From contig CAMXCT020001710.1 in NCBI GenBank assembly GCA_947184155.2, forward strand, positions 62,001-126,000: 64,000 bases of DNA, given 5' to 3'. The notes beneath the pieces were generated by a model, which saw only the letters and a program-made list of their open reading frames with translations, was not told the DNA's origin and did no database searches. The stretch is from Cladocopium goreaui (taxonomy: Eukaryota > Sar > Dinophyceae > Suessiales > Symbiodiniaceae). This document shows positions 1 to 64,000 of this stretch, piece after piece. The position numbers were made by a program, and so were the translations under genes. Every line of letters begins with the position of its first letter. The first letter of the stretch is position 1.

Positions 1-123
1 TGTATAAATCAATGCTTCATAAGTCCAAGTCAGATCTCTGCGGCATAGATCTTGATTCGATCCAAAACGTTTTTATTGACTTACTTCTGCATCTACTTGG
101 GTTTGAAAATAAGGTATACACCC

Positions 124-255
124 AAATCCCATGGTTTATCATGGTTTATCACGGTTTATCATGGTTTATCATGGTTTATCATCATCATAGTTCATCCTCC
201 TCATCCTCTTCATCCTCTTCCTCCTCATCATCATCGTCATCCCCAGTTACACAGA
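124..255 (+). repeat. TTTATCATGG minisatellite and TCC/TCA run
   Basis: Five copies of the 10-bp word TTTATCATGG, then TCATCC/TCTTCC triplets. Confidence 0.85.
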
Positions 256-534
256 GCCTAAACATTGGGTATTGATAGGACAATTTTGGACAGACCCACT
301 TGTGGTCTGTTCAATGAGAATATGCGCCAGGGCCCTGCTTGCTTGTGGCCATCCAACCAGAACAATAGGAATGTGTAGGATGTCATTAAATATATAGTGA
401 GGCACTTGGCTACCTTAAGAGTCGTAGTTCAGCGAACCAGTTGCCAGCCTTTTCGGCAAATTTAGGGTACCAATAGACCCACCAAATTGGCAACTTTCCA
501 TGTGTTCATATGTATAAGTGTGATGTGTCTAGAC

Positions 535-775
535 AATAATCTATATATATATACACAAATAAAAAAACATATGTATGTATATATATATAATTATATATAT
601 ATGTATGCATGCCTATGCATATAATTATATGTAATGTAATGTAATGCAATATAATGTAATGTAATGTAATGTAACTATGTGAATATGTGTGTATGTGTGT
701 ATGTGTGTATGTGTGTATGTGTGCATGTGTGTATGTATGTCTGTATGTGTGTATGTGTATTTTGTGAGTAAATAT
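535..775 (+). repeat. AT, TAATG and TATG/TGTG microsatellites
   Basis: AT-rich run, then GTAAT repeats, then TATGTGTG repeats. The open frames here are repeat artefacts. Confidence 0.9.
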
Positions 776-1907
776 CTGTATATCATACACATGATGTTGA
801 CGTCTGTATATAAACAATACACATACAATTTAACACGGTGTTCGGTCTTCCCATATTCAAAGATGCACGTAGAATCTAACCCCATGATTGATCAGTCTTC
901 CGACCTGTCATTGGTATACCAGAACTATAAACCCTTGCGTACCTCAAAACCACTACTAGTGACTTCCAAAATCCAATGTTCGCTGGCCCCGTCTGCGTCG
1001 TTTTTACACCCGCATGTGCACATGCTGACCTACATGTACATGGAAATAGAAAAATCGTTTTTAGATCATCTATTAGATCTAGCCAAATTAAAATACGTCT
1101 GAAAGCTGAGGCTTTCATTTTGCCAGAAATTGCGCAGCAAGACTCTCCGACTGAAGGTATGATGCGCTCGCTAATCTCATCCTCCTGGCGAGATAACATG
1201 ACTAACCCCAGTTGATTGGAGGATATGAGTAGCCCCAAATAGTAATGAAAAGATGTGACTATTTGATTGCTACTACTGTAAAATGGTACCCACCCCCCAA
1301 TTAAACAAAGCAGAGCGTTGCTAATTTGGGGTTGATATGACCAAGAATGTGCGCAGGCACGGTGGCTTGCCGAACAAAACTTATTTCATCAGATCCATCT
1401 TATGATTCAGCGTAAGTCTCTCAAATGATAGGTCAATGATTTATAATGATCTTGCGTTGGAGGAGGTTCCATCTTTTTTCCCCAGATAGCTGGCAAGCTA
1501 TAGGGGTTCTTACTTCTCAAAGGTGGGGTCTTCGGTGGCGAACTTTTGAGCCAGACTCTGGCCAAGGTGCTGGGTGCTGTGCAGGGTGCTAAACCATAAA
1601 ATTGTAAAGAAACTGTTTTCATATCATTTTGACATGCACCTTTTTCGTGCAAAAACATTTTTATGCCGGCCCAACGGCCAAACGCAAAAAATTCGCTACC
1701 GGTCCAGTAAGCAAAACAAAAGGTTCTGTTACCGGCTCAGCAAACAAAACAAAACAACATTAAGAACCATGAGTTCTAACTTTTTGCAATCAACAGATCC
1801 TTCCACTGGTAACGTTACTTTTTCAGGCTTGGAACCATGAGTTTCAAGCTTTGGGAACCCGCAGTTCCTTACAATGAAAGCCGCTTAGCTTCGAAAACGT
1901 AAATTCT

Positions 1908-2050
1908 AACTTCTGGGAACCGGCAATTCCTTGCAATGGTAACCTCTGGTTCCCAGGTTGGGAACCGTAAGTTTCAAGGTCTGGGAGCCGGCAGTTCCTT
2001 GCCATGGTAACCTTTGGTTCCCACGTTGGGAACCATCAGTTCCAACCTTT
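1908..2050 (+). repeat. ~68-bp tandem repeat
   Basis: Two clear units with GGCAGTTCCTTGCCATGGTA and GGTTCCCAGGTTGGGAACC, preceded by degenerate ones from ~1780. Confidence 0.7.
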
Positions 2051-2660
2051 TCTATCTGGGGTCTATGCCGGTGTAATTTTTGGTGGATGATGTTGATACT
2101 AGTCCTCCGACACAACATTGCAGCGACAAACGACAGAGCCTGACGGTAAGAGCATAAGACCAATGGGAATGGGACCAATTGGGAAAATTTATCTGGAAAT
2201 ATGGGCTGTTCGGTGAAATTGGCAACCCACATTCTGGTGAAGCAAATGGAAAGACTCAGGGAAGCATTCACCCAACCATTTTCAGTAGTTGACCAGACAT
2301 CATCTGACGGCAGCCAGGGTGGAACCAAGATCATTCTACGCCACAGAAATTCACGCAAAAAACTTTCCCGTTTAGCTGTGTTTGCCTGAAGATTAGGGGA
2401 CAAGTTCCAAAAATCCCATCAAATTAGACAAACATCGAAAATTGGATCACCATGTTCCAAAAATAAAAAATCGTAAACGGGCAAAGCTGCCTGGAACGCA
2501 GAAGCAAGGCACTGGATTGCAACTATCTCCAGGTTAATAGGGGTTCCCACAATGGAGAATGACAATCCCAACTATATTATCTAACTGTATTAGGGATAAT
2601 CCCAACCATATTGATTAGTTATATAATATCATATGATCCCGAAACTCATCATCAACCAAC

Positions 2661-2717
2661 CATAGATCGCAGCCAGCGTCTCCTCAGCCTCCTGGATGGG
2701 ATAGCAGAAGATGCTAC
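2661..2717 (-). CDS. Possible small host exon
   Basis: ACCTGCAG acceptor, SIFCYPIQEAEETLAAIYG, donor CTATG|GTTGG. Only 57 nt. Confidence 0.25.
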
Positions 2718-3008
2718 CTGCAGGTGGACACCAAAAAAAACACATCTGCATGGTGAAGGAAGAAACAACGGGCAACCGTTGGACAGACAGCTTTGGCATG
2801 TGCAGTACCTGTGGCGCAACTGGAACAACATCAAATCTGATGAATCAAATTCATTTTGCATTTTCCAAAAAACAGGTGTCTCAATTTTCGGATCCAGTGA
2901 AATCACCGATGAAGCTCCAAGACCAATACCCAATTTGTTCATCTCATTTTCATATCAAATACTAGGTTACTAGGGGAAATCGTTGTAAACCAGTGGATTT
3001 GTTGGTAC

Positions 3009-3130
3009 CCTCATTTTCAAACTCATTCTTTTCCTTTGCGTTCCTCCAATCCGCAGGACGCCCTTGCCGGAAGCTGCCTGCTTTGTTCTTCTTTTCAGCT
3101 GGCGGCGAAGTCGGCATGTGATGAGGCAAG
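3009..3130 (-). CDS. Possible host exon, charged
   Basis: Frame PPAEKKNKAGSFRQGRPAD to KEKNEFENEG, donor at GAGG|GTACC. The 5' limit is not clear. Confidence 0.38.
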
Positions 3131-3463
3131 GTGGGAGCCAAGTGGCCCCAGAGATCCCCTGGGCGATTCCAAAGAAACATGGGGATTGGCGAAAACTGGA
3201 CCAAAAAGACCATTGCAGGCTTGGCAAATGGGGACTTTTAACCTGGAGTTTTTGCGTTGCAGATTGGTGGGGATTTTGCACAGCTCCTGAGAAGTTGCTG
3301 TGCTAGACACACTGCCTCAGTCAAAATTCCGATGGGCCCCTAGGAGAATCCACGAATCCACCATGACAAATTGCAGCGTAGAGGGTCCCCATTCCCAATC
3401 AAATGTTGTTGCTACTCTGCATTCCATTGGGAAATCAACAAAGGTCTTAGGGAATATTTAAAT

Positions 3464-3625
3464 CCCACCCCCGTTAAACGGTACATTCATTGAAGATCTT
3501 CAATAAGGGTTTAATTCTCCCACCCCCGTTAAACTTCTACATTCATTGAAGATCCTCAATAAGGGTTTAATTCTCCCACCCCCGTTAAACTTCCACATTC
3601 ATTGAAGATCTTCAATAAGGGTTTG
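3464..3625 (+). repeat. 57-bp tandem repeat, three copies
   Basis: Units with TCCCACCCCCGTTAAAC, ACATTCATTGAAGATC and CAATAAGGGTTT, followed directly by an ATG triplet run. Confidence 0.9.
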
Positions 3626-3650
3626 ATGATGATGATGGTGATGATGATGG

Positions 3651-3681
<31 letters not shown>

Positions 3682-3746
3682 GATGGTGGTGATGATGATG
3701 ATGACGACGAAGACGAAGACGAAGACGAAGACGATGACGATGACGG

Positions 3747-3784
<38 letters not shown>

Positions 3785-3785
3785 C
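3624..3785 (+). repeat. (ATG)n/(ACG)n trinucleotide repeat
   Basis: GAT/GGT triplets with a GACGAA block in the middle. Open in all frames as poly-His, poly-Ser or poly-Met text, which is an artefact. Confidence 0.93.
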
Positions 3786-4149
3786 TGATGCGTTGCCTGT
3801 CGTGGTTGCGGTGCCGGGCAAAGCCCGGGCATTGGCCATATCTATACATACATAATATACATCATGTGTAAATGCAATTATGCGTATAGATATTACCAAT
3901 TGTTCCGATATAGGATTTGGGGATTACTCAATGAACCGTACAATGCTGCAATCTCATTCTCAGCGTCGCCTTGTGGTTCGGAATACCTCTGGACTGCCCT
4001 CTACTAAACTGACAATCCGGGACTGGACAAATCATGAAAAATCGCAATTTTAATAGCTAAATCAACAAGCTAAATGAACCATGTTCATCAATTTTCCATG
4101 GCAAACTGTTAAATTACTGGAATGTAACCAGTTCTTGTTGAAACATTTC

Positions 4150-4265
4150 TTTTGTCTCCATTCCTCCCATCGACCCTTCTGGCCTTGGTCAATCCACCGC
4201 GGAATTGGTACATGCTCTTGCCATGGAGGGGCATCTGCATTCGATTGCACAGCGAATCCCACAGC
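4150..4265 (-). CDS. Possible host exon
   Basis: Acceptor TTGCACGCAG|GCT, frame AVGFAVQSNADAPPWQE to QKGRWEEWRQKK. The plus strand is also open across this stretch (4081-4527), so the strand choice rests on the splice-like AG|GC and composition. Confidence 0.38.
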
Positions 4266-4899
4266 CTGCGTGCAAAAGCTGTGGCGTTTTACACCTCCAA
4301 AATCCTGTCTAGATATGTCTAGATTGTGCCAAGTGGTACCTAGTATGGGTTTTGTAATTCCTCCTAGTGCACCAGATATGAAATCTGCTTTGAAACTCCC
4401 TCTCATCATCATAGGATTATGCGTAATGGCAGCAAAAATGACTGCTCCAAAACCGTATCGTGGTGCCGGAGCGAAAAAAGGACGATTCTCAAGCACTTTC
4501 TTAAAAAGAACTATGGAAGGGAAATGATCAGCGCCAAAATCGGAAAAAATTGCTGGCAAACCACCGCCACGTTGATGCAGCCATTCCCATACGATTTACG
4601 ATGCCCAGGTGCAACAGACAATAGACAATAGTATCACGCACGCAGCCAGCCACTACATGCCACTACGATCTGCATTGCGCAGTGCCAAACCCGCATGTCT
4701 CTACGCACATGGCAACACAACAGGACAGCAATCATGCAACCATTCCAGTGCAATCTGCAACCAAACATTCCACAAGCGCATAGAAACTACGACCCAACTC
4801 GCAACCGCGCCACACAGGAGCTGCCCTTCATCCCCGGCTCCAGCCACTTTACACGGGAAAAAAACACAATGTTTTGCGGTCCGGCATCCTCACCAACAC

Positions 4900-5030
4900 A
4901 AGTCAACACTTCCCCAAGTTAAGACTTCCCTAACTCAACCCACTTCACACAGTCACCACTTCTCCAAGTCACCACTTCTCTCTAAGTCATCACTTTCTTA
5001 AGTCAACACTTCCCTAAGTCAACCCATGCA
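4900..5030 (+). repeat. AAGTCAACACTTCCCT minisatellite
   Basis: Degenerate short units of AAGTCAACACTTCCCT/AAGTCACCACTTCTCT; a single extra copy near 6315. Confidence 0.7.
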
Positions 5031-5264
5031 ACATTCATGCAGCCATTACAATGCGATCTGTCATGACAATTGTTATGTTACGTATTGTTGTGTATGTATT
5101 GTTATGTCATGTACTGTTCTGTTACGTACTGTTGTTTTATTTATTGTGTTATTGTTATACAAGTCATCTGTAACTCGGAAGATTGCTTCCCAACTTTGAT
5201 GATTAATCATGGTTACAAATTGACCACAGCAGCCCCCCAAAAATACCCCACAGTTGGAAACCAG

Positions 5265-5348
5265 TAGTATGTATATATATATCCCATATATATATGTATA
5301 ATATATATATATATACATATATATATACATGTATATATATATATTGGG
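5265..5348 (+). repeat. (TA)n microsatellite
   Basis: AT-only run with a few interruptions. Confidence 0.92.
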
Positions 5349-5475
5349 AAACATCATCGTTTTAGCCTGGAATCAGTGTTCGGCATCTTTTTGGGTCTTG
5401 TTATATTATATTATTCATTATATTTCATTATCATGATAGACCATGGCATTGTTTGAACCACATCATAGGGAATGC

Positions 5476-5642
5476 ATCATATGAGCCATGGTCAATACTC
5501 ACTATATGGTTGATGGTCATCCCATCCATAATAAGGATCCTTATTCCATGGTTATTATAAATCCCATTAAATCACCATTGGATGACTAGCCCCGTTTTTA
5601 ATGGTTATTAACCATGAGTATTGACCATAGCTCATATATCCC
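5476..5642 (+). repeat. Inverted repeat, MITE-like hairpin
   Basis: Arms ATGAGCCATGGTCAATACTC (near 5478) and GAGTATTGACCATAGCTCAT (near 5615) are inverted copies ~45 bp long around a ~80-bp loop. No family assigned. Confidence 0.65.
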
Positions 5643-5645
5643 ACT

Positions 5646-5726
5646 ATAAAAAATCACCATTTTTAATGGGAAAATCCACTATAAATGGCCATTTTCAATA
5701 GCTATTTTGACATAACCAGAGGGTAT
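5646..5726 (+). mobile_element. MITE remnant (TACCCTCTGGTAA family)
   Basis: Contains ACTATAAATGGCCATTTTCAATAGC and the end ACCAGAGGGTA at 5716-5726; the other terminus is not preserved. Confidence 0.55.
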
Positions 5727-5837
5727 CCCAAGGTGTCCGTTTTCAGCTCCCTCCACCTCCGCTGGGTCTTTCGAGTCCAATTGTTGTTGGACTTCCCGAG
5801 CGATGAGAGGCTGCATCCTGGCTGCCAACGAGCGTCC
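5717..5837 (-). CDS. Host exon ending in a MITE-derived donor
   Basis: Acceptor ATATTCGCAG, frame GRSLAARMQPLIAREVQQ to AENGHLGIPSG. The 3' end runs into a MITE end (TACCCTCTG|GTTATG), so the donor may be supplied by the MITE at 5646-5726. Confidence 0.42.
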
Positions 5838-5924
5838 CTGCGAATATGTTAGGCAGGAAATAGCACAAGGTGGTGGTCTCCCAGTTATAAGTTGGTTTAT
5901 ACACTTCATGAAATAAATAAAACA

Positions 5925-5970
5925 TATCTATCTATCTATCTATCTATCTCTCTCTATATATATATATTCA
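5925..5970 (+). repeat. (TATC)n microsatellite
   Basis: TATC units followed by TCTC and TATA. Confidence 0.9.
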
Positions 5971-6678
5971 ATAAACCATAGACAACCTAGTTATAAGCCA
6001 ACTTATCTATCTATCGTTTGGGGGCAGCACGGGCAGCATGTTGTACCCTGCATGGCCAGAAATCTGGGCCACCTTTGGGGGTTGAATCCTCATGAACACA
6101 TCAATTTCATCGTTTTTTGTCCAAGGATCTGTGAGGATTTTGAAAACAAAATCAACATTCCCGGAGACACCCTGAAAACATCCAACAATGTCCTACTTGT
6201 TCGATGTTTAACATTGTTTAACCCATTTTGGAGGATGGTTTTATCGTTTTTTTTATAGTACTGTTTGGGGGGTAGGGATGAACAAAGATGCTGGCTCCTG
6301 ATGTGAAGCTCCTACGTCAACACTTCCCTAAGTCATGTAACTTCTTTCTTCTTTGGGGTGGAAAAACATAAAGACTTTTGGATGGATATCTCCGAGGTGC
6401 TCGAGTTAGTAAAACTTCCTATATGAATCAGTCCTTTAAGTGTGTTCCATCCATAGGCTACACCCCAAATTGTTTACCTCAGACAAACATTGAACTGTTC
6501 CACTGTGAAAGGATATGAAAGCAGCCAGGCTCTTGCTATGACAAGGCGAAAGGGGCTTATATACTTTCAATAAGCCACCATGTTCGAAGTGGGGAAACTG
6601 GTTTGGGGTTTGGGGTATTTGGTATTTTGTGGCACACACACAGATTTACGTATATGATCTATAATATTCTATAATTAA

Positions 6679-6829
6679 TCATCTTATGAATGGCTTGATT
6701 CGGTCAATGATTGCTCGTTGCCATTCCTCACCGTCACTGTATCCTACAGCAACACTGGCCGCTCGCCTCTGGATTGCCTTTGAGACCTGTCGGATGATTT
6801 CAAAAAACTCATCTAGTACCGGAAATCCT
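6679..6829 (-). CDS. Host 3' exon, C-terminus of an unknown protein
   Basis: Acceptor GGTCTTTAG, frame GFPVLDEFFEIIRQVSK to AIIDRIKPFIR and TGA. Helical, charged, good codon-like texture. The only clear C-terminus on the left flank. Confidence 0.5.
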
Positions 6830-8046
6830 CTAAAGACCAGGACAAGATATACACTCCGGTAGTCCACCATTTAGTTCGATGATTTTCCCTGCTATAAACC
6901 TCCATGGCTAGTTCGGGGATTTCCCAGCTAGCCATGTTTGCTGGAAGGTATACCAAGTCTGACTTATCTGACTTGCTTGGCACTTGATAAGCAGCAACTC
7001 TCAGGGACCCCCCTGCAAAACCCTTCCATGGCTGCTGCTGAATGATCTTCCAACCGAGTTGGCTGGTACAGCTGGAGTTCCCATTGATGGAACAAAATCC
7101 AGGACATATTGCAGATTGATTAGTTGGTTCATGGGCCCATGACATACTCATTTCATCTTTCAGGGGAACCACATTAACCTATGCACCCAGAACCCATGGT
7201 TTTGTAATGGATAAAAGACGCACACATGGAGGGATCATTTGGACCATTTTCATGGAGGGATCAACAGCCAAAAACGAGTGGCACTGAGTATCATGGCTGA
7301 GGCCCCTATCCAAATCCTGATTTGTTGGTGAAATCTATCTGTTCTTGTTGGTGAAATTCTGATTTTTGAGTGTATCCGGTGTATCCCAGTCTTCCTGTGA
7401 TTTCTGCCTGGTGCAACATGGCATCTGCAATTACGTTTGACAGCTCTTTGCTGTCGAAAAGCGGAGCGAGTGCACCTCACTTCTGCTCAGCAGATGTTTT
7501 TTCTAGACTTGGCCTTCAGAATCCAAACTTTGGTGCTGAAATCTTCATAAAAAGGGTCCCTGCAACAGTCGTGCCACCATCGGATTGTACGGGTTGGAAA
7601 AAAAACGGGTTCATGGTCTCATTGGAAAAATCGTCAATTTGGATCATCATCCCAGGTTGTTTTGAGATGGACAGCCAGGCATCTTGTTTCAACCACGTCT
7701 GGGGTACTGCCCAGTGGTTGGATGGTGACAAGCAACCGGGTGGCGAAAAATTGGCACCATCTGGAATCGCACATCCCAGTTGCGAATCCACAAGAATTCA
7801 TCAAAAACATGACTTAGCTCCATTCATTACCCTCTGGTACTGCAATCAAACATGACAATCGATAATCCTACTTGAATGGGGCATAATGGGGCAATATCAT
7901 CAAACTCAATGAGGGTTGTTCCAGCCAGCGGTTGAGGACACCAAAGGCTACCTATCAAATATCCCTATGAAATCACATACAATGCCATTAAATCCTCATG
8001 ATGGCACAATGGTTGCTTGATATGCTTGATATAATATTTGTTGGTC

Positions 8047-8163
8047 GTCCCCCCTTGTCTGAGCTCCACGCGCGGTGCATCTGCTGGTGCTGCTGGTGCT
8101 GCTGGCTCATCTGCACGGCTAGGTTCATAGGCTGGGTACCCCAAAATTGCATGGCAGTAGCAT
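8047..8163 (-). CDS. Possible host exon, Gln/His or Ala/Pro-rich
   Basis: Two minus-strand frames are open, one with MSQQHQQHQQMH and one with EPAAPAAPADAP. A triplet repeat (CAGCAGCAC) makes the choice uncertain. Confidence 0.25.
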
Positions 8164-9362
8164 ATCAAAACTAGGAGAATAACGGGTCATAAATGAAAAC
8201 CAAAAGGTTTATCCTCAAGTTTGGAGGGCTCATGCGAAGAATTGACAGAATCCGTGCCAGACGGCAATTTGGACCCAGGCAGTGCTGAGGCTTGCCAAGA
8301 TGTAGTCGCTGATTGCCTGGTGTTCCCATCTTAGGATATCTCACCCCAAGAAGCACCTGGCAAGGGAGGGGCCGCAGCTCCAATCTTCTCCATGGCCCCC
8401 AAGGTCATGGGCACTAGAGACCACCTGGGAAATATGCTGAGCGTATTGGGAAACAATGGGGTAACACGCTAACTGCCCCGAAAAAACGGGTGGCCCAAAT
8501 CCCAAGTTCGGCAATCTGGCGTGTTCCTGGTCTGCGGTGCATTTCAGCTGAGAGCCCAGAAATTGAACGGCTGAAGCTCAACGGGCAGCATTTGGGGGAA
8601 GACAACCATTTTGTAGGCCCTTTCAATAGGAAACTCATGGACAAACACTTTTTTCGATTGGCTCCATGTTAGTTTCCCAGTGGAGAGTTGCGGTAGAATC
8701 CATGTCTGCGGTCAACTATCGTCAACTATCGTTTGGTTGATTTCTCAGATGCCGGTAGATCAGGATTTGCAGGATTTTAAGTCATTAAACACGTCCAAAA
8801 TCAGCGGCCACCAGTTTTTACCGTGTCCTGCTGCATGTCCTCATCCTTCAGCTCGTCCCTCATGTCCACGGTGAAGGTCATTTCGGAGACCTTGACATGG
8901 GAGGTGAACGCTATGGCCATGTCTATCTCCAGCCTTCTGAAGGTCTCCCATCTATCTTAGTCTGCCATGACCAAACACCTCACCGCCCTGTGTTCAATCC
9001 CTCACCGACCGCATTTCCTGCAGCACATATCCTGACCTTCAACAACTTCGACTGGCCGGAATTACTGTAAATTCATCATCTCCAATGCCATCGTTCACAG
9101 GGGGTCCCACTTAGTACGACTTTAGGATTGGTAACTGTCCAAGTGGTGGGTACCAAGGCCCCCGAGCAAACTCGATGTCGGAGTCAATCTCTTCCACCTC
9201 GACCACCATTCTTTTGACGTACCCTCATCATTCGTTGCATCTCTCTATAATTCTCTAAATACTATTATATATATATATATTCTATACTGTAATATAGAAG
9301 CCAAATGAAACACTATGCATCACTATACTGTCTGGTCATTCGTTTTCGTATGTTGTCTGCTT

Positions 9363-9571
9363 GTTTTCCAGCCGCATGTTTCTTGACTGCACGGGCTTCA
9401 TCCCCATCAGTGCTGGAAACACATTTGCCGTTGTAAAGGCTGTATCCAAAAGTGAACCACGTGATCTCATCTCAGAGGGGTCCATATCCAAGGACCGACT
9501 TTTCCACAACACTTCTCCAGCGGAACAAGTTTTTTCTCCCAGAACAGGAATGACTTTGCGGAATGCCTGTA
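9363..9571 (-). CDS. Possible host exon
   Basis: After an AG at 9572 the frame AFRKVIPVLGEKTCSAGEV continues to NMRLENKQT. Open for ~70 codons with coding-like composition; the donor is not identified. Confidence 0.38.
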
Positions 9572-9640
9572 TCAATTATGTTCAATTATATATGTTATTT
9601 TCTATTTCTTCCTCCATCCTTCCCACCCTTTCCCGCCCTT

Positions 9641-9781
9641 TCAGGTGTGACAGTGGTGACATTCCCACGGCTGTGCCTCCTTCACTTCTGGCTTCTTAGG
9701 CTCAGCCTCCACCTTTGGGGCTTCCTCCTGGGACAAGACGTGGGATCGGATGCTAAGGTCGGGGCCAGTGGCGCCATGGGC
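9641..9781 (-). CDS. Host exon, Lys/Glu/Pro-rich
   Basis: Acceptor GGCATGAG|GCC, frame reading SIRSHVLSQEEAPKVEAEPK and on to PWECHHCHT before TGA. The longer overlapping frame lacks this composition. Function unknown. Confidence 0.42.
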   Translation of the reverse strand, partial: AHGATGPDLSIRSHVLSQEEAPKVEAEPKKPEVKEAQPWECHHCHT

Positions 9782-10109
9782 CTCATGCCACAGCTCTCCT
9801 GGGGGTCAAAGACCACATCACCAGAGGGTTGAGCACCTCCATTGGTCGCCTGCGAGGTGCAGGGTCGCACGGTCGTGGGAATCCGACGAGGTCTGACACT
9901 TTCCGGGCTTGATCGTTCGTCTGTTTGGTTGAATCCCATAGAAAAACTTGTTGAACATGCCGACACTTCATGACACTTCACCGTTCCGTGTTTGGCTTCT
10001 GTATATAAGATATGCGTACCCGCCAAACTGTAAATCGTGGTCACCAACGCTAGTTTGGGTGGGGTAAACCCTGCAAAAGTCTAGGTGACGTTTCTGCTGG
10101 CGAAGAGAG

Positions 10110-10285
10110 TAAGTGCAAACACCACGACAACAATGCAATGACAACAAGGACAGCGACAGTGGCGACAACAGCGGTGACAACAAGGACAAGACCAAGGGCC
10201 AACACAGGGACAACAATAGCGACGACAACAAGGGCAAGGACAAGAACAGGGGACGATAACAAGAACAAGAGGAACAATCACATGA
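10110..10285 (+). repeat. GACAACAA-type degenerate repeat
   Basis: Units of GACAACAAGGACA and GCGACAACA. Gives spurious Leu/Val-rich minus-strand frames. Confidence 0.75.
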
Positions 10286-11317
10286 ATGAACGACCACAAT
10301 ATATGACAGATGATTAACTGATCACAGTAATTACATCACTAGGCACATTAACGATCATTAACGTACATTAATGAACATTAACGCTAGCAATCATGATGAC
10401 TATGACGACCACCACGATCAGCACCACAGCCGCAACAAGAAAACAACACAACCCTCAAAAAGCCTTGTTTCTGCCATTAGCGGTCACCTTACAAGATGTT
10501 TCAAGCGTCGCACCAAGTTGTCCCTGTTGCTTCTCTTTTTGTCCGATCGTTCGCAAATCAGACACTTCAGCTAGAGAAAACTCTGCTGATTTACCCATGT
10601 GTTCTCGAACAGCATGGAGATGAACAGTTTTCTTCGGACGTCAACGGACGGAAGGGTGCACCAGATCCAGCATGTCTCAAAATGTTGCCATATGCTCAAA
10701 ACATGCATCCATGCACACACACACACAACCACGTTTGCAGAATAAACATGTGATTTCTCCAGTTAACACCGCACCATAGGCACCGAAATGTTGAATCTAT
10801 GTGGACTTCACCCCCAAATGATAAACTCACCTAGATCCAACCGAAGCCCCGAAACGGGGCATCAATGAACCCAGGACCGCATGCCTTTTTGCATCCTTTT
10901 CCAATGAATTTTGTGGATACAAGTAGATCAGGAATGGCAATCACTTACAAGTTGGTTTATAAACCCATCCAAGTATAGACATAAACAAAAATCAAGATAT
11001 ATCACAATACGTATAAATGGATGTACACATACATATTATATCATCTTATATCATATATTATCGTATACATAGCCACCATCCACCCTAGTAACTCAGCTGA
11101 CCGAAGAACTTCTCATAAAGGCAGCTACGGACCCCTTGAGGGTCAGCGAACGTCACCTACAGCGACCTCGGTGCGGCGCTCCAGTCTTGCGCCGTGCGGC
11201 GAGTCACCAGATACCGCACGTGTCAAGGGAATCTGATCAAGGGAAAACCATAGGAAAACCATAGGAAAATGGTGGTTTAATGGGATTTAAATGGATTTAA
11301 TGGGATTTAATGGCACT

Positions 11318-11429
11318 TACCCTCTGGTAAACGTTTACATAACTATGGAAAGATCCACCATTTTCAAGGGTTTTTTTTCAACTATAAATGGCCATTTTCA
11401 ATAGCTTTTTGTTTGTTTACCAGAGGGTA
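11318..11429 (+). mobile_element. MITE, TACCCTCTGGTAA family
   Basis: Termini TACCCTCTGGTAA and TTACCAGAGGGTA, 112 bp, with the family interior ATAAATGGCCATTTTCAATAG. TA flanks suggest a TA target. Confidence 0.85.
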
Positions 11430-11494
11430 AACAGGGCTTGGTTTTGATGCCCCAATTGAACATCACCCAGCTATTGGGGATAGTTCATGATATT

Positions 11495-11641
11495 TCATCT
11501 CCAACGGATACTTTTCAAGTCCTTTTTCAAGTGATGAAGAGGTGCATTTTTTCGAAACATTTCTGGTTGCCTGCTGGTGTCAGCCACACTGGAGAGAACT
11601 TCTCTAAAGCGCTTCACCATTTTGTCTGGTGGACTGCTGAA
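11495..11641 (-). CDS. Host exon, C-terminal-looking, unknown protein
   Basis: After GGGATTCAG the frame SPPDKMVKRFREVLSSVAD runs to KDLKSIRWR and a TGA at 11495; alternatively it leaves at the donor AAAA|GTATCC. Charged, helix-forming and clearly coding-like. Function unknown. Confidence 0.48.
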   Translation of the reverse strand, partial: FSSPPDKMVKRFREVLSSVADTSRQPEMFRKNAPLHHLKKDLKSIRWR

Positions 11642-13389
11642 TCCCCAAAAATCTTTGACCGTTGAGGCAAACAAGGTTGGGATCCAAACCCCTCACTTGC
11701 AGTGATTGATGGATCAATGATCTAATGATCAAGAAAACCTGACGATTGTATAATTGATTATAATTGGGGGTTACCCCAAAACAGTGGTACATTACAGTAC
11801 GTACAATGAAAATTGATACCCCCTAGCAAGAAACTGGGGAGTTCAGAACCCTGGGTTGCCAATATTTGGCTACACAGCATGCCTTGCCATTATTGCTTCC
11901 AAGTAACTCACTTTGGAATCATCTCATCTTTCTCCTCCGCCTGGAATTCATGGTGAACATCAAAGTAGCTGGGAAATGGACATTCATGACCCCCAAAATA
12001 TGGTATCACAGGTTTTGATTCTTCCCTACTACTCCAACAATAGTTTCACGACAAAGAATGCTACGTCGTAACGTGAGGTTCCAGCATACCCCTCCACAAA
12101 AGCCTCTGTCCCTTCGAACACCGACACCATGGAGTAGCTCACCTTAATAAGGGTGCGCGGCACGTGAAAGACATCGATTGAGTTTGTGTGAAAATGGGGT
12201 ACCCTCGATTACAACGGCTTATCATCATTTGTCCCATTAACAATGTTTAAGGATATCCCGGTTTGCCCCATTTGGATCCATTTGGGTGTGTCTCAAAATG
12301 ATTCAAAACGCGGATGCCCCCCAAGATGTCCATTTTAAGTACGGATGATGATGATGATGATGATGATAAACCATCCATTTTGGCATCACCCTCTTGGACA
12401 ATGCCATTGCGAGGTTCGTCTCGGAGCCAAGCTGCTAGGGTCCAATATTGATGCGACGTCTTGGAATGATCCATGACCTAAGCATCAGGAGACTCATCAA
12501 GAAGTCCTGAATGCGTGACAGAACATGATGCTCCACCAACAAATCAACCACCAGGAATTCCAAACAAGTCAAATCTTGAAAAACTCACATGTTCTTAAGG
12601 AGTTATACATGTATACAATGACAAGTATGTATATATATGTATATATTGTATATATTGTATATACATATGATAGATTATGAAAAAAACATTTGAATCTGAA
12701 ATCTAGCGGCAACCGCGGCAACCCCCAACTATACGCCAGGTGGCCACTAGGCAAACGGCCACTTCGGCAAGGCCAAAGATGTTGAAGAACTTTGGGTGCC
12801 TCGAAGCAATTTTCGCTGATCCAAAGAAATCCATGGAGAACCCAAATCACAGAAGATTTGCCCATGTGATCCCTAGTTCATGGTAAAAATATGTAAAAAT
12901 GGTAAAGTACCAGCACTGGTTCATTGAGATTATGGATCTCATCCACATGAGAACCACATGTTGCTATGGGAACGTCGAAAACGGCACCCCCACATGATGA
13001 TATCCGGATTGATCAGGAAGAAAAAGGATTACAAGCAAAATCCATCGGGAACTGCACGAAGCATCACGAGTGGATTGGTGTTTGTGGTGAAATCACCAAT
13101 GACATTGAAGTGGGATCCCCAAGTCACCATATATAGGTTTCAGTACTAAGTCGTAGTCTCATCACTTGCATGATTTGGGGGTACCTCCAAGATGGTGAAC
13201 TCTTTGGTGGAACCTGTCTTGGGGCCAAAACTCGCCACAATGGCTGGTTGTTCACACCCTTTCATCAGCATCTCTTCTATATTTCACTTTCGTTTTATGA
13301 ATAAAACTCATTTTAGATGCTGATCGTAATATAACCATATCTAACACATACATCAACTAACATATTTATCATCTTAATTCATCATTTCG

Positions 13390-13586
13390 TCGCTATTTTC
13401 ATGGGATTTCTCACATCTTTTCTGCCAAGTTGCAGCTGTGTCTTCACCAATTGTTCTTTGCTGCTCAGTTGAACTCGTCGTGGAACTCCGCAGCGGAAGT
13501 CGCAGGAGATCTGCTTGTTGGGCAAGGTCTGCCGCAACACGGCGGGATTTCGCGGTTCATTTGCGTTTGCTCCAAGGTGCTCCAGT
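13390..13586 (-). CDS. Possible host exon
   Basis: Minus-strand frame LRQTLPNKQISCDFRCG to LVKTQLQLGRKDVRNP, GC-richer than its surroundings. Limits unknown; a second frame is also open over part of it. Confidence 0.28.
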
Positions 13587-14391
13587 TGCATTGGGAAAAT
13601 ATGGGAAAATTATGGGGAATATATATGAAAATATGGGAATAATGATGATAAACCATGATAAACCAGGGGATTTTTAGGGGGTATCCTATTTTTTGAGACA
13701 TTTCTGGGGATATCCTATGAGACAAGACATGCTGTAACTGCCCAAAACTCCGCATGTGGTGTATCGGCTGCCACTTTTAGCAGGGCCTCAACCGTAGCGA
13801 TAGATTCAGCGATACATCATTTAAATCATTTGGCACTAGCATGTACAAGTACTACGTTTGATAATGTCAGATGCGCTGAAAGGTTTCAATGTTTCAATGG
13901 TGGATGTTTCGTCCGATTTGAAGCCTTAGAGTTGATCAGTCAAGATCGACTCACGAAAAAGAGAAAACAAAGTAGTGGATGATCCACTATAGGGACATGT
14001 TTTTCTTCCCCTGATACGAACATGCACTGTATTGCGGAGTCTACTTTTGGAATAACAACTTCTTGGGACTGGACAAGTGCATGCTGAGATTGTTTGGCTC
14101 GACAACCCAAGAATCAAAAAATAACCAACATCGGAAGTCGGGCAGTTTCAGATACTCGTGTCTGCACGTATCTCGTCGGACTGTGTTTCGACCTCGATCG
14201 CCCCACTGCGCCGTGCGTCAAAGCAGAGCAAAGGCCCCCCAAGACCCCTAGCCCTGCCTAGCCCTAGCTGGAAGAGACCAATTCTTGAGCTGTGATGAGT
14301 TTTTTAAAAATGATGTGTTGCTATTCAACTGTTGGGATCTCACTATATATGAGATATATATATATATAATATGATATATATGGTAGATTAC

Positions 14392-14495
14392 CAAAAATCA
14401 CCAGAACCATAGAATATCATAGATCGAAACTGCCTCTCCAACTCCTGTGCCTCCTCCGGGCGAAGTTTCTGTTGGCGAATGAGACCAACATCCAC
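14392..14495 (-). CDS. Host exon, unknown protein
   Basis: Acceptor TATGTCCAG, frame VDVGLIRQQKLRPEEAQELE, donor TTTTTG|GTAATC. A charged helix-forming segment. The MITE at 14538-14641 lies 43 bp upstream of it in the intron. Confidence 0.5.
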
Positions 14496-14537
14496 CTGGA
14501 CATATTTCAACATGGAGATGTCCCAAAAAAAATAATA

Positions 14538-14641
14538 TACCCTCTGGTAAACTAACATAGCTATTGAAAATGGCCATTTATAGTGAGTTTTCCTATTAAA
14601 AATGGTGATTTTCAATAGCTATGTTAGTTTACCAGAGGGTA
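14538..14641 (+). mobile_element. MITE, TACCCTCTGGTAA family
   Basis: 104 bp, both termini complete; interior CTATTGAAAATGGCCATTTA and inverted counterpart, so the whole unit can fold into one hairpin. Confidence 0.88.
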
Positions 14642-15472
14642 GTCCTTTTAATGAAGCAATGTGGATAATGTGGATATTCATAAGATCAAGCTATACAGCA
14701 AAGGTATGCAAAGGTGGTCTGAAAAACTTTCTAACCGCAAGATGCTTAAAATTGATGTCATCCCGTCCCCCCCTGCAGTAGAATAACAAATACGTTGTTT
14801 CGAGCCGCAGCCAAAACCAGGAGTTGACCAATAAAGATGGGGGGTTGACCAACAAACATTGGTAGTCAAGCAGCAAAATAACACCTCTCCCACCCCCAAA
14901 TCATCCAAAATCAACAAATATCTTGTACCCTCGGGTAATCTCTTGCAGCCTCTGCTAATCTAGCAGGGCAATGGAAACAAATGGAAACAAATAAGCGATC
15001 GTTGGATGGTTCTCCTGATAAAGACCGTTCTTTTCTAGTACAATGCCTGCTTACGCAATTCTATTTGTATGAAATGGCCGGCAACATATCATCTAAACAA
15101 CAGACAACATCAATATGAAAACATGTTCAGATGTCCCAGATCTGAAGCATCGTTTGCCAGCGAAATAGTGTACATTCCCATGGTGAAAAAAATGGGTTTA
15201 CCAAGGCTTACCCAAATGTTTGGGGATCAATTATCATTGATGACGCCAAAACCAGCCGCCTGAACGGCCACATTTGGAATACCAACATGTAGGTTGAAGT
15301 CTAAAGATTCTAAAGTAAATCATATATCTAAAGAGAACAGCTCGCTGCATCTCGCTGCATCTTGACTCTTCTCTCCTGGTCATGTGGAAGTTTCCAATCC
15401 ATGGGGGCACCCGATCCAAGTCATGGATGACCATGACTTAGTATGGAAACAACCCAGGTGACTTGGGGGTAC

Positions 15473-15620
15473 CTTTGACTTCCCACCATCCACGCGCACG
15501 AGCCATGAGGTTCTCACACCCCGGCGCCTGAACCAAATATCCGGCCGTCTTTCCGTAGCGCTTGCGCCCCATCCAAGTCTCCTCAGGGGACGCCAGGGTG
15601 GCAAGGATGAAAAAGAAACA
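15473..15620 (-). CDS. Host exon, unknown protein
   Basis: Frame SPEETWMGRKRYGKTAGY and on to ARGWWEVK, ending at GTCAAAG|GTACCC. Coding-like composition against AT-rich surroundings. The 5' limit is approximate; no family recognised. Confidence 0.5.
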
Positions 15621-15992
15621 AAGAGGATTTGTGGTATAACAACCGCCACAAAAAATAGACAAGTGAATTCCTAGTAAAATCGCGGTGAATTGAACCTATT
15701 TTTTGGGAAGGTTAGATTATACCCCGTGGGAAAACACGTCAAGGTCTTCCTCCAATCCAATCGATGTCAAAGACTCTACGACACACGAAACCTCTGGCGA
15801 CGATCTGCAACGATTCCTGGCCCTGAGAACATCATAGAACATCATTCAGGTTCATCCAGGTAGCAAATTTACCTAGAAACATCATTAAACATCATGAAAT
15901 CAGCAGGTTCCAGCAGCATGGTAAGAGGCAGGATCGAATCTGGTAAGTAGTTCACCAACCTGAAAAACTTAGCGATTTTGGGGCTCAGTTAC

Positions 15993-16090
15993 CCTCCAAG
16001 TCCCATTCCAGTGCGCTCTCCTCTTTGATCGTCTTCATGATGCTACTTGGAAAGCGGAAACACACCTCGTGGCATGCACTGCATGCACAG
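15993..16090 (-). CDS. Host exon, unknown protein
   Basis: Frame ends SSIMKTIKEESALEWDLEG at a GGTAAC donor (15993). The 5' limit is unclear, since a Cys-rich open frame runs further upstream. Function unknown. Confidence 0.3.
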
Positions 16091-16652
16091 CAAAAAGTGA
16101 AACCGCGCAGTGGAAAAAATCCTGGAATGCAGGTTTGAAAAGAGAACAAGACAGGTTTGCTGCAAACACATGTTTTGTAATCAAAAAAACATGGCAACGG
16201 CAATGCAACAATTTTTGGGGAACATCCATCAAAACATAACCTTCTTCTCTCAAAAGCAGGGTCTGACATTTTGGACCATGGAGAATGGACAGAAACGATG
16301 GTGACAGTTCCTTCAGTACGCTCCTCCATAATCCAGCAAGGGACAAGGGTACATGCCGAATGTGACACTGAACCTTCAACGTTGCTAATGAGCAAAGGAA
16401 ACATTCGATTTTCATATGATCAAATCATGAGGTATGTTGAGGCAGAATTTAGGAAAAACATACCATGAAAATACCTCATAGGCTATCACTGATAGGTACG
16501 TTTTCTGGTAATCTAACACTTCGCGAACTGGAAAGATCCACCATCAAAAATATGGGTAAATCAACTATTTCTATGGCCATGGCTTCAATAGCTACATGTC
16601 TTAGTTTTACAAACCTCAAAATCGATGCGAAAGAACACGTGATTTTTGGCGC

Positions 16653-16745
16653 CTGCAGGGGATCCATGGCCCTCATGCGAAGAATCGGGGGAGCACGAGC
16701 ACCCAGCTGCAGCACAGGGGGGTGCTGGGGGCGATCTGCAACCAC
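16653..16745 (-). CDS. Host exon, unknown protein (31 codons)
   Basis: Acceptor CCTGCAG, frame VVADRPQHPPVLQLGARAP..., donor CTGCAG|GCGCC (GC). Phase 0 at both ends. Just outside the giant element, same strand as the other flank exons. Function unknown. Confidence 0.42.
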
Positions 16746-17084
16746 CTGCAGGCAGATGTTCACAAAAACCATTAAAAACCATCAAAAAAACTATTTAAAA
16801 AGAACATCCAAAAATAAGAAGTTTTCGGCTGAATGAAACCAACCACAACCAACTACATGTCCATGTGAAAAAAAAACAAGATCAAGCATGTCTAAACTTG
16901 ATGAGACCCAGTGCCAGTCCTACACTACACAGTTAGCGCGGAACTTTGGACCTTGCAAGGCTAAGCCACAAGTGGATACCTTTGCCTTGCCACACCGATA
17001 CAAGACTCAATTTGAAAGGTTTTTTGAGCAACGCAAGGGGGGGAACCTAGAAAAAACCGAGGCCAAAGAAACAACATAGTTTCA

Positions 17085-17460
17085 AGTTTGGATATAATAT
17101 ATATATATAATAACAATGATAATAATCATAATACATAGGCTACATAGGCACATAATAATGGAAACAGTCGGTCGACGAATAGACACATAGGTAGGTAGAT
17201 AAACAAATAGAACAATAGATGCATGGATAGATTCAACATAGGTAAATAGATACATAGATAAAAATATAAACATATGGATAAATAGAGAGATACATAGATG
17301 GACAAAAATATAGAATTCGAAGACTAGAACGATAAATTGATAGATAAAATAGATCAATAGGCAGGCAAAGCAAACACCCACACACACACATATATATATA
17401 GAGACATATAGAGACATATATAGAATTTAGATGTACATACACAAGTAAGTGAACCTCAAC
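17085..17460 (+). repeat. AT and degenerate GATA-type region
   Basis: AT run, then ATAGATA/ATAGGTA words up to the left target-site duplication. No gene; this is the host DNA directly left of the giant element. Confidence 0.75.
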
Positions 17461-17466
17461 ATGAAT

Positions 17467-17474
17467 ATCTAACT
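17467..17474 (+). repeat. Left target-site duplication ATCTAACT
   Basis: ATCTAACT abuts the left terminal inverted repeat and is repeated exactly at the right end of the element. A ninth base does not match, so the duplication is 8 bp. Confidence 0.88.
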
Positions 17475-17540
17475 TTAAGAGTGCCGATGGCGGCTAAAAA
17501 CTGGAAAATGGAAAATAATTATTTTGCGTTTTTAAGCCTT
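17475..17540 (+). repeat. Left terminal inverted repeat of the giant element
   Basis: Tip TTAAGAGTGCCGAT, then ACTGG at 17500-17504 and AATAATTATTTT at 17514-17525. The same blocks in the same order and spacing occur inverted at the right end. It continues into GCGTTTTTAAGCC (from 17526), a motif that recurs in the internal palindrome near 32326. Confidence 0.85.
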
Positions 17541-17542
17541 TA

Positions 17543-17808
17543 AAATAGCGTTGAGAAATAGCTCTGCGAAAATCTCTACTTTTCAAATAGCTTTGAGAAA
17601 TAGCTCTGCGAAAATCTCTGCTTTTCAAATAGCTTTGAGAAATAGCTCTGTGAAAATCTCTGCTTTTCAAATAGCTTTTTGATATTTTCTGCTTGTCAAA
17701 TAGCTTGTTGAAATAGCATTGTGGAAATCTCAGCTTTTCAAAAAGCTTGCTGAAATAGCATTGTGAAAATCTCAGTTTTTCAATAGCATTGTGAAAATCT
17801 ACTGTATC
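17543..17808 (+). repeat. Left subterminal 42-bp tandem array
   Basis: About six degenerate units of 42 bp built on TCTGCTTTTCAAATAGC and GAAATAGCTCTGCGAAAAT. The minus-strand reading of the right array has units of the same length beginning TCTGCTTTTAGATTAGC, so the two arrays are related and inverted. Subterminal repeats in DNA transposons commonly bind transposase; that role is inferred here. Confidence 0.75.
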
Positions 17809-17884
17809 CATTGGAAATCCGAAGACACCTGCAGTTCACCAAACTCATCACAGCGCCAAGATCAAAACTCATTCACAGTCAATT

Positions 17885-18418
17885 TTTCCATCGGCCAGCG
17901 GTCTCCAAGTCAGTCAAATCATGGCACCATTGGTATCAGATCAACAGTTTCCAACAAAGGTTGAACCAGTCATGGCAAAACATAGAGCGATAGACTAGCT
18001 AGTGACTAGTGACTAGTGAAGTTGAGTCAAGTGCCAAAACGGACCTACTGAGACGTGCTGCTCACAAAAGAGGATTGGCCTTCGGTCTCCAAGCCAGTCA
18101 AAACATGGCACCATTGGTATCAACAGTTTCCAACGAAGTTTGAACCAGTCAATGGCAAAACATAGAGCGATAGACTAGCTAGTGACTAGTGACTAGTGAA
18201 GTTGAGTCAAGTGCCAAAACGGACCTTCTGAGACGTGCTGCGCACAAGCCTTCGGTCTCCAAGCCAGTCAAAACATGACACCATTGGTATCAACAGTTTC
18301 CAACAAAGGTTGAACCAGTCAATGGCAAAACATAGAGCGATAGACTAGCTAGTGACTAGTGACTAGTGAAGTTTAGTCAAGTGTCAAAACGGACCTTCTG
18401 AGACGTGCTGCGCACAGA
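17885..18418 (+). repeat. Three ~170-184-bp tandem repeats
   Basis: Three long direct repeats start near GGTCTCCAAG at 17900, 18084 and 18254 (spacing 184 and 170 bp). Each contains the short run TAGTGACTAGTGACTAGT and ends near GAGACGTGCTGC. They lie between the left subterminal array and the stop codon of the 1337-aa gene, so they may form its 3' region. No coding sequence seen. Confidence 0.8.
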
Positions 18419-18445
18419 TGAGGCGAGATGATTGGTTCTTGGGCC

Positions 18446-21400
18446 TTAGCTCAAGAACTTCTTCGCAGAGCCAAGAAGATTGGGCTGTACAAGGCTCTCT
18501 TGCACCCCATTCTCTTGGGCAGCCAAGGCTGCATACTGCTCGGACAAAATGCCACACAGCCTCGCAGGCGACTTGCCTTCCGAAGCCCCTTCGTCCGGCT
18601 TACGCAAGAATGCAAGGGCATAAGCCATAGCAGACTCCACATACTGTACATGGGTGGCCGTGATCAAAGCCTTCCCTTCAGCCAGATGCTCACTCAGCTT
18701 CCCAAACTCCTCTCCCAAGGAATCGCCTGAGAAGCAACCCATCTTCTCAGCAAAGACATCCATCTCCTTGATCACCTTGGATGGCCGAATGTGAATTGTG
18801 AACTCTGATTGGTGGATTGCTTCGCTTCCATGTCGCTGCCATGTGTTGAAGTCTGATGAAGTCCAGTCAAACCATCAAATCTCGATCATTGGTCACTGGT
18901 CCCGTCCCGGTCCAAAATCACTAAGTCATGGCCTTGGATCAGTAACATCTAGTTACTAGTTACTAGTAATTTCTTAAATTTATATAGAACTTGAAGGCGA
19001 GATGAATACACGAGTGCCCACGCTAGCTAGCAACCCCTACAAGACTGAAGCAAGTGACTTGAGCCGACCTGTCGACCTCCGCTTTCAAGTGCTTGCCAGT
19101 GATGGAGCCCAGCGTCACGTCTGCCTTGGCAAGGACGTCATCCAAGTCAGGATCTTCACCCAAATCCTTCTTCCAATCATTGGGTCCACCTGCAAAGAAC
19201 TGGCCAGATGTCTTTGCCAGCTTGGGGATCAAACTCTGCAGAGACAAAGCAAACTGAGCGCACTGCCGACGAACAGCATCTTTCAAAGCCTCGGGCTCCA
19301 TCAACGGCCTCAGCGGCTGGATAATGTCAGAACAAAGGCAGTGGCTGAACATGCCGTAGGGATCCTCGCTGCCGTGCTCGTTCTCCTCCACGTACTCGCC
19401 CATCTTGTCAGAGATGCTCTTGAAAGAGGCGAGGAAAGAACAAACCTGAAACAGCATCGCATGCTTGGCATCGTTCTTGAACACGCTTGTGGCATCCTGG
19501 CCAAAGTCGATCTTTGAAACCTGGATCAGCAAGCTGACAGACACTCGAAGCAGCTCCACCGCATCCGTGTAGTAGCTGATGTGGGGCATTGACAATGCGG
19601 TCGCCAACTTTCCAAATTGTTTGAGCACGGCCACCAAGCTAGTCAGTCCAGCTGGAACATCTGCCTTCACCAGTGACGCCTGCGAGAAAGCTCAGGTGAG
19701 ACATGTCATTGAACTGAATAGAACAGATTCTACAGGTACAGGCGCGGGACAACCAAGTCCAGCATGATTGGATTTGCACAGGATTGTTGCATTATTTACT
19801 TCGAGTGGTCACCACCCTGACAAATTATGTCCTATGTCCTATGTCTTTATGTGGCATTCTGTCTGACACATATACGGACATTCTACCTAGCTGGCTTTCT
19901 TTCTGACATTCCATCTGATGCATTTTCTGACGCTGACTCTGGCATTCTTATTGAAATGCTATTTGGCATGTATTCTGGCAATCTTTCTAGCTTCTCTCCA
20001 ACATGTATCCATTCTTTCTGACATTCTGTTCAACTCTACTCTAATTATTTTAATTGATTTCTTTTCAAGCATCTACTATTCAACTATTCTGGCAGGTCGG
20101 CTTCTCTTGGACATATGTTCTGACATTCCTTCATTCTGACTTTCTAGTTGGCATCTATTCAATTCTGGCATTCTTTCTGGCATGTGTCCGAGTCTGTATG
20201 TGGCTAGTGGCTAGCGTGATCTGGAGCTTGCCAGGTCTGTGTGCCCAGGCGGCCCTGACCATAGCTTCCGGCGTCCAAACAGATCTGACGTTCGGGTTGG
20301 AATCCTTATATACTTTCCGGGTCCATGTGTGCCCAGACTGCTGTGGCTCTCCATGCTCGCACGAGGGAGAGAAGGAGAGGAGAAAGGGGAGGAGTTGCAC
20401 CCCTGCTGGCATTATCTAGAATCTACAGTCCAGAGTCTAGAGACCCTCACATGGCAGGTGACTCCAATTGAATGCATGTTTGAATGCCTGGAAAATCAAG
20501 AATGAAATGCAAAATTGCAAACAATGGTTAACGGTTAGCGGTTAGCAATTCAGATGAAGTTGGCTCAAAAAGTGACCATTCATCTGATGAAATCAAATAT
20601 CTAATAACTAATAAAGCTGTGAAAGCTGATATTGATGGAAACCATGGAGCATCTCTTTCTGCTATGTAGGTTGGGTCGGGATTTGGAATTCGCTGTAGGG
20701 TTTTAACTTTAAACCAGCTAAGTCTAGACTATACAGTGGACAATCCGCGTCTAGTTAAACGTATATGGTCTATAGTAATAGAGTCTAGGGCCTCGCGTCT
20801 CCAAAGTCTAGAATCTACAATCTAGACCAGGTAAAGTGACCAACAAGCAGACCAGTGACCAGTCCTCCAAGAAAGCACGGCGAAGCAACATTGGCATCAA
20901 AGTGAGCAACTGCTTGCCCACCCCGTCTGGCACAGGCACTGGAAGCTTCGCCACAAGCGGCTTCACGTGGGCCATGTCCACAGGGATCACCTCCACGTAA
21001 GTCTGGGCAGCAGCTGTCTCCATATAGGACTTCATCCACTTGCCGAAATCTGCCAAAACAATTTTCGTATTGTGCTTGGTAGCCCATTCGATGAGCTTGG
21101 TATGGGCCACCGTGCACTCAGCATCTCCCTGGAAATACTTCAACGCGTGCATCAAAGCATTCAAATCTGCTGAGCTCATGCTGATCTCCCCAGCCTTCAG
21201 GACTGCCTGCCCCAAGTCAAGGATATGAGCGCGCAACGGCTTCAGAAACGGCGTCAAAAAGCCTTTGCGCAGAGCCGCCCTCAACTTTGGGAGCTCTTCC
21301 ATGATTCCAGGGAGATGAGCAGCAAAACCGGGGGAAAGTTTAATTGCACCCTCATTCTCCTCACCGTCCTCACCATCTTGGGCTTGGAAGCTGGATATGT

Positions 21401-24400
21401 CTGCTTCAAACTTCTGCAAAACAGTGAGAGCCGGTCCATGTGTTGCAGCTGTCTTCAGCACATCCTGAACTTCCATCATCCAAAACTCCCTGGAAGCGAC
21501 CTTGATTTGGCTTGGAGAGGTGCCATCTGATGCGGGAGCAGTGAGAAGACTCTTGATTGCCTTGAAAAATGAATCCGTCTGATTTTCCCCTGTGATGGCC
21601 ACCACCTGGATCGCACTGAGTTGCCAGTTTGGGTGATCGACCCTCAGCAACACCGCGATGCACTTGCAAAAGTTGGCAAACTTTCTGAAACATGGCTCCA
21701 AGAACTTTCCAACCGAATGCGTCTGAAACCAGGCTTCGCTCTTGGGATTATGCCATGAGCTCAGATATGATGTAGTCAAACGCTCCAAGGAGAGACGCTT
21801 CTTAGGATCTGCCACCTCATGCACCAGGTCGACGAAGATGTCGCTGGTCAAGGCGTCGGTAACCACGAGTCGAAGAGCCTGCAAAGCAGGGCAGCTGATG
21901 AAGGGCAGCTTGGATTATAGGCTATTGACCATTTTCACACTGATCAGTATACACTCGTACACGCGCCTTGCATTCTATATGTATATAATGTACGCAGATG
22001 TGTGTGTGTGTGTGTGTGCAACCCCTTGACATAGAAATAATAACTAATCCATACATACTGAGTATTGTTTTTTGTATTTGTTAAAAAGGTAACTGCGGGC
22101 TTGTCACCAGCAATGCAACCTGTTTCAAACAAAATCGTTACATCACTCTGGCTCTTTCTCTCTCCTTCCGTCTACCAGCTAGGCCGCTAGACACTATTTT
22201 CACCAGCTACAGCTGCAGCTACAGCTACAGCAGTTCGAGGTCACAGAGCCTGCCTCAAGAGCGGGGTGAACTTCCTTGTCCTTCTCAGTCGCAGCTTCAG
22301 TCCCTTCAATTTTCTTCTGTCCCGTCGTGTCCGGCATGACGTTGCCAAAAAGAGCATCTTCATCTGACAGGGGCCGAAAGATTATATACGTGAGAATGCG
22401 AAATCACGGAGCCCAGTAAACTTCGTACTAACAGATCTGTGAGCGTAAGTTGAACAAACTTCTTCGGTCACTTGGGTTGTGGCCAAGTGCAAAGCTGAAG
22501 CGCTCCATTTTGAAAGGGAAACCAAAGCAATTATTAACTGCCACTAAGCTTTGTTCTTACAACTAACCAAAGACCATGGAACCTGTGGCTCCTAGGTCCC
22601 AGGACTTAGGGGCCAGAACCTAGGACCTAGGGACACATTGAAACACCCAACAGAAAACCCCACCTTCCATGGCTGATCCATCTGCGTCAACAGAACAAGA
22701 AGCACCACCAGCTGCACCAGCTCCACCCCCAAACGTACCGGTAAGCTCCTCACAAAGAGCAGCCACAATGGGGATGAAGCTTGCATTCTTGTGGTCGAGG
22801 AGGTTTGACAAGCTCGCTGAGGATGCCGTCCACAGCTCCAAGCTCGTCACAAAAGCATCGATCGCACTCAGCCGCTCCTTTTGTTCCGTCAGCGCAAACA
22901 CCCTGGACATTCGGAAGACAACCAAGTGCCCGGTAATGATGGTCGACAATTTCAATGGGAATTGGCTGGTGTACTCAGAAAGCAATTTCAAATTCGTGAT
23001 CATGGTGTGTTCTTGTTGCTCTGGCGCATGCAAGACCATAGCAGCTTCCAGTTTTACCAAGCGGTCCTCAAGAAGTTGTTCTTCCTTCGTGCCGGTCAAC
23101 TTCTTCAATGCCACCCTCGCCTGAGCATGCAAGGGGTCAGAAAGAAAGCTCAAAACAAGCAGAAGATAAGGTAGAGTGAGTGCACGCGAAATGTAAGGAT
23201 CGCAAAATATGCTCTTAAAATCTAAACTGAGAAAATCATATTAATGATATTCTATATGCACGTTACAAATGTGCTTGTGTCCTGAACACACACAAGTGTC
23301 ATTTGAGCTCAGCTCGGCTAGAATAGAAAGATACAGACAACGCTTCTCTGTCGTAGGAAGAGGTAAAAAAGAACATAGAGTGAGCCAATAATGAAATCAG
23401 AAAATTGCGAAATTTGGCATGAAGGCGCTGGGTGTTGGACTACCGGTCATCAGTCGAGGTGTGAAAATGTTTAATAGGATAGGGTGGAAGCTGCTGAGGA
23501 AAGAAGAGAGCCTGAATAGAGTCAGCAAGATTCAGACCCCACCCAGGACGTGGCTGCTACTAGTTACTAATACTTTCATTGAAAACAAAGTGCTCCGAAA
23601 TTGCTGTCCCGTGACTCCTTGCAATGCTTTTCCTAGCTTTTCGCCATTCAGAACCCTTGCGACGTCCAAGTTGAAGAAGCAAGGCGACTCAGGTCTGCCG
23701 GTGATCTGCGCATGCTTGGTAGCCACTCTTGCCATTTCCCCATCAGACTCCATCAGGGTCGTAATGCTAACCCCAGGCCCAACCGTCAAGCCTCCTTCAG
23801 AAGCCATCTCCGCGGCATCATCGTCATCATCTTCTTCCTTCGCTGCTTTCTTGGCCTTGCTGGCCTTTGTCGCAATCTTCCTCCTGGAAGCGGTGGTCGT
23901 GGCATTGCCCAAGGATCCTGTGTTCGCACTGGGCGCTTCCACAACGACACGGGGCGCCTCCATTGAAGGCTCATAGCTTCCAAATTCATCTTCTTCGTGA
24001 CCTAGTCCACCGCCCCCTCCAAGCCGTTCCATCTCAAGCTGCTTGGCGGCTTCCACTTCCTCACTCCTTTCACGAAGCTCAGAGGCACTGAGTAAGCGGC
24101 CATCTCCTTTCTTGGCAGGGTTGAATGCAGCCGGTCGAGATTCAACTAGAGTTCCAACAGCTTTCTTGTAGAACTCCTGACCCTGGTCTTTGTCAATCTG
24201 CCGCTCAGGGTACACCAACAACTCATTGCGTTCCACCGCTGTCATTTGGAACAGTCGCATCTTGCGCATGCTGAGAATGACTTCCAGCGGCAGCCCCTCA
24301 AGACCCACAGGATATAGCTCTGTCATTTTGTTGTCCTCTTGAACAACAGAATGGGCCACCAGCCCAAGCTCAACGGGCTGGGCTCCAAAATGCTTGAAGA

Positions 24401-26578
24401 CTTCTTGGAGTGTCATCATGCCCACATCTCGGAAGATGAACTGACCTTGCCATGGAAAACTGGTCGCCAGGTCAAGAGGGTACAGAGCACTGTGCACACT
24501 GAATCTCATACAAATGCAGTATATAGGGGATTCAATTTAACAAATGGTTTTCTTATTGTAACACCCCAATACCAAATGGGGAATGGGTGGTGAATCCGGC
24601 AACAATACTGAGCCGCGCGGTCCCTGACCGATGTCGCCAACCTGAACTTTAGATCTATCTACCAGGTCTTCTTCTCTACCTAGCTCAGTTCTCTTCTCAC
24701 TAACCTCCTCTCTCTCTCTCTCTCTCTGTGTGCTTTCCATACTCGACGAAGCTACAAACAAGAATAAACCTTGAAAAGTGATTTCACGCCTAAATCACAT
24801 TACAACAAACACTGAAGGCAGTAGCCATGGGCGACGGACTCCGAAATTTGCTGGGTCACAAAGACTACTAAGACTACTAAGACTAAGACTAACTGACTAA
24901 GCTTGGCACCGAGCTGAAAGTGAGCAGCGACTTGATCTGGGTCCCACATAGGAGCATTGGGGCCAGCTTTGTCAACGATCGTGTTCCACAAAGCCCTGGC
25001 TCCATTGAACTTAGCCTTGAAAAGCGGGTCGTTGGTGAAGAGCAACACAAGCTCAGACCACTCAAGGTTTGGGAAGGCTTTGACGGCCACAGTCTTGTCG
25101 GTCAAGCAGCCATTGCCTTCTGGAATCCCGTTCTGGTTGGTTGGAAACTGGACATCCTCAGTGCAAAATCTGGCTTCGGCTACGCTGAGAGTGATCACTG
25201 ACCTGCCACAACAAATTGTAACGAATGGATCAATGCCTTACATCGTGTGCTCCCCACTGGCATTTTTCTGACATTTATCCGACATCTCAATTCCCATATA
25301 TAGTAATATATGTGTTATATATATATATCTACCTATCTACCTATCTATCTGCCTATCTATCTATCTTTCTATCTATCTGTCTATCTATCCATCTATCTAT
25401 CTTTCTATCTATTACCGCACAATCTGTCATTTTCTCTTTCTCGCATATTCTCTGACAAGCAGGGGATTTGGACCTTCACCTGGTAGGTGTGGAAAAACAT
25501 ATGGATAGTTAGTTTGCGACTTTCTGAAACCTAAGGCCTGGAAGCCTAATCATCAGGAAAGCTTCTGAAGAATGCAAACCACTGCATCACTGTAGGTGCT
25601 TTGCAGCGAATTGCATGGCAAACTTTTCATATTATCGCAATGCGTTTCATTGTGGTCCATTGTCGTGCATCCGTATCTGTATTGTGTTGTGTTTGCCGTC
25701 AAATCCCTTCAAAAGATAGCTCGGCTATATAAGTAGTCAGTACAATAACCGGTAATCACAATTGTTCTGAAAACGAAAAATGCCAAGCAGCAGCAGAAGT
25801 CTTCATGCAAATGGCGCAAACACAAACTCTGGAACTACTTCCTCTTGCTGGGGCAGCGCCGCCAGAGCCCACAAGAACAAGCGCCTTGTCATCGCCTTTT
25901 CGCTTTTTAGCCCCAGGCCCCCCTCCGGCTAAGACGAGCCGTGTCTCCTGGTCCTAGCAACGCGCAAATTATTCAAAAACTGCTGGTCCATCCCCTTTAA
26001 AGAAGTGCAAATGTAGGATGTAGAATGTAGTCACGACATGGGCATCAGCATCGGCATAGACATACATAGGCATAGGCATAGGCTATGGCAGAGACCAAGA
26101 CTCAGGCTCAGACTTAGACTTGAACAGAATTCGAAATCTGAAAATTTTAGCAAGACCATGAGACCCAACAAACCCTGATAGATCCATCAGCATCCAGCAA
26201 AAGCCGTCTAGTTGCTAGAGTCTGCTAGAGTCCCAGGCCATGTCTAATCTAGTTTTTGAAATTCAAGGTTCTTTTTGTTCCCCCGTTCCTGATGCTTTAG
26301 ACTTTAGACTTACAATGCTGTTAGGATTCTTATGACACAGTCTGTACAGACAAGCACAGCGCTGCTGCAGCCAAGTCCTGCTCTGGGGCTGCTGGCGTTT
26401 GTCCCTTCCTCTTAGGCGGAGCCTTCGCAGCCGAAGACTGCTTCGGAGGCATCGCAGCTCTAAGCTCCTCTAGCTTCAAAGTCGAGAACCTACAATTTAC
26501 ACACCTCTCTTCCTGCTTTTTCTTGGGCAGTGAGAAGTGAGCGGTTGGAATTCTTTTTGCAAAGTCAGACCAATCCAT
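18446..26578 (-). CDS. Eight-exon gene for a 1337-aa protein of unknown function
   Basis: Exons: 26578-26378 (ATG), 25953-25784, 25202-24894, 24498-23574, 23120-22659, 21878-20865, 19679-19077 and 18775-18446 (TAA). All phases agree and the coding length is 4011 nt plus stop. The N-terminus is Lys/Pro/Ala-rich with a CVNC. Exon 2 has VCVCAICMKTSAAAW and exon 3 has a Cys followed by FPNLEWSEL, a Cys-x-x-Cys...Trp layout I associate with large dinoflagellate families. Exon 4 has a Glu/Ala-rich coiled-coil-like stretch, a Gly run, a Lys/Ala basic patch and a poly-Asp run. Exons 5-8 look like an all-helical region. Donors include GA and GC. It is the leftmost gene of the giant element; a role in transposition is only inferred from position. 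Confidence 0.6.
19800..20455 (-). repeat. Element-specific intron repeat, copy R1
   Basis: In the intron between exons 6 and 7 of the 1337-aa gene. Satellite part 19827-20190 made of TCTGGCATTC and TCTGACAT-type words, then a conserved block with GATCTGGAGCTTGCC, a purine-rich run (GAGAAGGAGAGGAGAAAG) and TCTAGAGACCCTCACATGGC. Same order and orientation as R2-R4. Confidence 0.75.
21993..22020 (+). repeat. (TG)n microsatellite
   Basis: About ten TG units inside an intron of the 1337-aa gene. Confidence 0.9.
22140..22620. other. Intron stretch, no gene seen
   Basis: Part of the intron 22658-21879 of the 1337-aa gene. Contains CAGCTACAGCTGCAGCTACA near 22203-22230 and short repeated GGACCTAGG words near 22600; no convincing exon. 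Confidence 0.5.
25215..25490 (-). repeat. Element-specific intron repeat, short copy R5
   Basis: In the 1337-aa gene intron 25783-25203. Starts CCCCACTGGCATTTTTCTGAC, has a TATC microsatellite in place of most of the satellite and ends TTGGACCTTCACCTGGTAGG. Lacks most of the purine-rich block. Confidence 0.6.
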
Positions 26579-26599
26579 GTCACATGAGTGAAGTGTCAA

Positions 26600-26935
26600 G
26601 AGTCAAGTGTTTAAATGTCAAAACAGAAAGTCCAAGCACCGATGATGCGCGAAAATGACATGAAATGACCAGCTCAGCAAGTCATGGTGATTCGAGACGG
26701 CCTCTGAAACTTGAAACTTCCACTAAATTAGTTCGATCAAAAGCCTCTTCCTTTCTAAGCCGCTAGCCACTAGCACTAGCCGTAGCCCTGCTAGACTTTA
26801 GAATTTGCAGGCTTACTTTTTGTGGCCTCGATTCGAAATCCAAGCTGGTCCAAGCCAAGCGCTCTGATTCGAATGTATGGGCATGCTGCTCGAAAACAAC
26901 ATGTTCTTATATCTTGTCCTTCAAAAACATGGTTG
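26600..26935. other. Spacer upstream of the 1337-aa gene
   Basis: Between the ATG at 26578 and the end of the Cys-rich gene at 26938. Likely holds the promoter or trans-splicing acceptor, but no clear signal is visible; no TATA-like box and no complete spliced-leader sequence seen. Confidence 0.4.
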
Positions 26936-26937
26936 GT

Positions 26938-27150
26938 TCAGTAAGTTTCAAAAATTTCCTTAGCAGCCTTAGCAGAGTTGACAAACCCATACATGGCCTG
27001 AAAAGCTTTCATGACAAAAATGATCGCCTCACATCGATTCAAAAGCTGCTTAGCAGCATTTGATGGGATCAAGCAACCACGGTCTGAAGCCCAGGCAACA
27101 TGAGTGCACTCAGTATCAAGCTGAGGCTGAGTCATGCAAAAAACTACAAA
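26938..27150 (-). CDS. Possible last exon of the Cys-rich protein gene
   Basis: After GCATGACTCAG the frame reads QLDTECTHVAWASDRGC and ends VNSAKAAKEIFETY before a stop at 26938. The open frame itself extends to 27285 but its upstream part is hydrophobic and unlike coding text. Could be the 3' exon of the gene starting at 27854; donors in phase exist (GC at ATTGCA|GCAAGG) but are not convincing. Function unknown. Confidence 0.4.
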   Translation of the reverse strand, partial: FVVFCMTQPQLDTECTHVAWASDRGCLIPSNAAKQLLNRCEAIIFVMKAFQAMYGFVNSAKAAKEIFETY

Positions 27151-27344
27151 TACAGCTGTCAGCTGTGTCCAAATCGGCCTAATCAATCCAACCGCGCTGG
27201 CAAGAACCCAGGTTGCGCAGCATGCAATGAAAGAACAGAGACACATATGATTGAGCCAAATATATCTGCATAACAACTTGCACATTTTGCGTTGTCATGC
27301 TCCTACACTTCACTAATAACTAGAGTATTGCTTCCACGATGTCA

Positions 27345-27854
27345 TGGCAACTACCATGGGGTCCTTGCTGCAATCTTTGGGATGCTCTTGTGGCCAGAGC
27401 TAGAAGAATCAGATTTGCTGCTGCTACTGCTAGTCCCGCCAATGAAGGTAGTAGGCGGACATATGCACATATCACTCTCACTTTCACCATCAAGAGGGGG
27501 TGGTAGCGGCTTCAAACATGACATACACAATGTGCGATGCATCCCTCCGCGGTTTCGGCTCTTTGGGGAAATAGGCGCTGGAGGCTCAAAGTATTCAACA
27601 TCGCCAGCATTTGACAAAGCCACTGTTGGTGCCACAGGAAACTGTAGGGTACCAAGAGCAAAACATTGACAATAGAAAGTGCCGGAAATACTTCCATACT
27701 GCAAAGATGCACCGCATCCTCGGCAAAGGATTCCGGCGGTGATGTCCACAGGCTCATCAGGGGATCCGATGATGTGATCTCTGCCTTTGTAGCTGAAGAT
27801 GTGATTATCCTTTTTCACCTTGAGGATTGTCTTCTTGACTTCCGTGAGCGCCAT
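27345..27854 (-). CDS. Small Cys-rich, probably zinc-binding protein
   Basis: ATG at 27854. The N-terminus (MALTEVKKTILKVKK) is followed by CRGCG...YCQC at about residues 44-65 and CMSC...CIC at about 109-132, two pairs of Cys doublets that suggest a bound zinc, then a Ser-rich tail. It lies between the methyltransferase C-terminal half and the 1337-aa gene, same strand. The TAG at 27345 may be the true end or the frame may splice on to 27150. The zinc role is inferred from Cys spacing only; no family recognised. Confidence 0.5.
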
Positions 27855-28269
27855 AGCAAGACCAGGTCAGGCCAAGGATTTTACTATACAGGACTGAACA
27901 GGAAATACAAGAAGACTGCACAGGGCCAAAAGTCCAAGGTTTCATATGTCACAAGTTTGGTTCACAGTTCGCACTTGCACTTATCGCGGCAACAGTGCTG
28001 GATGAAGAACGGACATGGAAGTGAAAACCCGTAGCAGAAGCGTGTACAGTAGAGAGCGCAGGGTTGCTAAAGCCTTTTCTTTCAGGGCAGTCATCTCCAC
28101 CGGCTCTTTGAATTACACAAAAGTGGCGAGCTACTGTGTGCTGCAGGCCAGCGTGCGGCGAGCAGCTATAGCAGCTATAGTATAGCAACAGGCTGATTGA
28201 GGACAGACCCGTGACCGATGACGACCTTGACAAGTGAAGGGTCTATGAAACCAAACAAAAACTTCGGGT

Positions 28270-29360
28270 GATCCACACCACTTGACTTTTTTCTGGCATT
28301 CTACATAAAATATATTCTGACCCTCTGTCTGGCATCCTATCTGACATATATTTGTTACGTCTTACGTCCTTCTTTTTGACACTTGAGCCAGAAGTCTCTC
28401 TCACATGCTATCTGATACACTGCTATCTTGTATTCTTTCCGACAGCTCTCCAGAACCAAAATCTATTTAGCATTTTCTCTCATATCCTCTCTGAGCATTC
28501 TTTCTGGCATTCTATCTGACATATATTCTGTCCTCTGATCTATCTGGCATTCGTTCTGGTAGCCTACCTGATTGATAGATAGATATATATATATATATTT
28601 TTTTTCGTTCACTCGGTCACTCCGTTCTATGTGGCATACATGGCTTCTGACATCCTGCCTGGAATCCAAACTGGCAAACTATCTGACGTTCTCTTTGACA
28701 TTTCTTTCTTTCTGGCATACTATCTGACATACATTCTCATATCCCTTCTGGAATTTCTAGATTCTAGCTGCTAGCTGGCATCTATAGCTTCACATTCTCT
28801 CTAATATTCTTTCTGGCATTTTATCGGACATATATTCTGACATTCTATGTGGCATTTTCTCAAACATTCTCTATCTAAGTAGAAGCTAGCATCATATTAT
28901 CTGAGATCCTCTCTGGCGTTTTTTCTTGCATTCCATCTGACATAATTTCTGATATCCTATCTGACATTCTTTCTGGCATTCTCCCTGACGACATCCTATC
29001 TAGCTATTTGGCATTATTTCTAACAATCTAAGTGGCATCTAAGTTTGATTACTCTGTTATCTTTCTGGCATCTATATTGAGATCCTAGTTTGCTATCTTT
29101 GTGGTATATGTTCGTGCTGGGGCTCGCAGTAGGGTTCGGGTCCGTGCTGCCCAGGGTCTAGGCTGAGTTGGCTGCCGATTGCGATTGTTTGACTTGAGCT
29201 GCAGCTAGCACTTGCTCTGAGATCGGGGTCCGCGGGTGCCCACAGTGATGACGAGCTGGCAGAAGAGACACGAGGAGGAGGTGGAGGAGGAGAAGGAGCA
29301 GGAGGAGCGGATGCACCTTTGTTAAAATCTAGAGGCCCTCACCTGGCAGGTGGGGAATTG
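28270..29360 (-). repeat. Element-specific intron repeat, copy R2
   Basis: Longest satellite part (28290-29110), with TCTGGCATTCTATCTGACAT words, then the conserved block with GGGTCCGTGCTGCCCAG, a GAGGAGGTGGAGGAGGAG run, GCACCTTTGTTAAAATCTAG and AGGCCCTCACCTGGCAGGTG. Between the methyltransferase C-terminal half and the Cys-rich gene. Confidence 0.78.
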
Positions 29361-29567
29361 AAGACATATATAGATAGAGTTTGTTTTGGCGGCCGTTCGG
29401 TCAAACTGGTGTGACAGTTTTCTTCAAGAGCCCAAGGACCCAGCACCTGCATACCAAACAGAACACAACGCATAAGATTTGCAATTAGACCAGCTCTTAA
29501 ATCTCTATGACTCTATGCCTGATGAGAATAATGCTAGTAGATGGCCCGGTAAATATATCTTCTCAAC

Positions 29568-32500
29568 TTAGCTGACTGGCTGGTCCTGTCGCTGTACTGT
29601 AGTGGCCCTGATCTGCTTCTGTTGAACAGAATCGACGCTGAAGCCACCTAGACAGAAAATCCTTTAAGTAGGAACAGCGCCCAAACCAGCAGGCCAAGGC
29701 AAGGAAGCGCAATAGCTTCTCCAGCCATTGCCCTCACATCCCGGTCAGAATGCGATGAAGACACTGCGACCGTACCTGGATATCCCTGAAGAAGTAGGTG
29801 CTGGAATGGCGTCAAGACCGTCCTGTGCTTGAAGGAGTAGAGCAGGGAAGAAGTCGTCAATGTGTGCGCAATGCCATGAGCATTGCTGTGAGGACGCCGC
29901 CCGTGGCTTTGGCTGATGTCAACCAAAATGTCTTCCATGGCCTCGTGCATGTCCTGGTCTGCAGCAAGCGGGGAATGGTAGACAAACGGGGACATATATA
30001 TATATATATACAATTATATACACACCATACCTAAGAAAAGCAACATGACATCAATAGGAGTATAATTCAATGAAGCATCCAGACAGGAAGTAAAAACTTT
30101 GCTGTCATGATTCTTGATTTGCATCAGGTGGTCTGCTTACTTCGTAAGTTGCTTGCGTAATAGAATCTGATGACTGCTGTGCTTAGAACCTGATCAAATC
30201 CATGTCAGTAGAAGGAAGAAACATTCCAGTATCGGGAACCAACCATGCAGGTGTCATCTTTCATCGTCCCAAAACCCTAACGTATGGTAAAAAACAGTTT
30301 TGAGTTTGTGGATCTTATTACTCAGAATGTCTCAGCCCGTACTTCCCCATAGAGAAGATTTGATAAGATATTGGGCATGGCTAGGCTTGTCGGGTCACCA
30401 ATCGGCTGGTGATTTCATGAATCACCAGGACCAAAATTGGATTGCTCGGGGGATTTATATTGCCAATTGGGCAATTAAGAGAACCACAACACAGGGAAAA
30501 ACAAATGCTTTGGTATACTTATACAAGCATCTGTCAGCTTCATTTTTTTGGAGATGCAGGTTTGCACCACTGTGCAATCTAGAAGGTCTCGAACGCGTTT
30601 TGTTCCTGTTTTCCGCGTCCCCTGAATAAACTTCTCGCTGTACGGCTGGAAAGTGTTTGGCATTTTCAGCTTTCTTTTCCATTCAGCTGATTCCATTTCC
30701 CACCTGGCCATCCCGGGAGCAGCATCGTCAAAGCCGCTGGGCCGTGAAGATGCCTGGAAACAGCCCAAGATGGGGTAAGTGACACTCTCACGTGTGTGGG
30801 TATGTATGTCTGTATGTCTGTATGTATGTATGGACGGATGGAAGGATGGATGGATGGATGTATGTATGTGTGTGTGTCTGTATGTATGTATGTATGTATG
30901 GACGGATAGAAGGATGGGGATGGATGGATGTATTTATGTGCGTGTTTCTGTATGTATGTATGTACGTATGTATGGATGGATGGATGTATGTGTGTATGTA
31001 TGTATGTATGTATGCATGCATGCATGCATGTATGTATGCATGTATGTGATGTGATGTGATGTGATGTGATGTGATGTGTTATGATGTGATGTGATGTGAT
31101 GTATGTATGTAATGTATTGTAATGTAATGTAATGTGATGTAATGGAATGGAATGTAAATGCAAATGTAAATTTAAATTTAAATTATACATAACGTAACGT
31201 AATGTAATGTAATGTAAATGTATGTATGTATGTATGTATGTATGTATGTATGCGCGTGTAAACTATATTGATTCTGTTTGCACACAAAGTTTCCAACCCC
31301 CGGGGAACGTGAAGGTCAAAAACGCTAATTCCCAACGCTAAAATCTCCAACCCCCGGAGAACGTGAAGGTCAAAAACGCTAATTCCCAACGCTAAAATCT
31401 CCAACCCCCGGAGAACGTGAAGGTCAAAAACGCTAATTCCCAACGCTAAATTTTCCAACCCCCGGGGAACGCGAAGGTCAAAAACGCTAATTCTAAACGC
31501 TAAATTTTCCAACCCCCGGGGAACGCGAAGGTCAAAAACGCTAATTTTAACGCTAAATTTTCCAACCCCCGGGGAACGCGAAGGTCAAAAACGCTAAATT
31601 TAGAGGTTCAAAACGCTAATTTGAAGGCTTAAAAACGCTAATTTCAACGCTAATTTTTGGGAGCCTGGCTCCCTAAAATTAGCGTTTTTAACCCTCAAAA
31701 CGCTAATTTCAACGCTAATTTTTGGAAGCCTGGCTCCCCAAAATTAGCGTTTTTACTTCTGAAAACGCTAATTTTTGGCAGCTTGGCTCCCCAAAATTAG
31801 CGTTTTTACCTCTGAAAACGCTAATTTTGAGGAGCCAAGCTCCCAAAAATTAGCGTTTTCAGAAGTAAAAACGCTAATTTTGAGGAGCCAAGCTCCCAAA
31901 AATTAGCGTTTTCAGAGGTAAAAACGCTAATTTTGGGGAGCCAAGCTCCCAAAAATTAGCGTTTTCAGAGGTAAAAACAATTAGCGTTTTCAGAGGTTAA
32001 AACGCTAATTTTGAGGAGCCAAGCTGCCAAAAATTAGCGTTTTCAGAGGTAAAAACGCTAATTTTGGGGAGCCAAGCTCCCAAAAATTAGCGTTTTCAGA
32101 GGTAAAAACGCTAATTTTGAGGAGCCAAGCTCCCAAAAATTAGCGTTTTCAGAGGTAAAAACGATAATTTTGGGGAGCCAAGCTCCCAAAAATTAGCGTT
32201 TTCAGAGGTAAAAACGCTAATTTTGGGGAGCCAGGCTTCCAAAAATTAGCGTTGAAATTAGCGTTTTGAGGGTTAAAAACGCTAATTTTAGGGAGCCAGG
32301 CTCCCAAAAATTAGCGTTGAAATTAGCGTTTTTAAGCCTTCAAATTAGCGTTTTGAACCTCTAAATTTAGCGTTTTTGACCTTCGCGTTCCCCGGGGGTT
32401 GGAAAATTTAGCGTTAAAATTAGCGTTTTTGACCTTCGCGTTCCCCGGGGGTTGGAAAATTTAGCGTTTAGAATTAGCGTTTTTGACCTTCGCGTTCCCA

Positions 32501-33037
32501 GGGGGTTGGAAAATTTAGCGTTAGCGTTTTTGACCTTCACGTTCTCCGGGGGTTGGAGATTTTAGCGTTGGGAATTAGCATTTTTTGGCGTGGCGTTTCT
32601 AGTTTAGCGTTGTCACCGTTGAGTTTATTCAAGTTTGGACAGTTGAGGTTTCAATTGATTGTCTCTCTTTGTTTGAGAAATTTGTAGCTGAGGTCCTGAC
32701 ACATAAGAATGGCACAGTACTTTGTTCTGCTTTTCGCTGGTGTCTTTGGAAAAGCGTTTGTTAGTTTGTTGCAAACTTGCCAGCTGTTATGATATCAAAT
32801 CTAGATGCTTACACGTGCAAGGCAGTGAAGAAAATAAATTGCAGCAGGCCCACACACACTCCGATTGCCTCACCTTGTTGGGTTGCGTGTCCAATCCCTG
32901 TTCCGGTTGGCCAATGATGTTCATCACAGCCCTTGGTGCCAGGATCTGTCGAATCACATGTGTGAGGTCCTGCCGGCGGAAATCTTTGGCATTTTGAGCA
33001 GGAATCTTTTCGGCTTGGGTATTGCGTGGTACAGCCA
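29568..33037 (-). CDS. C5-cytosine DNA methyltransferase, C-terminal half (TRD and motif IX)
   Basis: Exons 33037-32874, 30753-30525, 29958-29776 and 29647-29568 join in phase and end in TAA. Exon 1 ends AACAAG|GTGAGG. Exon 3 holds IAHTLTTSSLLYSF and RTVLTPFQHLLLQGYP, matching the region before motif IX and motif IX itself (R.LTp.E...LQGfP). Together with the upstream half the coding length is 1563 nt (520 aa plus stop), normal for a compact methyltransferase. Exon 4 of the upstream half ends one base into a codon and this half starts with two, so they fit across an 11.3-kb intron (44292-33038). A motif X (GNAM-type) was not recognised; either the last exon is mis-called or it is degenerate. 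The first acceptor here (GCTGTGAG|TGG) is poor. Confidence 0.6.
30030..30520. other. Methyltransferase intron, no exon seen
   Basis: Between exons 30753-30525 and 29958-29776. Short open frames on both strands but none with splice signals in phase. Confidence 0.45.
30785..31260 (+). repeat. TATG/GATG/TAATG microsatellite block
   Basis: Runs of TATG and GGATGGAT, then GTGAT repeats, TAATG repeats and again TATG, directly next to the palindrome and in the same intron. No coding sequence. Confidence 0.9.
31283..32590. repeat. ~1.3-kb palindrome of nested hairpins inside an intron
   Basis: Outer left arm: five or six ~45-57-bp units with CCAACCCCCGGGGAACG and AAGGTCAAAAACGCTAATT (31290-31610). 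Outer right arm: the same units inverted (32360-32575). Centre: about ten units of ~55 bp, each itself a hairpin, AACGCTAATTTT...GGAGCC/GGCTCC...AAAATTAGCGTT. It lies in the methyltransferase intron 32873-30754. At 32326-32352 it contains GCGTTTTTAAGCC followed by a near-copy of the left end of the element (17526-17552; 25 of 27 by eye). Confidence 0.88.
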
Positions 33038-33322
33038 CTCACAGCCAATGATGATGCCTTGTTGAACTTCCATGTTTTGGTGGACCAGCAACTCAAAAAT
33101 AGTAAGTCTAGTATTCCACACAGATAGGGAACGCCTATAGAAACCTTGTGGGGCCACCGACAATTCCACAATCTGACACCATGATTGAGTTATTGAATCC
33201 AATGCTGTTGAACGTAGCTTGGTTCAAGAATCCAGTGAGTTGTTGATCACGATCGATGATCAGTTATCTAACTAATTCAGGTATTTTCCAACAACGACCA
33301 GTAAATAGGGGAGTGAACACAT

Positions 33323-33437
33323 TCAGCAACAACCACCGCAGCCAGAATCAGATGTGAACCACTCCTCGATGGTCCGAGAAAATTTCGCAGCATCGTCTCT
33401 GGAGTAGACATCTCGCCGCAGGAAGATCAAGAATATC
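33323..33437 (-). CDS. Transposase-like gene, last exon
   Basis: Acceptor TTTGTGCAG, one base completing a Lys codon, then IFLIFLRRDVYSRDDAAKF and a C-terminus ending in SGCGGCC before TGA. 115 nt, the exact phase required by exon 4. Part of a longer open frame upstream, but the acceptor and the phase fit favour this short exon. Confidence 0.5.
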
Positions 33438-34300
33438 CTGCACAAAGGCAGATTGCTATTGGGGTGGTCAGTGACTGACCTTGCTATGGCCGTGTGCCTG
33501 CAGCCAAGTAAGAAGGTCTTATACTTAGTGCGAACATCAATATGAAAAAATGTGAGCAGCAAAATTGCCAGTTCAAAAGTTGAGAATGCTTCCGAACCTT
33601 GAATCCCAACCATAGGCACCCTAAAACTAGATTTTACTTGTTGATGAAGATTGATGACAAGTTTGACACTTATGGTAGTGATTAGTGACAAGAGCACAGT
33701 GGCTTTCAAAGAGTCACCACCTGAAACTGGAACTACAACGATGAAATTCAGCCCTTCGTGAAAGATACTGCTAAAAATTTGACATATATCCAGCACCTAC
33801 TCACACACATTCCCTCCTATCCTTTGGGCCCCAACAAGTCATCCACAACTTGAACTGTATCTATCTTTTTCAATATCAATTCTACCATTCGGATTTTTTG
33901 AATTTCCCATAGCCATGGTGATTTCAATGTCCACAATTGGAGAAGCCCACATGTCATGTTTTCCCCGATCCAGCAGGCACGCAGGTCTGGGGCTGCTAGG
34001 TTCCGAAATTTAAGCCTACACTTGTTTGTAATGGCCGTTGTTCGCTAGCCACACCTGGAAGTTTCAAGTGCATTCATTCCATGCGGTCGGTGTGAAGCCC
34101 AAGTTGGCCGCAACACCCGTTCAAAACTTGGCTGATGTTGCAGTAAGTTTCACCTATCCTCCCTCCCAATGGCAGAATACATTTTTTGAGCAGCTGACTT
34201 GATCGAGTGAAACCTGTAAATTGCAAATTCCTAGCTTTCCTTTTAGGAAATTCTTTGTGGTTCATTGGACGATTCTTTATTAGTTCTGTCTCGTTCGTAC

Positions 34301-34847
34301 TTTGTCATTTCGTGGCTGCCGTGTCGAGCTTCAAAACGATCCCTAGCTTGACGTCTCTCATCAAAGGAGCCTGGTTTAGCTCGAATATGCTGATCTTTGT
34401 CCCTGTAGTTTCCAGCTGTTTCCAACCAATGCGCAAGCAGGCCCAATGGCCTTCCTTGTCCATGGATTCTGTCAGAAGCCAGAGCAGATCTCCTGCGCAT
34501 ACATTGGTCATGCACTGGGCAGTGGGCACGAAAGAACTCTGATGTGAAGTTGTACCGGATTTCGCCCAAGCGGCCAAGATCAAAGCGCACCTCACAAATG
34601 CCAGGTTTTCTCACAAACCCAAGACCTGTCGCGACCAGAGCATCTGCTCGCGGCGCAGGAGCCGCTCCAGCTTCATGTTCTTCCACGTCATCCTGGTTGA
34701 CAGGAACCTGCAATGCTTCTGGTTGCCTTTCTGCTTCGCAGACCCTTTCCACTTCTTCAGCTTCTTCTTGCTGCTCCTCAGCAAGAATGCGGTCCAACTC
34801 GGCGACAAAGATCTCTGACTCTGCTTCGGAGTGTTCCCTTTCACCAT
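34301..34847 (-). CDS. Transposase-like gene, exon 4
   Basis: Begins after AATTTTCCCAG and runs 547 nt to ACAAA|GTACGAAC. Glu-rich start (EEQQEEAEEVER), then a compact region with CPVHDQCMRRR. Phases on both sides fit: one base carried from exon 3, two bases carried to the last exon. If the GTACG donor is not used, the frame runs to a TAA at 34243. Confidence 0.55.
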
Positions 34848-34885
34848 CTGGGAAAATTTCATCAAAATGTCACTTTCATGATCAC
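34848..34885 (-). other. 38-bp putative micro-intron (or frameshift)
   Basis: Begins GTGATC and ends TTTTCCCAG. Without removing it the frame downstream turns into low-complexity text and stops; with removal the frame continues for 547 nt of coding-like sequence. Confidence 0.4.
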
Positions 34886-35912
34886 CAGCTTGATCTTGAT
34901 CTTGATCTTGATCCTCCACTGCATCGGCCTCTGGAGGCACATCGGATCCTGAGGAACTGGAACTGGAACTGTCATTGACAAAAGCCCTCTGTTGTTGCTG
35001 AGGACGGCGGGGCATGGCTGCTGCAGGCATCACCACCCCGATTCCAAGATCCTCCACCATCTCCACATCATAACATGGCTTCTTGCGGCCACGTCGGGGT
35101 TCAGCGGGTTCACCGGGATCTTTTCGTTTTCTGTGTTTCTTTTTCTTTTTTTTCTGCTCCTTCCTCACATCTCTTTCCTTCTTCGCACCTTTCCATACTG
35201 ATGTCCCACCAGGGAGATCCAAAAGTTCGACCTGCAACCGTTGTCCAGGAATCATATGCGAAATGGGCAACTTCTCCTTGTTCCCAATCAACTTGTAGAA
35301 TTGCACATCGTGCTCTGCTTCTAGGTTCAAGCTTTCCCTCACAGCATCCACTAAAAGTCTAAAGTCACCGCCCTCAAGCGCATCGTCGCGCTCTCCAACT
35401 TTCAGAAGAAGTCTTCTATCACCAGGCTGAATCTGCTCGTCATCGCAGGCAAACAGCTGCAGTGTTGACAATGCCCATGTCTTGTAGTTGGCATACCCGA
35501 TGTGAAAGAAATGGCTTCCAATGACCTCATCATGGTGCTCATCCCCGATGCGAGCAAGGAAGTGCAAAACAATGAAACCGGCTTCGAGTAACGTACGGGC
35601 TGGCGACTTTTCCTTGCTGTCGTTCACAGTCTTTGACCAAAACTGCTTTTTCATCACGTTGAGAAGGTGGACCTCAAATTGCAAAGCATCAGAATTTGCG
35701 CGTCGCACATCCTTCCTGCTGTTCTTGCAGATGCAAAAGCCAGCTTTAAAGCATTTGCTCGACTGGTGCATTTTCTTGAGGCGATCGTTCTCAAAACTGA
35801 TCTTGGGCTGATCGGTGTGACGGATCAAGCTATGGTGCTCAGACCAGCTCTTTTCAAGCTTACTCTTAAGAGACATCTGGGTGCCCATAGAGTTGTTCTC
35901 GCTTAATGCTGC
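34886..35912 (-). CDS. Transposase-like gene, exon 3 (Cys-rich, then basic/acidic tail)
   Basis: Acceptor CTGTATAG|GCAGCA. 1027 nt, phase 0 to phase 1. Contains SSKCFKAGFCICKNSRKD, a compact Cys cluster probably binding zinc, a following ~150-residue folded-looking segment (HVQFYKLIG-type text around residues 190-215), then a Lys-rich stretch (KKKKKKHRKRKD) that resembles a nuclear localisation signal, a Gln run, a Ser run and acidic Asp-Gln repeats. Precedes a very short 38-bp gap that must be spliced or is a frameshift. Family unknown outside dinoflagellates as far as I can tell. Confidence 0.58.
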
Positions 35913-35984
35913 CTATACAGGGCACAAGTCACACATCGATGCGTATCAAATACTTACATATTTTTGCAATTGCGTTACTTCAAG

Positions 35985-36500
35985 TGAGCCTCACCCTGAC
36001 AAATCATCTCGGCACAATTTCCAGCATATCATCTGGGTCTTTTCTTATTGCGTGTCATTTACGCTCTGACATTCTATTCTATTCTATCTGTTTTTCTTTT
36101 TGGCCAAAGCTCTGCATTCTATCTGGCATACATACTATTGTGCCATTCTATCTGACTATCTGTCTGGCCTGTATTTTGACACTCTAACTCTATCTGGCAT
36201 TCTATCTGACACATATGCTGACATTCTGTCTGGCAGTCTTTTTAGCATTGTATCTGACATATACTGTGGTAATTATTACCTGGAATTCTTTCTGGCATGT
36301 GTCCGGGTCCGTGCGTGCCCACACTGATCTGGAGCTCGCCGCAGCTCAAGTCTCAGCTGGAGATTGCTATGAGCTGGGGGTAGGAGGAAAAGGAGAAGGA
36401 CGCGAGGAGGAGAGGAAGAGGACACGAGGAAGAGAAGGGAAGGATAAAGGAGAGGAGCTGCACCTTTGTTTTTGTGAAATCTAGAGAATCTAGAGACCAT
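35985..36500 (-). repeat. Element-specific intron repeat, copy R3
   Basis: In the transposase-like gene intron 37691-35913. Satellite 35990-36300, then GTCCGGGTCCGTGCGTGCCC, CTGATCTGGAGCTCGCCG, a GAGGAGAGGAAG run, GCTGCACCTTTG and AATCTAGAGACC. The satellite end lies ~70 nt from the acceptor. Confidence 0.75.
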
Positions 36501-36514
36501 GATTTGCAAAAGGA

Positions 36515-36705
36515 CGTGAAAACAAATATATATATATATATATACACTACATATATATATATTTATTTATTTATGTATTCATATATATATATATACATAT
36601 ATATATATTTATACACATATATTTACATATATATGTATATGATTGACTGGCTGACTGACTGATTGATTGATTGATTGATTGCTTGGTTGATTGATTGATT
36701 GACTG
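36515..36705 (+). repeat. (TA)n and (GATT)n microsatellites
   Basis: TA-rich run to about 36640 and then GATT/GACT tetramers; intron of the transposase-like gene. Confidence 0.9.
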
Positions 36706-36899
36706 GCACATTACGCAGCCAGCAGCTAGCTACTAGCTGCTTGTTGTCAATCTTTTTTGGGCATACATGGACAATGCGGCTTCATAACGACCAGCAGACC
36801 AGCAATCTAAAGTCTCGAATATATGTCTTTGGAAAGGCTGCCTGTATTGTCCATCTATGTCATGTCTGTCACTCTGTCCAGCTTTCTGCGCAAGATGAA

Positions 36900-37670
36900 A
36901 GCATATATGTATGTATGTATGCATGCATGCATGAATGACTGCATGAATGAATATGTCAATGTAGGTCAATGATGAGTTTCTGCCAGGTGTCAGTTCGTGC
37001 AAGTCAGTTCATGTCACTGCATGCTAGGATATCTGGATATGTGCACGTATCCAGATTTTTTGTGCAAGATGATGCATGAACGCATGTATGTATGAATGGT
37101 CATTGATCATTGCATGTAGACATGAATACGTGAATGAATGATTGGATGACTGCAAACGAACGGACGAACGGGTGGAGAAATGGAGGCATGGATGAATGGA
37201 TGAACCGATCAGGACTCAGTCAATGAATGCATGAGTAAGTAGTTAAAGTAGTTTTTGTACATGAATGTAAGTGACATGAAATTGACTAAATGAAAGCAAA
37301 TAATATGGACGGAAACTTGATCCGAAATGAAGTGAAAATAAAATGAAGACGAAAAGACTTGACTAAATAGCAGCTTAAATAGCATTGAAAGAAACAATGA
37401 GTGTATGAAAGGATGACTGCACAAACGTAACGAACGAATGAACGAACAAACGCACGAACGAATGACATGAAATGAAATGAAATGAATTGAAATGAATTGA
37501 AATGAACGAACGAACGAACGAATGAATGGACGGATGGATGAGTGGATGAGTGGATGAATGAATGACATGACATGACATGACATGACAGGACATGACATGA
37601 CATGATTGTGTGTGTATGAGCATATGTGTATTTGCAAATGTGCTGTGTGTACATGCATGCATGTACTCGT
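36900..37670 (+). repeat. Degenerate ATGA/ATGC/GAAC tetranucleotide region
   Basis: Tetramer repeats (ATGA, GAAC, ATGAC) across ~770 bp of intron, directly next to the 3' end of the exon at 37692. Confidence 0.85.
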
Positions 37671-37691
37671 GCATTAATAACTACCCGTGGC

Positions 37692-38339
37692 CTGAGCAAA
37701 TTCTGTGACTGGAGGGTACCACTTGATGGATGAAAAGGCTGGAAGCTGCTCGCTGCCCAAGACATCAGCATCAGAATCAGGTTGTAGGCCATGTGGGTGA
37801 GCAACCGTGAAGAAATTGTCGAAATCAAAGCATGTGGGTGCTTTGTGGGTAGACGAACCTCTGAAACTGTCCAGCAAAGTTTGCTCTTGGTTAGCCCTAG
37901 TCCTTTTCTGATCCTTCCGATGTTCCCGAAATTTTCGTCTGATCAAACGAATATCATCTTGCAAGTCTCTGGTGGCCAAGGGCATCAGTTGAGATGACCT
38001 CACATCATCAACAGCTACTAGCGCAGTTGCTTGTGTATCACCCTGTTGCAATGCTGGTGGGGAGGAGCGCTTTGCCTTCGAATGTGCGCGCTCCCGCTCA
38101 CCAAAAGATGCGAACCCTGCTCTCCACGCAATGGTTGCTTTCAAACCCTGCTCCTTGAAGTAAGCACGCTCCTCTTCAGAAAGAGCACGGTAGCGGCGAG
38201 AAGCCTGTTGCATGGCAAGGCCTGAGAATGCCATTCCTTGACACCTCTCATGTAGGAAGGCACGGAAACCTCCCCCACCACCACCTTGAACTCCGGGTTT
38301 TTTGCTCTTTTTGACAGTCTTACCTTTCTCTGACTGGTC
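37692..38339 (-). CDS. Transposase-like gene, exon 2 (HMG-box-like)
   Basis: Starts after the acceptor TTCTTAG (TAG would otherwise be an in-frame stop) and ends at GCTCAG|GCC, a GC donor. 648 nt, phase 0 at both ends. A Lys-rich start is followed by a Gly run and then GFRAFLHERCQGMAFSG with RRYRALSEEERAYFKEQG, which has the spacing and the Leu-Ser-x-x-Glu-Arg-x-x-Tyr pattern of an HMG-box second half. HMG boxes bend DNA, so this would suit a DNA-binding module of a transposase. The ATG at 38234 inside the exon is not needed as a start. HMG similarity is by eye. Confidence 0.55.
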
Positions 38340-38399
38340 CTAAGAAATTGGCACAGGCGGTGAGATGCTGAAGGTGGCATAAGTTGAATTTTATACATC

Positions 38400-39425
38400 G
38401 ATATAGGTTTCTTGCGCCTCTACAGGCCATGAAACATTCATGATTGCTAAACAGCCTACGACAGCTGTCAAAATCACTTGTTTCCCCTTGGTTCTTTCAC
38501 GTTACTGTTTGCGATTAGGGCTGCTACTATGGACTCTTAAAGGCATGCGCCCGTTGGACAGAGCCGTTACCGTTACCCGGTACCCTTGTCGGGAAGCAAG
38601 TTGAGTGCTGCTAGCAGTATATCAAACTGTCTTGCGAAAAAAAAATGCTGAAAGAATGTTCAGCAATAAAGCAACCAACATCTTCAACGTAGCAAGCGCT
38701 TTCCATCAAGCACAGCCAGCAGGACGCTATTAGACCCACCCTGCCCCCAAACCATCTGTATACAGACGCGTAAAGGTAAAGTTCAACAAAACCGCAGCAG
38801 CTTCAACGGTAATGTCGCAAGCCCTGTCATCAAGCATTGCCAGCAGGACGTTGTTAGCACCCCTCTCCCACCTCCTCCCACCCGCCCGCATACAGCATCA
38901 CAACACTAGAGTTGACTGCACGCTCCATGAAACCCCCGGCCTTGCGATCGATAGATCGATGAATCGACAGATGTCTAAATATATTTAAATATATATGTAA
39001 ATGCATATCTTTTGTTCTGTAAGAAATCACATACCATCACCGTGAGTAGTTCTTATCTATACTTTGAAAAAACAATTTATATATATATATAATATATATA
39101 TATACATATAATGGGTATATTTACACAGGGTGATAAATAGTACCCCGGCCGGCTGGGTGTAGAAGTTTCAAAATTTAAAAGCTTAGAGAGTAGAAAATGG
39201 AAGTTGTAGGTTCTACAGCATTTGTTGCGTCATCCGTTGCCTGAGCAAGCCTTTTCCTCATATCTCCTTTCTCTGGCAGCATCTCTTTCTTTTGGCACCT
39301 GCTGATATAAAAATAATAATAGTTAATAGTCAATTATAGTCGCTATGTCCGCTATGTCGCTATGTCACCATACCCTACTATGTACCTAGTGACCTAGTAA
39401 CCCAGTAAAACAAAACAAACATAAT
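38400..39425. other. Intron of the transposase-like gene, no exon seen
   Basis: Between exon 1 (39458) and exon 2 (38339). Two similar segments start near CAAGCACAGCCAGCAGGACG (38707) and CAAGCATTGCCAGCAGGACG (38831), a ~125-bp duplication. An AT-rich run at 39075-39110. Confidence 0.55.
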
Positions 39426-39457
39426 TTTCAACAAACTGCAACAAGAAACAAAAAGTC

Positions 39458-42001
39458 CAATCTGAACTCATCACGTTGACAAGGTTCTGTGCCAGTCCGC
39501 AATCCAAGGATTTCACAGGCATTTTGCTGGACCTGCTTTCCATAGATCTCTTCTTCCCGATTTGAAACTTGTTTGTGAGACCAATCAGCGGACAAAGAAT
39601 CTATCGACGGGACCCAAGTCTGCAAACCTTTCAATGTTACCATCCTACGAGCTATCGCATGCCGTGTTTCAATCTGGGCCACATCAACGTCGATACTTTG
39701 ACCCAACGCCCGTAGGCAAACCTCTGCTTCAGGGGACCACTGTGGGAAACGGTGGTGGAAGGCACTGCTGAGTTCATCATCCAAGCATGACAGGCTTTGA
39801 CTGTAAGATGGAGCACCTTGAAGAAGTACTTTGAAAAGCTGGTAAGGTTGACCTCTCCTTGGCCTGCGAAGCAGCATTTCCATCGCGCACCCAGCTCGTG
39901 ACAACATTACGAAGTGAATGTTCAAGAGATTGGAAGTCATAGCTGAAAAAGGCATGCCACGACAAGGTCCCTCGAACTGCTGCCACAATTCGGAATAGAA
40001 TTTTTCGAGATCTTCACCTCGTGCTGCTTCCAACATCCGATATGACCTGGCTTCGCCCTTTGCAGACTTCAAGTCTTGTTCTCGGTCAAAATCACTGCCA
40101 GAAACTTGAAAGGCTTGGTTAACTGCATGCGACAGGACGTTCATGACTGATTTCATCACCACCAACCTCGGTCCAGGATTTGTCTGGCTCCATCGGCTTG
40201 AATTTTTTTTGAATGCTTTGTTGCGTTTGACCCAGTCAGTCTCTCCGCTCACATCTTCCATCTCTACGTTGCCCTCGTTCTCGGCAGCCGCGCCTTCCAT
40301 GACTGCAGCGTCTGCGATTGGTTGCGGCGGCTCATCATGACCAGCAGCACCATCATCTGGATCATCATCTGTGAGAAAATCCCAGCCGGACCACTTGGCA
40401 TGCCTGCCTTCAGCCGCTTGCTGGTGGATAGGCTCAGCTGGAAACTGTCCTACGCCTACGCCTGGAACTCCTGCAAATTTCGTTAACAATCGTTCCAGAA
40501 GACCGTGGTGACTAGCCAACAGCCCTGCCCAACATACTGCTCCATCTTGGTGGTTCCATCTATTCTTTGCAAAGCGCGGCATCTTCGATGGCAACAACGC
40601 ATGCACAACATAAGTCTTGAACTTCTCAACTGTGTCGGAAAAGTCCTTGCAACAGTTGAAGGGACACCAGTGGTAGATTCGATTGCTCTCTAGATCGCCA
40701 TTCATCATGGCGCCAAGAATGTATCGACGAACCAAAATGGAGCAACTGACATAGTCCAAGCTATTTGCATGCGGAAGGGGTAAAAAGAGATCGTGCAATT
40801 CCTCTCTGTGTTGTCTCACCCGACCCTGTGGAGGAGCATCGTAGACCACAACCAATTCGTTCTCAAATATCTCTGCCAAGATCTTCTTCAACGAATCCAG
40901 CACGCCGGCCCCATGTTGCGCCAAACTTGTGTGAAGCATCCCTGAGATGTCACTGTCAAGCACAGAAGCTGCTTTCATGTGCACCTGTGTAACAATGTGC
41001 ACGTCGCAGCTTTTGGTGTACTTGCTCCAGCTTGGGTCGTCATGAAGGAGACTCCTCTCAGCTCTTTGGTTTGCAGCGTAGCAGTCCACAGTGGCTTGCT
41101 GTAGTTTCCAACTGAAACTTCGGCTGAAGTCATCCAAGCCTGGGATCTGCTGGTAGTTGTTCAAGACTACCCTCTTCGTATTTTCTGCAGTCGTGGCATC
41201 CATGAGCTGTAACCATGTTGGCACATATCCATGCAGGTGCCAATACTGAGAGTTTTGAACATCCTTCAGAACCATGTGAAGAGCGAACTCAGACTGCATC
41301 ACCTTCGCATGTGTGGATGTTTCGGTATTGATTCTGGTGGAGCCTGGGCCTTGCCCCTGCAAACGGATCTTCAATGGAGTCTCGTCGTACCGAGACTTCT
41401 TGATGAACAGAATGGGTTCTAAACGGCCACACTCTATCAAAGATTGATAGGATCTTAGCAACCCGCACCACAGAAGGCCTCCTGCTTCCAAAAGAGCAGA
41501 TGCTCCTTGCAAACTTGAACGGGCACATTTGGTTTCACTCAAAGAGCCTTTAGCCACTTGCAAGAACTGATTCAGCACTTTGTCCGACATCCCGGCCATA
41601 TTCTTGAACAAAAAGAGCTTTGCAACTTGTGAGTTCACACGGGAGTCTCTTGGCAACTGTCCAAATGAAAATCTGGCGCTGTGTGCAAGTGCTTGCATGG
41701 CAAGGGTGCCAAGAAAACTTATGGAGCCCCAAAACGCAGAATCTGGCCAAAACATGCGAGGAACCTTGTGCTCGAGAAGCTCCTCTTCGCCAAACTTTGC
41801 TCTGTCCCTGGCCCTGGTTCTTTCCGCCAACTTGTTCTTGCCCCGCTGCACCTCCAAAACACCACGGGCATAGTCTATAGTCCCTGGTGTAGGTGTAGGC
41901 TCTTGCTGAGCATCTGGGTTGGCAACCACCAGCTCAGGCAGTGGGTCTGGTTCGTGTTCTCGCATGCGTTTCCTCAGCCCGCCCAGTGGTTGATTTGTCA
42001 T
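39458..42001 (-). CDS. Candidate DDE-type transposase, main exon (848 codons)
   Basis: Longest open frame in the window, ATG at 42001-41999 with an in-frame TGA just before it. Visible features: basic/acidic N-terminus; YDETP at residues 205-209; a second Asp in TVDCYAAN (306); CDVH at 332-335, a CxxH as found after the second Asp in hAT- and KDZ-like RNase H-fold transposases; WCPFNCCKD at 445-453; NRWNH with Arg-Trp at 481-482, recalling the TRW of hAT; an acidic insert near 550. Genes with this layout are, as I recall, expanded in dinoflagellate genomes and usually labelled hypothetical. The final catalytic Glu is not assigned. It splices on to exons at 38339, 35912, 34847 and 33437 for about 1626 aa in total; the 3' end at 39458 (TTG|GAC) is a guess, and the open frame itself runs to 39428. 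Confidence 0.6.
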
Positions 42002-42109
42002 TCAAGGCTTTAGTTTAACAGTGGCTGGTTTGTCATTCAAGGCGTTAGGTTCAGCAAGTGGTCATGTGGATTTCAAAAAGTAAAATACTTTCTCCGGGGC
42101 TCTCCACCA

Positions 42110-43440
42110 ATTCACATTCTACCTATCTAACTATGTGAGATAAACGGCCCCCACCACTTGACATCCTAACTATATGAGATTCCATCTGGCACTCTATCTG
42201 ATATTTTCATCTGGCATTCTACCTGGCATATTTTCTAGTCAGTCAAGTCAAGCCTAACTGGCACTCTATCTGGTTCTATCTGACATACAGTCTGGCATTC
42301 TATCTGTCATTCTATGTGAAATTCTTTCGGGCATTCCATGTGATAGGTAGGTAGATAGGTAGGTAGATAGATAGATAGACGGATGGATGGATAGATAGAT
42401 AGGTAGATAGGTAGATAGATAGATAGATAGATAGACAGATAGACAGATAGATAGACAGATAGACAGATAGACAGATAGATAGATAGATATATATATATAT
42501 CTCTCTCTCTTGTATTTGCTGACATTCTTTCTGGCATTCTACTTTACTTTGTCTATGGCGCACTATCTGCACTTGTATGCCCTCGAACATTATCATTATG
42601 TCTCCCTTCTGTTTAACAATATTCTGGCATCCTGTCTGGCATTCTTTGTGGCAATCTATTTGGCATATCGACTGACAGTCTGACAGTCTATCTCGCTTTC
42701 TATCCAGCATCCTATTTGACATAAATCCAGGCATGTATCTGGCATTCTATCATTCTATCATTCTTTCTGGCATAATAACATGAAATTATAGATATGTGTG
42801 TAAGTATATGTATGTATTTGACATTCTCTTCCGCATTCTTTCTGACATTTTATTTGACATATATTCTGACATTCTATCTGCAATTCTTTCTGGCATTCTA
42901 CCTGGCATAAATGCTGGGTGCTGGCATCCTATCTGACATATACTTTGACATGTGTGCCCACTGTATTGTCTATCTATCTGGCATTCTATCCTGCCTGATC
43001 TGAAATATAATCTGCCGTCCTATCTGGCATTCTTTTTGGCATTCTACTTGACATATACTTTGACATTCTAACTGCTAACTGGCATTCTTCTACTATCTGC
43101 TATCTTCTGGCATCTTTTCTGCCCTCCTATCTGAGGTCCTGTCCTACCCTGACATTCTTTGTGTGTTATCTGTTATCTGTTCAGTTCTGTGTGTCCCCAA
43201 ACCTAGCTGGAGCTCGTGATAAGGTCGGGCCCGTGCATGCCCAGACGGAGCTGCACTGGAGCTCCTGGTGCTGCGCGACCGAGGTCCGCACAGTGACGAC
43301 AGGACCGACGGGAGATGAAGAAGGAAGACGAGGACGAGGACGATGAGGAGGAGGTGGAGGAGAAGGAGAAGAAGGAGCTGGAGAAGGAGCCGATGCACCT
43401 TTGCTGATGCTAAAAATCCTAAACCCTCAGCTGGCAAGTG
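42110..43440 (-). repeat. Element-specific repeat, copy R4
   Basis: Immediately 5' of the ATG at 42001. Satellite 42120-43160 interrupted by a GATA microsatellite, then AGCTGGAGCTCGTGATAAGG, GGGCCCGTGCATGCCCAGAC, a GAGGAGGAGGTGGAGGAG run, GATGCACCTTTGC and CCCTCAGCTGGCAAGTG. Confidence 0.75.
42335..42512 (+). repeat. (GATA)n microsatellite in R4
   Basis: GATA/GGTA/GACA tetramers, ending in a short AT and CT run. Confidence 0.92.
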
Positions 43441-43639
43441 GGAAAAAAGCCTTGAATAAGCCTAAGCAATCACCCAGAATTATTTCACACCTCCTATGAA
43501 GCGTATGAAGGCTGGGACCTGGGATTACTGTTTACTATTGAGTTATTATTGGTTGACATTGAACCTTTGGGTGACGTTATGTCATGTGATGTTCAATCAG
43601 CCAAAATACACAGACCGAATCTATCTAGAAGAGATTCAC

Positions 43640-43885
43640 TACTTTTCTCCATGCTGCAGTGCCTGTGGTACCTTTTGGTCGGCCAGGGCCCTTTTTTGCT
43701 GCTGCTGCAGGTTGCGGATGGCTGAGAGAAACATCATCAGCAGCATCATCGGAGTCCCAGCCGGACCAGGCAGAAGCAGCTGGTTGTGAAGAGTTGGGGC
43801 CACCACTACTGCTACTAGCTGGCTCTGGATCGACAATATCCCAAGACACATCCCACGAATCATCCCACATGGGCTTGCGCTGGGA
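43640..43885 (-). CDS. AT-hook exon, possible first exon of the transposase-like gene
   Basis: Open on the minus strand after the acceptor CCTTCCCAG at 43888-43880, with an ATG at 43870. The product is acidic and Ser/Pro/Ala-rich, with repeated Trp (WDDSWDVSWD), then the basic KKGPGRPKGTTG, which carries the GRP core of an AT-hook that binds the minor groove of AT-rich DNA. A GC donor (ACAG|GCACTG) or a GT donor lies near 43650. It could be the 5' exon of the gene at 42001, but I found no convincing acceptor in frame; it could also end the methyltransferase half upstream. Glu/Asp-rich acidic plus AT-hook suggests a chromatin-binding tail. Confidence 0.45.
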
Positions 43886-43949
43886 AGGCAAGAGTAGTCT
43901 GCCGGATAAAATGAAACCTTCAGAGAATTTCTACTGGCTGAAGAGTGTC

Positions 43950-44110
43950 ATCATGTTTTCCTTGCAGTCGCTGTTGCTATCGTTGTTGTCTTTGTCATTA
44001 CTGAGTCATTGCTGTTGCTGTTGTTGGTGCTGTTGTTGTTCTTGATTTTGTTCCTCTTATATATATATATGGTTTTGTGTTGCTGCTGTTGCTGCTGCTG
44101 TTCTTGATGC
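43950..44110 (+). repeat. TTG/CTG trinucleotide region
   Basis: Imperfect GTTGCTGTT-type triplets with an AT run in the middle. In the large methyltransferase intron between 44292 and the AT-hook exon. Confidence 0.85.
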
Positions 44111-44292
44111 TTGTGTTTCGAAAATTGCCACAGTTGTCTTGGCTTGAACCAAGTAATGGGGGGCAATTGGCAGCCGTGGATAAGAATATATCATATCAAA
44201 CAGTCAACAGTTCAAACTCACAGGTCTGTGTGATGAGGAAATGGACACAGGCAGAACAAACAAGGATGTGTTTGCACGTACACTACTTATAC

Positions 44293-46138
44293 CACCCAAC
44301 TCAAAGCAGGCGCCCCGTTTGGTCCTGGGTCTGTTGATCTTGATCCACATTGACATGTCCAGCTGTTTTCGGATGATGTAGTAGCCACCAAATGGAAGTT
44401 CGGCTCGGTTCAGCAAATCCAGAAACCTGGGTTGATTGGGCCCAGGCGATGGGTACTTGGACAAGCTATGTCTGCGTCAATATCAGCCTGACCTAGGCCT
44501 GACCGGTTTGAAAAACTGGCGATGGGATGCAGGCAAACAAATTTATAAAAGAACCAAAAGGGAAGCAAAATAGGTAGAAACCGCTGTTTGCTGAATCATT
44601 TCGAAGAACCTGGTGTAGGGCGTTTCAGAGCTGCCCGCATGAATGGGCTTGACAAACCCAAGCACTTGTTCAAACACCAGACTTTTCGGATGTAAATCTT
44701 TCAGCCAATTCACAAAGCTTTTCATTGCAACATCAAACTCATGATGTGATTCAACAGACGATTCATTCCACCGACCACTGCGCTGCGTTGAGTATGGGTG
44801 GCATGGTGTCCCAAGCAAAGCGAAATCGATTGGTTCAGGGGCAGCTGAACATGCTGGGGAGAACGGATGGTATTCACAAGGTCTTCCCTTGCGTTGCGCC
44901 TCCAAATCTTTGAACCAATGCGTGGGCCTAGTGGTAAGCCCCACGTTGGTCTCCACAAAATGGCGACACCTCCTTTCAGGATCACTTGCGCTCATCATAG
45001 TGTAGGGGATCTTGAGAGCCTGCCAGGACGAAAGCAGTGAGCGCCGGCAACTGAAGCAATTAAGAGCAGCTGAGCTATTGACATCTATTGACCAACTATA
45101 GTAAGCGCTGGGTTGACTGGACTGCCAACCTTGGATGATTATTGGTAAAATGATTGACCAAGCTGCACTGGTTTATACTAATGACTAATGTGTTATTTGA
45201 TGGTGTTCCCAAACAATCACCCTTTGAATGTTTGAGTTTGAAGCTAAATCTAATCAAATTAAGTCGTGTCTAGAGTTTAAAGATCAAACCTTTCCCTCCC
45301 AAGACAAAAGGTCGTTAGAATGCTCCGGCTTGAATGCAAGATCTACCAAGATCTATTTGATTTGATTTTGGAACTCTGTATATAATGAGGGGAAGATGCC
45401 GATTTCGGGATCCAAATTTGAGGCTATGGCTCTGGGGTTCACATGGAGTCATGTATCAGAGCCATGGGACATATGATATGTGGATCGGAAACATTATATA
45501 TTGGTTGATTAGTTACATATATATATATATTAGTTAATCAAATCAGCTACCTGAATTTCTTGCTGGTTGTTACTGCTAAAACCGACTGCATGGATAATGC
45601 TGCTAGTGATAGATCCTGCGTGTATAGAATAGAGTCCAAAGCTTGTTTCACCCCAGAACCCTGCGCATCCCAGCCTTGAAGACAAAACCTTCTGCCCCCA
45701 TCCCTGTGCAGCCAGATACAACCTTGACATGTAGTGACTCAGGGCTTGTCGTCTTAGTCATAGTCTTTGGCTTGAGAAGCCCCAAATTCCTAGATGCTTT
45801 TTTCAAAGCCTTGACCCAAAAAGGAGCCTCAGAGTCAGAATCTTCACACTCTGAATCTGAGCTGGACCTACAAGCTTCAGCTCTCATCACATCTTGGGAC
45901 AACTGATCTTGCGAGCTGGCCAAATCATCCTCCAAATCTGCCCAATTTGCGTTCAGCTGCGCCAATCAACCGGTGGCTCTGGGAAAACAGTTGCTGTGGG
46001 ACATTGGCAACCAGTTAAACAATGACAACAAGGATTGAATTGATTGGTCCGTGATCTAGAAATCAAAAACATGGTCTTGCTTCAGGACGTGTGATAATCA
46101 GTGTGATACCTCTTTCCCACCTTGATTTCAGGGTTCAT
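44293..46138 (-). CDS. C5-cytosine DNA methyltransferase, N-terminal half (motifs I-VIII)
   Basis: Exons by hand: 46138-46121 (ATG start, tentative), 45956-45675, 45019-44592, 44471-44293; phases agree. Exon 2 has an acidic Ser-rich stretch and then motif I (GCTGMGAEGFVFK). Exon 3 gives motif II (SASDPE), motif IV (GTPCHPYS, with the catalytic Cys of the PC pair) and motif VI (FEQVLGF, canonical ENV). Exon 4 gives a motif VIII-like stretch (YYIIRKQLDMSMW, then NRPRTK). Known role of the family: transfer of methyl from S-adenosylmethionine to C5 of cytosine in DNA. The intron 45674-45020 sits between AAG|GCT and CAG|GCT and would use a GC donor. The coding sequence stops after motif VIII and continues in frame at 33037. 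Methyltransferase identity is well supported; the first exon is weak. Confidence 0.72.
45020..45674 (-). other. 655-bp GC-AG intron of the methyltransferase gene
   Basis: Boundaries AAG|GCTGGG and GGCAG|GCTCTC share AGGCT on both sides. Removing it joins motif I to motif II in frame, which a GT donor a few bases further (AG|GTTCTG) would not. Confidence 0.6.
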
Positions 46139-46315
46139 GCTTGAGAGTTGTCGGACGCGGACGAGGTTGTAACCAATCAGTGACTCACTGAAGCAGGGGG
46201 ATGTGTGGCAAAAATTTGGCTACTACTGAGTGACATCGGACATATGAGCAGTCAATTAGTGGAGCTACTGGTCGTCAATGCATGTCTTTTGCTAGTCTAA
46301 GAGTCTAAGATAAAC

Positions 46316-46577
46316 ATGGGTCTTTCTGGGAAGGCAATCAGAAAATGCTAATCAGTTAATCCAAAAACAAACTTCCTGGGAATGCAATTTTGAAATGCTA
46401 ATCGAAAAGCAGACTTCCTGGGAATGCAATTTTGACATGCAAATCTACTAAAAGCAGACTTTCTGGGAATGCAATTTTGAAATGCTAATCTAAAAGCAGA
46501 CTTTCTGGGAATGCAATTTTGAAATGCTAATCTAAAAGCAGACTTTCTGGGAATGCAATTTTGAAATGCTAATCTGG
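46316..46577 (-). repeat. Right subterminal 42-bp tandem array
   Basis: About six units on TTTCTGGGAATGCAATTTTG and AAATGCTAATCTAAAAGCAG, period 42 bp. Units nearest the right tip are almost identical, inner ones degenerate. Inverted relative to, and alignable with, the left 42-bp array. Confidence 0.78.
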
Positions 46578-46642
46578 GGCCTAAAAAAGCTAAAATAATT
46601 ATTTTTATGCTGCCCAGTATTTAAGGGGATCGGCTCTCTTAA
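46577..46642 (-). repeat. Right terminal inverted repeat of the giant element
   Basis: Read on the minus strand it starts TTAAGAGAGCCGAT, followed by ACTGG and AATAATTATTTT at the same offsets as in the left repeat, then AGCTTTTTTAGGCC, which aligns with GCGTTTTTAAGCC of the left end. Imperfect outside these blocks. Confidence 0.85.
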
Positions 46643-46650
46643 ATCTAACT
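46643..46650 (+). repeat. Right target-site duplication ATCTAACT
   Basis: Exact copy of the 8 bases left of the element, directly after the right terminal repeat (GGCTCTCTTAA). Same orientation, as expected of a target-site duplication. Confidence 0.88.
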
Positions 46651-46723
46651 ACACATATGATCAAATATGTTAGACGTACAGGTATGTACAGTACAAATTG
46701 AAATGTACAAATGTGTAAATATG

Positions 46724-46829
46724 TACCCTCTGGTAATTTAACATAGCTATTGAAAATGGCCATTTATAGTGAGTTTTCCCATTAATAGCATGGTGATTTT
46801 CCATAGCTATGTTAATTTACCAGAGGGTA
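46724..46829 (+). mobile_element. MITE, TACCCTCTGGTAA family
   Basis: 106 bp, complete termini, 73 bp outside the right target-site duplication of the giant element. Not related to the giant element's ends. Confidence 0.88.
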
Positions 46830-46969
46830 AATAATACAAACAACATGTGGCGAAGCGAAAACTGGGAAGGCGCAAAAAAAGGCTTTGTCCAATGGGTTGC
46901 CTGGATGCCTGGGAGCTCGAAGATAGTCGAAGCATCTTATCACATGGGTTTTCTGCGGATACGCTGGGA

Positions 46970-47050
46970 AATATACTGGTTGGTGGTTGACCTACGCCTC
47001 TGAAAAATATAAAAGTCAGTTGGGATTATTATTCTCAATATATGGAAAAA
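46970..47050 (-). repeat. ACCTACCCCTCTGAAAAA dispersed repeat, copy a
   Basis: On the minus strand CCCAACTGACTTTTATATTTTTCAG then AGGCGTAGGTC. Other copies near 49740, 49918, 50112, 52170 (weak) and 58072, all in the same orientation. Confidence 0.6.
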
Positions 47051-47542
47051 TAAAACATGGTTTTTGATTTTCAGATTGTAAGGATGTGCAAGAAACTGTG
47101 AATGTGTCAAAAACAATCAGAATATGAAGCAGGTCGACGTTCCTTCGTCCTATGGGCGCAGACAAACCTTGCGACTTTTTTGAAAACCGCTGGCTTCGGA
47201 AAGTCTATGAATTTAATACGCTTTTGAAGCTTAGGGTATCACTACGATTATTGTTCTTATTAGTATTGACGCACATATGTTTGTATTTAATACTGAATTA
47301 TATATACGATATAATAGTGTATCAATATTATTATTCAGATCACTATTGTTATTATTTTCATTTATGATTTCTATGACATATCTGTAACATGTGTATATTT
47401 TATGTACTAATATATATATGTTATATATTATATAATAATATAAATATATATATATAGAGATTAGTATATTTTACTACATATAGTATAATTTTAAAAAATA
47501 TATATAGGATCCGGGTTCTGATACCATACCCCACAGTCCCAC

Positions 47543-47642
47543 CTGCTCATCGCGATTCACCACCGGCTCGATGCGGGCCGCCACAGGCTCCAAGACGTAG
47601 AGGTTGTACTTCCCATCCGCGCCCACGCGACACAGGGTCTCC
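47543..47642 (-). CDS. Host exon, SH3-like segment end
   Basis: Acceptor TTCACCGCCAG, frame TLCRVGADGKYNLYVLEPVA to VVNRDEQ, donor GAGCAG|GTGGGA. CRVGADGKYNLYVLEP corresponds to the RVG..GK.dL end of the same module. Nearest clear host exon to the right of the giant element. Confidence 0.58.
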
Positions 47643-47924
47643 TGGCGGTGAAAAAACCAGATGCACCCGGAGATATTCCCATGGAACATAGACATATGTT
47701 TTCTTTTTTCTTATGCATAGACATAGATGTATGATATAGTATCATAGAGCAATGTATTGATATGCGATATGAACTAATATGAATTGATATGAATTGATAT
47801 TAATATAAATTAATTAGATATTTGACGCCTCCCATAGTCTGGCAAAATCGATGTGATCCAGTAATGAGCAGCACATCAAGTTGTTCGCATGTGTAAATGC
47901 ACGGTGCTTGCGCAGTCATCTCAC

Positions 47925-48027
47925 TCAAAGCGATCAGCCCACCGTGCGCCTCTCCATTGTCCCAGCGAACTTTCATGAAACCAGGTAGATCTTCCGCTAT
48001 GGTGATCCCCTCACCCCTCTCTGGCTC
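47925..48027 (-). CDS. Host exon, SH3-like segment
   Basis: Acceptor CTCATCCAAG, frame GITIAEDLPGFMKVRWDNGE to GGLIAL, donor TTTGA|GTGAGATG. FMKVRWDNGE matches the V.W.dG strand of MIB/HERC2-type modules. Confidence 0.55.
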
Positions 48028-48399
48028 CTTGGATGAGAAAGTGAGTGGCTAAGGCTGCTAAGATCTGCTAAGCGCTTCACATTGTGAATTGACCCGTCAG
48101 ATCAATCGAAAGAAGCCGCATTTTTGAAGGGATTCTCAAACGCCGAATGCATGATGACACTGTGGCATAGGAACAAACTCAACACTTCGGCATTCTGACA
48201 AGGGCATAGAGGCTTTGATGTGTCTTGTAGTCATTGCCCGGCCCAAGTCTTCGTTTCTTCGTTTTCTGGAAGAAGTTGGAACCTGACGTTGGTCTCTTGA
48301 TTGTCTTGATTTTACATATTTTTACTATCTTTTATGATCGAATATCATCAAATATCAGGCTTTAAGAGGTTTTCCTGCTCTTCTCAAGGCACTTTCGAC

Positions 48400-48493
48400 C
48401 ATCTCCCTGAAGCCCCTTGCGCCCCGGGACATCGATATGTCGCACGCGAACTCCGACTGCGCACCACTTCAAAATGACATTCCGAGGTGGAAC
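48400..48493 (-). CDS. Host exon, SH3-like/MIB-HERC2-like start (LKWCAVGVRVR)
   Basis: Acceptor CCTGGTCCAG, frame VPPRNVILKWCAVGVRVRHI, donor GGAGATG|GTCGAA. Same LKWxxVGVRVR pattern as the exon at 60835-60746, suggesting a repeated domain in one gene. Confidence 0.48.
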
Positions 48494-48660
48494 CTGGACC
48501 AGGAATGATTGCAGCCACTCAACATGCACTGCTTTAAAAAGATGCCAAAACCAATGAGTTAAAGAACAAACATCTACGAATCTACAAGGTGGTGACCCCC
48601 CCAAGTTATGTTTGTTGTCTTATAAATACCCCATTAAATATAGATGTATCTACCATAAAC

Positions 48661-48777
48661 CACAGTGAAACTTCTCGGATTTGCCGCGGTCCACCTGGCG
48701 TGGAGGGCTTCTCGGCACCTTTTTGAAGCTCAGCTCTTGGTGCGGCTTCGGACCTGTCGCGGGGACATCGGATTCGG
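48661..48777 (-). CDS. Host exon, unknown protein
   Basis: Acceptor GCTTTTCCGCAG, frame ESDVPATGPKPHQELSFKK to RGKSEKFHC, donor ACTGTG|GTTTAT. Pro/Lys-rich linker-like text. Confidence 0.48.
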
Positions 48778-49879
48778 CTGCGGAAAAGCTGAAGTTAGGT
48801 TTTTGAGTCACTGATTGTTGGAACAGATGGACTAGACACGTTCCTTGGGCTGGTTTTGGGGAATGAAAGCAACTTTCTGTGGAATCAAAATGATCAGTCA
48901 AGATATCAAGATGCTCCCCGTAGCTTGTTGTTTGCGGTTTTGGGTCCAGGTTAAAAATGGGAAAGCCCGGCTGTCATCTAACCACCGACCAATCCCAAGT
49001 TCGATAGTACTACGAAAGCAATTTTGAAACCACACAGGGTCTGCCCTAAAAGCTCCAAGACATATGGAATATCATGCAAAAACATATATGTTAATCGGCA
49101 AATCGTCGAATCAAAATGGGCCATGGCTTCGCTATGTAACAAACTGGAAGCCATGGCCCCCAAACGAGGCCCTGTGGAATGGCGGAACGGCACCTGACAT
49201 CAAGTCCCCGGGGGGCTGTTTGGACTGCATAGTCACGGCCACATGGGCTTTCTCATCAACCACCAGCAACTGTGGCAAGGTCACGTGCTTTGGGGCACAC
49301 CAAACCTACATATCTTAATATATCTTATCAGACATGGGTATGTCCACACCAAACCAGCCATGCTTGGGGAACGAATATATCAAACCCTTGCACGATATTT
49401 CTTAGACACCAACATTTTTGTTAAGATTTTTCAGTGAGTGGGAAGACACTTGACACAATGATTTTTCGATGCGTGATTCTTCTTTTGATAACCATCGCTA
49501 TCGGCAGGAAATCTCTCCACCTGTCATCAATCATAGAGAACTAACGGGTGCTAAATTGGAGTGGCCGATTTGTCAAAGTCAATTGGAGCATCCAATGCAT
49601 CCGCCTGAAAAACCAAACAGATTCCAGATCCTGATTTATTCATATCTGGTGGTTTCATGTGGTTTCCAATAATGGGGAATCCCAAAATCATGATTGTCTC
49701 GATACTAAAACTGCTTGGTGGTTTCAACCTACCTACCCCTCTGCAAAAATCATGAAGTGAAAGTCATTTGGGATGATTTTCCATTCCCAACTGAATGGAG
49801 AGTCTTTTAAAAGCGTTTTATGTCCAGTTTTAAGTCATCATATGACATTCCCAAGATATGGTGTTTTTTTGAACCATTG

Positions 49880-49985
49880 CCGTTTTTTTTGACTGGTCGG
49901 TGGTATACCTACCCCTCTGAAAAACATGAAAGTCAATGGGGATCATTATTCCCATATATTATGGAAAGAAAAAATCATATTCCAA
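49880..49985 (-). repeat. ACCTACCCCTCTGAAAAA dispersed repeat, copy c
   Basis: Minus strand ATGATCCCCATTGACTTTC then TGTTTTTCAG and AGGGGTAGGT. Shares the same flanking GACTGGTCGGTGG with copies a and f. Confidence 0.6.
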
Positions 49986-50871
49986 ACCAACCAAATAATG
50001 ATGACCTGGATGATTTGAGTACATCTCCGCCTGTGATGAAGCCATACTCTGAAGGTAGAAAGGCTCACCATCTCTGACCTGCGGCCGTGGTGGCCTTTGT
50101 GGAGCCACCCTATAAAAAATGAATCAGTTGAGTTGGGATCATTTTGCCAAATAACTTGGAAAGATCCAAGAGTGTTTGAAAGGTCACTACAGCAGAGTAG
50201 GATAGAGTAGGTCACTAGGATTGATTCAGCTGGATTCTTGTAGCCCTGTCCATCTAAAACCAGTCACCTCCAAAACCTGAAATGAGCAGTTTCCAAGTCC
50301 CCTCACTACGCGGTTCTACCGCTTGCTTGATAGGGCGATAGCCCCAGTCAACATGAACTTTGACCATGCTTTCAATGCTTTCATATACTTTTTGCAATTT
50401 AATAGTAAGCTTTGTAGAATCTCTGTGTACCAAAAGCCTATAGCTTCCGAGAGCATCCTTAGTTTTGGCCGCTGCTCAAGTTGATTTGGAGGCCAAAGAA
50501 ACACAACTGGAAGGAACTTGATCTGAGCCGATGACAGCTTCAACATTTCTGTATGGGAGGAAAATGGGCATACTCAATGGATTGGCTTGGGATTGTTTAA
50601 CGATGTGTTTGACCGAAAACCGTCTTCCCCATGAAATATTGGGGGTTGTCCCGTAAACCCAATGTTTTAACATGTTTTAAGCTGATGCGACAACCAATCC
50701 AACTGTGACCTGGTCTTTCATCAAACTTGTGGACCAAGTTTGACATGCATCATGGGGGTACCCCACATCATCCAAGTCATGGATGACTCTTTCTCAACAT
50801 TGAAACCCAGGGTGATTTTTTTTTGGATCATTTTAAGAAAGTCCCACATCAGTCAACATCAGTGACAACAT

Positions 50872-50952
50872 CAGTCCTGCCTCCCTGCGCTTGCCGGCAG
50901 TCTTGATCACCATGGCACATGATGGTGATGCTTCGGAGAAGTCTGCCTTGAC
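50872..50952 (-). CDS. Host exon, unknown protein
   Basis: Acceptor GGGCGTTCAG, frame VKADFSEASPSCAMVIKTAG, then KRREAG. GC-rich. Donor uncertain (GGAG|GCAGG or later). Confidence 0.48.
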
Positions 50953-52889
50953 CTGAACGCCCGGTCAGGGGAGGCTGTTGCGAATATGCCAAGGCAAGTT
51001 TTGATGCACCCCGGGCTGGTGAAAAAATCCAGCAATGTCCAAAAAGCCATGGTGGGGAGGTGCTTAGAGTGCTTTTATTGCTTGAGAATGCGATGTTTCC
51101 CAACTTGAAATGCATAGCATCCCAATAAAGGGTCTGCTACTTGAATCTTTTGAGGAATCCCAGGATCAAGCATTCCTAAAAGGTTGATGTGGAACTGTGG
51201 AAAGGCCCATGATTTTCCCATGGGTCTATTTAATCAAGTGGATATCTTGGTGTTTCCTAAGTGGTAACCCAAATCTTGCACTCTCCTACCAGAATCGACC
51301 AAATCAACAAGTCTTAGTAAAGTGGTCTTACCTGGAGTTCTTCAAAATCAAATACCCTCCTGTAAATCAACATAGATGTTGTAGATCATTATCCTAGGGA
51401 AACCATAGGTTTTCCACATCTATTTTACTTTACCCATGTTTACCCAGCCAGGTACCCCAGGACACACCCAGCCCAAATATGGGGATCTCTGACCTTTCAC
51501 AGGCGCCTTATTAGGCGCCTTCCCATCTAGGTGCCCCCAACCCATCGGCGTCCATGCAGGACTCCAACCGTCACTGAGCCATCCACCTGAGCAAAATCGG
51601 AGCGTTCGGTCGCCCAAAATGGGATGCTTTAGCCTTGAAAACTCACATGGACAACGAGATATGTTTTTTTTGTTTTTTCCTGGTTGAAACGAAACTGTTT
51701 TATGATTTTGCTTCGATGTGAGTTGAAATTGGGTGTACTTCTAAGAGTCGTGTCCAAGGGTGTGATTCCCTGAATGGCTTCATTTCTGGTGGGACGCATT
51801 CTACGGGTGCTCAAGAAAACATTGATTGCAGTAAGCAGCGTTCATGGGTATGGTATGGGTCAAAACTTGATCCCCTAAAATAGTACTTCAAACACGTTTT
51901 TTCTTCAAGACCAATTTGGCGGGTCCGATGTTACCCCATTCTTGACCCAGCCACGTTCTGCCAGGAAAAGATAATGATGTTGAGCCTCGTTTCTATCTCT
52001 TGTGACTCTTGTATAGCAGCCTGCTCATCAAATCATCCACAACATGCTTTCTTAGACTTTCTTAGTCTATATTCACATCATGCGCTTTCTTAGTCGATCT
52101 TCACATTCTTCACATCGCTGATTCCGAGGAGATGATAGAGATGAGGCCCACTGCTCAACGACTTCTTGGTTTCAACCCATCCCAAAAATGAAAGTCCATC
52201 CCCACTATCATGGAAAGAAATCACTAATATAGGAACATAAAAAATCTGTGGTTAATATCCACTTGGCCCCATTTTTGGGTTGGCCAGCTCCCCATCGGCC
52301 ATTCCCATCCCCCCATTCCACCATCATTTTCCCACCTGGCCCGTGATGCCCAGAAAGCAGCCGCTGCATGCCTTGGAAGTGAACTTGGGGCCATTAATGA
52401 TTTATAAATTGGATTATTTTTAAATGCAAATACAGTCCAAATTCCAACTAATAAGTAAGTCTGTGAGGTTAATGTATTGCAAAATTCAGCAATAATGAAC
52501 TGTCTTATTTTGAAACCATACCCATCCACCAGAGCTGTTCTGTGATGAGTTTTTCTTTTTGGAACAGCAAAAATCCACAGGGAGCTGCCGACCTAGCCGA
52601 CCTAGCTGACCAATTGGACCCCTGTCTCCATCGCGCCAATGTGGGCCCAAACCCTGAGTCCGAATCCTATCATTACCTGGTTGGTGGTTAATGTACTGTT
52701 AATAATGGTTAATATATGGTTATTATACCCAACACCACATTTTGGATCAAGTTGGATAGTTTGAGCAGAGTCCAAATCTCCAAACACCCAAAATCACCCA
52801 TGGTTGGATCATTTGATCTACTTTCGTGTCTTTCTTTAATTTCAAGAACTCTTCTTGAAACCGGGCCCCCCAGGAGATCCATCGCCAGG

Positions 52890-52960
52890 GTACCATGAGA
52901 CAAATGGCGTCTCCATCCTTCACCTTGCGACCCCTGAAGGTTTTGGTACTCACCTCGATG
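52890..52960 (-). CDS. Possible host exon
   Basis: GC-rich stretch RGRKVKDGDAICLM in one frame with a GTACCC donor; other frames open. Limits uncertain. Confidence 0.25.
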
Positions 52961-53494
52961 ATCCCAGTTGAGAACGGGGGATTCCCATGGACGTCTGAAT
53001 GATGCTGTTATTGTTCCCCCATGATACCAAGGATATCCAAGGATCGGATTTACGGGAATAAAGGTTAGTAATGCTTAGTAGTTAGTAGAATTCCCGAACT
53101 AATCATCAACCGGGGTTAACCATCCAGAGGCGACCATCTTCATTCCCGCTTCTTGTTCATAGCCATATATGTATAGAGCAGCCATCAAGAAGATAGAAGG
53201 GACATGAAGGGACGTAATTTAATTTACCACAATCTTAGTAGGATTTGATCTATCTTGTTGGGTGTTCCTCCAAAAATGAGGTGGAATCCTGCTGCTTGAC
53301 TATCAGTAGAATGGCTGACTGAAACATGGTGTACCAATGGAATCCAATGGATCCACAGTTCCTATCCCCCTGTCGCTATCGAATCGCCCAGGCACCAGCT
53401 TCTGTGTTTCTGGGGAGTGCAGCACAGCATCTGCTTCCTGACTGGCCCCTGGATCCCCCAACAGCGGCTAAGGTGACTGGGACAGAGTGTATAT

Positions 53495-53540
53495 AGATGT
53501 ATATAGTATATATATAATTATATATATATAGATATATGTG
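53495..53540 (+). repeat. (TA)n microsatellite
   Basis: AT run with ATAGA interruptions. Confidence 0.88.
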
Positions 53541-54600
53541 CATTAATTTGCATGCATCTTTATGTTTTTCTTTCCCTCATGAACCAACCAGAGGGATGGT
53601 GTCAAGTGTCAAGCCACAGAGATGTAGCCAATTGGGAGATTCTTCCCAGGGACTGAAAGCCATAGACCAACAGATCTTTGAAACTAGCATGTAGTCCTGA
53701 AGTACAGCAAACAATTTTAAGGCTCCCCATAAAAAAATCCAAAATCCCTTGGCTTCAGCTATAGTGAGTCTGAATCAGACATCAGCAGGCCTTGTGCTCA
53801 TTCAAGTAGGGGCACACCAAGAAGCGCTGGCATTCCTGCGGCAGCGTGCGATGGGAAGCTCCTAAAGGAACTTCAAGCCGCAGTGATGCCTGGTGCAAAC
53901 GATACATACACATAGACAATCATAAACAGGAGGTTTCCTAAATTCGGGTACCCAAATCATCCAACATCAGACAATTTTAGTACCCATGGTTTTGGTTTTT
54001 TTTTGGGATTCCCCATCCCAAATAGAATCAAATAGATGCAAGATCCAGGTGACACGCACACATCTGGAGTTGGATGGCTAGATTCATTGAGCTGTTCTTT
54101 CAGCAGCTAATACTGAACAGTTTGTATCTTGAGTTGCCATAAATGACAACCCGAAGCACTAAACTACCTAACCCCTGCCAGCACATGCCAAAGTGAAGTC
54201 AGAACAATCCAGATCCGAGTAGATTTCAAACGTTTCCCAGTTTGATGTTGAAGATTCCGCAAGAAAAACTAAAAAAAAGCAGCAGCATTCATTGCAAGTA
54301 CACTTACAACCACTTTTTCTCGGCGACTTTCCAGCAACCGCTCGGTGAATTTGATCAGCCAGTAGAAATCACCGATGCAGGGCATTTTTTTCCATTACTT
54401 TGACCCAACGGAATTCACACACCTGGCTGGACAAGTATGTGGCTTCGCATCCGTGTAACAAATAACATTTCTTGATATTTTGGGTAACCGGGTAACCAAT
54501 GGTAACCATCTAATCATCAAGGTTTCTGTGAGTGACCTAATCATCCCCTCTGATTCGATGCTTTGGTGATATCCAAAGAACCATATCTGGGACCATGGTG
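53540..54600. other. Stretch without recognised genes
   Basis: No exon with splice signals seen on either strand; unique-looking AT-moderate sequence. Confidence 0.35.
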
Positions 54601-55427
54601 AAATGGGGGTGTCTCCTATTGGATGGGACCATGTAATCCCAACTTGCCTATCATTTTCCCCATCATATCATATCATATCCCATAGTTGGGACGACGCTGC
54701 TCAGCCCGTTAGAGTCCTGGTCCGCTCGGTTCCGGGGCGCGCTCACAGTGGCACCTTCTGCTTGCAGAAATCGACCGTTGCCACGGAGGTACCTACAGAG
54801 TAAGCGGCCCCGTGCGCTTTCCTTGTGGATGGGATGCCCAAACGGGCTTACATAGATCATCATAGATCTATGGCAAACTCAAGGTTTTTCCGGGAAATGA
54901 TCAATAGTGATCAATAGTGGCATTTCATGGCATTTCCATATCTGATCTATATTGATTTAGTGTATGGGTGTGTATGGTAATATAAAATCAGTAGTCACAG
55001 TTCACACTGCACCCCAGTTTTCGTTAGCGATTTGATCCGGTCAAAATATCTGGTAGCTGGAAGATGGCAATCATTGAGCGGCCCAACTGAGGTGATGTCC
55101 CCAACTTGCAATTGGCGCTGCTGATTCTTCGCCTTTTTTTTCAAGCATGCCTGAGGGACTGCCTAACGAACTGACGAAGTATCGGGATATGTCAACCTTG
55201 AAATTTGATCTCTAGTAGATCCCTGCACCTAAGCAACATGATGAATGAGTGGATTTTCCGGCCTATACAGCATTTTAAGACAAACCTTTAAAGGCTTCCA
55301 CGATGTTCCACGTGTATTGCCAAGGCACACAAAATCCCCCAAGCGTATGACTTCAGGCTCTGGTGCGGCCGGAAACTCTTCCTGCCGGCTGCATCAGGTG
55401 TCCAATGGAGTGGATCCTTAGAATCCT

Positions 55428-55534
55428 TACCCTCTGGTGATGTCAAAATAGCTATTGAAAATTGCCATAGAAATAGTGGATTTTCCCATTAAACATGGTG
55501 ATTTTCCATAGTTATGTTAAATTACCAGAGGGTA
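55428..55534 (+). mobile_element. MITE, TACCCTCTGGTAA family
   Basis: 107 bp, left terminus TACCCTCTGGTGA with one change, right terminus TTACCAGAGGGTA. Next to the possible exon at 55525-55570. Confidence 0.85.
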
Positions 55535-55570
55535 GTACTCAAAGTTCGCCGTCACCTTCGGGTTGGGGTT
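55525..55570 (-). CDS. Possible host exon ending in a MITE
   Basis: Frame NPNPKVTANFEYYPL, the last three codons coming from the MITE end TACCCTCTG with donor GTAATT. Downstream continuation is not clear. Confidence 0.3.
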
Positions 55571-55730
55571 AAGTTTTGACCCACCACTTGTGCGGCTTCC
55601 AAAACCTATTGTGGATTGGTCGTGCTGCTTAGTTGATAGGATTGTTCAATCACTCAAACTCAAGGTGGCAAATCCCCAGCCAAATCTTAACTTCCAGCTT
55701 CAGATGGGGTTGGCCAGTTTGGCAACTACC

Positions 55731-55816
55731 CTGGTGTTTCCTCCAGTTGTTTCTACATCGGCCACATCCCCACTATCCTTCTTCTTGGGTCGCGATGGAG
55801 ATTTCCTCCGAATCAC
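55731..55816 (-). CDS. Host exon, Lys/Ser-rich
   Basis: Acceptor CTTGCCAG, frame VIRRKSPSRPKKKDSGDVAD, donor CACCAG|GGTAG or nearby. 86 nt. Confidence 0.45.
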
Positions 55817-56199
55817 CTGGCAAGGGGGGATTCCACACGCCGCCGGCGTTTGCAAAGAGACTTTGGGAGTTTGATCATCCCAAAATGAGATCAAACCAAA
55901 GAGAATGGATGTGATCCAAAATTGCTTCCAGAATGAATTGGATGCCGAGTCCAATGTATGACTCAATGTGTCTAAAACTCACAAAACAGTTTTTACCTGG
56001 GGCCATTAGTCGACTTGATAATCCTATGACAAGGCTTGGGTAGAGAGGATGCCTACATGTCCAGCTGCTGGCGTCAAGACTGTCAGCAGCAAATCAACTG
56101 GATCAATCTTCATAATCTTCGCCCGTGGACTATCGAGTATCCAGCATGGGAGATACAGTTTTGCATAGAGTAAGGTGTACAAAACCATGGCCCGTTAAT

Positions 56200-56281
56200 A
56201 GTTGATTTACCATCAGGTACCTATACATATAATTAGAATGGTGATTTTCCATAGCTATGCCAGGAAGTTTACCACAGGGTC
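56200..56281 (+). mobile_element. Degenerate MITE of the same family
   Basis: Interior GGTGATTTTCCATAGCTATG and a damaged end TTTACCACAGGGT are recognisable; the left terminus is decayed. Confidence 0.45.
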
Positions 56282-57279
56282 ATTCGTGGGATGGGATCAA
56301 AAGTTTTTTCAACCTCCACTTCGGTAGGGATCAAAACCATGGAATCCTGGTGAAAATATGGTTGACGGATACTTATCGATCCACTCATAACTCATATGGA
56401 AAAACATGGAAAACACATATGTTTTGATCAATCCCGAACCCATCCCCAAATATTCAAATCCCATCAAAATCACATGAACAATCTTGATGTTTCATCATTG
56501 TTGCAGGTTAGAACCAACCCATTATTCATTGGATTTATCTCATCTTAAATCCCCATTTGGTTTTTCATCAATTTTTGTTTGGGATTTTCCATTCAAAACC
56601 AACCCTTTGTGGGGATCCCCCAGTATCATCGGGGTGAATTCCACGGCCTTTGGAGAGATGGCTCTGGGAACTGCACTTGCTTCCGTGGCTGCGGCCTGAG
56701 GGGCCAAAAATCATCAAACATCTCTCGGGGTATACCCTAATCAATATACCTGAGAATAATAAGGCGTATTAAGTGGTTATTTTATATTCTTTTGATATTC
56801 TGTCATTGAATCCCTTACAGGGCCGCTTTGATCAGGTCCGCTCTAAATCATCTAAATCATAAAGGAAAAACATAGCGGCTAGTTGAGGCTACCAAAATCG
56901 AAGTACAAACTAGATTAGGCTAAAGAAAACCAGAATACAACTGAAGAAAACACAATAAGTTCACTGACCCACCCTGCACTGAACTGCACTGATATGTTCC
57001 CCCTTTTCCAAGATATTCCTGCGTTTCCCAAGGTCGTTCCTTACATTTCACGACCGGAACCTCTGCCTTGAAGGGCTTCACCCACACTGACTTTTCTAGC
57101 CTAATCTAGTTTCACTTGGTACGGATGTGTCAGCAGGCAAATGCTAGAGAAAACTAGCAAACGCTAAGAAATGCTAGAAAAACCAAAAGAAACCAAAAAT
57201 AAACTAGAAAAACCTTAAAAACAACTGGAAAAAACTAACTTGTTCATACTTGTTCCCCGTTTTCCCCTGACTCCTCGAG

Positions 57280-57280
57280 G

Positions 57281-57330
<50 letters not shown>

Positions 57331-57331
57331 C
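57280..57331 (+). repeat. (TTG)n trinucleotide repeat
   Basis: Seventeen uninterrupted TTG units; read as poly-Gln on the minus strand in one frame. Confidence 0.95.
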
Positions 57332-58034
57332 CAAGTTCCATTTTGTAAACACACTTGTACCGATCGAGCCGCGAAACCGCGGAAACAGAGACCCTCCTTC
57401 GGCGACCACGGCAGCCTTTACCCTAAAAAATACAGGGTTTCGCATCCGAGTGCGTTTTCAAGCCTGAATCCACGTGTTCCCGATCTCTCACACTTCCCAA
57501 CTACTTGCATGATGATGTGGCTGCCATCATGGTGAGCAAGCTAGCCATGACAATCGTTCATAATTCGGAAGTTTCCTAACTAAACTTCCTTTGATCATCC
57601 CAATATATTCCAATGAAACATCCCATAATATCCCATAATATTCCCATCATGTTCCCATGGGAATCCCATGTTTTTTTCCGAAAAAAAAATATTGGTTTCC
57701 ACACCATCTATTGGTTTCCAAATTATCTGGACCCATATAACCCCATTATATTCCTACCAATATCTATAATATATCCATGAAAATCCCCATGTTGTTCCCA
57801 TACCCTTTAAAGTAGTCAAATATGTGGCAATGGAAGTCCCGGAACATCCCGACAAACTCAATGGAGGTGTATTTTTGGGAGAATCATCTTTTAAATGGTG
57901 CATTTTCCATTGTATGGTGAATCTTAGATACCTGCCAAAAATCAATTCTTTTTGCTGGTTAGTGCATTTTACCATTGCAAAAGATTAAAGTAATAAAGAT
58001 TACTAAAGTATCTAACCATTGCCGTGTTTTTTGA

Positions 58035-58130
58035 ACCATTGCCATGTTTTTTGACTGGTTGGTGGTTGACCTACCCCTCTGAAAAATATGAGTTCGTCAG
58101 TTGGGATGATGAGCTTCCCAATATATGGAC
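58035..58130 (-). repeat. ACCTACCCCTCTGAAAAA dispersed repeat, copy f
   Basis: Minus strand CATCATCCCAACTGACG to CATATTTTTCAG and AGGGGTAGGTCAACCACC. Confidence 0.6.
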
Positions 58131-58160
58131 AGTCATAAAATTCCATGGTTCCAAACCACC

Positions 58161-58315
58161 ATCCAGAAATTGATTCGTTTCCCCGCCGTCCCAGCTGGGC
58201 CTTCGCTGCTGTTGCCTGCAGCTGTGGCGAAGGGTTGGGCCCGCCCACGGGCACCGCCCAACGCCCCAATGGGGGCAAGCTTGCGCCGGAGTCCAGGTGC
58301 TGATACAACCACTGC
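58161..58315 (-). CDS. Possible host exon
   Basis: Acceptor TTGCTCAG|GCA. Two frames open; QWLYQHLDSGASLPPLGRW and AVVVSAPGLRRKLAPIGAL. Donor GGATG|GTGGTTTGG. The intron that follows would end in the repeat-derived TTTTTCAG at 58081. Confidence 0.38.
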
Positions 58316-59450
58316 CTGAGCAATAAAACCGATGGATGGAAAATGATGGAAAATCAGGGGCTTTGCCATGAAAAATGTGGCGTAGACCAACGAAAAAACC
58401 GTTTTAACCATCAAAAAAATGTAAAAAAATGATCTCACCATGAGAAAATGCTACTTTAGCGGGCAAAGACATAGGGACTTCACCCCTCATGTCATTCCCC
58501 TTCAGCTGGATACAAGTTCCCGAATGTGGCCGACCAAACAAACACCGGGAAAATGGGATATGTCACCAAAATGTCACCAAACCACTGGGGAACCAACAAC
58601 GCAAGGGATCATATTGAACATGTTTCTTGTAGAATATATGACTCCCGGGGGGGAAACTTGCAACTCAAGAATGGGGTACCACTGGATCAAAAAAAAAATG
58701 CGCAGATCTCCGACAATGCCGTGCCGGGTCTGGGATGTCTTGGGTGTGTTTCTTCAAGGAAGTGCAAAACAGTGTATTCCATTGTGTTCCAACATTCATC
58801 GAGAAAATGGCGTCGAGAAATTGTAGCTGTGCCTGTCAGTTTCACGACGATATTCCACCCCAAATGGTGATTCTGTTCAAGAGGAACCCATCATTTCCAG
58901 GACAATTCGGTATGTTGGACAAACAACTTACCATAACCCGCCTGGTATCATCCTCGCAGTTCATCTTCCAGCCATCGTCTTCAAAGAACATGATGGCCTC
59001 AGCTACACATGCTGGTTGAGCAGTGGCCCTGAGTCATCCAAGATTTTGGAAACAAATTTAAACATCTCTGAAATCACGCACCAGAATTTCCAGAATGGTG
59101 AATCACTGCTGCTTTGGTTCGGCATGGAATTTGCTACCCTTTGGAAGTCCCGCCCTTCATAACGGTTGATTCGAAACCACCAAGTTCAACCACCATTGGT
59201 CAGCTCCGTTCCAAGGGACATCTCCCTGTTCCTGGCGGTACTTTGGCATCCCATTGTGGCTACCAACTCGGACGTACTGGCCATTGCAGGCCTTGCCCAC
59301 ACCACCTGGCACGATCCATGTCAAGCCAAAGAAACCAGGTTGGTGTACGATGGTAGGCTTGAGGGGATACCTGAGGTATTAAGTGAAAGTGATTTTAAGC
59401 TTGGAGATCAAACGTCTTCAAGTTTTCTTCTTTGAAGCAGTGCTTCTCAC

Positions 59451-59578
59451 CAGGTCGAAGTTCCCTCGAATCCAGCCAGGATACATCAACTGATCTTTTT
59501 CATTCTTTTTCCAAAGCCATTCGCAGTCCAAAACAACTGCATTGAAAGGTCCCCAGGTCCCCGCACCTGCTCCGGAGG
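59451..59578 (-). CDS. Host exon, unknown protein
   Basis: Acceptor CTCCTTCACAG, frame AGTWGPFNAVVLDCEWLWK to PGWIRGNFDL, donor CGACCTG|GTGAGAAG, a canonical GT donor. One of the clearest exons in the flanks. Confidence 0.6.
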
Positions 59579-60210
59579 CTGTGAAGGAGGGCAAAGAGAT
59601 GACCAACAGATCGTAGGTCCTTACTGGAGCTGTATCAATTCCAAGGGTTAGAACATCATCTTCCGATTTTTCTTGGGATTAATGTAGATGTTTTTAAATC
59701 TAAGTTTCATAAGGGGCAGGGATTTGAGGGGCATTGTTCTGTATTTTTGAAGAGAAGGATCAATTCCAAGTCTGTTTTCGAGGTTGTCCCGGTGGGGTCT
59801 CTTTTGGCAAGCTTCCCCACTGAATGTCCCAGCAACAAGTCAGCAGCCGGTTTTCCTGGGAATTTACCTCACCGAGATCACCAAGTATTTTCAATTTCTA
59901 TGTTCCTCATGTACCTCACGTATAGATTAAAAACTCCCCGCAGCTCATCTTTCCTGCTGTAAACCAGCAGTATGTCATCCTCAAAAAACACGGTAACTGA
60001 ATGTAACTGAGTAACTGTCTCATCTGACTATATAATGGTCTCTTCAGCCACAGGGTGAAAACATCAGCCCTCAGGATATGGATTTTTTCAACAGCCCATT
60101 CCATTTTCGATCCAAGTTCACCCCAAATTTCCCTAAAATCCATTCAAATCCAGCATTAGAATCATCCAGAATCCCTCTTATCATCTTGGATTGTGAACCC
60201 CAACCTTTAC

Positions 60211-60326
60211 AGCTCGAGCTTCCCCTCAGCTCCCACGCGGCACTTCTCTTCTGCACCGTGGTCCCATTTCACCTTCACCCAGCCGGACACGTCGGTGTCC
60301 ACCGTCATGCCGAATTTCTTGGATGC
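60211..60326 (-). CDS. Host exon, MIB/HERC2-like segment
   Basis: Acceptor TCGCCGAG|GCA, frame KKFGMTVDTDVSGWVKVKWD, then KCRVGAEGKLEL; donor GAGCT|GTAAAG. The pattern V-x-V-x-W-D-x-G followed by RVG..GK..L is that of MIB/HERC2-type SH3-like domains, known in ubiquitin ligases. Assignment is by eye. Confidence 0.55.
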
Positions 60327-60745
60327 CTCGGCGAAAAGACCCAGAAAACGCAGAAAAATGCTGCAAGGATTCAGGACGTCTCCAATGTTTTAACTTGGCA
60401 AAAAAATTGGCGAACCCCAAGATCCCAAGGTTCTCAAACTTTGGTCCCACATCTCAGGAACGAAACTGTTTGGTTTTGGAAGCCCGTTACATACGTGAGA
60501 AGGAGACGTTTCACCCTACTACATTCCATACATGTTCGATGAAAGAACTGTCTGTCGAACCTGAACAACCACAAAGAATGTGGTTGTGTTGAATCCGTGC
60601 CAGAAAAAAATGTGTTGCAGTTACAGTATACACAATTGTACACAATTAGGACAAAAAAGGACATGAAATGACATGAACACTCACTGACCCCAACAGACGA
60701 AACTGGACCAAACCTGGTGGAATGAAAGTGTCACGTTTCACCAAC

Positions 60746-60835
60746 CCCAAAGGACCGAGGGTCTGTGGCTTGACGCACCCGCACACCCACTTCAGGCCAT
60801 TTCAGTAGCTCACCCTCGAGGGAAATGCTGTTCAC
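60746..60835 (-). CDS. Host exon, SH3-like/MIB-HERC2-like start (LKWPEVGVRVR)
   Basis: Acceptor CCAATCTGGCAG, frame VNSISLEGELLKWPEVGVRV, donor TTTGGG|GTTGG. VGVRVR followed by a WD/W.dG stretch in the next exon resembles the start of a MIB/HERC2 domain. The exon at 48493-48400 contains the same LKWxxVGVRVR pattern, so the protein has internal repeats. Confidence 0.5.
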
Positions 60836-60869
60836 CTGCCAGATTGGTCCGAGATTATCGGTTGAAACC

Positions 60870-61178
60870 TTGAGGAATCCCAAGGAATCCCAAGGAATCC
60901 CAAGGAATCCAAAGGAATCCCAAGGAATCCCAAGGAATCCCAAGGAATCCCAAGGAATCCCAAGGAATCCCAAGGAATCCCAAGGAATCCCAAGGAATTC
61001 CAAGGAATCCCAAGGAATCCCAAGGAATCCCAAGGAATCCCAAGGAATCCCAAGGAATCCCAAGGAATCCCAAGGAATTCCAAGGAATCCCAAGGAATCC
61101 CAAGGAATCCCAAGGAATCCCAAGGAATCCCAAGGAATCCCAAGGAATCCCAAGGAATCCCAAGGAACCCCAAGGATA
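60870..61178 (+). repeat. CAAGGAATCC 10-bp minisatellite, about 30 copies
   Basis: Nearly perfect 10-bp units with rare AATTCC or AAAGG variants. In the intron upstream of the exon at 60835. The open frames through it are artefacts of the period. Confidence 0.96.
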
Positions 61179-61382
61179 TAATTAAGTTATAAGAATTGGG
61201 AGACCAAAACATGGTTCACCGAGAAATGCATCCATGGTCCAAATTTGAATTTCTCAGCACTAAAATCATGCCCGCTCTCAGGTTCGGGATTTTGGAGTGT
61301 TTCCAGCAATTGGACTTGCACAGTTATACACAGTTACACTGTGGCATTGACTCCTATTGGCTCAACTAATATCTCCATCTCT

Positions 61383-61478
61383 CAGAAAACGACTCCTTGG
61401 TCGCCCATTTCGTCACCCAGTCCTGCCTTCCACCTTCGCGGTCTGGGGAGAGCCTGGATGATAAGTTGTTGCTCCTCC
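61383..61478 (-). CDS. Possible host exon
   Basis: Acceptor AAGGCTTTCAG, frame EEQQLIIQALPRPRRW to GDQGVVF. A second frame is open too. Confidence 0.32.
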
Positions 61479-61799
61479 TGAAAGCCTTGGGAAGATCCAG
61501 TGATGGGCTGAGAAGTCACTGCTGGGTTTTGAACGCGAGGTGGCTAAGGCAACCCTTAAACACCCCAACAGTTACAGGCCATGTGGCCAAGAACTGGCCA
61601 TCTAGTTGTGATTCAGGGAACATATCAACCAGCTTCAACCAACATTATCGTAAAGATTGACATACCATGACATACCCTCCACTGATCAAACATAGCATTT
61701 TCTATCAATCCACCATTTACTTCGATGATTTTAGCGAACTAAACCTCCATTTTTTTACCGGATCTTCCGGCTAGCCACTGGCTGATTACCAGGGGGTAC

Positions 61800-61843
61800 C
61801 TGTAATCCACCTTGCCATGGAAAATCTCTGTTCCAGGTACCCT
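61800..61843 (-). CDS. Short host exon downstream of a MITE-like intron
   Basis: Starts AGGGTA from the other MITE terminus and reads RVPGTEIFHGKVDY, then donor TTACAG|GTACCC. 44 nt. Its frame follows from the exon at 62010-61933. Confidence 0.4.
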
Positions 61844-61941
61844 CTGGTAATTTAACATAGCTATTGAAAATGACCATTTATAGTGAATTTTCCCATTGAA
61901 AATGGTGATTTTCCATAGTTATGTTAATTTACCAGAGGGTA
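61838..61941 (+). mobile_element. MITE, TACCCTCTGGTAA family, apparent intron
   Basis: 104 bp with both termini. On the minus strand the left terminus gives CTG|GTAA and the right gives TTACCAG|AGG, and the exon-like text on both sides joins in frame when 61844-61932 is removed. Confidence 0.85.
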
Positions 61942-62010
61942 CAATTGCTTTGAAAAGGTCTCAGCGGATGACATCGGAGCGGCGATCTGACTCCAAGTTC
62001 TTATCTCAAG
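61933..62010 (-). CDS. Host exon upstream of a MITE-like intron
   Basis: Frame SQIAAPMSSAETFSKQLYPL ends with the first bases of a MITE terminus (TACCCTCTG) at a GTAAAT donor, phase 0. Continues in frame at 61843 after removal of 61844-61932. Confidence 0.42.
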
Positions 62011-62649
62011 TAGCTGCGACATGCTGCGACATAATCATAGAACTAACTCAATTTCCAAAGGGAATATCCCAAGTTGTAAATGGATTATATATGGTCTCAT
62101 GGGCACGTGGGGTATATATGGGTTCAATGTGGGTTATCTACCTATAATATATATACACACACACCAAGTGGGAAGTAGTGGGTATGCTTTGGGGACACCA
62201 ATCTGAGTGAGAGCTGAAACAGCCAGCAACAGCCAGCACCGCCTTCTCAGCCCATCCCAATCCTTCCTATGGCTGGCCTCAACGGGACTCATGATAGTGG
62301 GCGCCAATAGCCAGAAATATGGTGAATGATTGATGAATGATTGATGAATGTGAATTTCTCTGCTCAAAAGAGCATTTCTTTCTGCCGTATCAAAGTTCCA
62401 ACAGTTCTGAAAAAAATCGACCCATTTACCCATTTGGTTATGCTTCATTGGATGGTTTCAAGTTTCATATCCCAAAAATCACGCCCCAAAATCCGCCATC
62501 TTTGATTCTGGAAATCCCGATCCTATTTGGGTTTGTCCAACAATGGGGATACGCTTGGAGGGTACCATATTTTCAAACAGACCTCCTATCATGCTGTTGC
62601 TTATGTATGCTTATGTATAATATGATATTGCTGGTACCCCATGACACTA

Positions 62650-62865
62650 TATCCCAATACACATATACATACATGTATATATATATATACACACATACAT
62701 ACATGTATATATATATATAGACACATATGTATGTATATCTACATATACGTATATATACTATACATATATATATATATCTATATATATCTATATCTATATA
62801 TATACATACATATCCATATGTATATATATATGTACACATGTATATGTATATATATATATAAATAA
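62650..62865 (+). repeat. TA/TACA microsatellite block
   Basis: TATATACACATACATG-type words over ~215 bp. Confidence 0.92.
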
Positions 62866-62963
62866 AGCCGTATTCTTTATGGCTGGCGAAATCCCGTGAT
62901 GGAGTTCATCCCGTCCTTCACCATTTTCTTCATAGTTTCCTCATTCGAATGTCACAACATGAC

Positions 62964-63077
62964 CATAACTTCCCAGCTCCCTGGAATTTCCCGCGCCAGG
63001 CAGCCGATCTGGCGCAGTTCGCCGGGCGGTTGCTTCGGCTCCATCTTCGCCGCGAAAGCGTCGTCGAAGCACAGCAG
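62964..63077 (-). CDS. Host exon, unknown protein (right flank)
   Basis: Acceptor ACCGCCGCAG, frame LLCFDDAFAAKMEPKQPPG to REIPGSWEVM, donor TTATG|GTCATG. GC-rich in an AT-rich region. Composition is similar to other right-flank exons that may form one gene. Confidence 0.42.
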
Positions 63078-63729
63078 CTGCGGCGGTGAGGCGTGGCGTC
63101 GGCCGGTTGTTGTTCGCTAAGTTGGTGAACATAAACCAAAATTCACTAGGGTTTATTGGTAGATATGTATTATATACAAGCGCCGTACTTAAGTCACATC
63201 AGGCGGGAAAAGTCACATCATCCCCATGGCACGGCGGCGATACGGAGAAGTCACATCAGGTAGTGGAAAGTCACATCAGGGAAGAAGAATCACCATGGCA
63301 CAGCCTGTTTCATCTATAGTTCGAGATGTAGTTAAAAGTAGCCGAAGCATTGCGCACAGCGATGATTTTGAAGGGCGCAAGTTGGTACAAACAAATTTTC
63401 GGCAGCTAATCCTATTGGATTTGAATATATTATATTGATGTCCTGCGTCGCGTGACCAAATCAAACCCCTATTGGTGCAGCCTCAATTTTCTTGCAATGC
63501 AAATGGATTAGCTGTAGCAAATCCTATTGGCAGGGCTATGATCTAGGATGATATAAGGATATGGGGGTCCCTTGTTTTCCGCAACCAAATCTATGGCTGG
63601 CGCGATGTGCATCAATGTCGTGGACAGCTCTCAAGAAATTTGTTGTCCTATTCACCCAGGAATTACGAATTGGAAAAACCTTCATTCCATTGCGGGCGGA
63701 AAGCGTGGCAGGTTTTGTTGGTGCTCCGT

Positions 63730-64000
63730 CTGTTGCAGCAAGCAGCAGCAGCAAGCAGCAGCAAGGAGCAGCAAGGAGCAGCAGGGAGCAGCAAGGAGCA
63801 GCAAGGAGCAGCAACAACAGGCAAGCAGTAGGTGAGCGGCAGGTGGGCAGCAGGTGAGCAGCAGGTGAGCAGCAGCAGGTAAGCAGGAACAAGTAGCAGC
63901 AAGCAGCAGCATGGAGCAGCAAGCGGCAGGCAAGCAGCAGGTGAGCAGCAGGTGAGCAGCAGGTGAGCAGCAACAGGTAAGCAGCAACAGGTAAGCAGCA
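63730..64000 (+). repeat. AGCAGCAAGCAGCAGGTG minisatellite, runs off the window
   Basis: AGC-based units that change from AGCAAGGAGC to AGCAGGTGAGC; continues to the last base of the window. Confidence 0.93.

Follow-up and report, generated by a model that had tools for sequence, protein, structure and literature searches.

The window analysed here is a stretch of 64,000 nucleotides from Cladocopium goreaui and contains no N. Inside it lies a segment of 29,168 bp flanked by a perfect 8-bp repeat, with a transposase gene, the exons of a methyltransferase gene on either side of it, and a third gene, D, all on the minus strand (Table 1). Gene D would consist of the exon-like ORFs at 25237-24803, 24536-23535, 23240-22623, 21914-20811, 19691-19026 and 18868-18449, with possible extra exons as far as 26602. 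Its exon D2 is present at three loci, every one on a transposase contig; D1 has a weak match at the locus labelled C501, and D5 has a match at C1890. Structure prediction for its exon 4 from four sequences was too poor for use (mean pLDDT 54.7). A Cys-rich ORF, possibly an exon of a further small gene, has no relative among the five loci compared. An earlier sequence-only reading had counted five minus-strand gene units. A count of three genes seems closer, since a pair of these units would be the two halves of a single methyltransferase gene flanking the transposase gene.

Table 1. Coordinates of the features of the segment within the window.
Feature	Position	Strand	Basis
Left 8-bp target-site duplication ATCTAACT	17467..17474	.	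Seen in sequence; left ends of other copies
Left inverted tip TTAAGAGTGCCGAT	17475..17488	+	Same or nearly same tip in 7 other left ends
Subterminal palindrome AAAATAATTATTTT, 14 bp, 37 bp inside left tip	17512..17525	.	Seen in sequence
Left subterminal 42-bp array	17539..17796	+	Repeat analysis
170-bp tandem repeat, 3 copies	17899..18420	+	Repeat analysis
Gene D (exons joined by inference, boundaries approximate)	18449..25237	-	Exon-like ORFs and relatives
Cys-rich ORF, possible exon of a further small gene	27354..27866	-	ORF
Putative C5-methyltransferase exon, motif IX-/X-like (LTPFQHLLLQG; MAGEAIALP)	29651..30013	-	Cross-locus comparison
Central palindromic (foldback) array, 91.4% self-complementary	31372..32585	.	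Also retained by short non-autonomous copies
Motif VIII exon of the methyltransferase gene, starting at base 33437, 3' boundary approximate	33326..33437	-	Cross-locus comparison
Predicted 10,887-bp methyltransferase intron, GA donor/AG acceptor, enclosing the transposase gene	33438..44324	-	Splice phase
Transposase gene, from an inferred ATG at 43870 to the TAA at 34243	34243..43870	-	ORFs and relatives
857-aa hAT-like DDE transposase core (D206, D306, C332, H335, E778)	39431..42001	-	Alignment and predicted fold
Methyltransferase N-half	44207..45965	-	Exons within 45965-45651 (motif I), 45172-44546 (motif IV TPCHPYS, VI FEQV) and 44476-44325 (motif VII)
Right subterminal 42-bp array	46357..46575	-	Repeat analysis
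Subterminal palindrome AAAATAATTATTTT, 14 bp, 37 bp inside right tip	46592..46605	.	Seen in sequence
Right inverted tip, TTAAGAGAGCCGAT read inwards	46629..46642	-	Sequence and short-copy comparison
Right 8-bp target-site duplication ATCTAACT	46643..46650	.	Seen in sequence

Ends, duplications and related loci

The ends carry everything from which the sequence-only reading had delimited one giant (~29.2-kb) DNA transposon. The claimed inverted tips share 13 of 15 bases, the flanking 8-bp repeat is perfect, the equally spaced block is a palindrome at the same distance inside each tip, and the inverted 42-bp arrays are found inside both ends, their units diverged but in register. When the inverted ends are compared, 69 of the first 110 bases are identical, and none of 2,000 random pairs exceeded 44; over 60 bases the count is 39, and none of 4,955 GC-matched pairs exceeded 32. 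Ten Markov shuffles of the window yielded no 8-bp repeats with tips of at least 13/15. The real window has 21 such pairs including the element's own; the remaining 20 are AT-rich simple sequence or members of a dispersed palindromic repeat. Taken alone, the pair in the window allows two readings, TTAAGAG tips next to an 8-bp duplication and TTTAAGAG tips next to a 6-bp one. The other copies fix the length at 8 bp and the shorter reading is rejected, since in six of seven other left ends the similarity starts exactly at the first base past the duplication, and the perfect 8-bp duplications of two short copies, C1495 (TAATATGA) and C2779 (GTTTACTG), adjoin TTAAGAG.

Those short copies have the ends of the window element and retain its tips and central foldback but carry no genes. 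A third, C1557, is two-ended and has no duplication. Aligned with the giant form, C1495 and C1557 have both internal junctions in common, one agreeing to about 11 bp, which is what deletion derivatives would show. Altogether, five perfect 8-bp duplications are paired, at five loci. All five follow the nnnTAnnn target preference of the Buster group, as do 9 of 13 target sites overall.

About 19 related loci occur in this genome. Matches to the transposase and the methyltransferase co-occur on the same 19 contigs, and motifs IX-X of the methyltransferase have no match on five of the 19. The transposase is 100% identical only to itself at the window, and the other matches in the genome are 27-37% identical. 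A stop interrupts six of the 25 further transposase stretches, spread over five contigs, so some relatives have decayed. Six relatives were fetched at length and clear ends were found in two, C501 and C2223, which are giant relatives with tips of their own and perfect 8-bp duplications (GGATAGCA and TGATAGGT, respectively). The tips of C501 match at 12 of 15 bases, and 30 shuffles yielded two such spanning pairs. In C2223, the inverted similarity ends beyond the tip (24/60), and its left end has no close second copy, one 72% match stopping short of the tip. The tips of the three giant elements have little in common beyond TT. At C1890, C2077 and C3287, the sequence runs into contig ends or missing sequence; the candidate end pairs sought at C1890 and C2077 reached 11 or 12 of 15 and were discarded, being either simple sequence or no better than chance. 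Two candidate pairs at C4157, extended, were also rejected (12/15 and 11/15); they have no convincing further similarity and no central TA, and their 60-bp identities of 23 and 27 were matched or beaten by 87 of 4,972 and 8 of 4,969 controls. At C3101, the methyltransferase is on the opposite side. The expectation that other loci would combine the same ends, related genes and an 8-bp duplication holds in two parts at separate loci, with the same ends inside different duplications in the short copies and related genes inside duplications, though with other tips, at C501 and C2223. No single locus combines them, and no second full-size copy with the exact ends of the window element was found in the genome. 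Beyond this genome, IMG/VR gave seven pattern hits, none of them confirmed, and no relative was found in phage records or, by sequence, in the PDB.

The transposase and methyltransferase genes

The transposase gene begins with an acidic first exon that looks AT-hook-like by eye, followed by the RNase-H core ORF and by further exons within 38339-37677, 35912-34614 and 34869-34246. An HMG-box reading of 38339-37677, also made by eye, was dropped because Pfam gives it no support. In the alignment, both D residues and the C and H of CxxH are present in 24 of 24 rows, and the E is present in 14 of the 15 rows having a residue there; we take these to be the equivalents of the Hermes residues. The predicted structure is an RNase-H fold with a large helical insertion; in fold it comes closest to Hermes, with the next group scoring well below. 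Foldseek found nothing at E <= 0.001 in the PDB or BFVD, the best viral hit being a Pandoravirus hAT-dimerisation protein at 1.1e-3. Among 18 transposase members, neither the Pfam profile for the hAT C-terminal dimerisation domain nor those for KDZ transposase and CxC matched at E <= 1, and no BED zinc finger was found by Pfam in the core ORF or the first-exon ORF. Taken together, the fold and the target sites point to a hAT-like transposase. A Pfam scan of 20 minus-strand ORFs of the element returned neither family B DNA polymerase nor retroviral-type integrase, the hallmarks of Polintons.

The joined methyltransferase exons of the window score 22.0 bits against PF00145, which equals the cut-off (E 1.3e-4), and single exons of relatives at C4157 (E 1.9e-6) and C1890 (E 2.9e-7) are over it. 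The catalytic PC motif, TPCHPYS, is at 44809. By profile and motif, the product thus qualifies as a putative C5-cytosine methyltransferase. The motif IX-/X-like exon alone has no Pfam match. The transposase gene appears to sit, on the same strand, in an intron of this gene. Both exons flanking the proposed intron were found in four of six loci, with identical splice phase in those four; a pattern scan detected neither exon at C1890 and C4157. Matches to the motif VIII exon are weak at C501 (E 0.004) and C2077 (E 0.009). The predicted join reads without interruption as INRPR-IFLIFLRRD, and a gene model of Durusdinium trenchii has the identical motif VII-VIII join.

Interpretation and alternatives

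We regard the segment as very probably a giant cut-and-paste DNA transposon that encodes a hAT-like DDE transposase and its own methyltransferase. The transposase would bind the inverted tips, the palindrome and the subterminal arrays, bring the two ends together, cut the element out and, staggering the cuts by 8 bp, insert it into an nnnTAnnn target. It would also mobilise short, internally deleted copies that keep both ends, and the methyltransferase gene would travel with the transposase gene. The genes are presumably spliced and expressed together. With one gene nested on the same strand in a predicted intron of the other, alternative processing of one transcript could therefore yield either enzyme. 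The methyltransferase may act on the element's own DNA, either to control the ends or, the genome being methylated, to mark newly made copies. More tentatively, and with chances we put somewhat short of even, this could be a separate, anciently diverged giant hAT-like branch, spread through the Symbiodiniaceae, in which a methyltransferase intron houses the transposase and alternative processing serves as the element's own epigenetic switch.

Two alternatives concern the genes. The methyltransferase could be a split enzyme made as two proteins, with an ordinary transposase gene between them and no spanning intron. Bacteria do have two-subunit C5-methyltransferases, the join is a prediction from the letters, and its flanking exons were detected in just four of six loci; the constant codon phase of donor and acceptor in those four, the uninterrupted reading and the Durusdinium model argue against it, and we think it rather unlikely. 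Membership of the transposase in a different superfamily that makes 8-bp duplications, such as KDZ/Zisupton-like elements, is also unlikely. The failure of the hAT profiles would fit this, as would the giant-element tips TTAAGAG, TTCAGA and TTATGA, which deviate from the usual hAT consensus. However, Pfam includes KDZ transposase and CxC profiles and these fail to match too, while the Hermes fold match and the nnnTAnnn sites favour hAT; we know of no solved KDZ structure for the fold comparison.

The other two alternatives concern the element as a whole. Short elements with 2.4-kb type ends might have captured an existing transposase-methyltransferase block, the giant form then being moved by a foreign transposase. 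The short copies are gene-less yet keep the tips and the foldback, and ends outnumber the matching giant form. Against this, the internal junctions shared by C1495 and C1557 fit deletion derivatives, and C501 and C2223 have this block too, enclosed by other tips, which suggests that block and ends diverged together rather than met once; we judge this composite origin quite improbable. Very improbable, in our estimation, is a segmentally duplicated host cluster of the methyltransferase, a domesticated hAT-derived gene and gene D, with flanking repeats due to chance or to a small transposon trapping the cluster. Most relatives are indeed old, judging by their identities, and verified ends are missing from most of them. 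But inverted tips and perfect 8-bp duplications surround the same gene set at three loci independently, the short copies have duplications of their own, and the catalytic D-D-E is retained.

Comparison with known elements

A typical hAT-type cut-and-paste element measures a few kb and has a single gene. A multigene hAT-like version of 20-29 kb would be evidence that large sets of genes can be kept stably in transposons of this type, and it makes testable the idea of a DNA transposon that regulates its own movement through its own DNA methylation. Relatives elsewhere in the genome have their genes in the same order, which suggests a giant mobile element of a kind that has drawn little notice and that may mark DNA besides moving. 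The earlier suggestion of an undescribed family agrees with searches of open-access papers; the words "hAT" and "dinoflagellate" do not occur in the main text of the review PMC6431247.

With the hAT superfamily, the element shares short tips and subterminal repeats, and with Hermes a predicted RNase-H fold with a large helical part and the order D, D, CxxH, E. The Buster group (TcBuster, Mar) has the same 8-bp duplication with a central TA (PMC3517528). The window element differs from that group in its 29-kb multigene size, its lack of a sequence-level hAT profile, its tips, its N-terminus (AT-hook-like by eye) and its methyltransferase cargo. Polinton/Maverick, Teratorn and Starship elements are in the same size class of at least 15 kb with several genes (PMC6431247 for the first two). 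Polintons, however, encode a retroviral-type integrase along with a family B polymerase, Teratorn combines a herpesvirus with a piggyBac-like transposase (PMC6431247), and Starships use a tyrosine recombinase. Fungal hAT7 and KDZ transposons are DNA transposons that carry TET/JBP genes, whose product also acts on cytosine methylation; in three hAT7 elements the TET/JBP gene is found upstream of the transposase, both pointing the same way (PMC12730594). There the cargo is a dioxygenase rather than a methyltransferase, the hAT7 duplications are 7 bp rather than 8 bp, and the portion of that account available to us contains no nested-intron layout. Marine-virus DNA transposons with an encoded methyltransferase, mentioned in PMC5890265, share that combination. 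According to the same source, retrotransposons of this lineage acquired C5 methyltransferases independently, as SymbioLINE-Dnmt and SymbioDIRS-Dnmt3 of Symbiodinium. Those dinoflagellate elements have intronless methyltransferase ORFs (PMC5890265), whereas the window element would be a DNA transposon with an intron-rich methyltransferase gene that appears to enclose the transposase gene.

Ends of the element and their other copies

The sequence-only reading had defined the giant element (17467–46650) by matching tips, an equally spaced block, 42-bp arrays and a perfect 8-bp repeat, and all of these are present at its two ends. The inverted tips are TTAAGAGTGCCGAT and TTAAGAGAGCCGAT; AAAATAATTATTTT begins 37 bp inward of each, and the 42-bp arrays follow it inside both ends. 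Read inwards, the ends share 69 of 110 bases, where 2,000 random pairs reach no more than 44, and 39 of 60, where 4,955 GC-matched pairs reach no more than 32. Ten Markov shuffles of the window gave no 8-bp repeats with tips agreeing at 13/15 or better. The real window, which contains no N, has 21 such pairs, the element's own included; the other 20 are AT-rich simple sequence or members of a dispersed palindromic repeat.

Searches covered the 1.166-Gb assembly of 6,202 contigs. The left end was found at seven other places in seven different flanks, and in six of them the match starts exactly at the first base after the duplication. The right end was found on 11 other contigs; the seven in which it extends to six or fewer bases from the tip were inspected, and two of these, C3337 and C965, share one flank. 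Copies with the same ends and different 8-bp duplications, the check proposed in the sequence-only reading, exist at C1495:89336–91759 (2,424 bp, TAATATGA at either side) and C2779:779281–780016 (736 bp, GTTTACTG at either side). C1557 also has both ends, with a damaged right tip and without a duplication. Three parts make up the C1495 and C1557 copies: the left end, the element's central palindromic array (window 31131–32718) and the right end. The two have both internal junctions in common, one exactly and the other within about 11 bp, and C2779 repeats this three-part structure in shorter form. A mobile deletion derivative is the probable ancestor of these short copies. The other copies of the ends thus fix the duplication length at 8 bp and indicate that window-type ends were mobile.

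A 1.2-kb near-perfect palindrome lies mid-element (31372–32585), and the short copies keep it while losing the genes; it possibly has a cis role in movement. At C5175:207778–207978, a left-end remnant of about 70 bp lies between 15-bp direct repeats, CATATTCCGATATTC, and could be what abortive repair after excision leaves.

Giant relatives and linkage of the genes

In the assembly, 26 exon-like stretches, spread over 19 contigs, match the 857-aa transposase ORF (39431–42001), the ORF itself among them. The 25 others have 27–37% identity, and six contain a stop. The DNA around six relatives was taken at length (C1890, C4157, C501, C2077, C3287 and C2223), and clear ends were found for two. The C501 element (20,634 bp including both duplications) has tips TTCAGACTTCTTAAATC and TTCAGAGTTCCTAAGTC with GGATAGCA at either side; the tips agree at 12/15, as did two spanning pairs in 30 shuffles, and the inverted identity of 36 over 60 bp is above all 4,857 controls. 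The C2223 element (25,571 bp including both duplications) has 15/15 tips, TTATGATTATCTCTC, with TGATAGGT at either side. No 15/15 pair occurred in 30 shuffles; the similarity ends after the tip, at 24/60, equalled or passed by 64 of 4,931 controls. Convincing ends were not found at the other four: C1890, C2077 and C3287 reach contig ends or missing sequence, and two candidates at C4157 did not stand out from controls.

A methyltransferase exon was found at 19 loci, on exactly the 19 contigs with transposase matches, and in 18 of them (C3101 differs) it lies 1.7–5.1 kb upstream of the transposase on the same strand. The exon with motifs IX–X was found at 15 loci, in 14 of which (the exception is C3675) it lies 5–21 kb downstream of a transposase on the same strand. 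The assembly search gave no match to it on five of the 19 contigs, and in four of these the transposase is at most 13 kb from the contig start. The D2 exon of gene D occurs at three loci, each on a transposase contig, with weaker matches to exons D1 and D5 at C501 and C1890. These counts are lower bounds. For four of 15 methyltransferase relatives in the protein database, the longest contig equals in size that of a relative of the transposase or of gene D (29,322; 456,901; 228,971; 484,971), which suggests, short of proof, the same linkage in other assemblies.

Positions 1–6344 of the sequence taken from C3287 and C4157:159906–166255 are copies of the methyltransferase–transposase block with 98.5% identity over 6.4 kb; their similarity ends sharply in microsatellites that lie on the upstream side of the methyltransferase. 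At C2077:20075–20349, a tip-like TTAAGAGAACAGAC followed by a 41-bp tandem array is oriented away from the transposase and perhaps marks where a different element ends. The dispersed palindromic repeat, with cores ATAGCTAT/ATGGCCAT (window 5685–5712, 14557–14630, 46743–46816, near 55455 and 61864), has translated matches in C1890, C501 and C2077 and is perhaps a small non-autonomous transposon. A minisatellite of 12/24-bp units (TCTGGCATTCTATCTGACAT-like) occupies non-coding parts of the element (28893–28989, 36189–36260, 42170–42336, 42819–42908) and occurs near the C501, C2077 and C1890 relatives. A 10-bp tandem repeat, AGGAATCCCA, has 30 copies at 60873–61176 with several frames open.

A methyltransferase gene predicted to enclose the transposase gene

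Coordinates of the duplication and of the methyltransferase exons in the window
Feature	Position	Sequence or motifs
8-bp duplication, exact	17467–17474 and 46643–46650	ATCTAACT
Methyltransferase N-half exons	within 45965–44325	SGCTGMGAEG, TPCHPYS, FEQV, motif VII stretch ending INRPR
Methyltransferase downstream exon	starts 33437	motif VIII, IFLIFLRRDVYSRDDAAKF
Methyltransferase last exon	within 30013–29651	motifs IX–X: LTPFQHLLLQG, MAGEAIALP

The motifs, which are those of C5-methyltransferases (among them VII, VIII and IX–X), were assigned by eye. The predicted splice joins an upstream exon ending AG/GA to a downstream exon starting CAG/G, and its phase is consistent in the four loci with both exons: the window, C501, C2223 (donor GA in all three) and C2077 (GC). 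Dinoflagellates use GA and GC donors. The gaps between the flanking exons are 10.9, 6.2, 9.7 and 9.2 kb, respectively; the motif VIII exon matches are weak at C501 (E 0.004) and C2077 (E 0.009), and a pattern scan found neither flanking exon in C1890 or C4157. Against Pfam PF00145, the N-half alone gives E 0.038, the N-half plus last exon 0.0014, and insertion of the motif VIII exon between them 1.3e-4 (22.0 bits, equal to the cut-off), for a joined query that retained two residues excluded by the predicted splice; the match spans the N-half/motif VIII join. The same join, as ISRPR-LFLVFLRKDAYSKDDAKRF, is also present in a gene model of Durusdinium trenchii. The transposase gene, from ATG 43870 to TAA 34243, lies entirely within the predicted 10,887-bp methyltransferase intron on the same strand, an arrangement in which both enzymes might come from one primary transcript.

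Proposed mode of movement, and target sites

The element is most simply read as a giant, autonomous cut-and-paste transposon that encodes a hAT-like transposase and takes a methyltransferase along. Three giant loci with independent tips and duplications speak against an immobile cluster of host genes. The giant transposon would move itself by cut-and-paste through its own transposase, short deletion derivatives would be moved in trans, and the methyltransferase would be carried along; we infer that it may control or mark the element. No description of this element was found in the open-access literature searched, including passages of PMC3517528, PMC12730594, PMC5890265, PMC6431247 and PMC9998398. 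Marine-virus DNA transposons encoding a methyltransferase are mentioned, citing other work, in PMC5890265.

All five paired duplications (ATCTAACT, GGATAGCA, TGATAGGT, TAATATGA and GTTTACTG) have TA at positions 4–5 (p 4e-7 at a TA frequency of 0.052, for a pattern seen in the data first and tested afterwards). With eight one-sided flanks added, C965 being left out as identical to C3337, the central TA is present in 9 of 13 sites, and TA occurs 0 or 1 time at any other position. A central TA in an 8-bp duplication is given in PMC3517528 as the target preference of the Buster group of hAT transposons, and this is the TA placement seen in these duplications.
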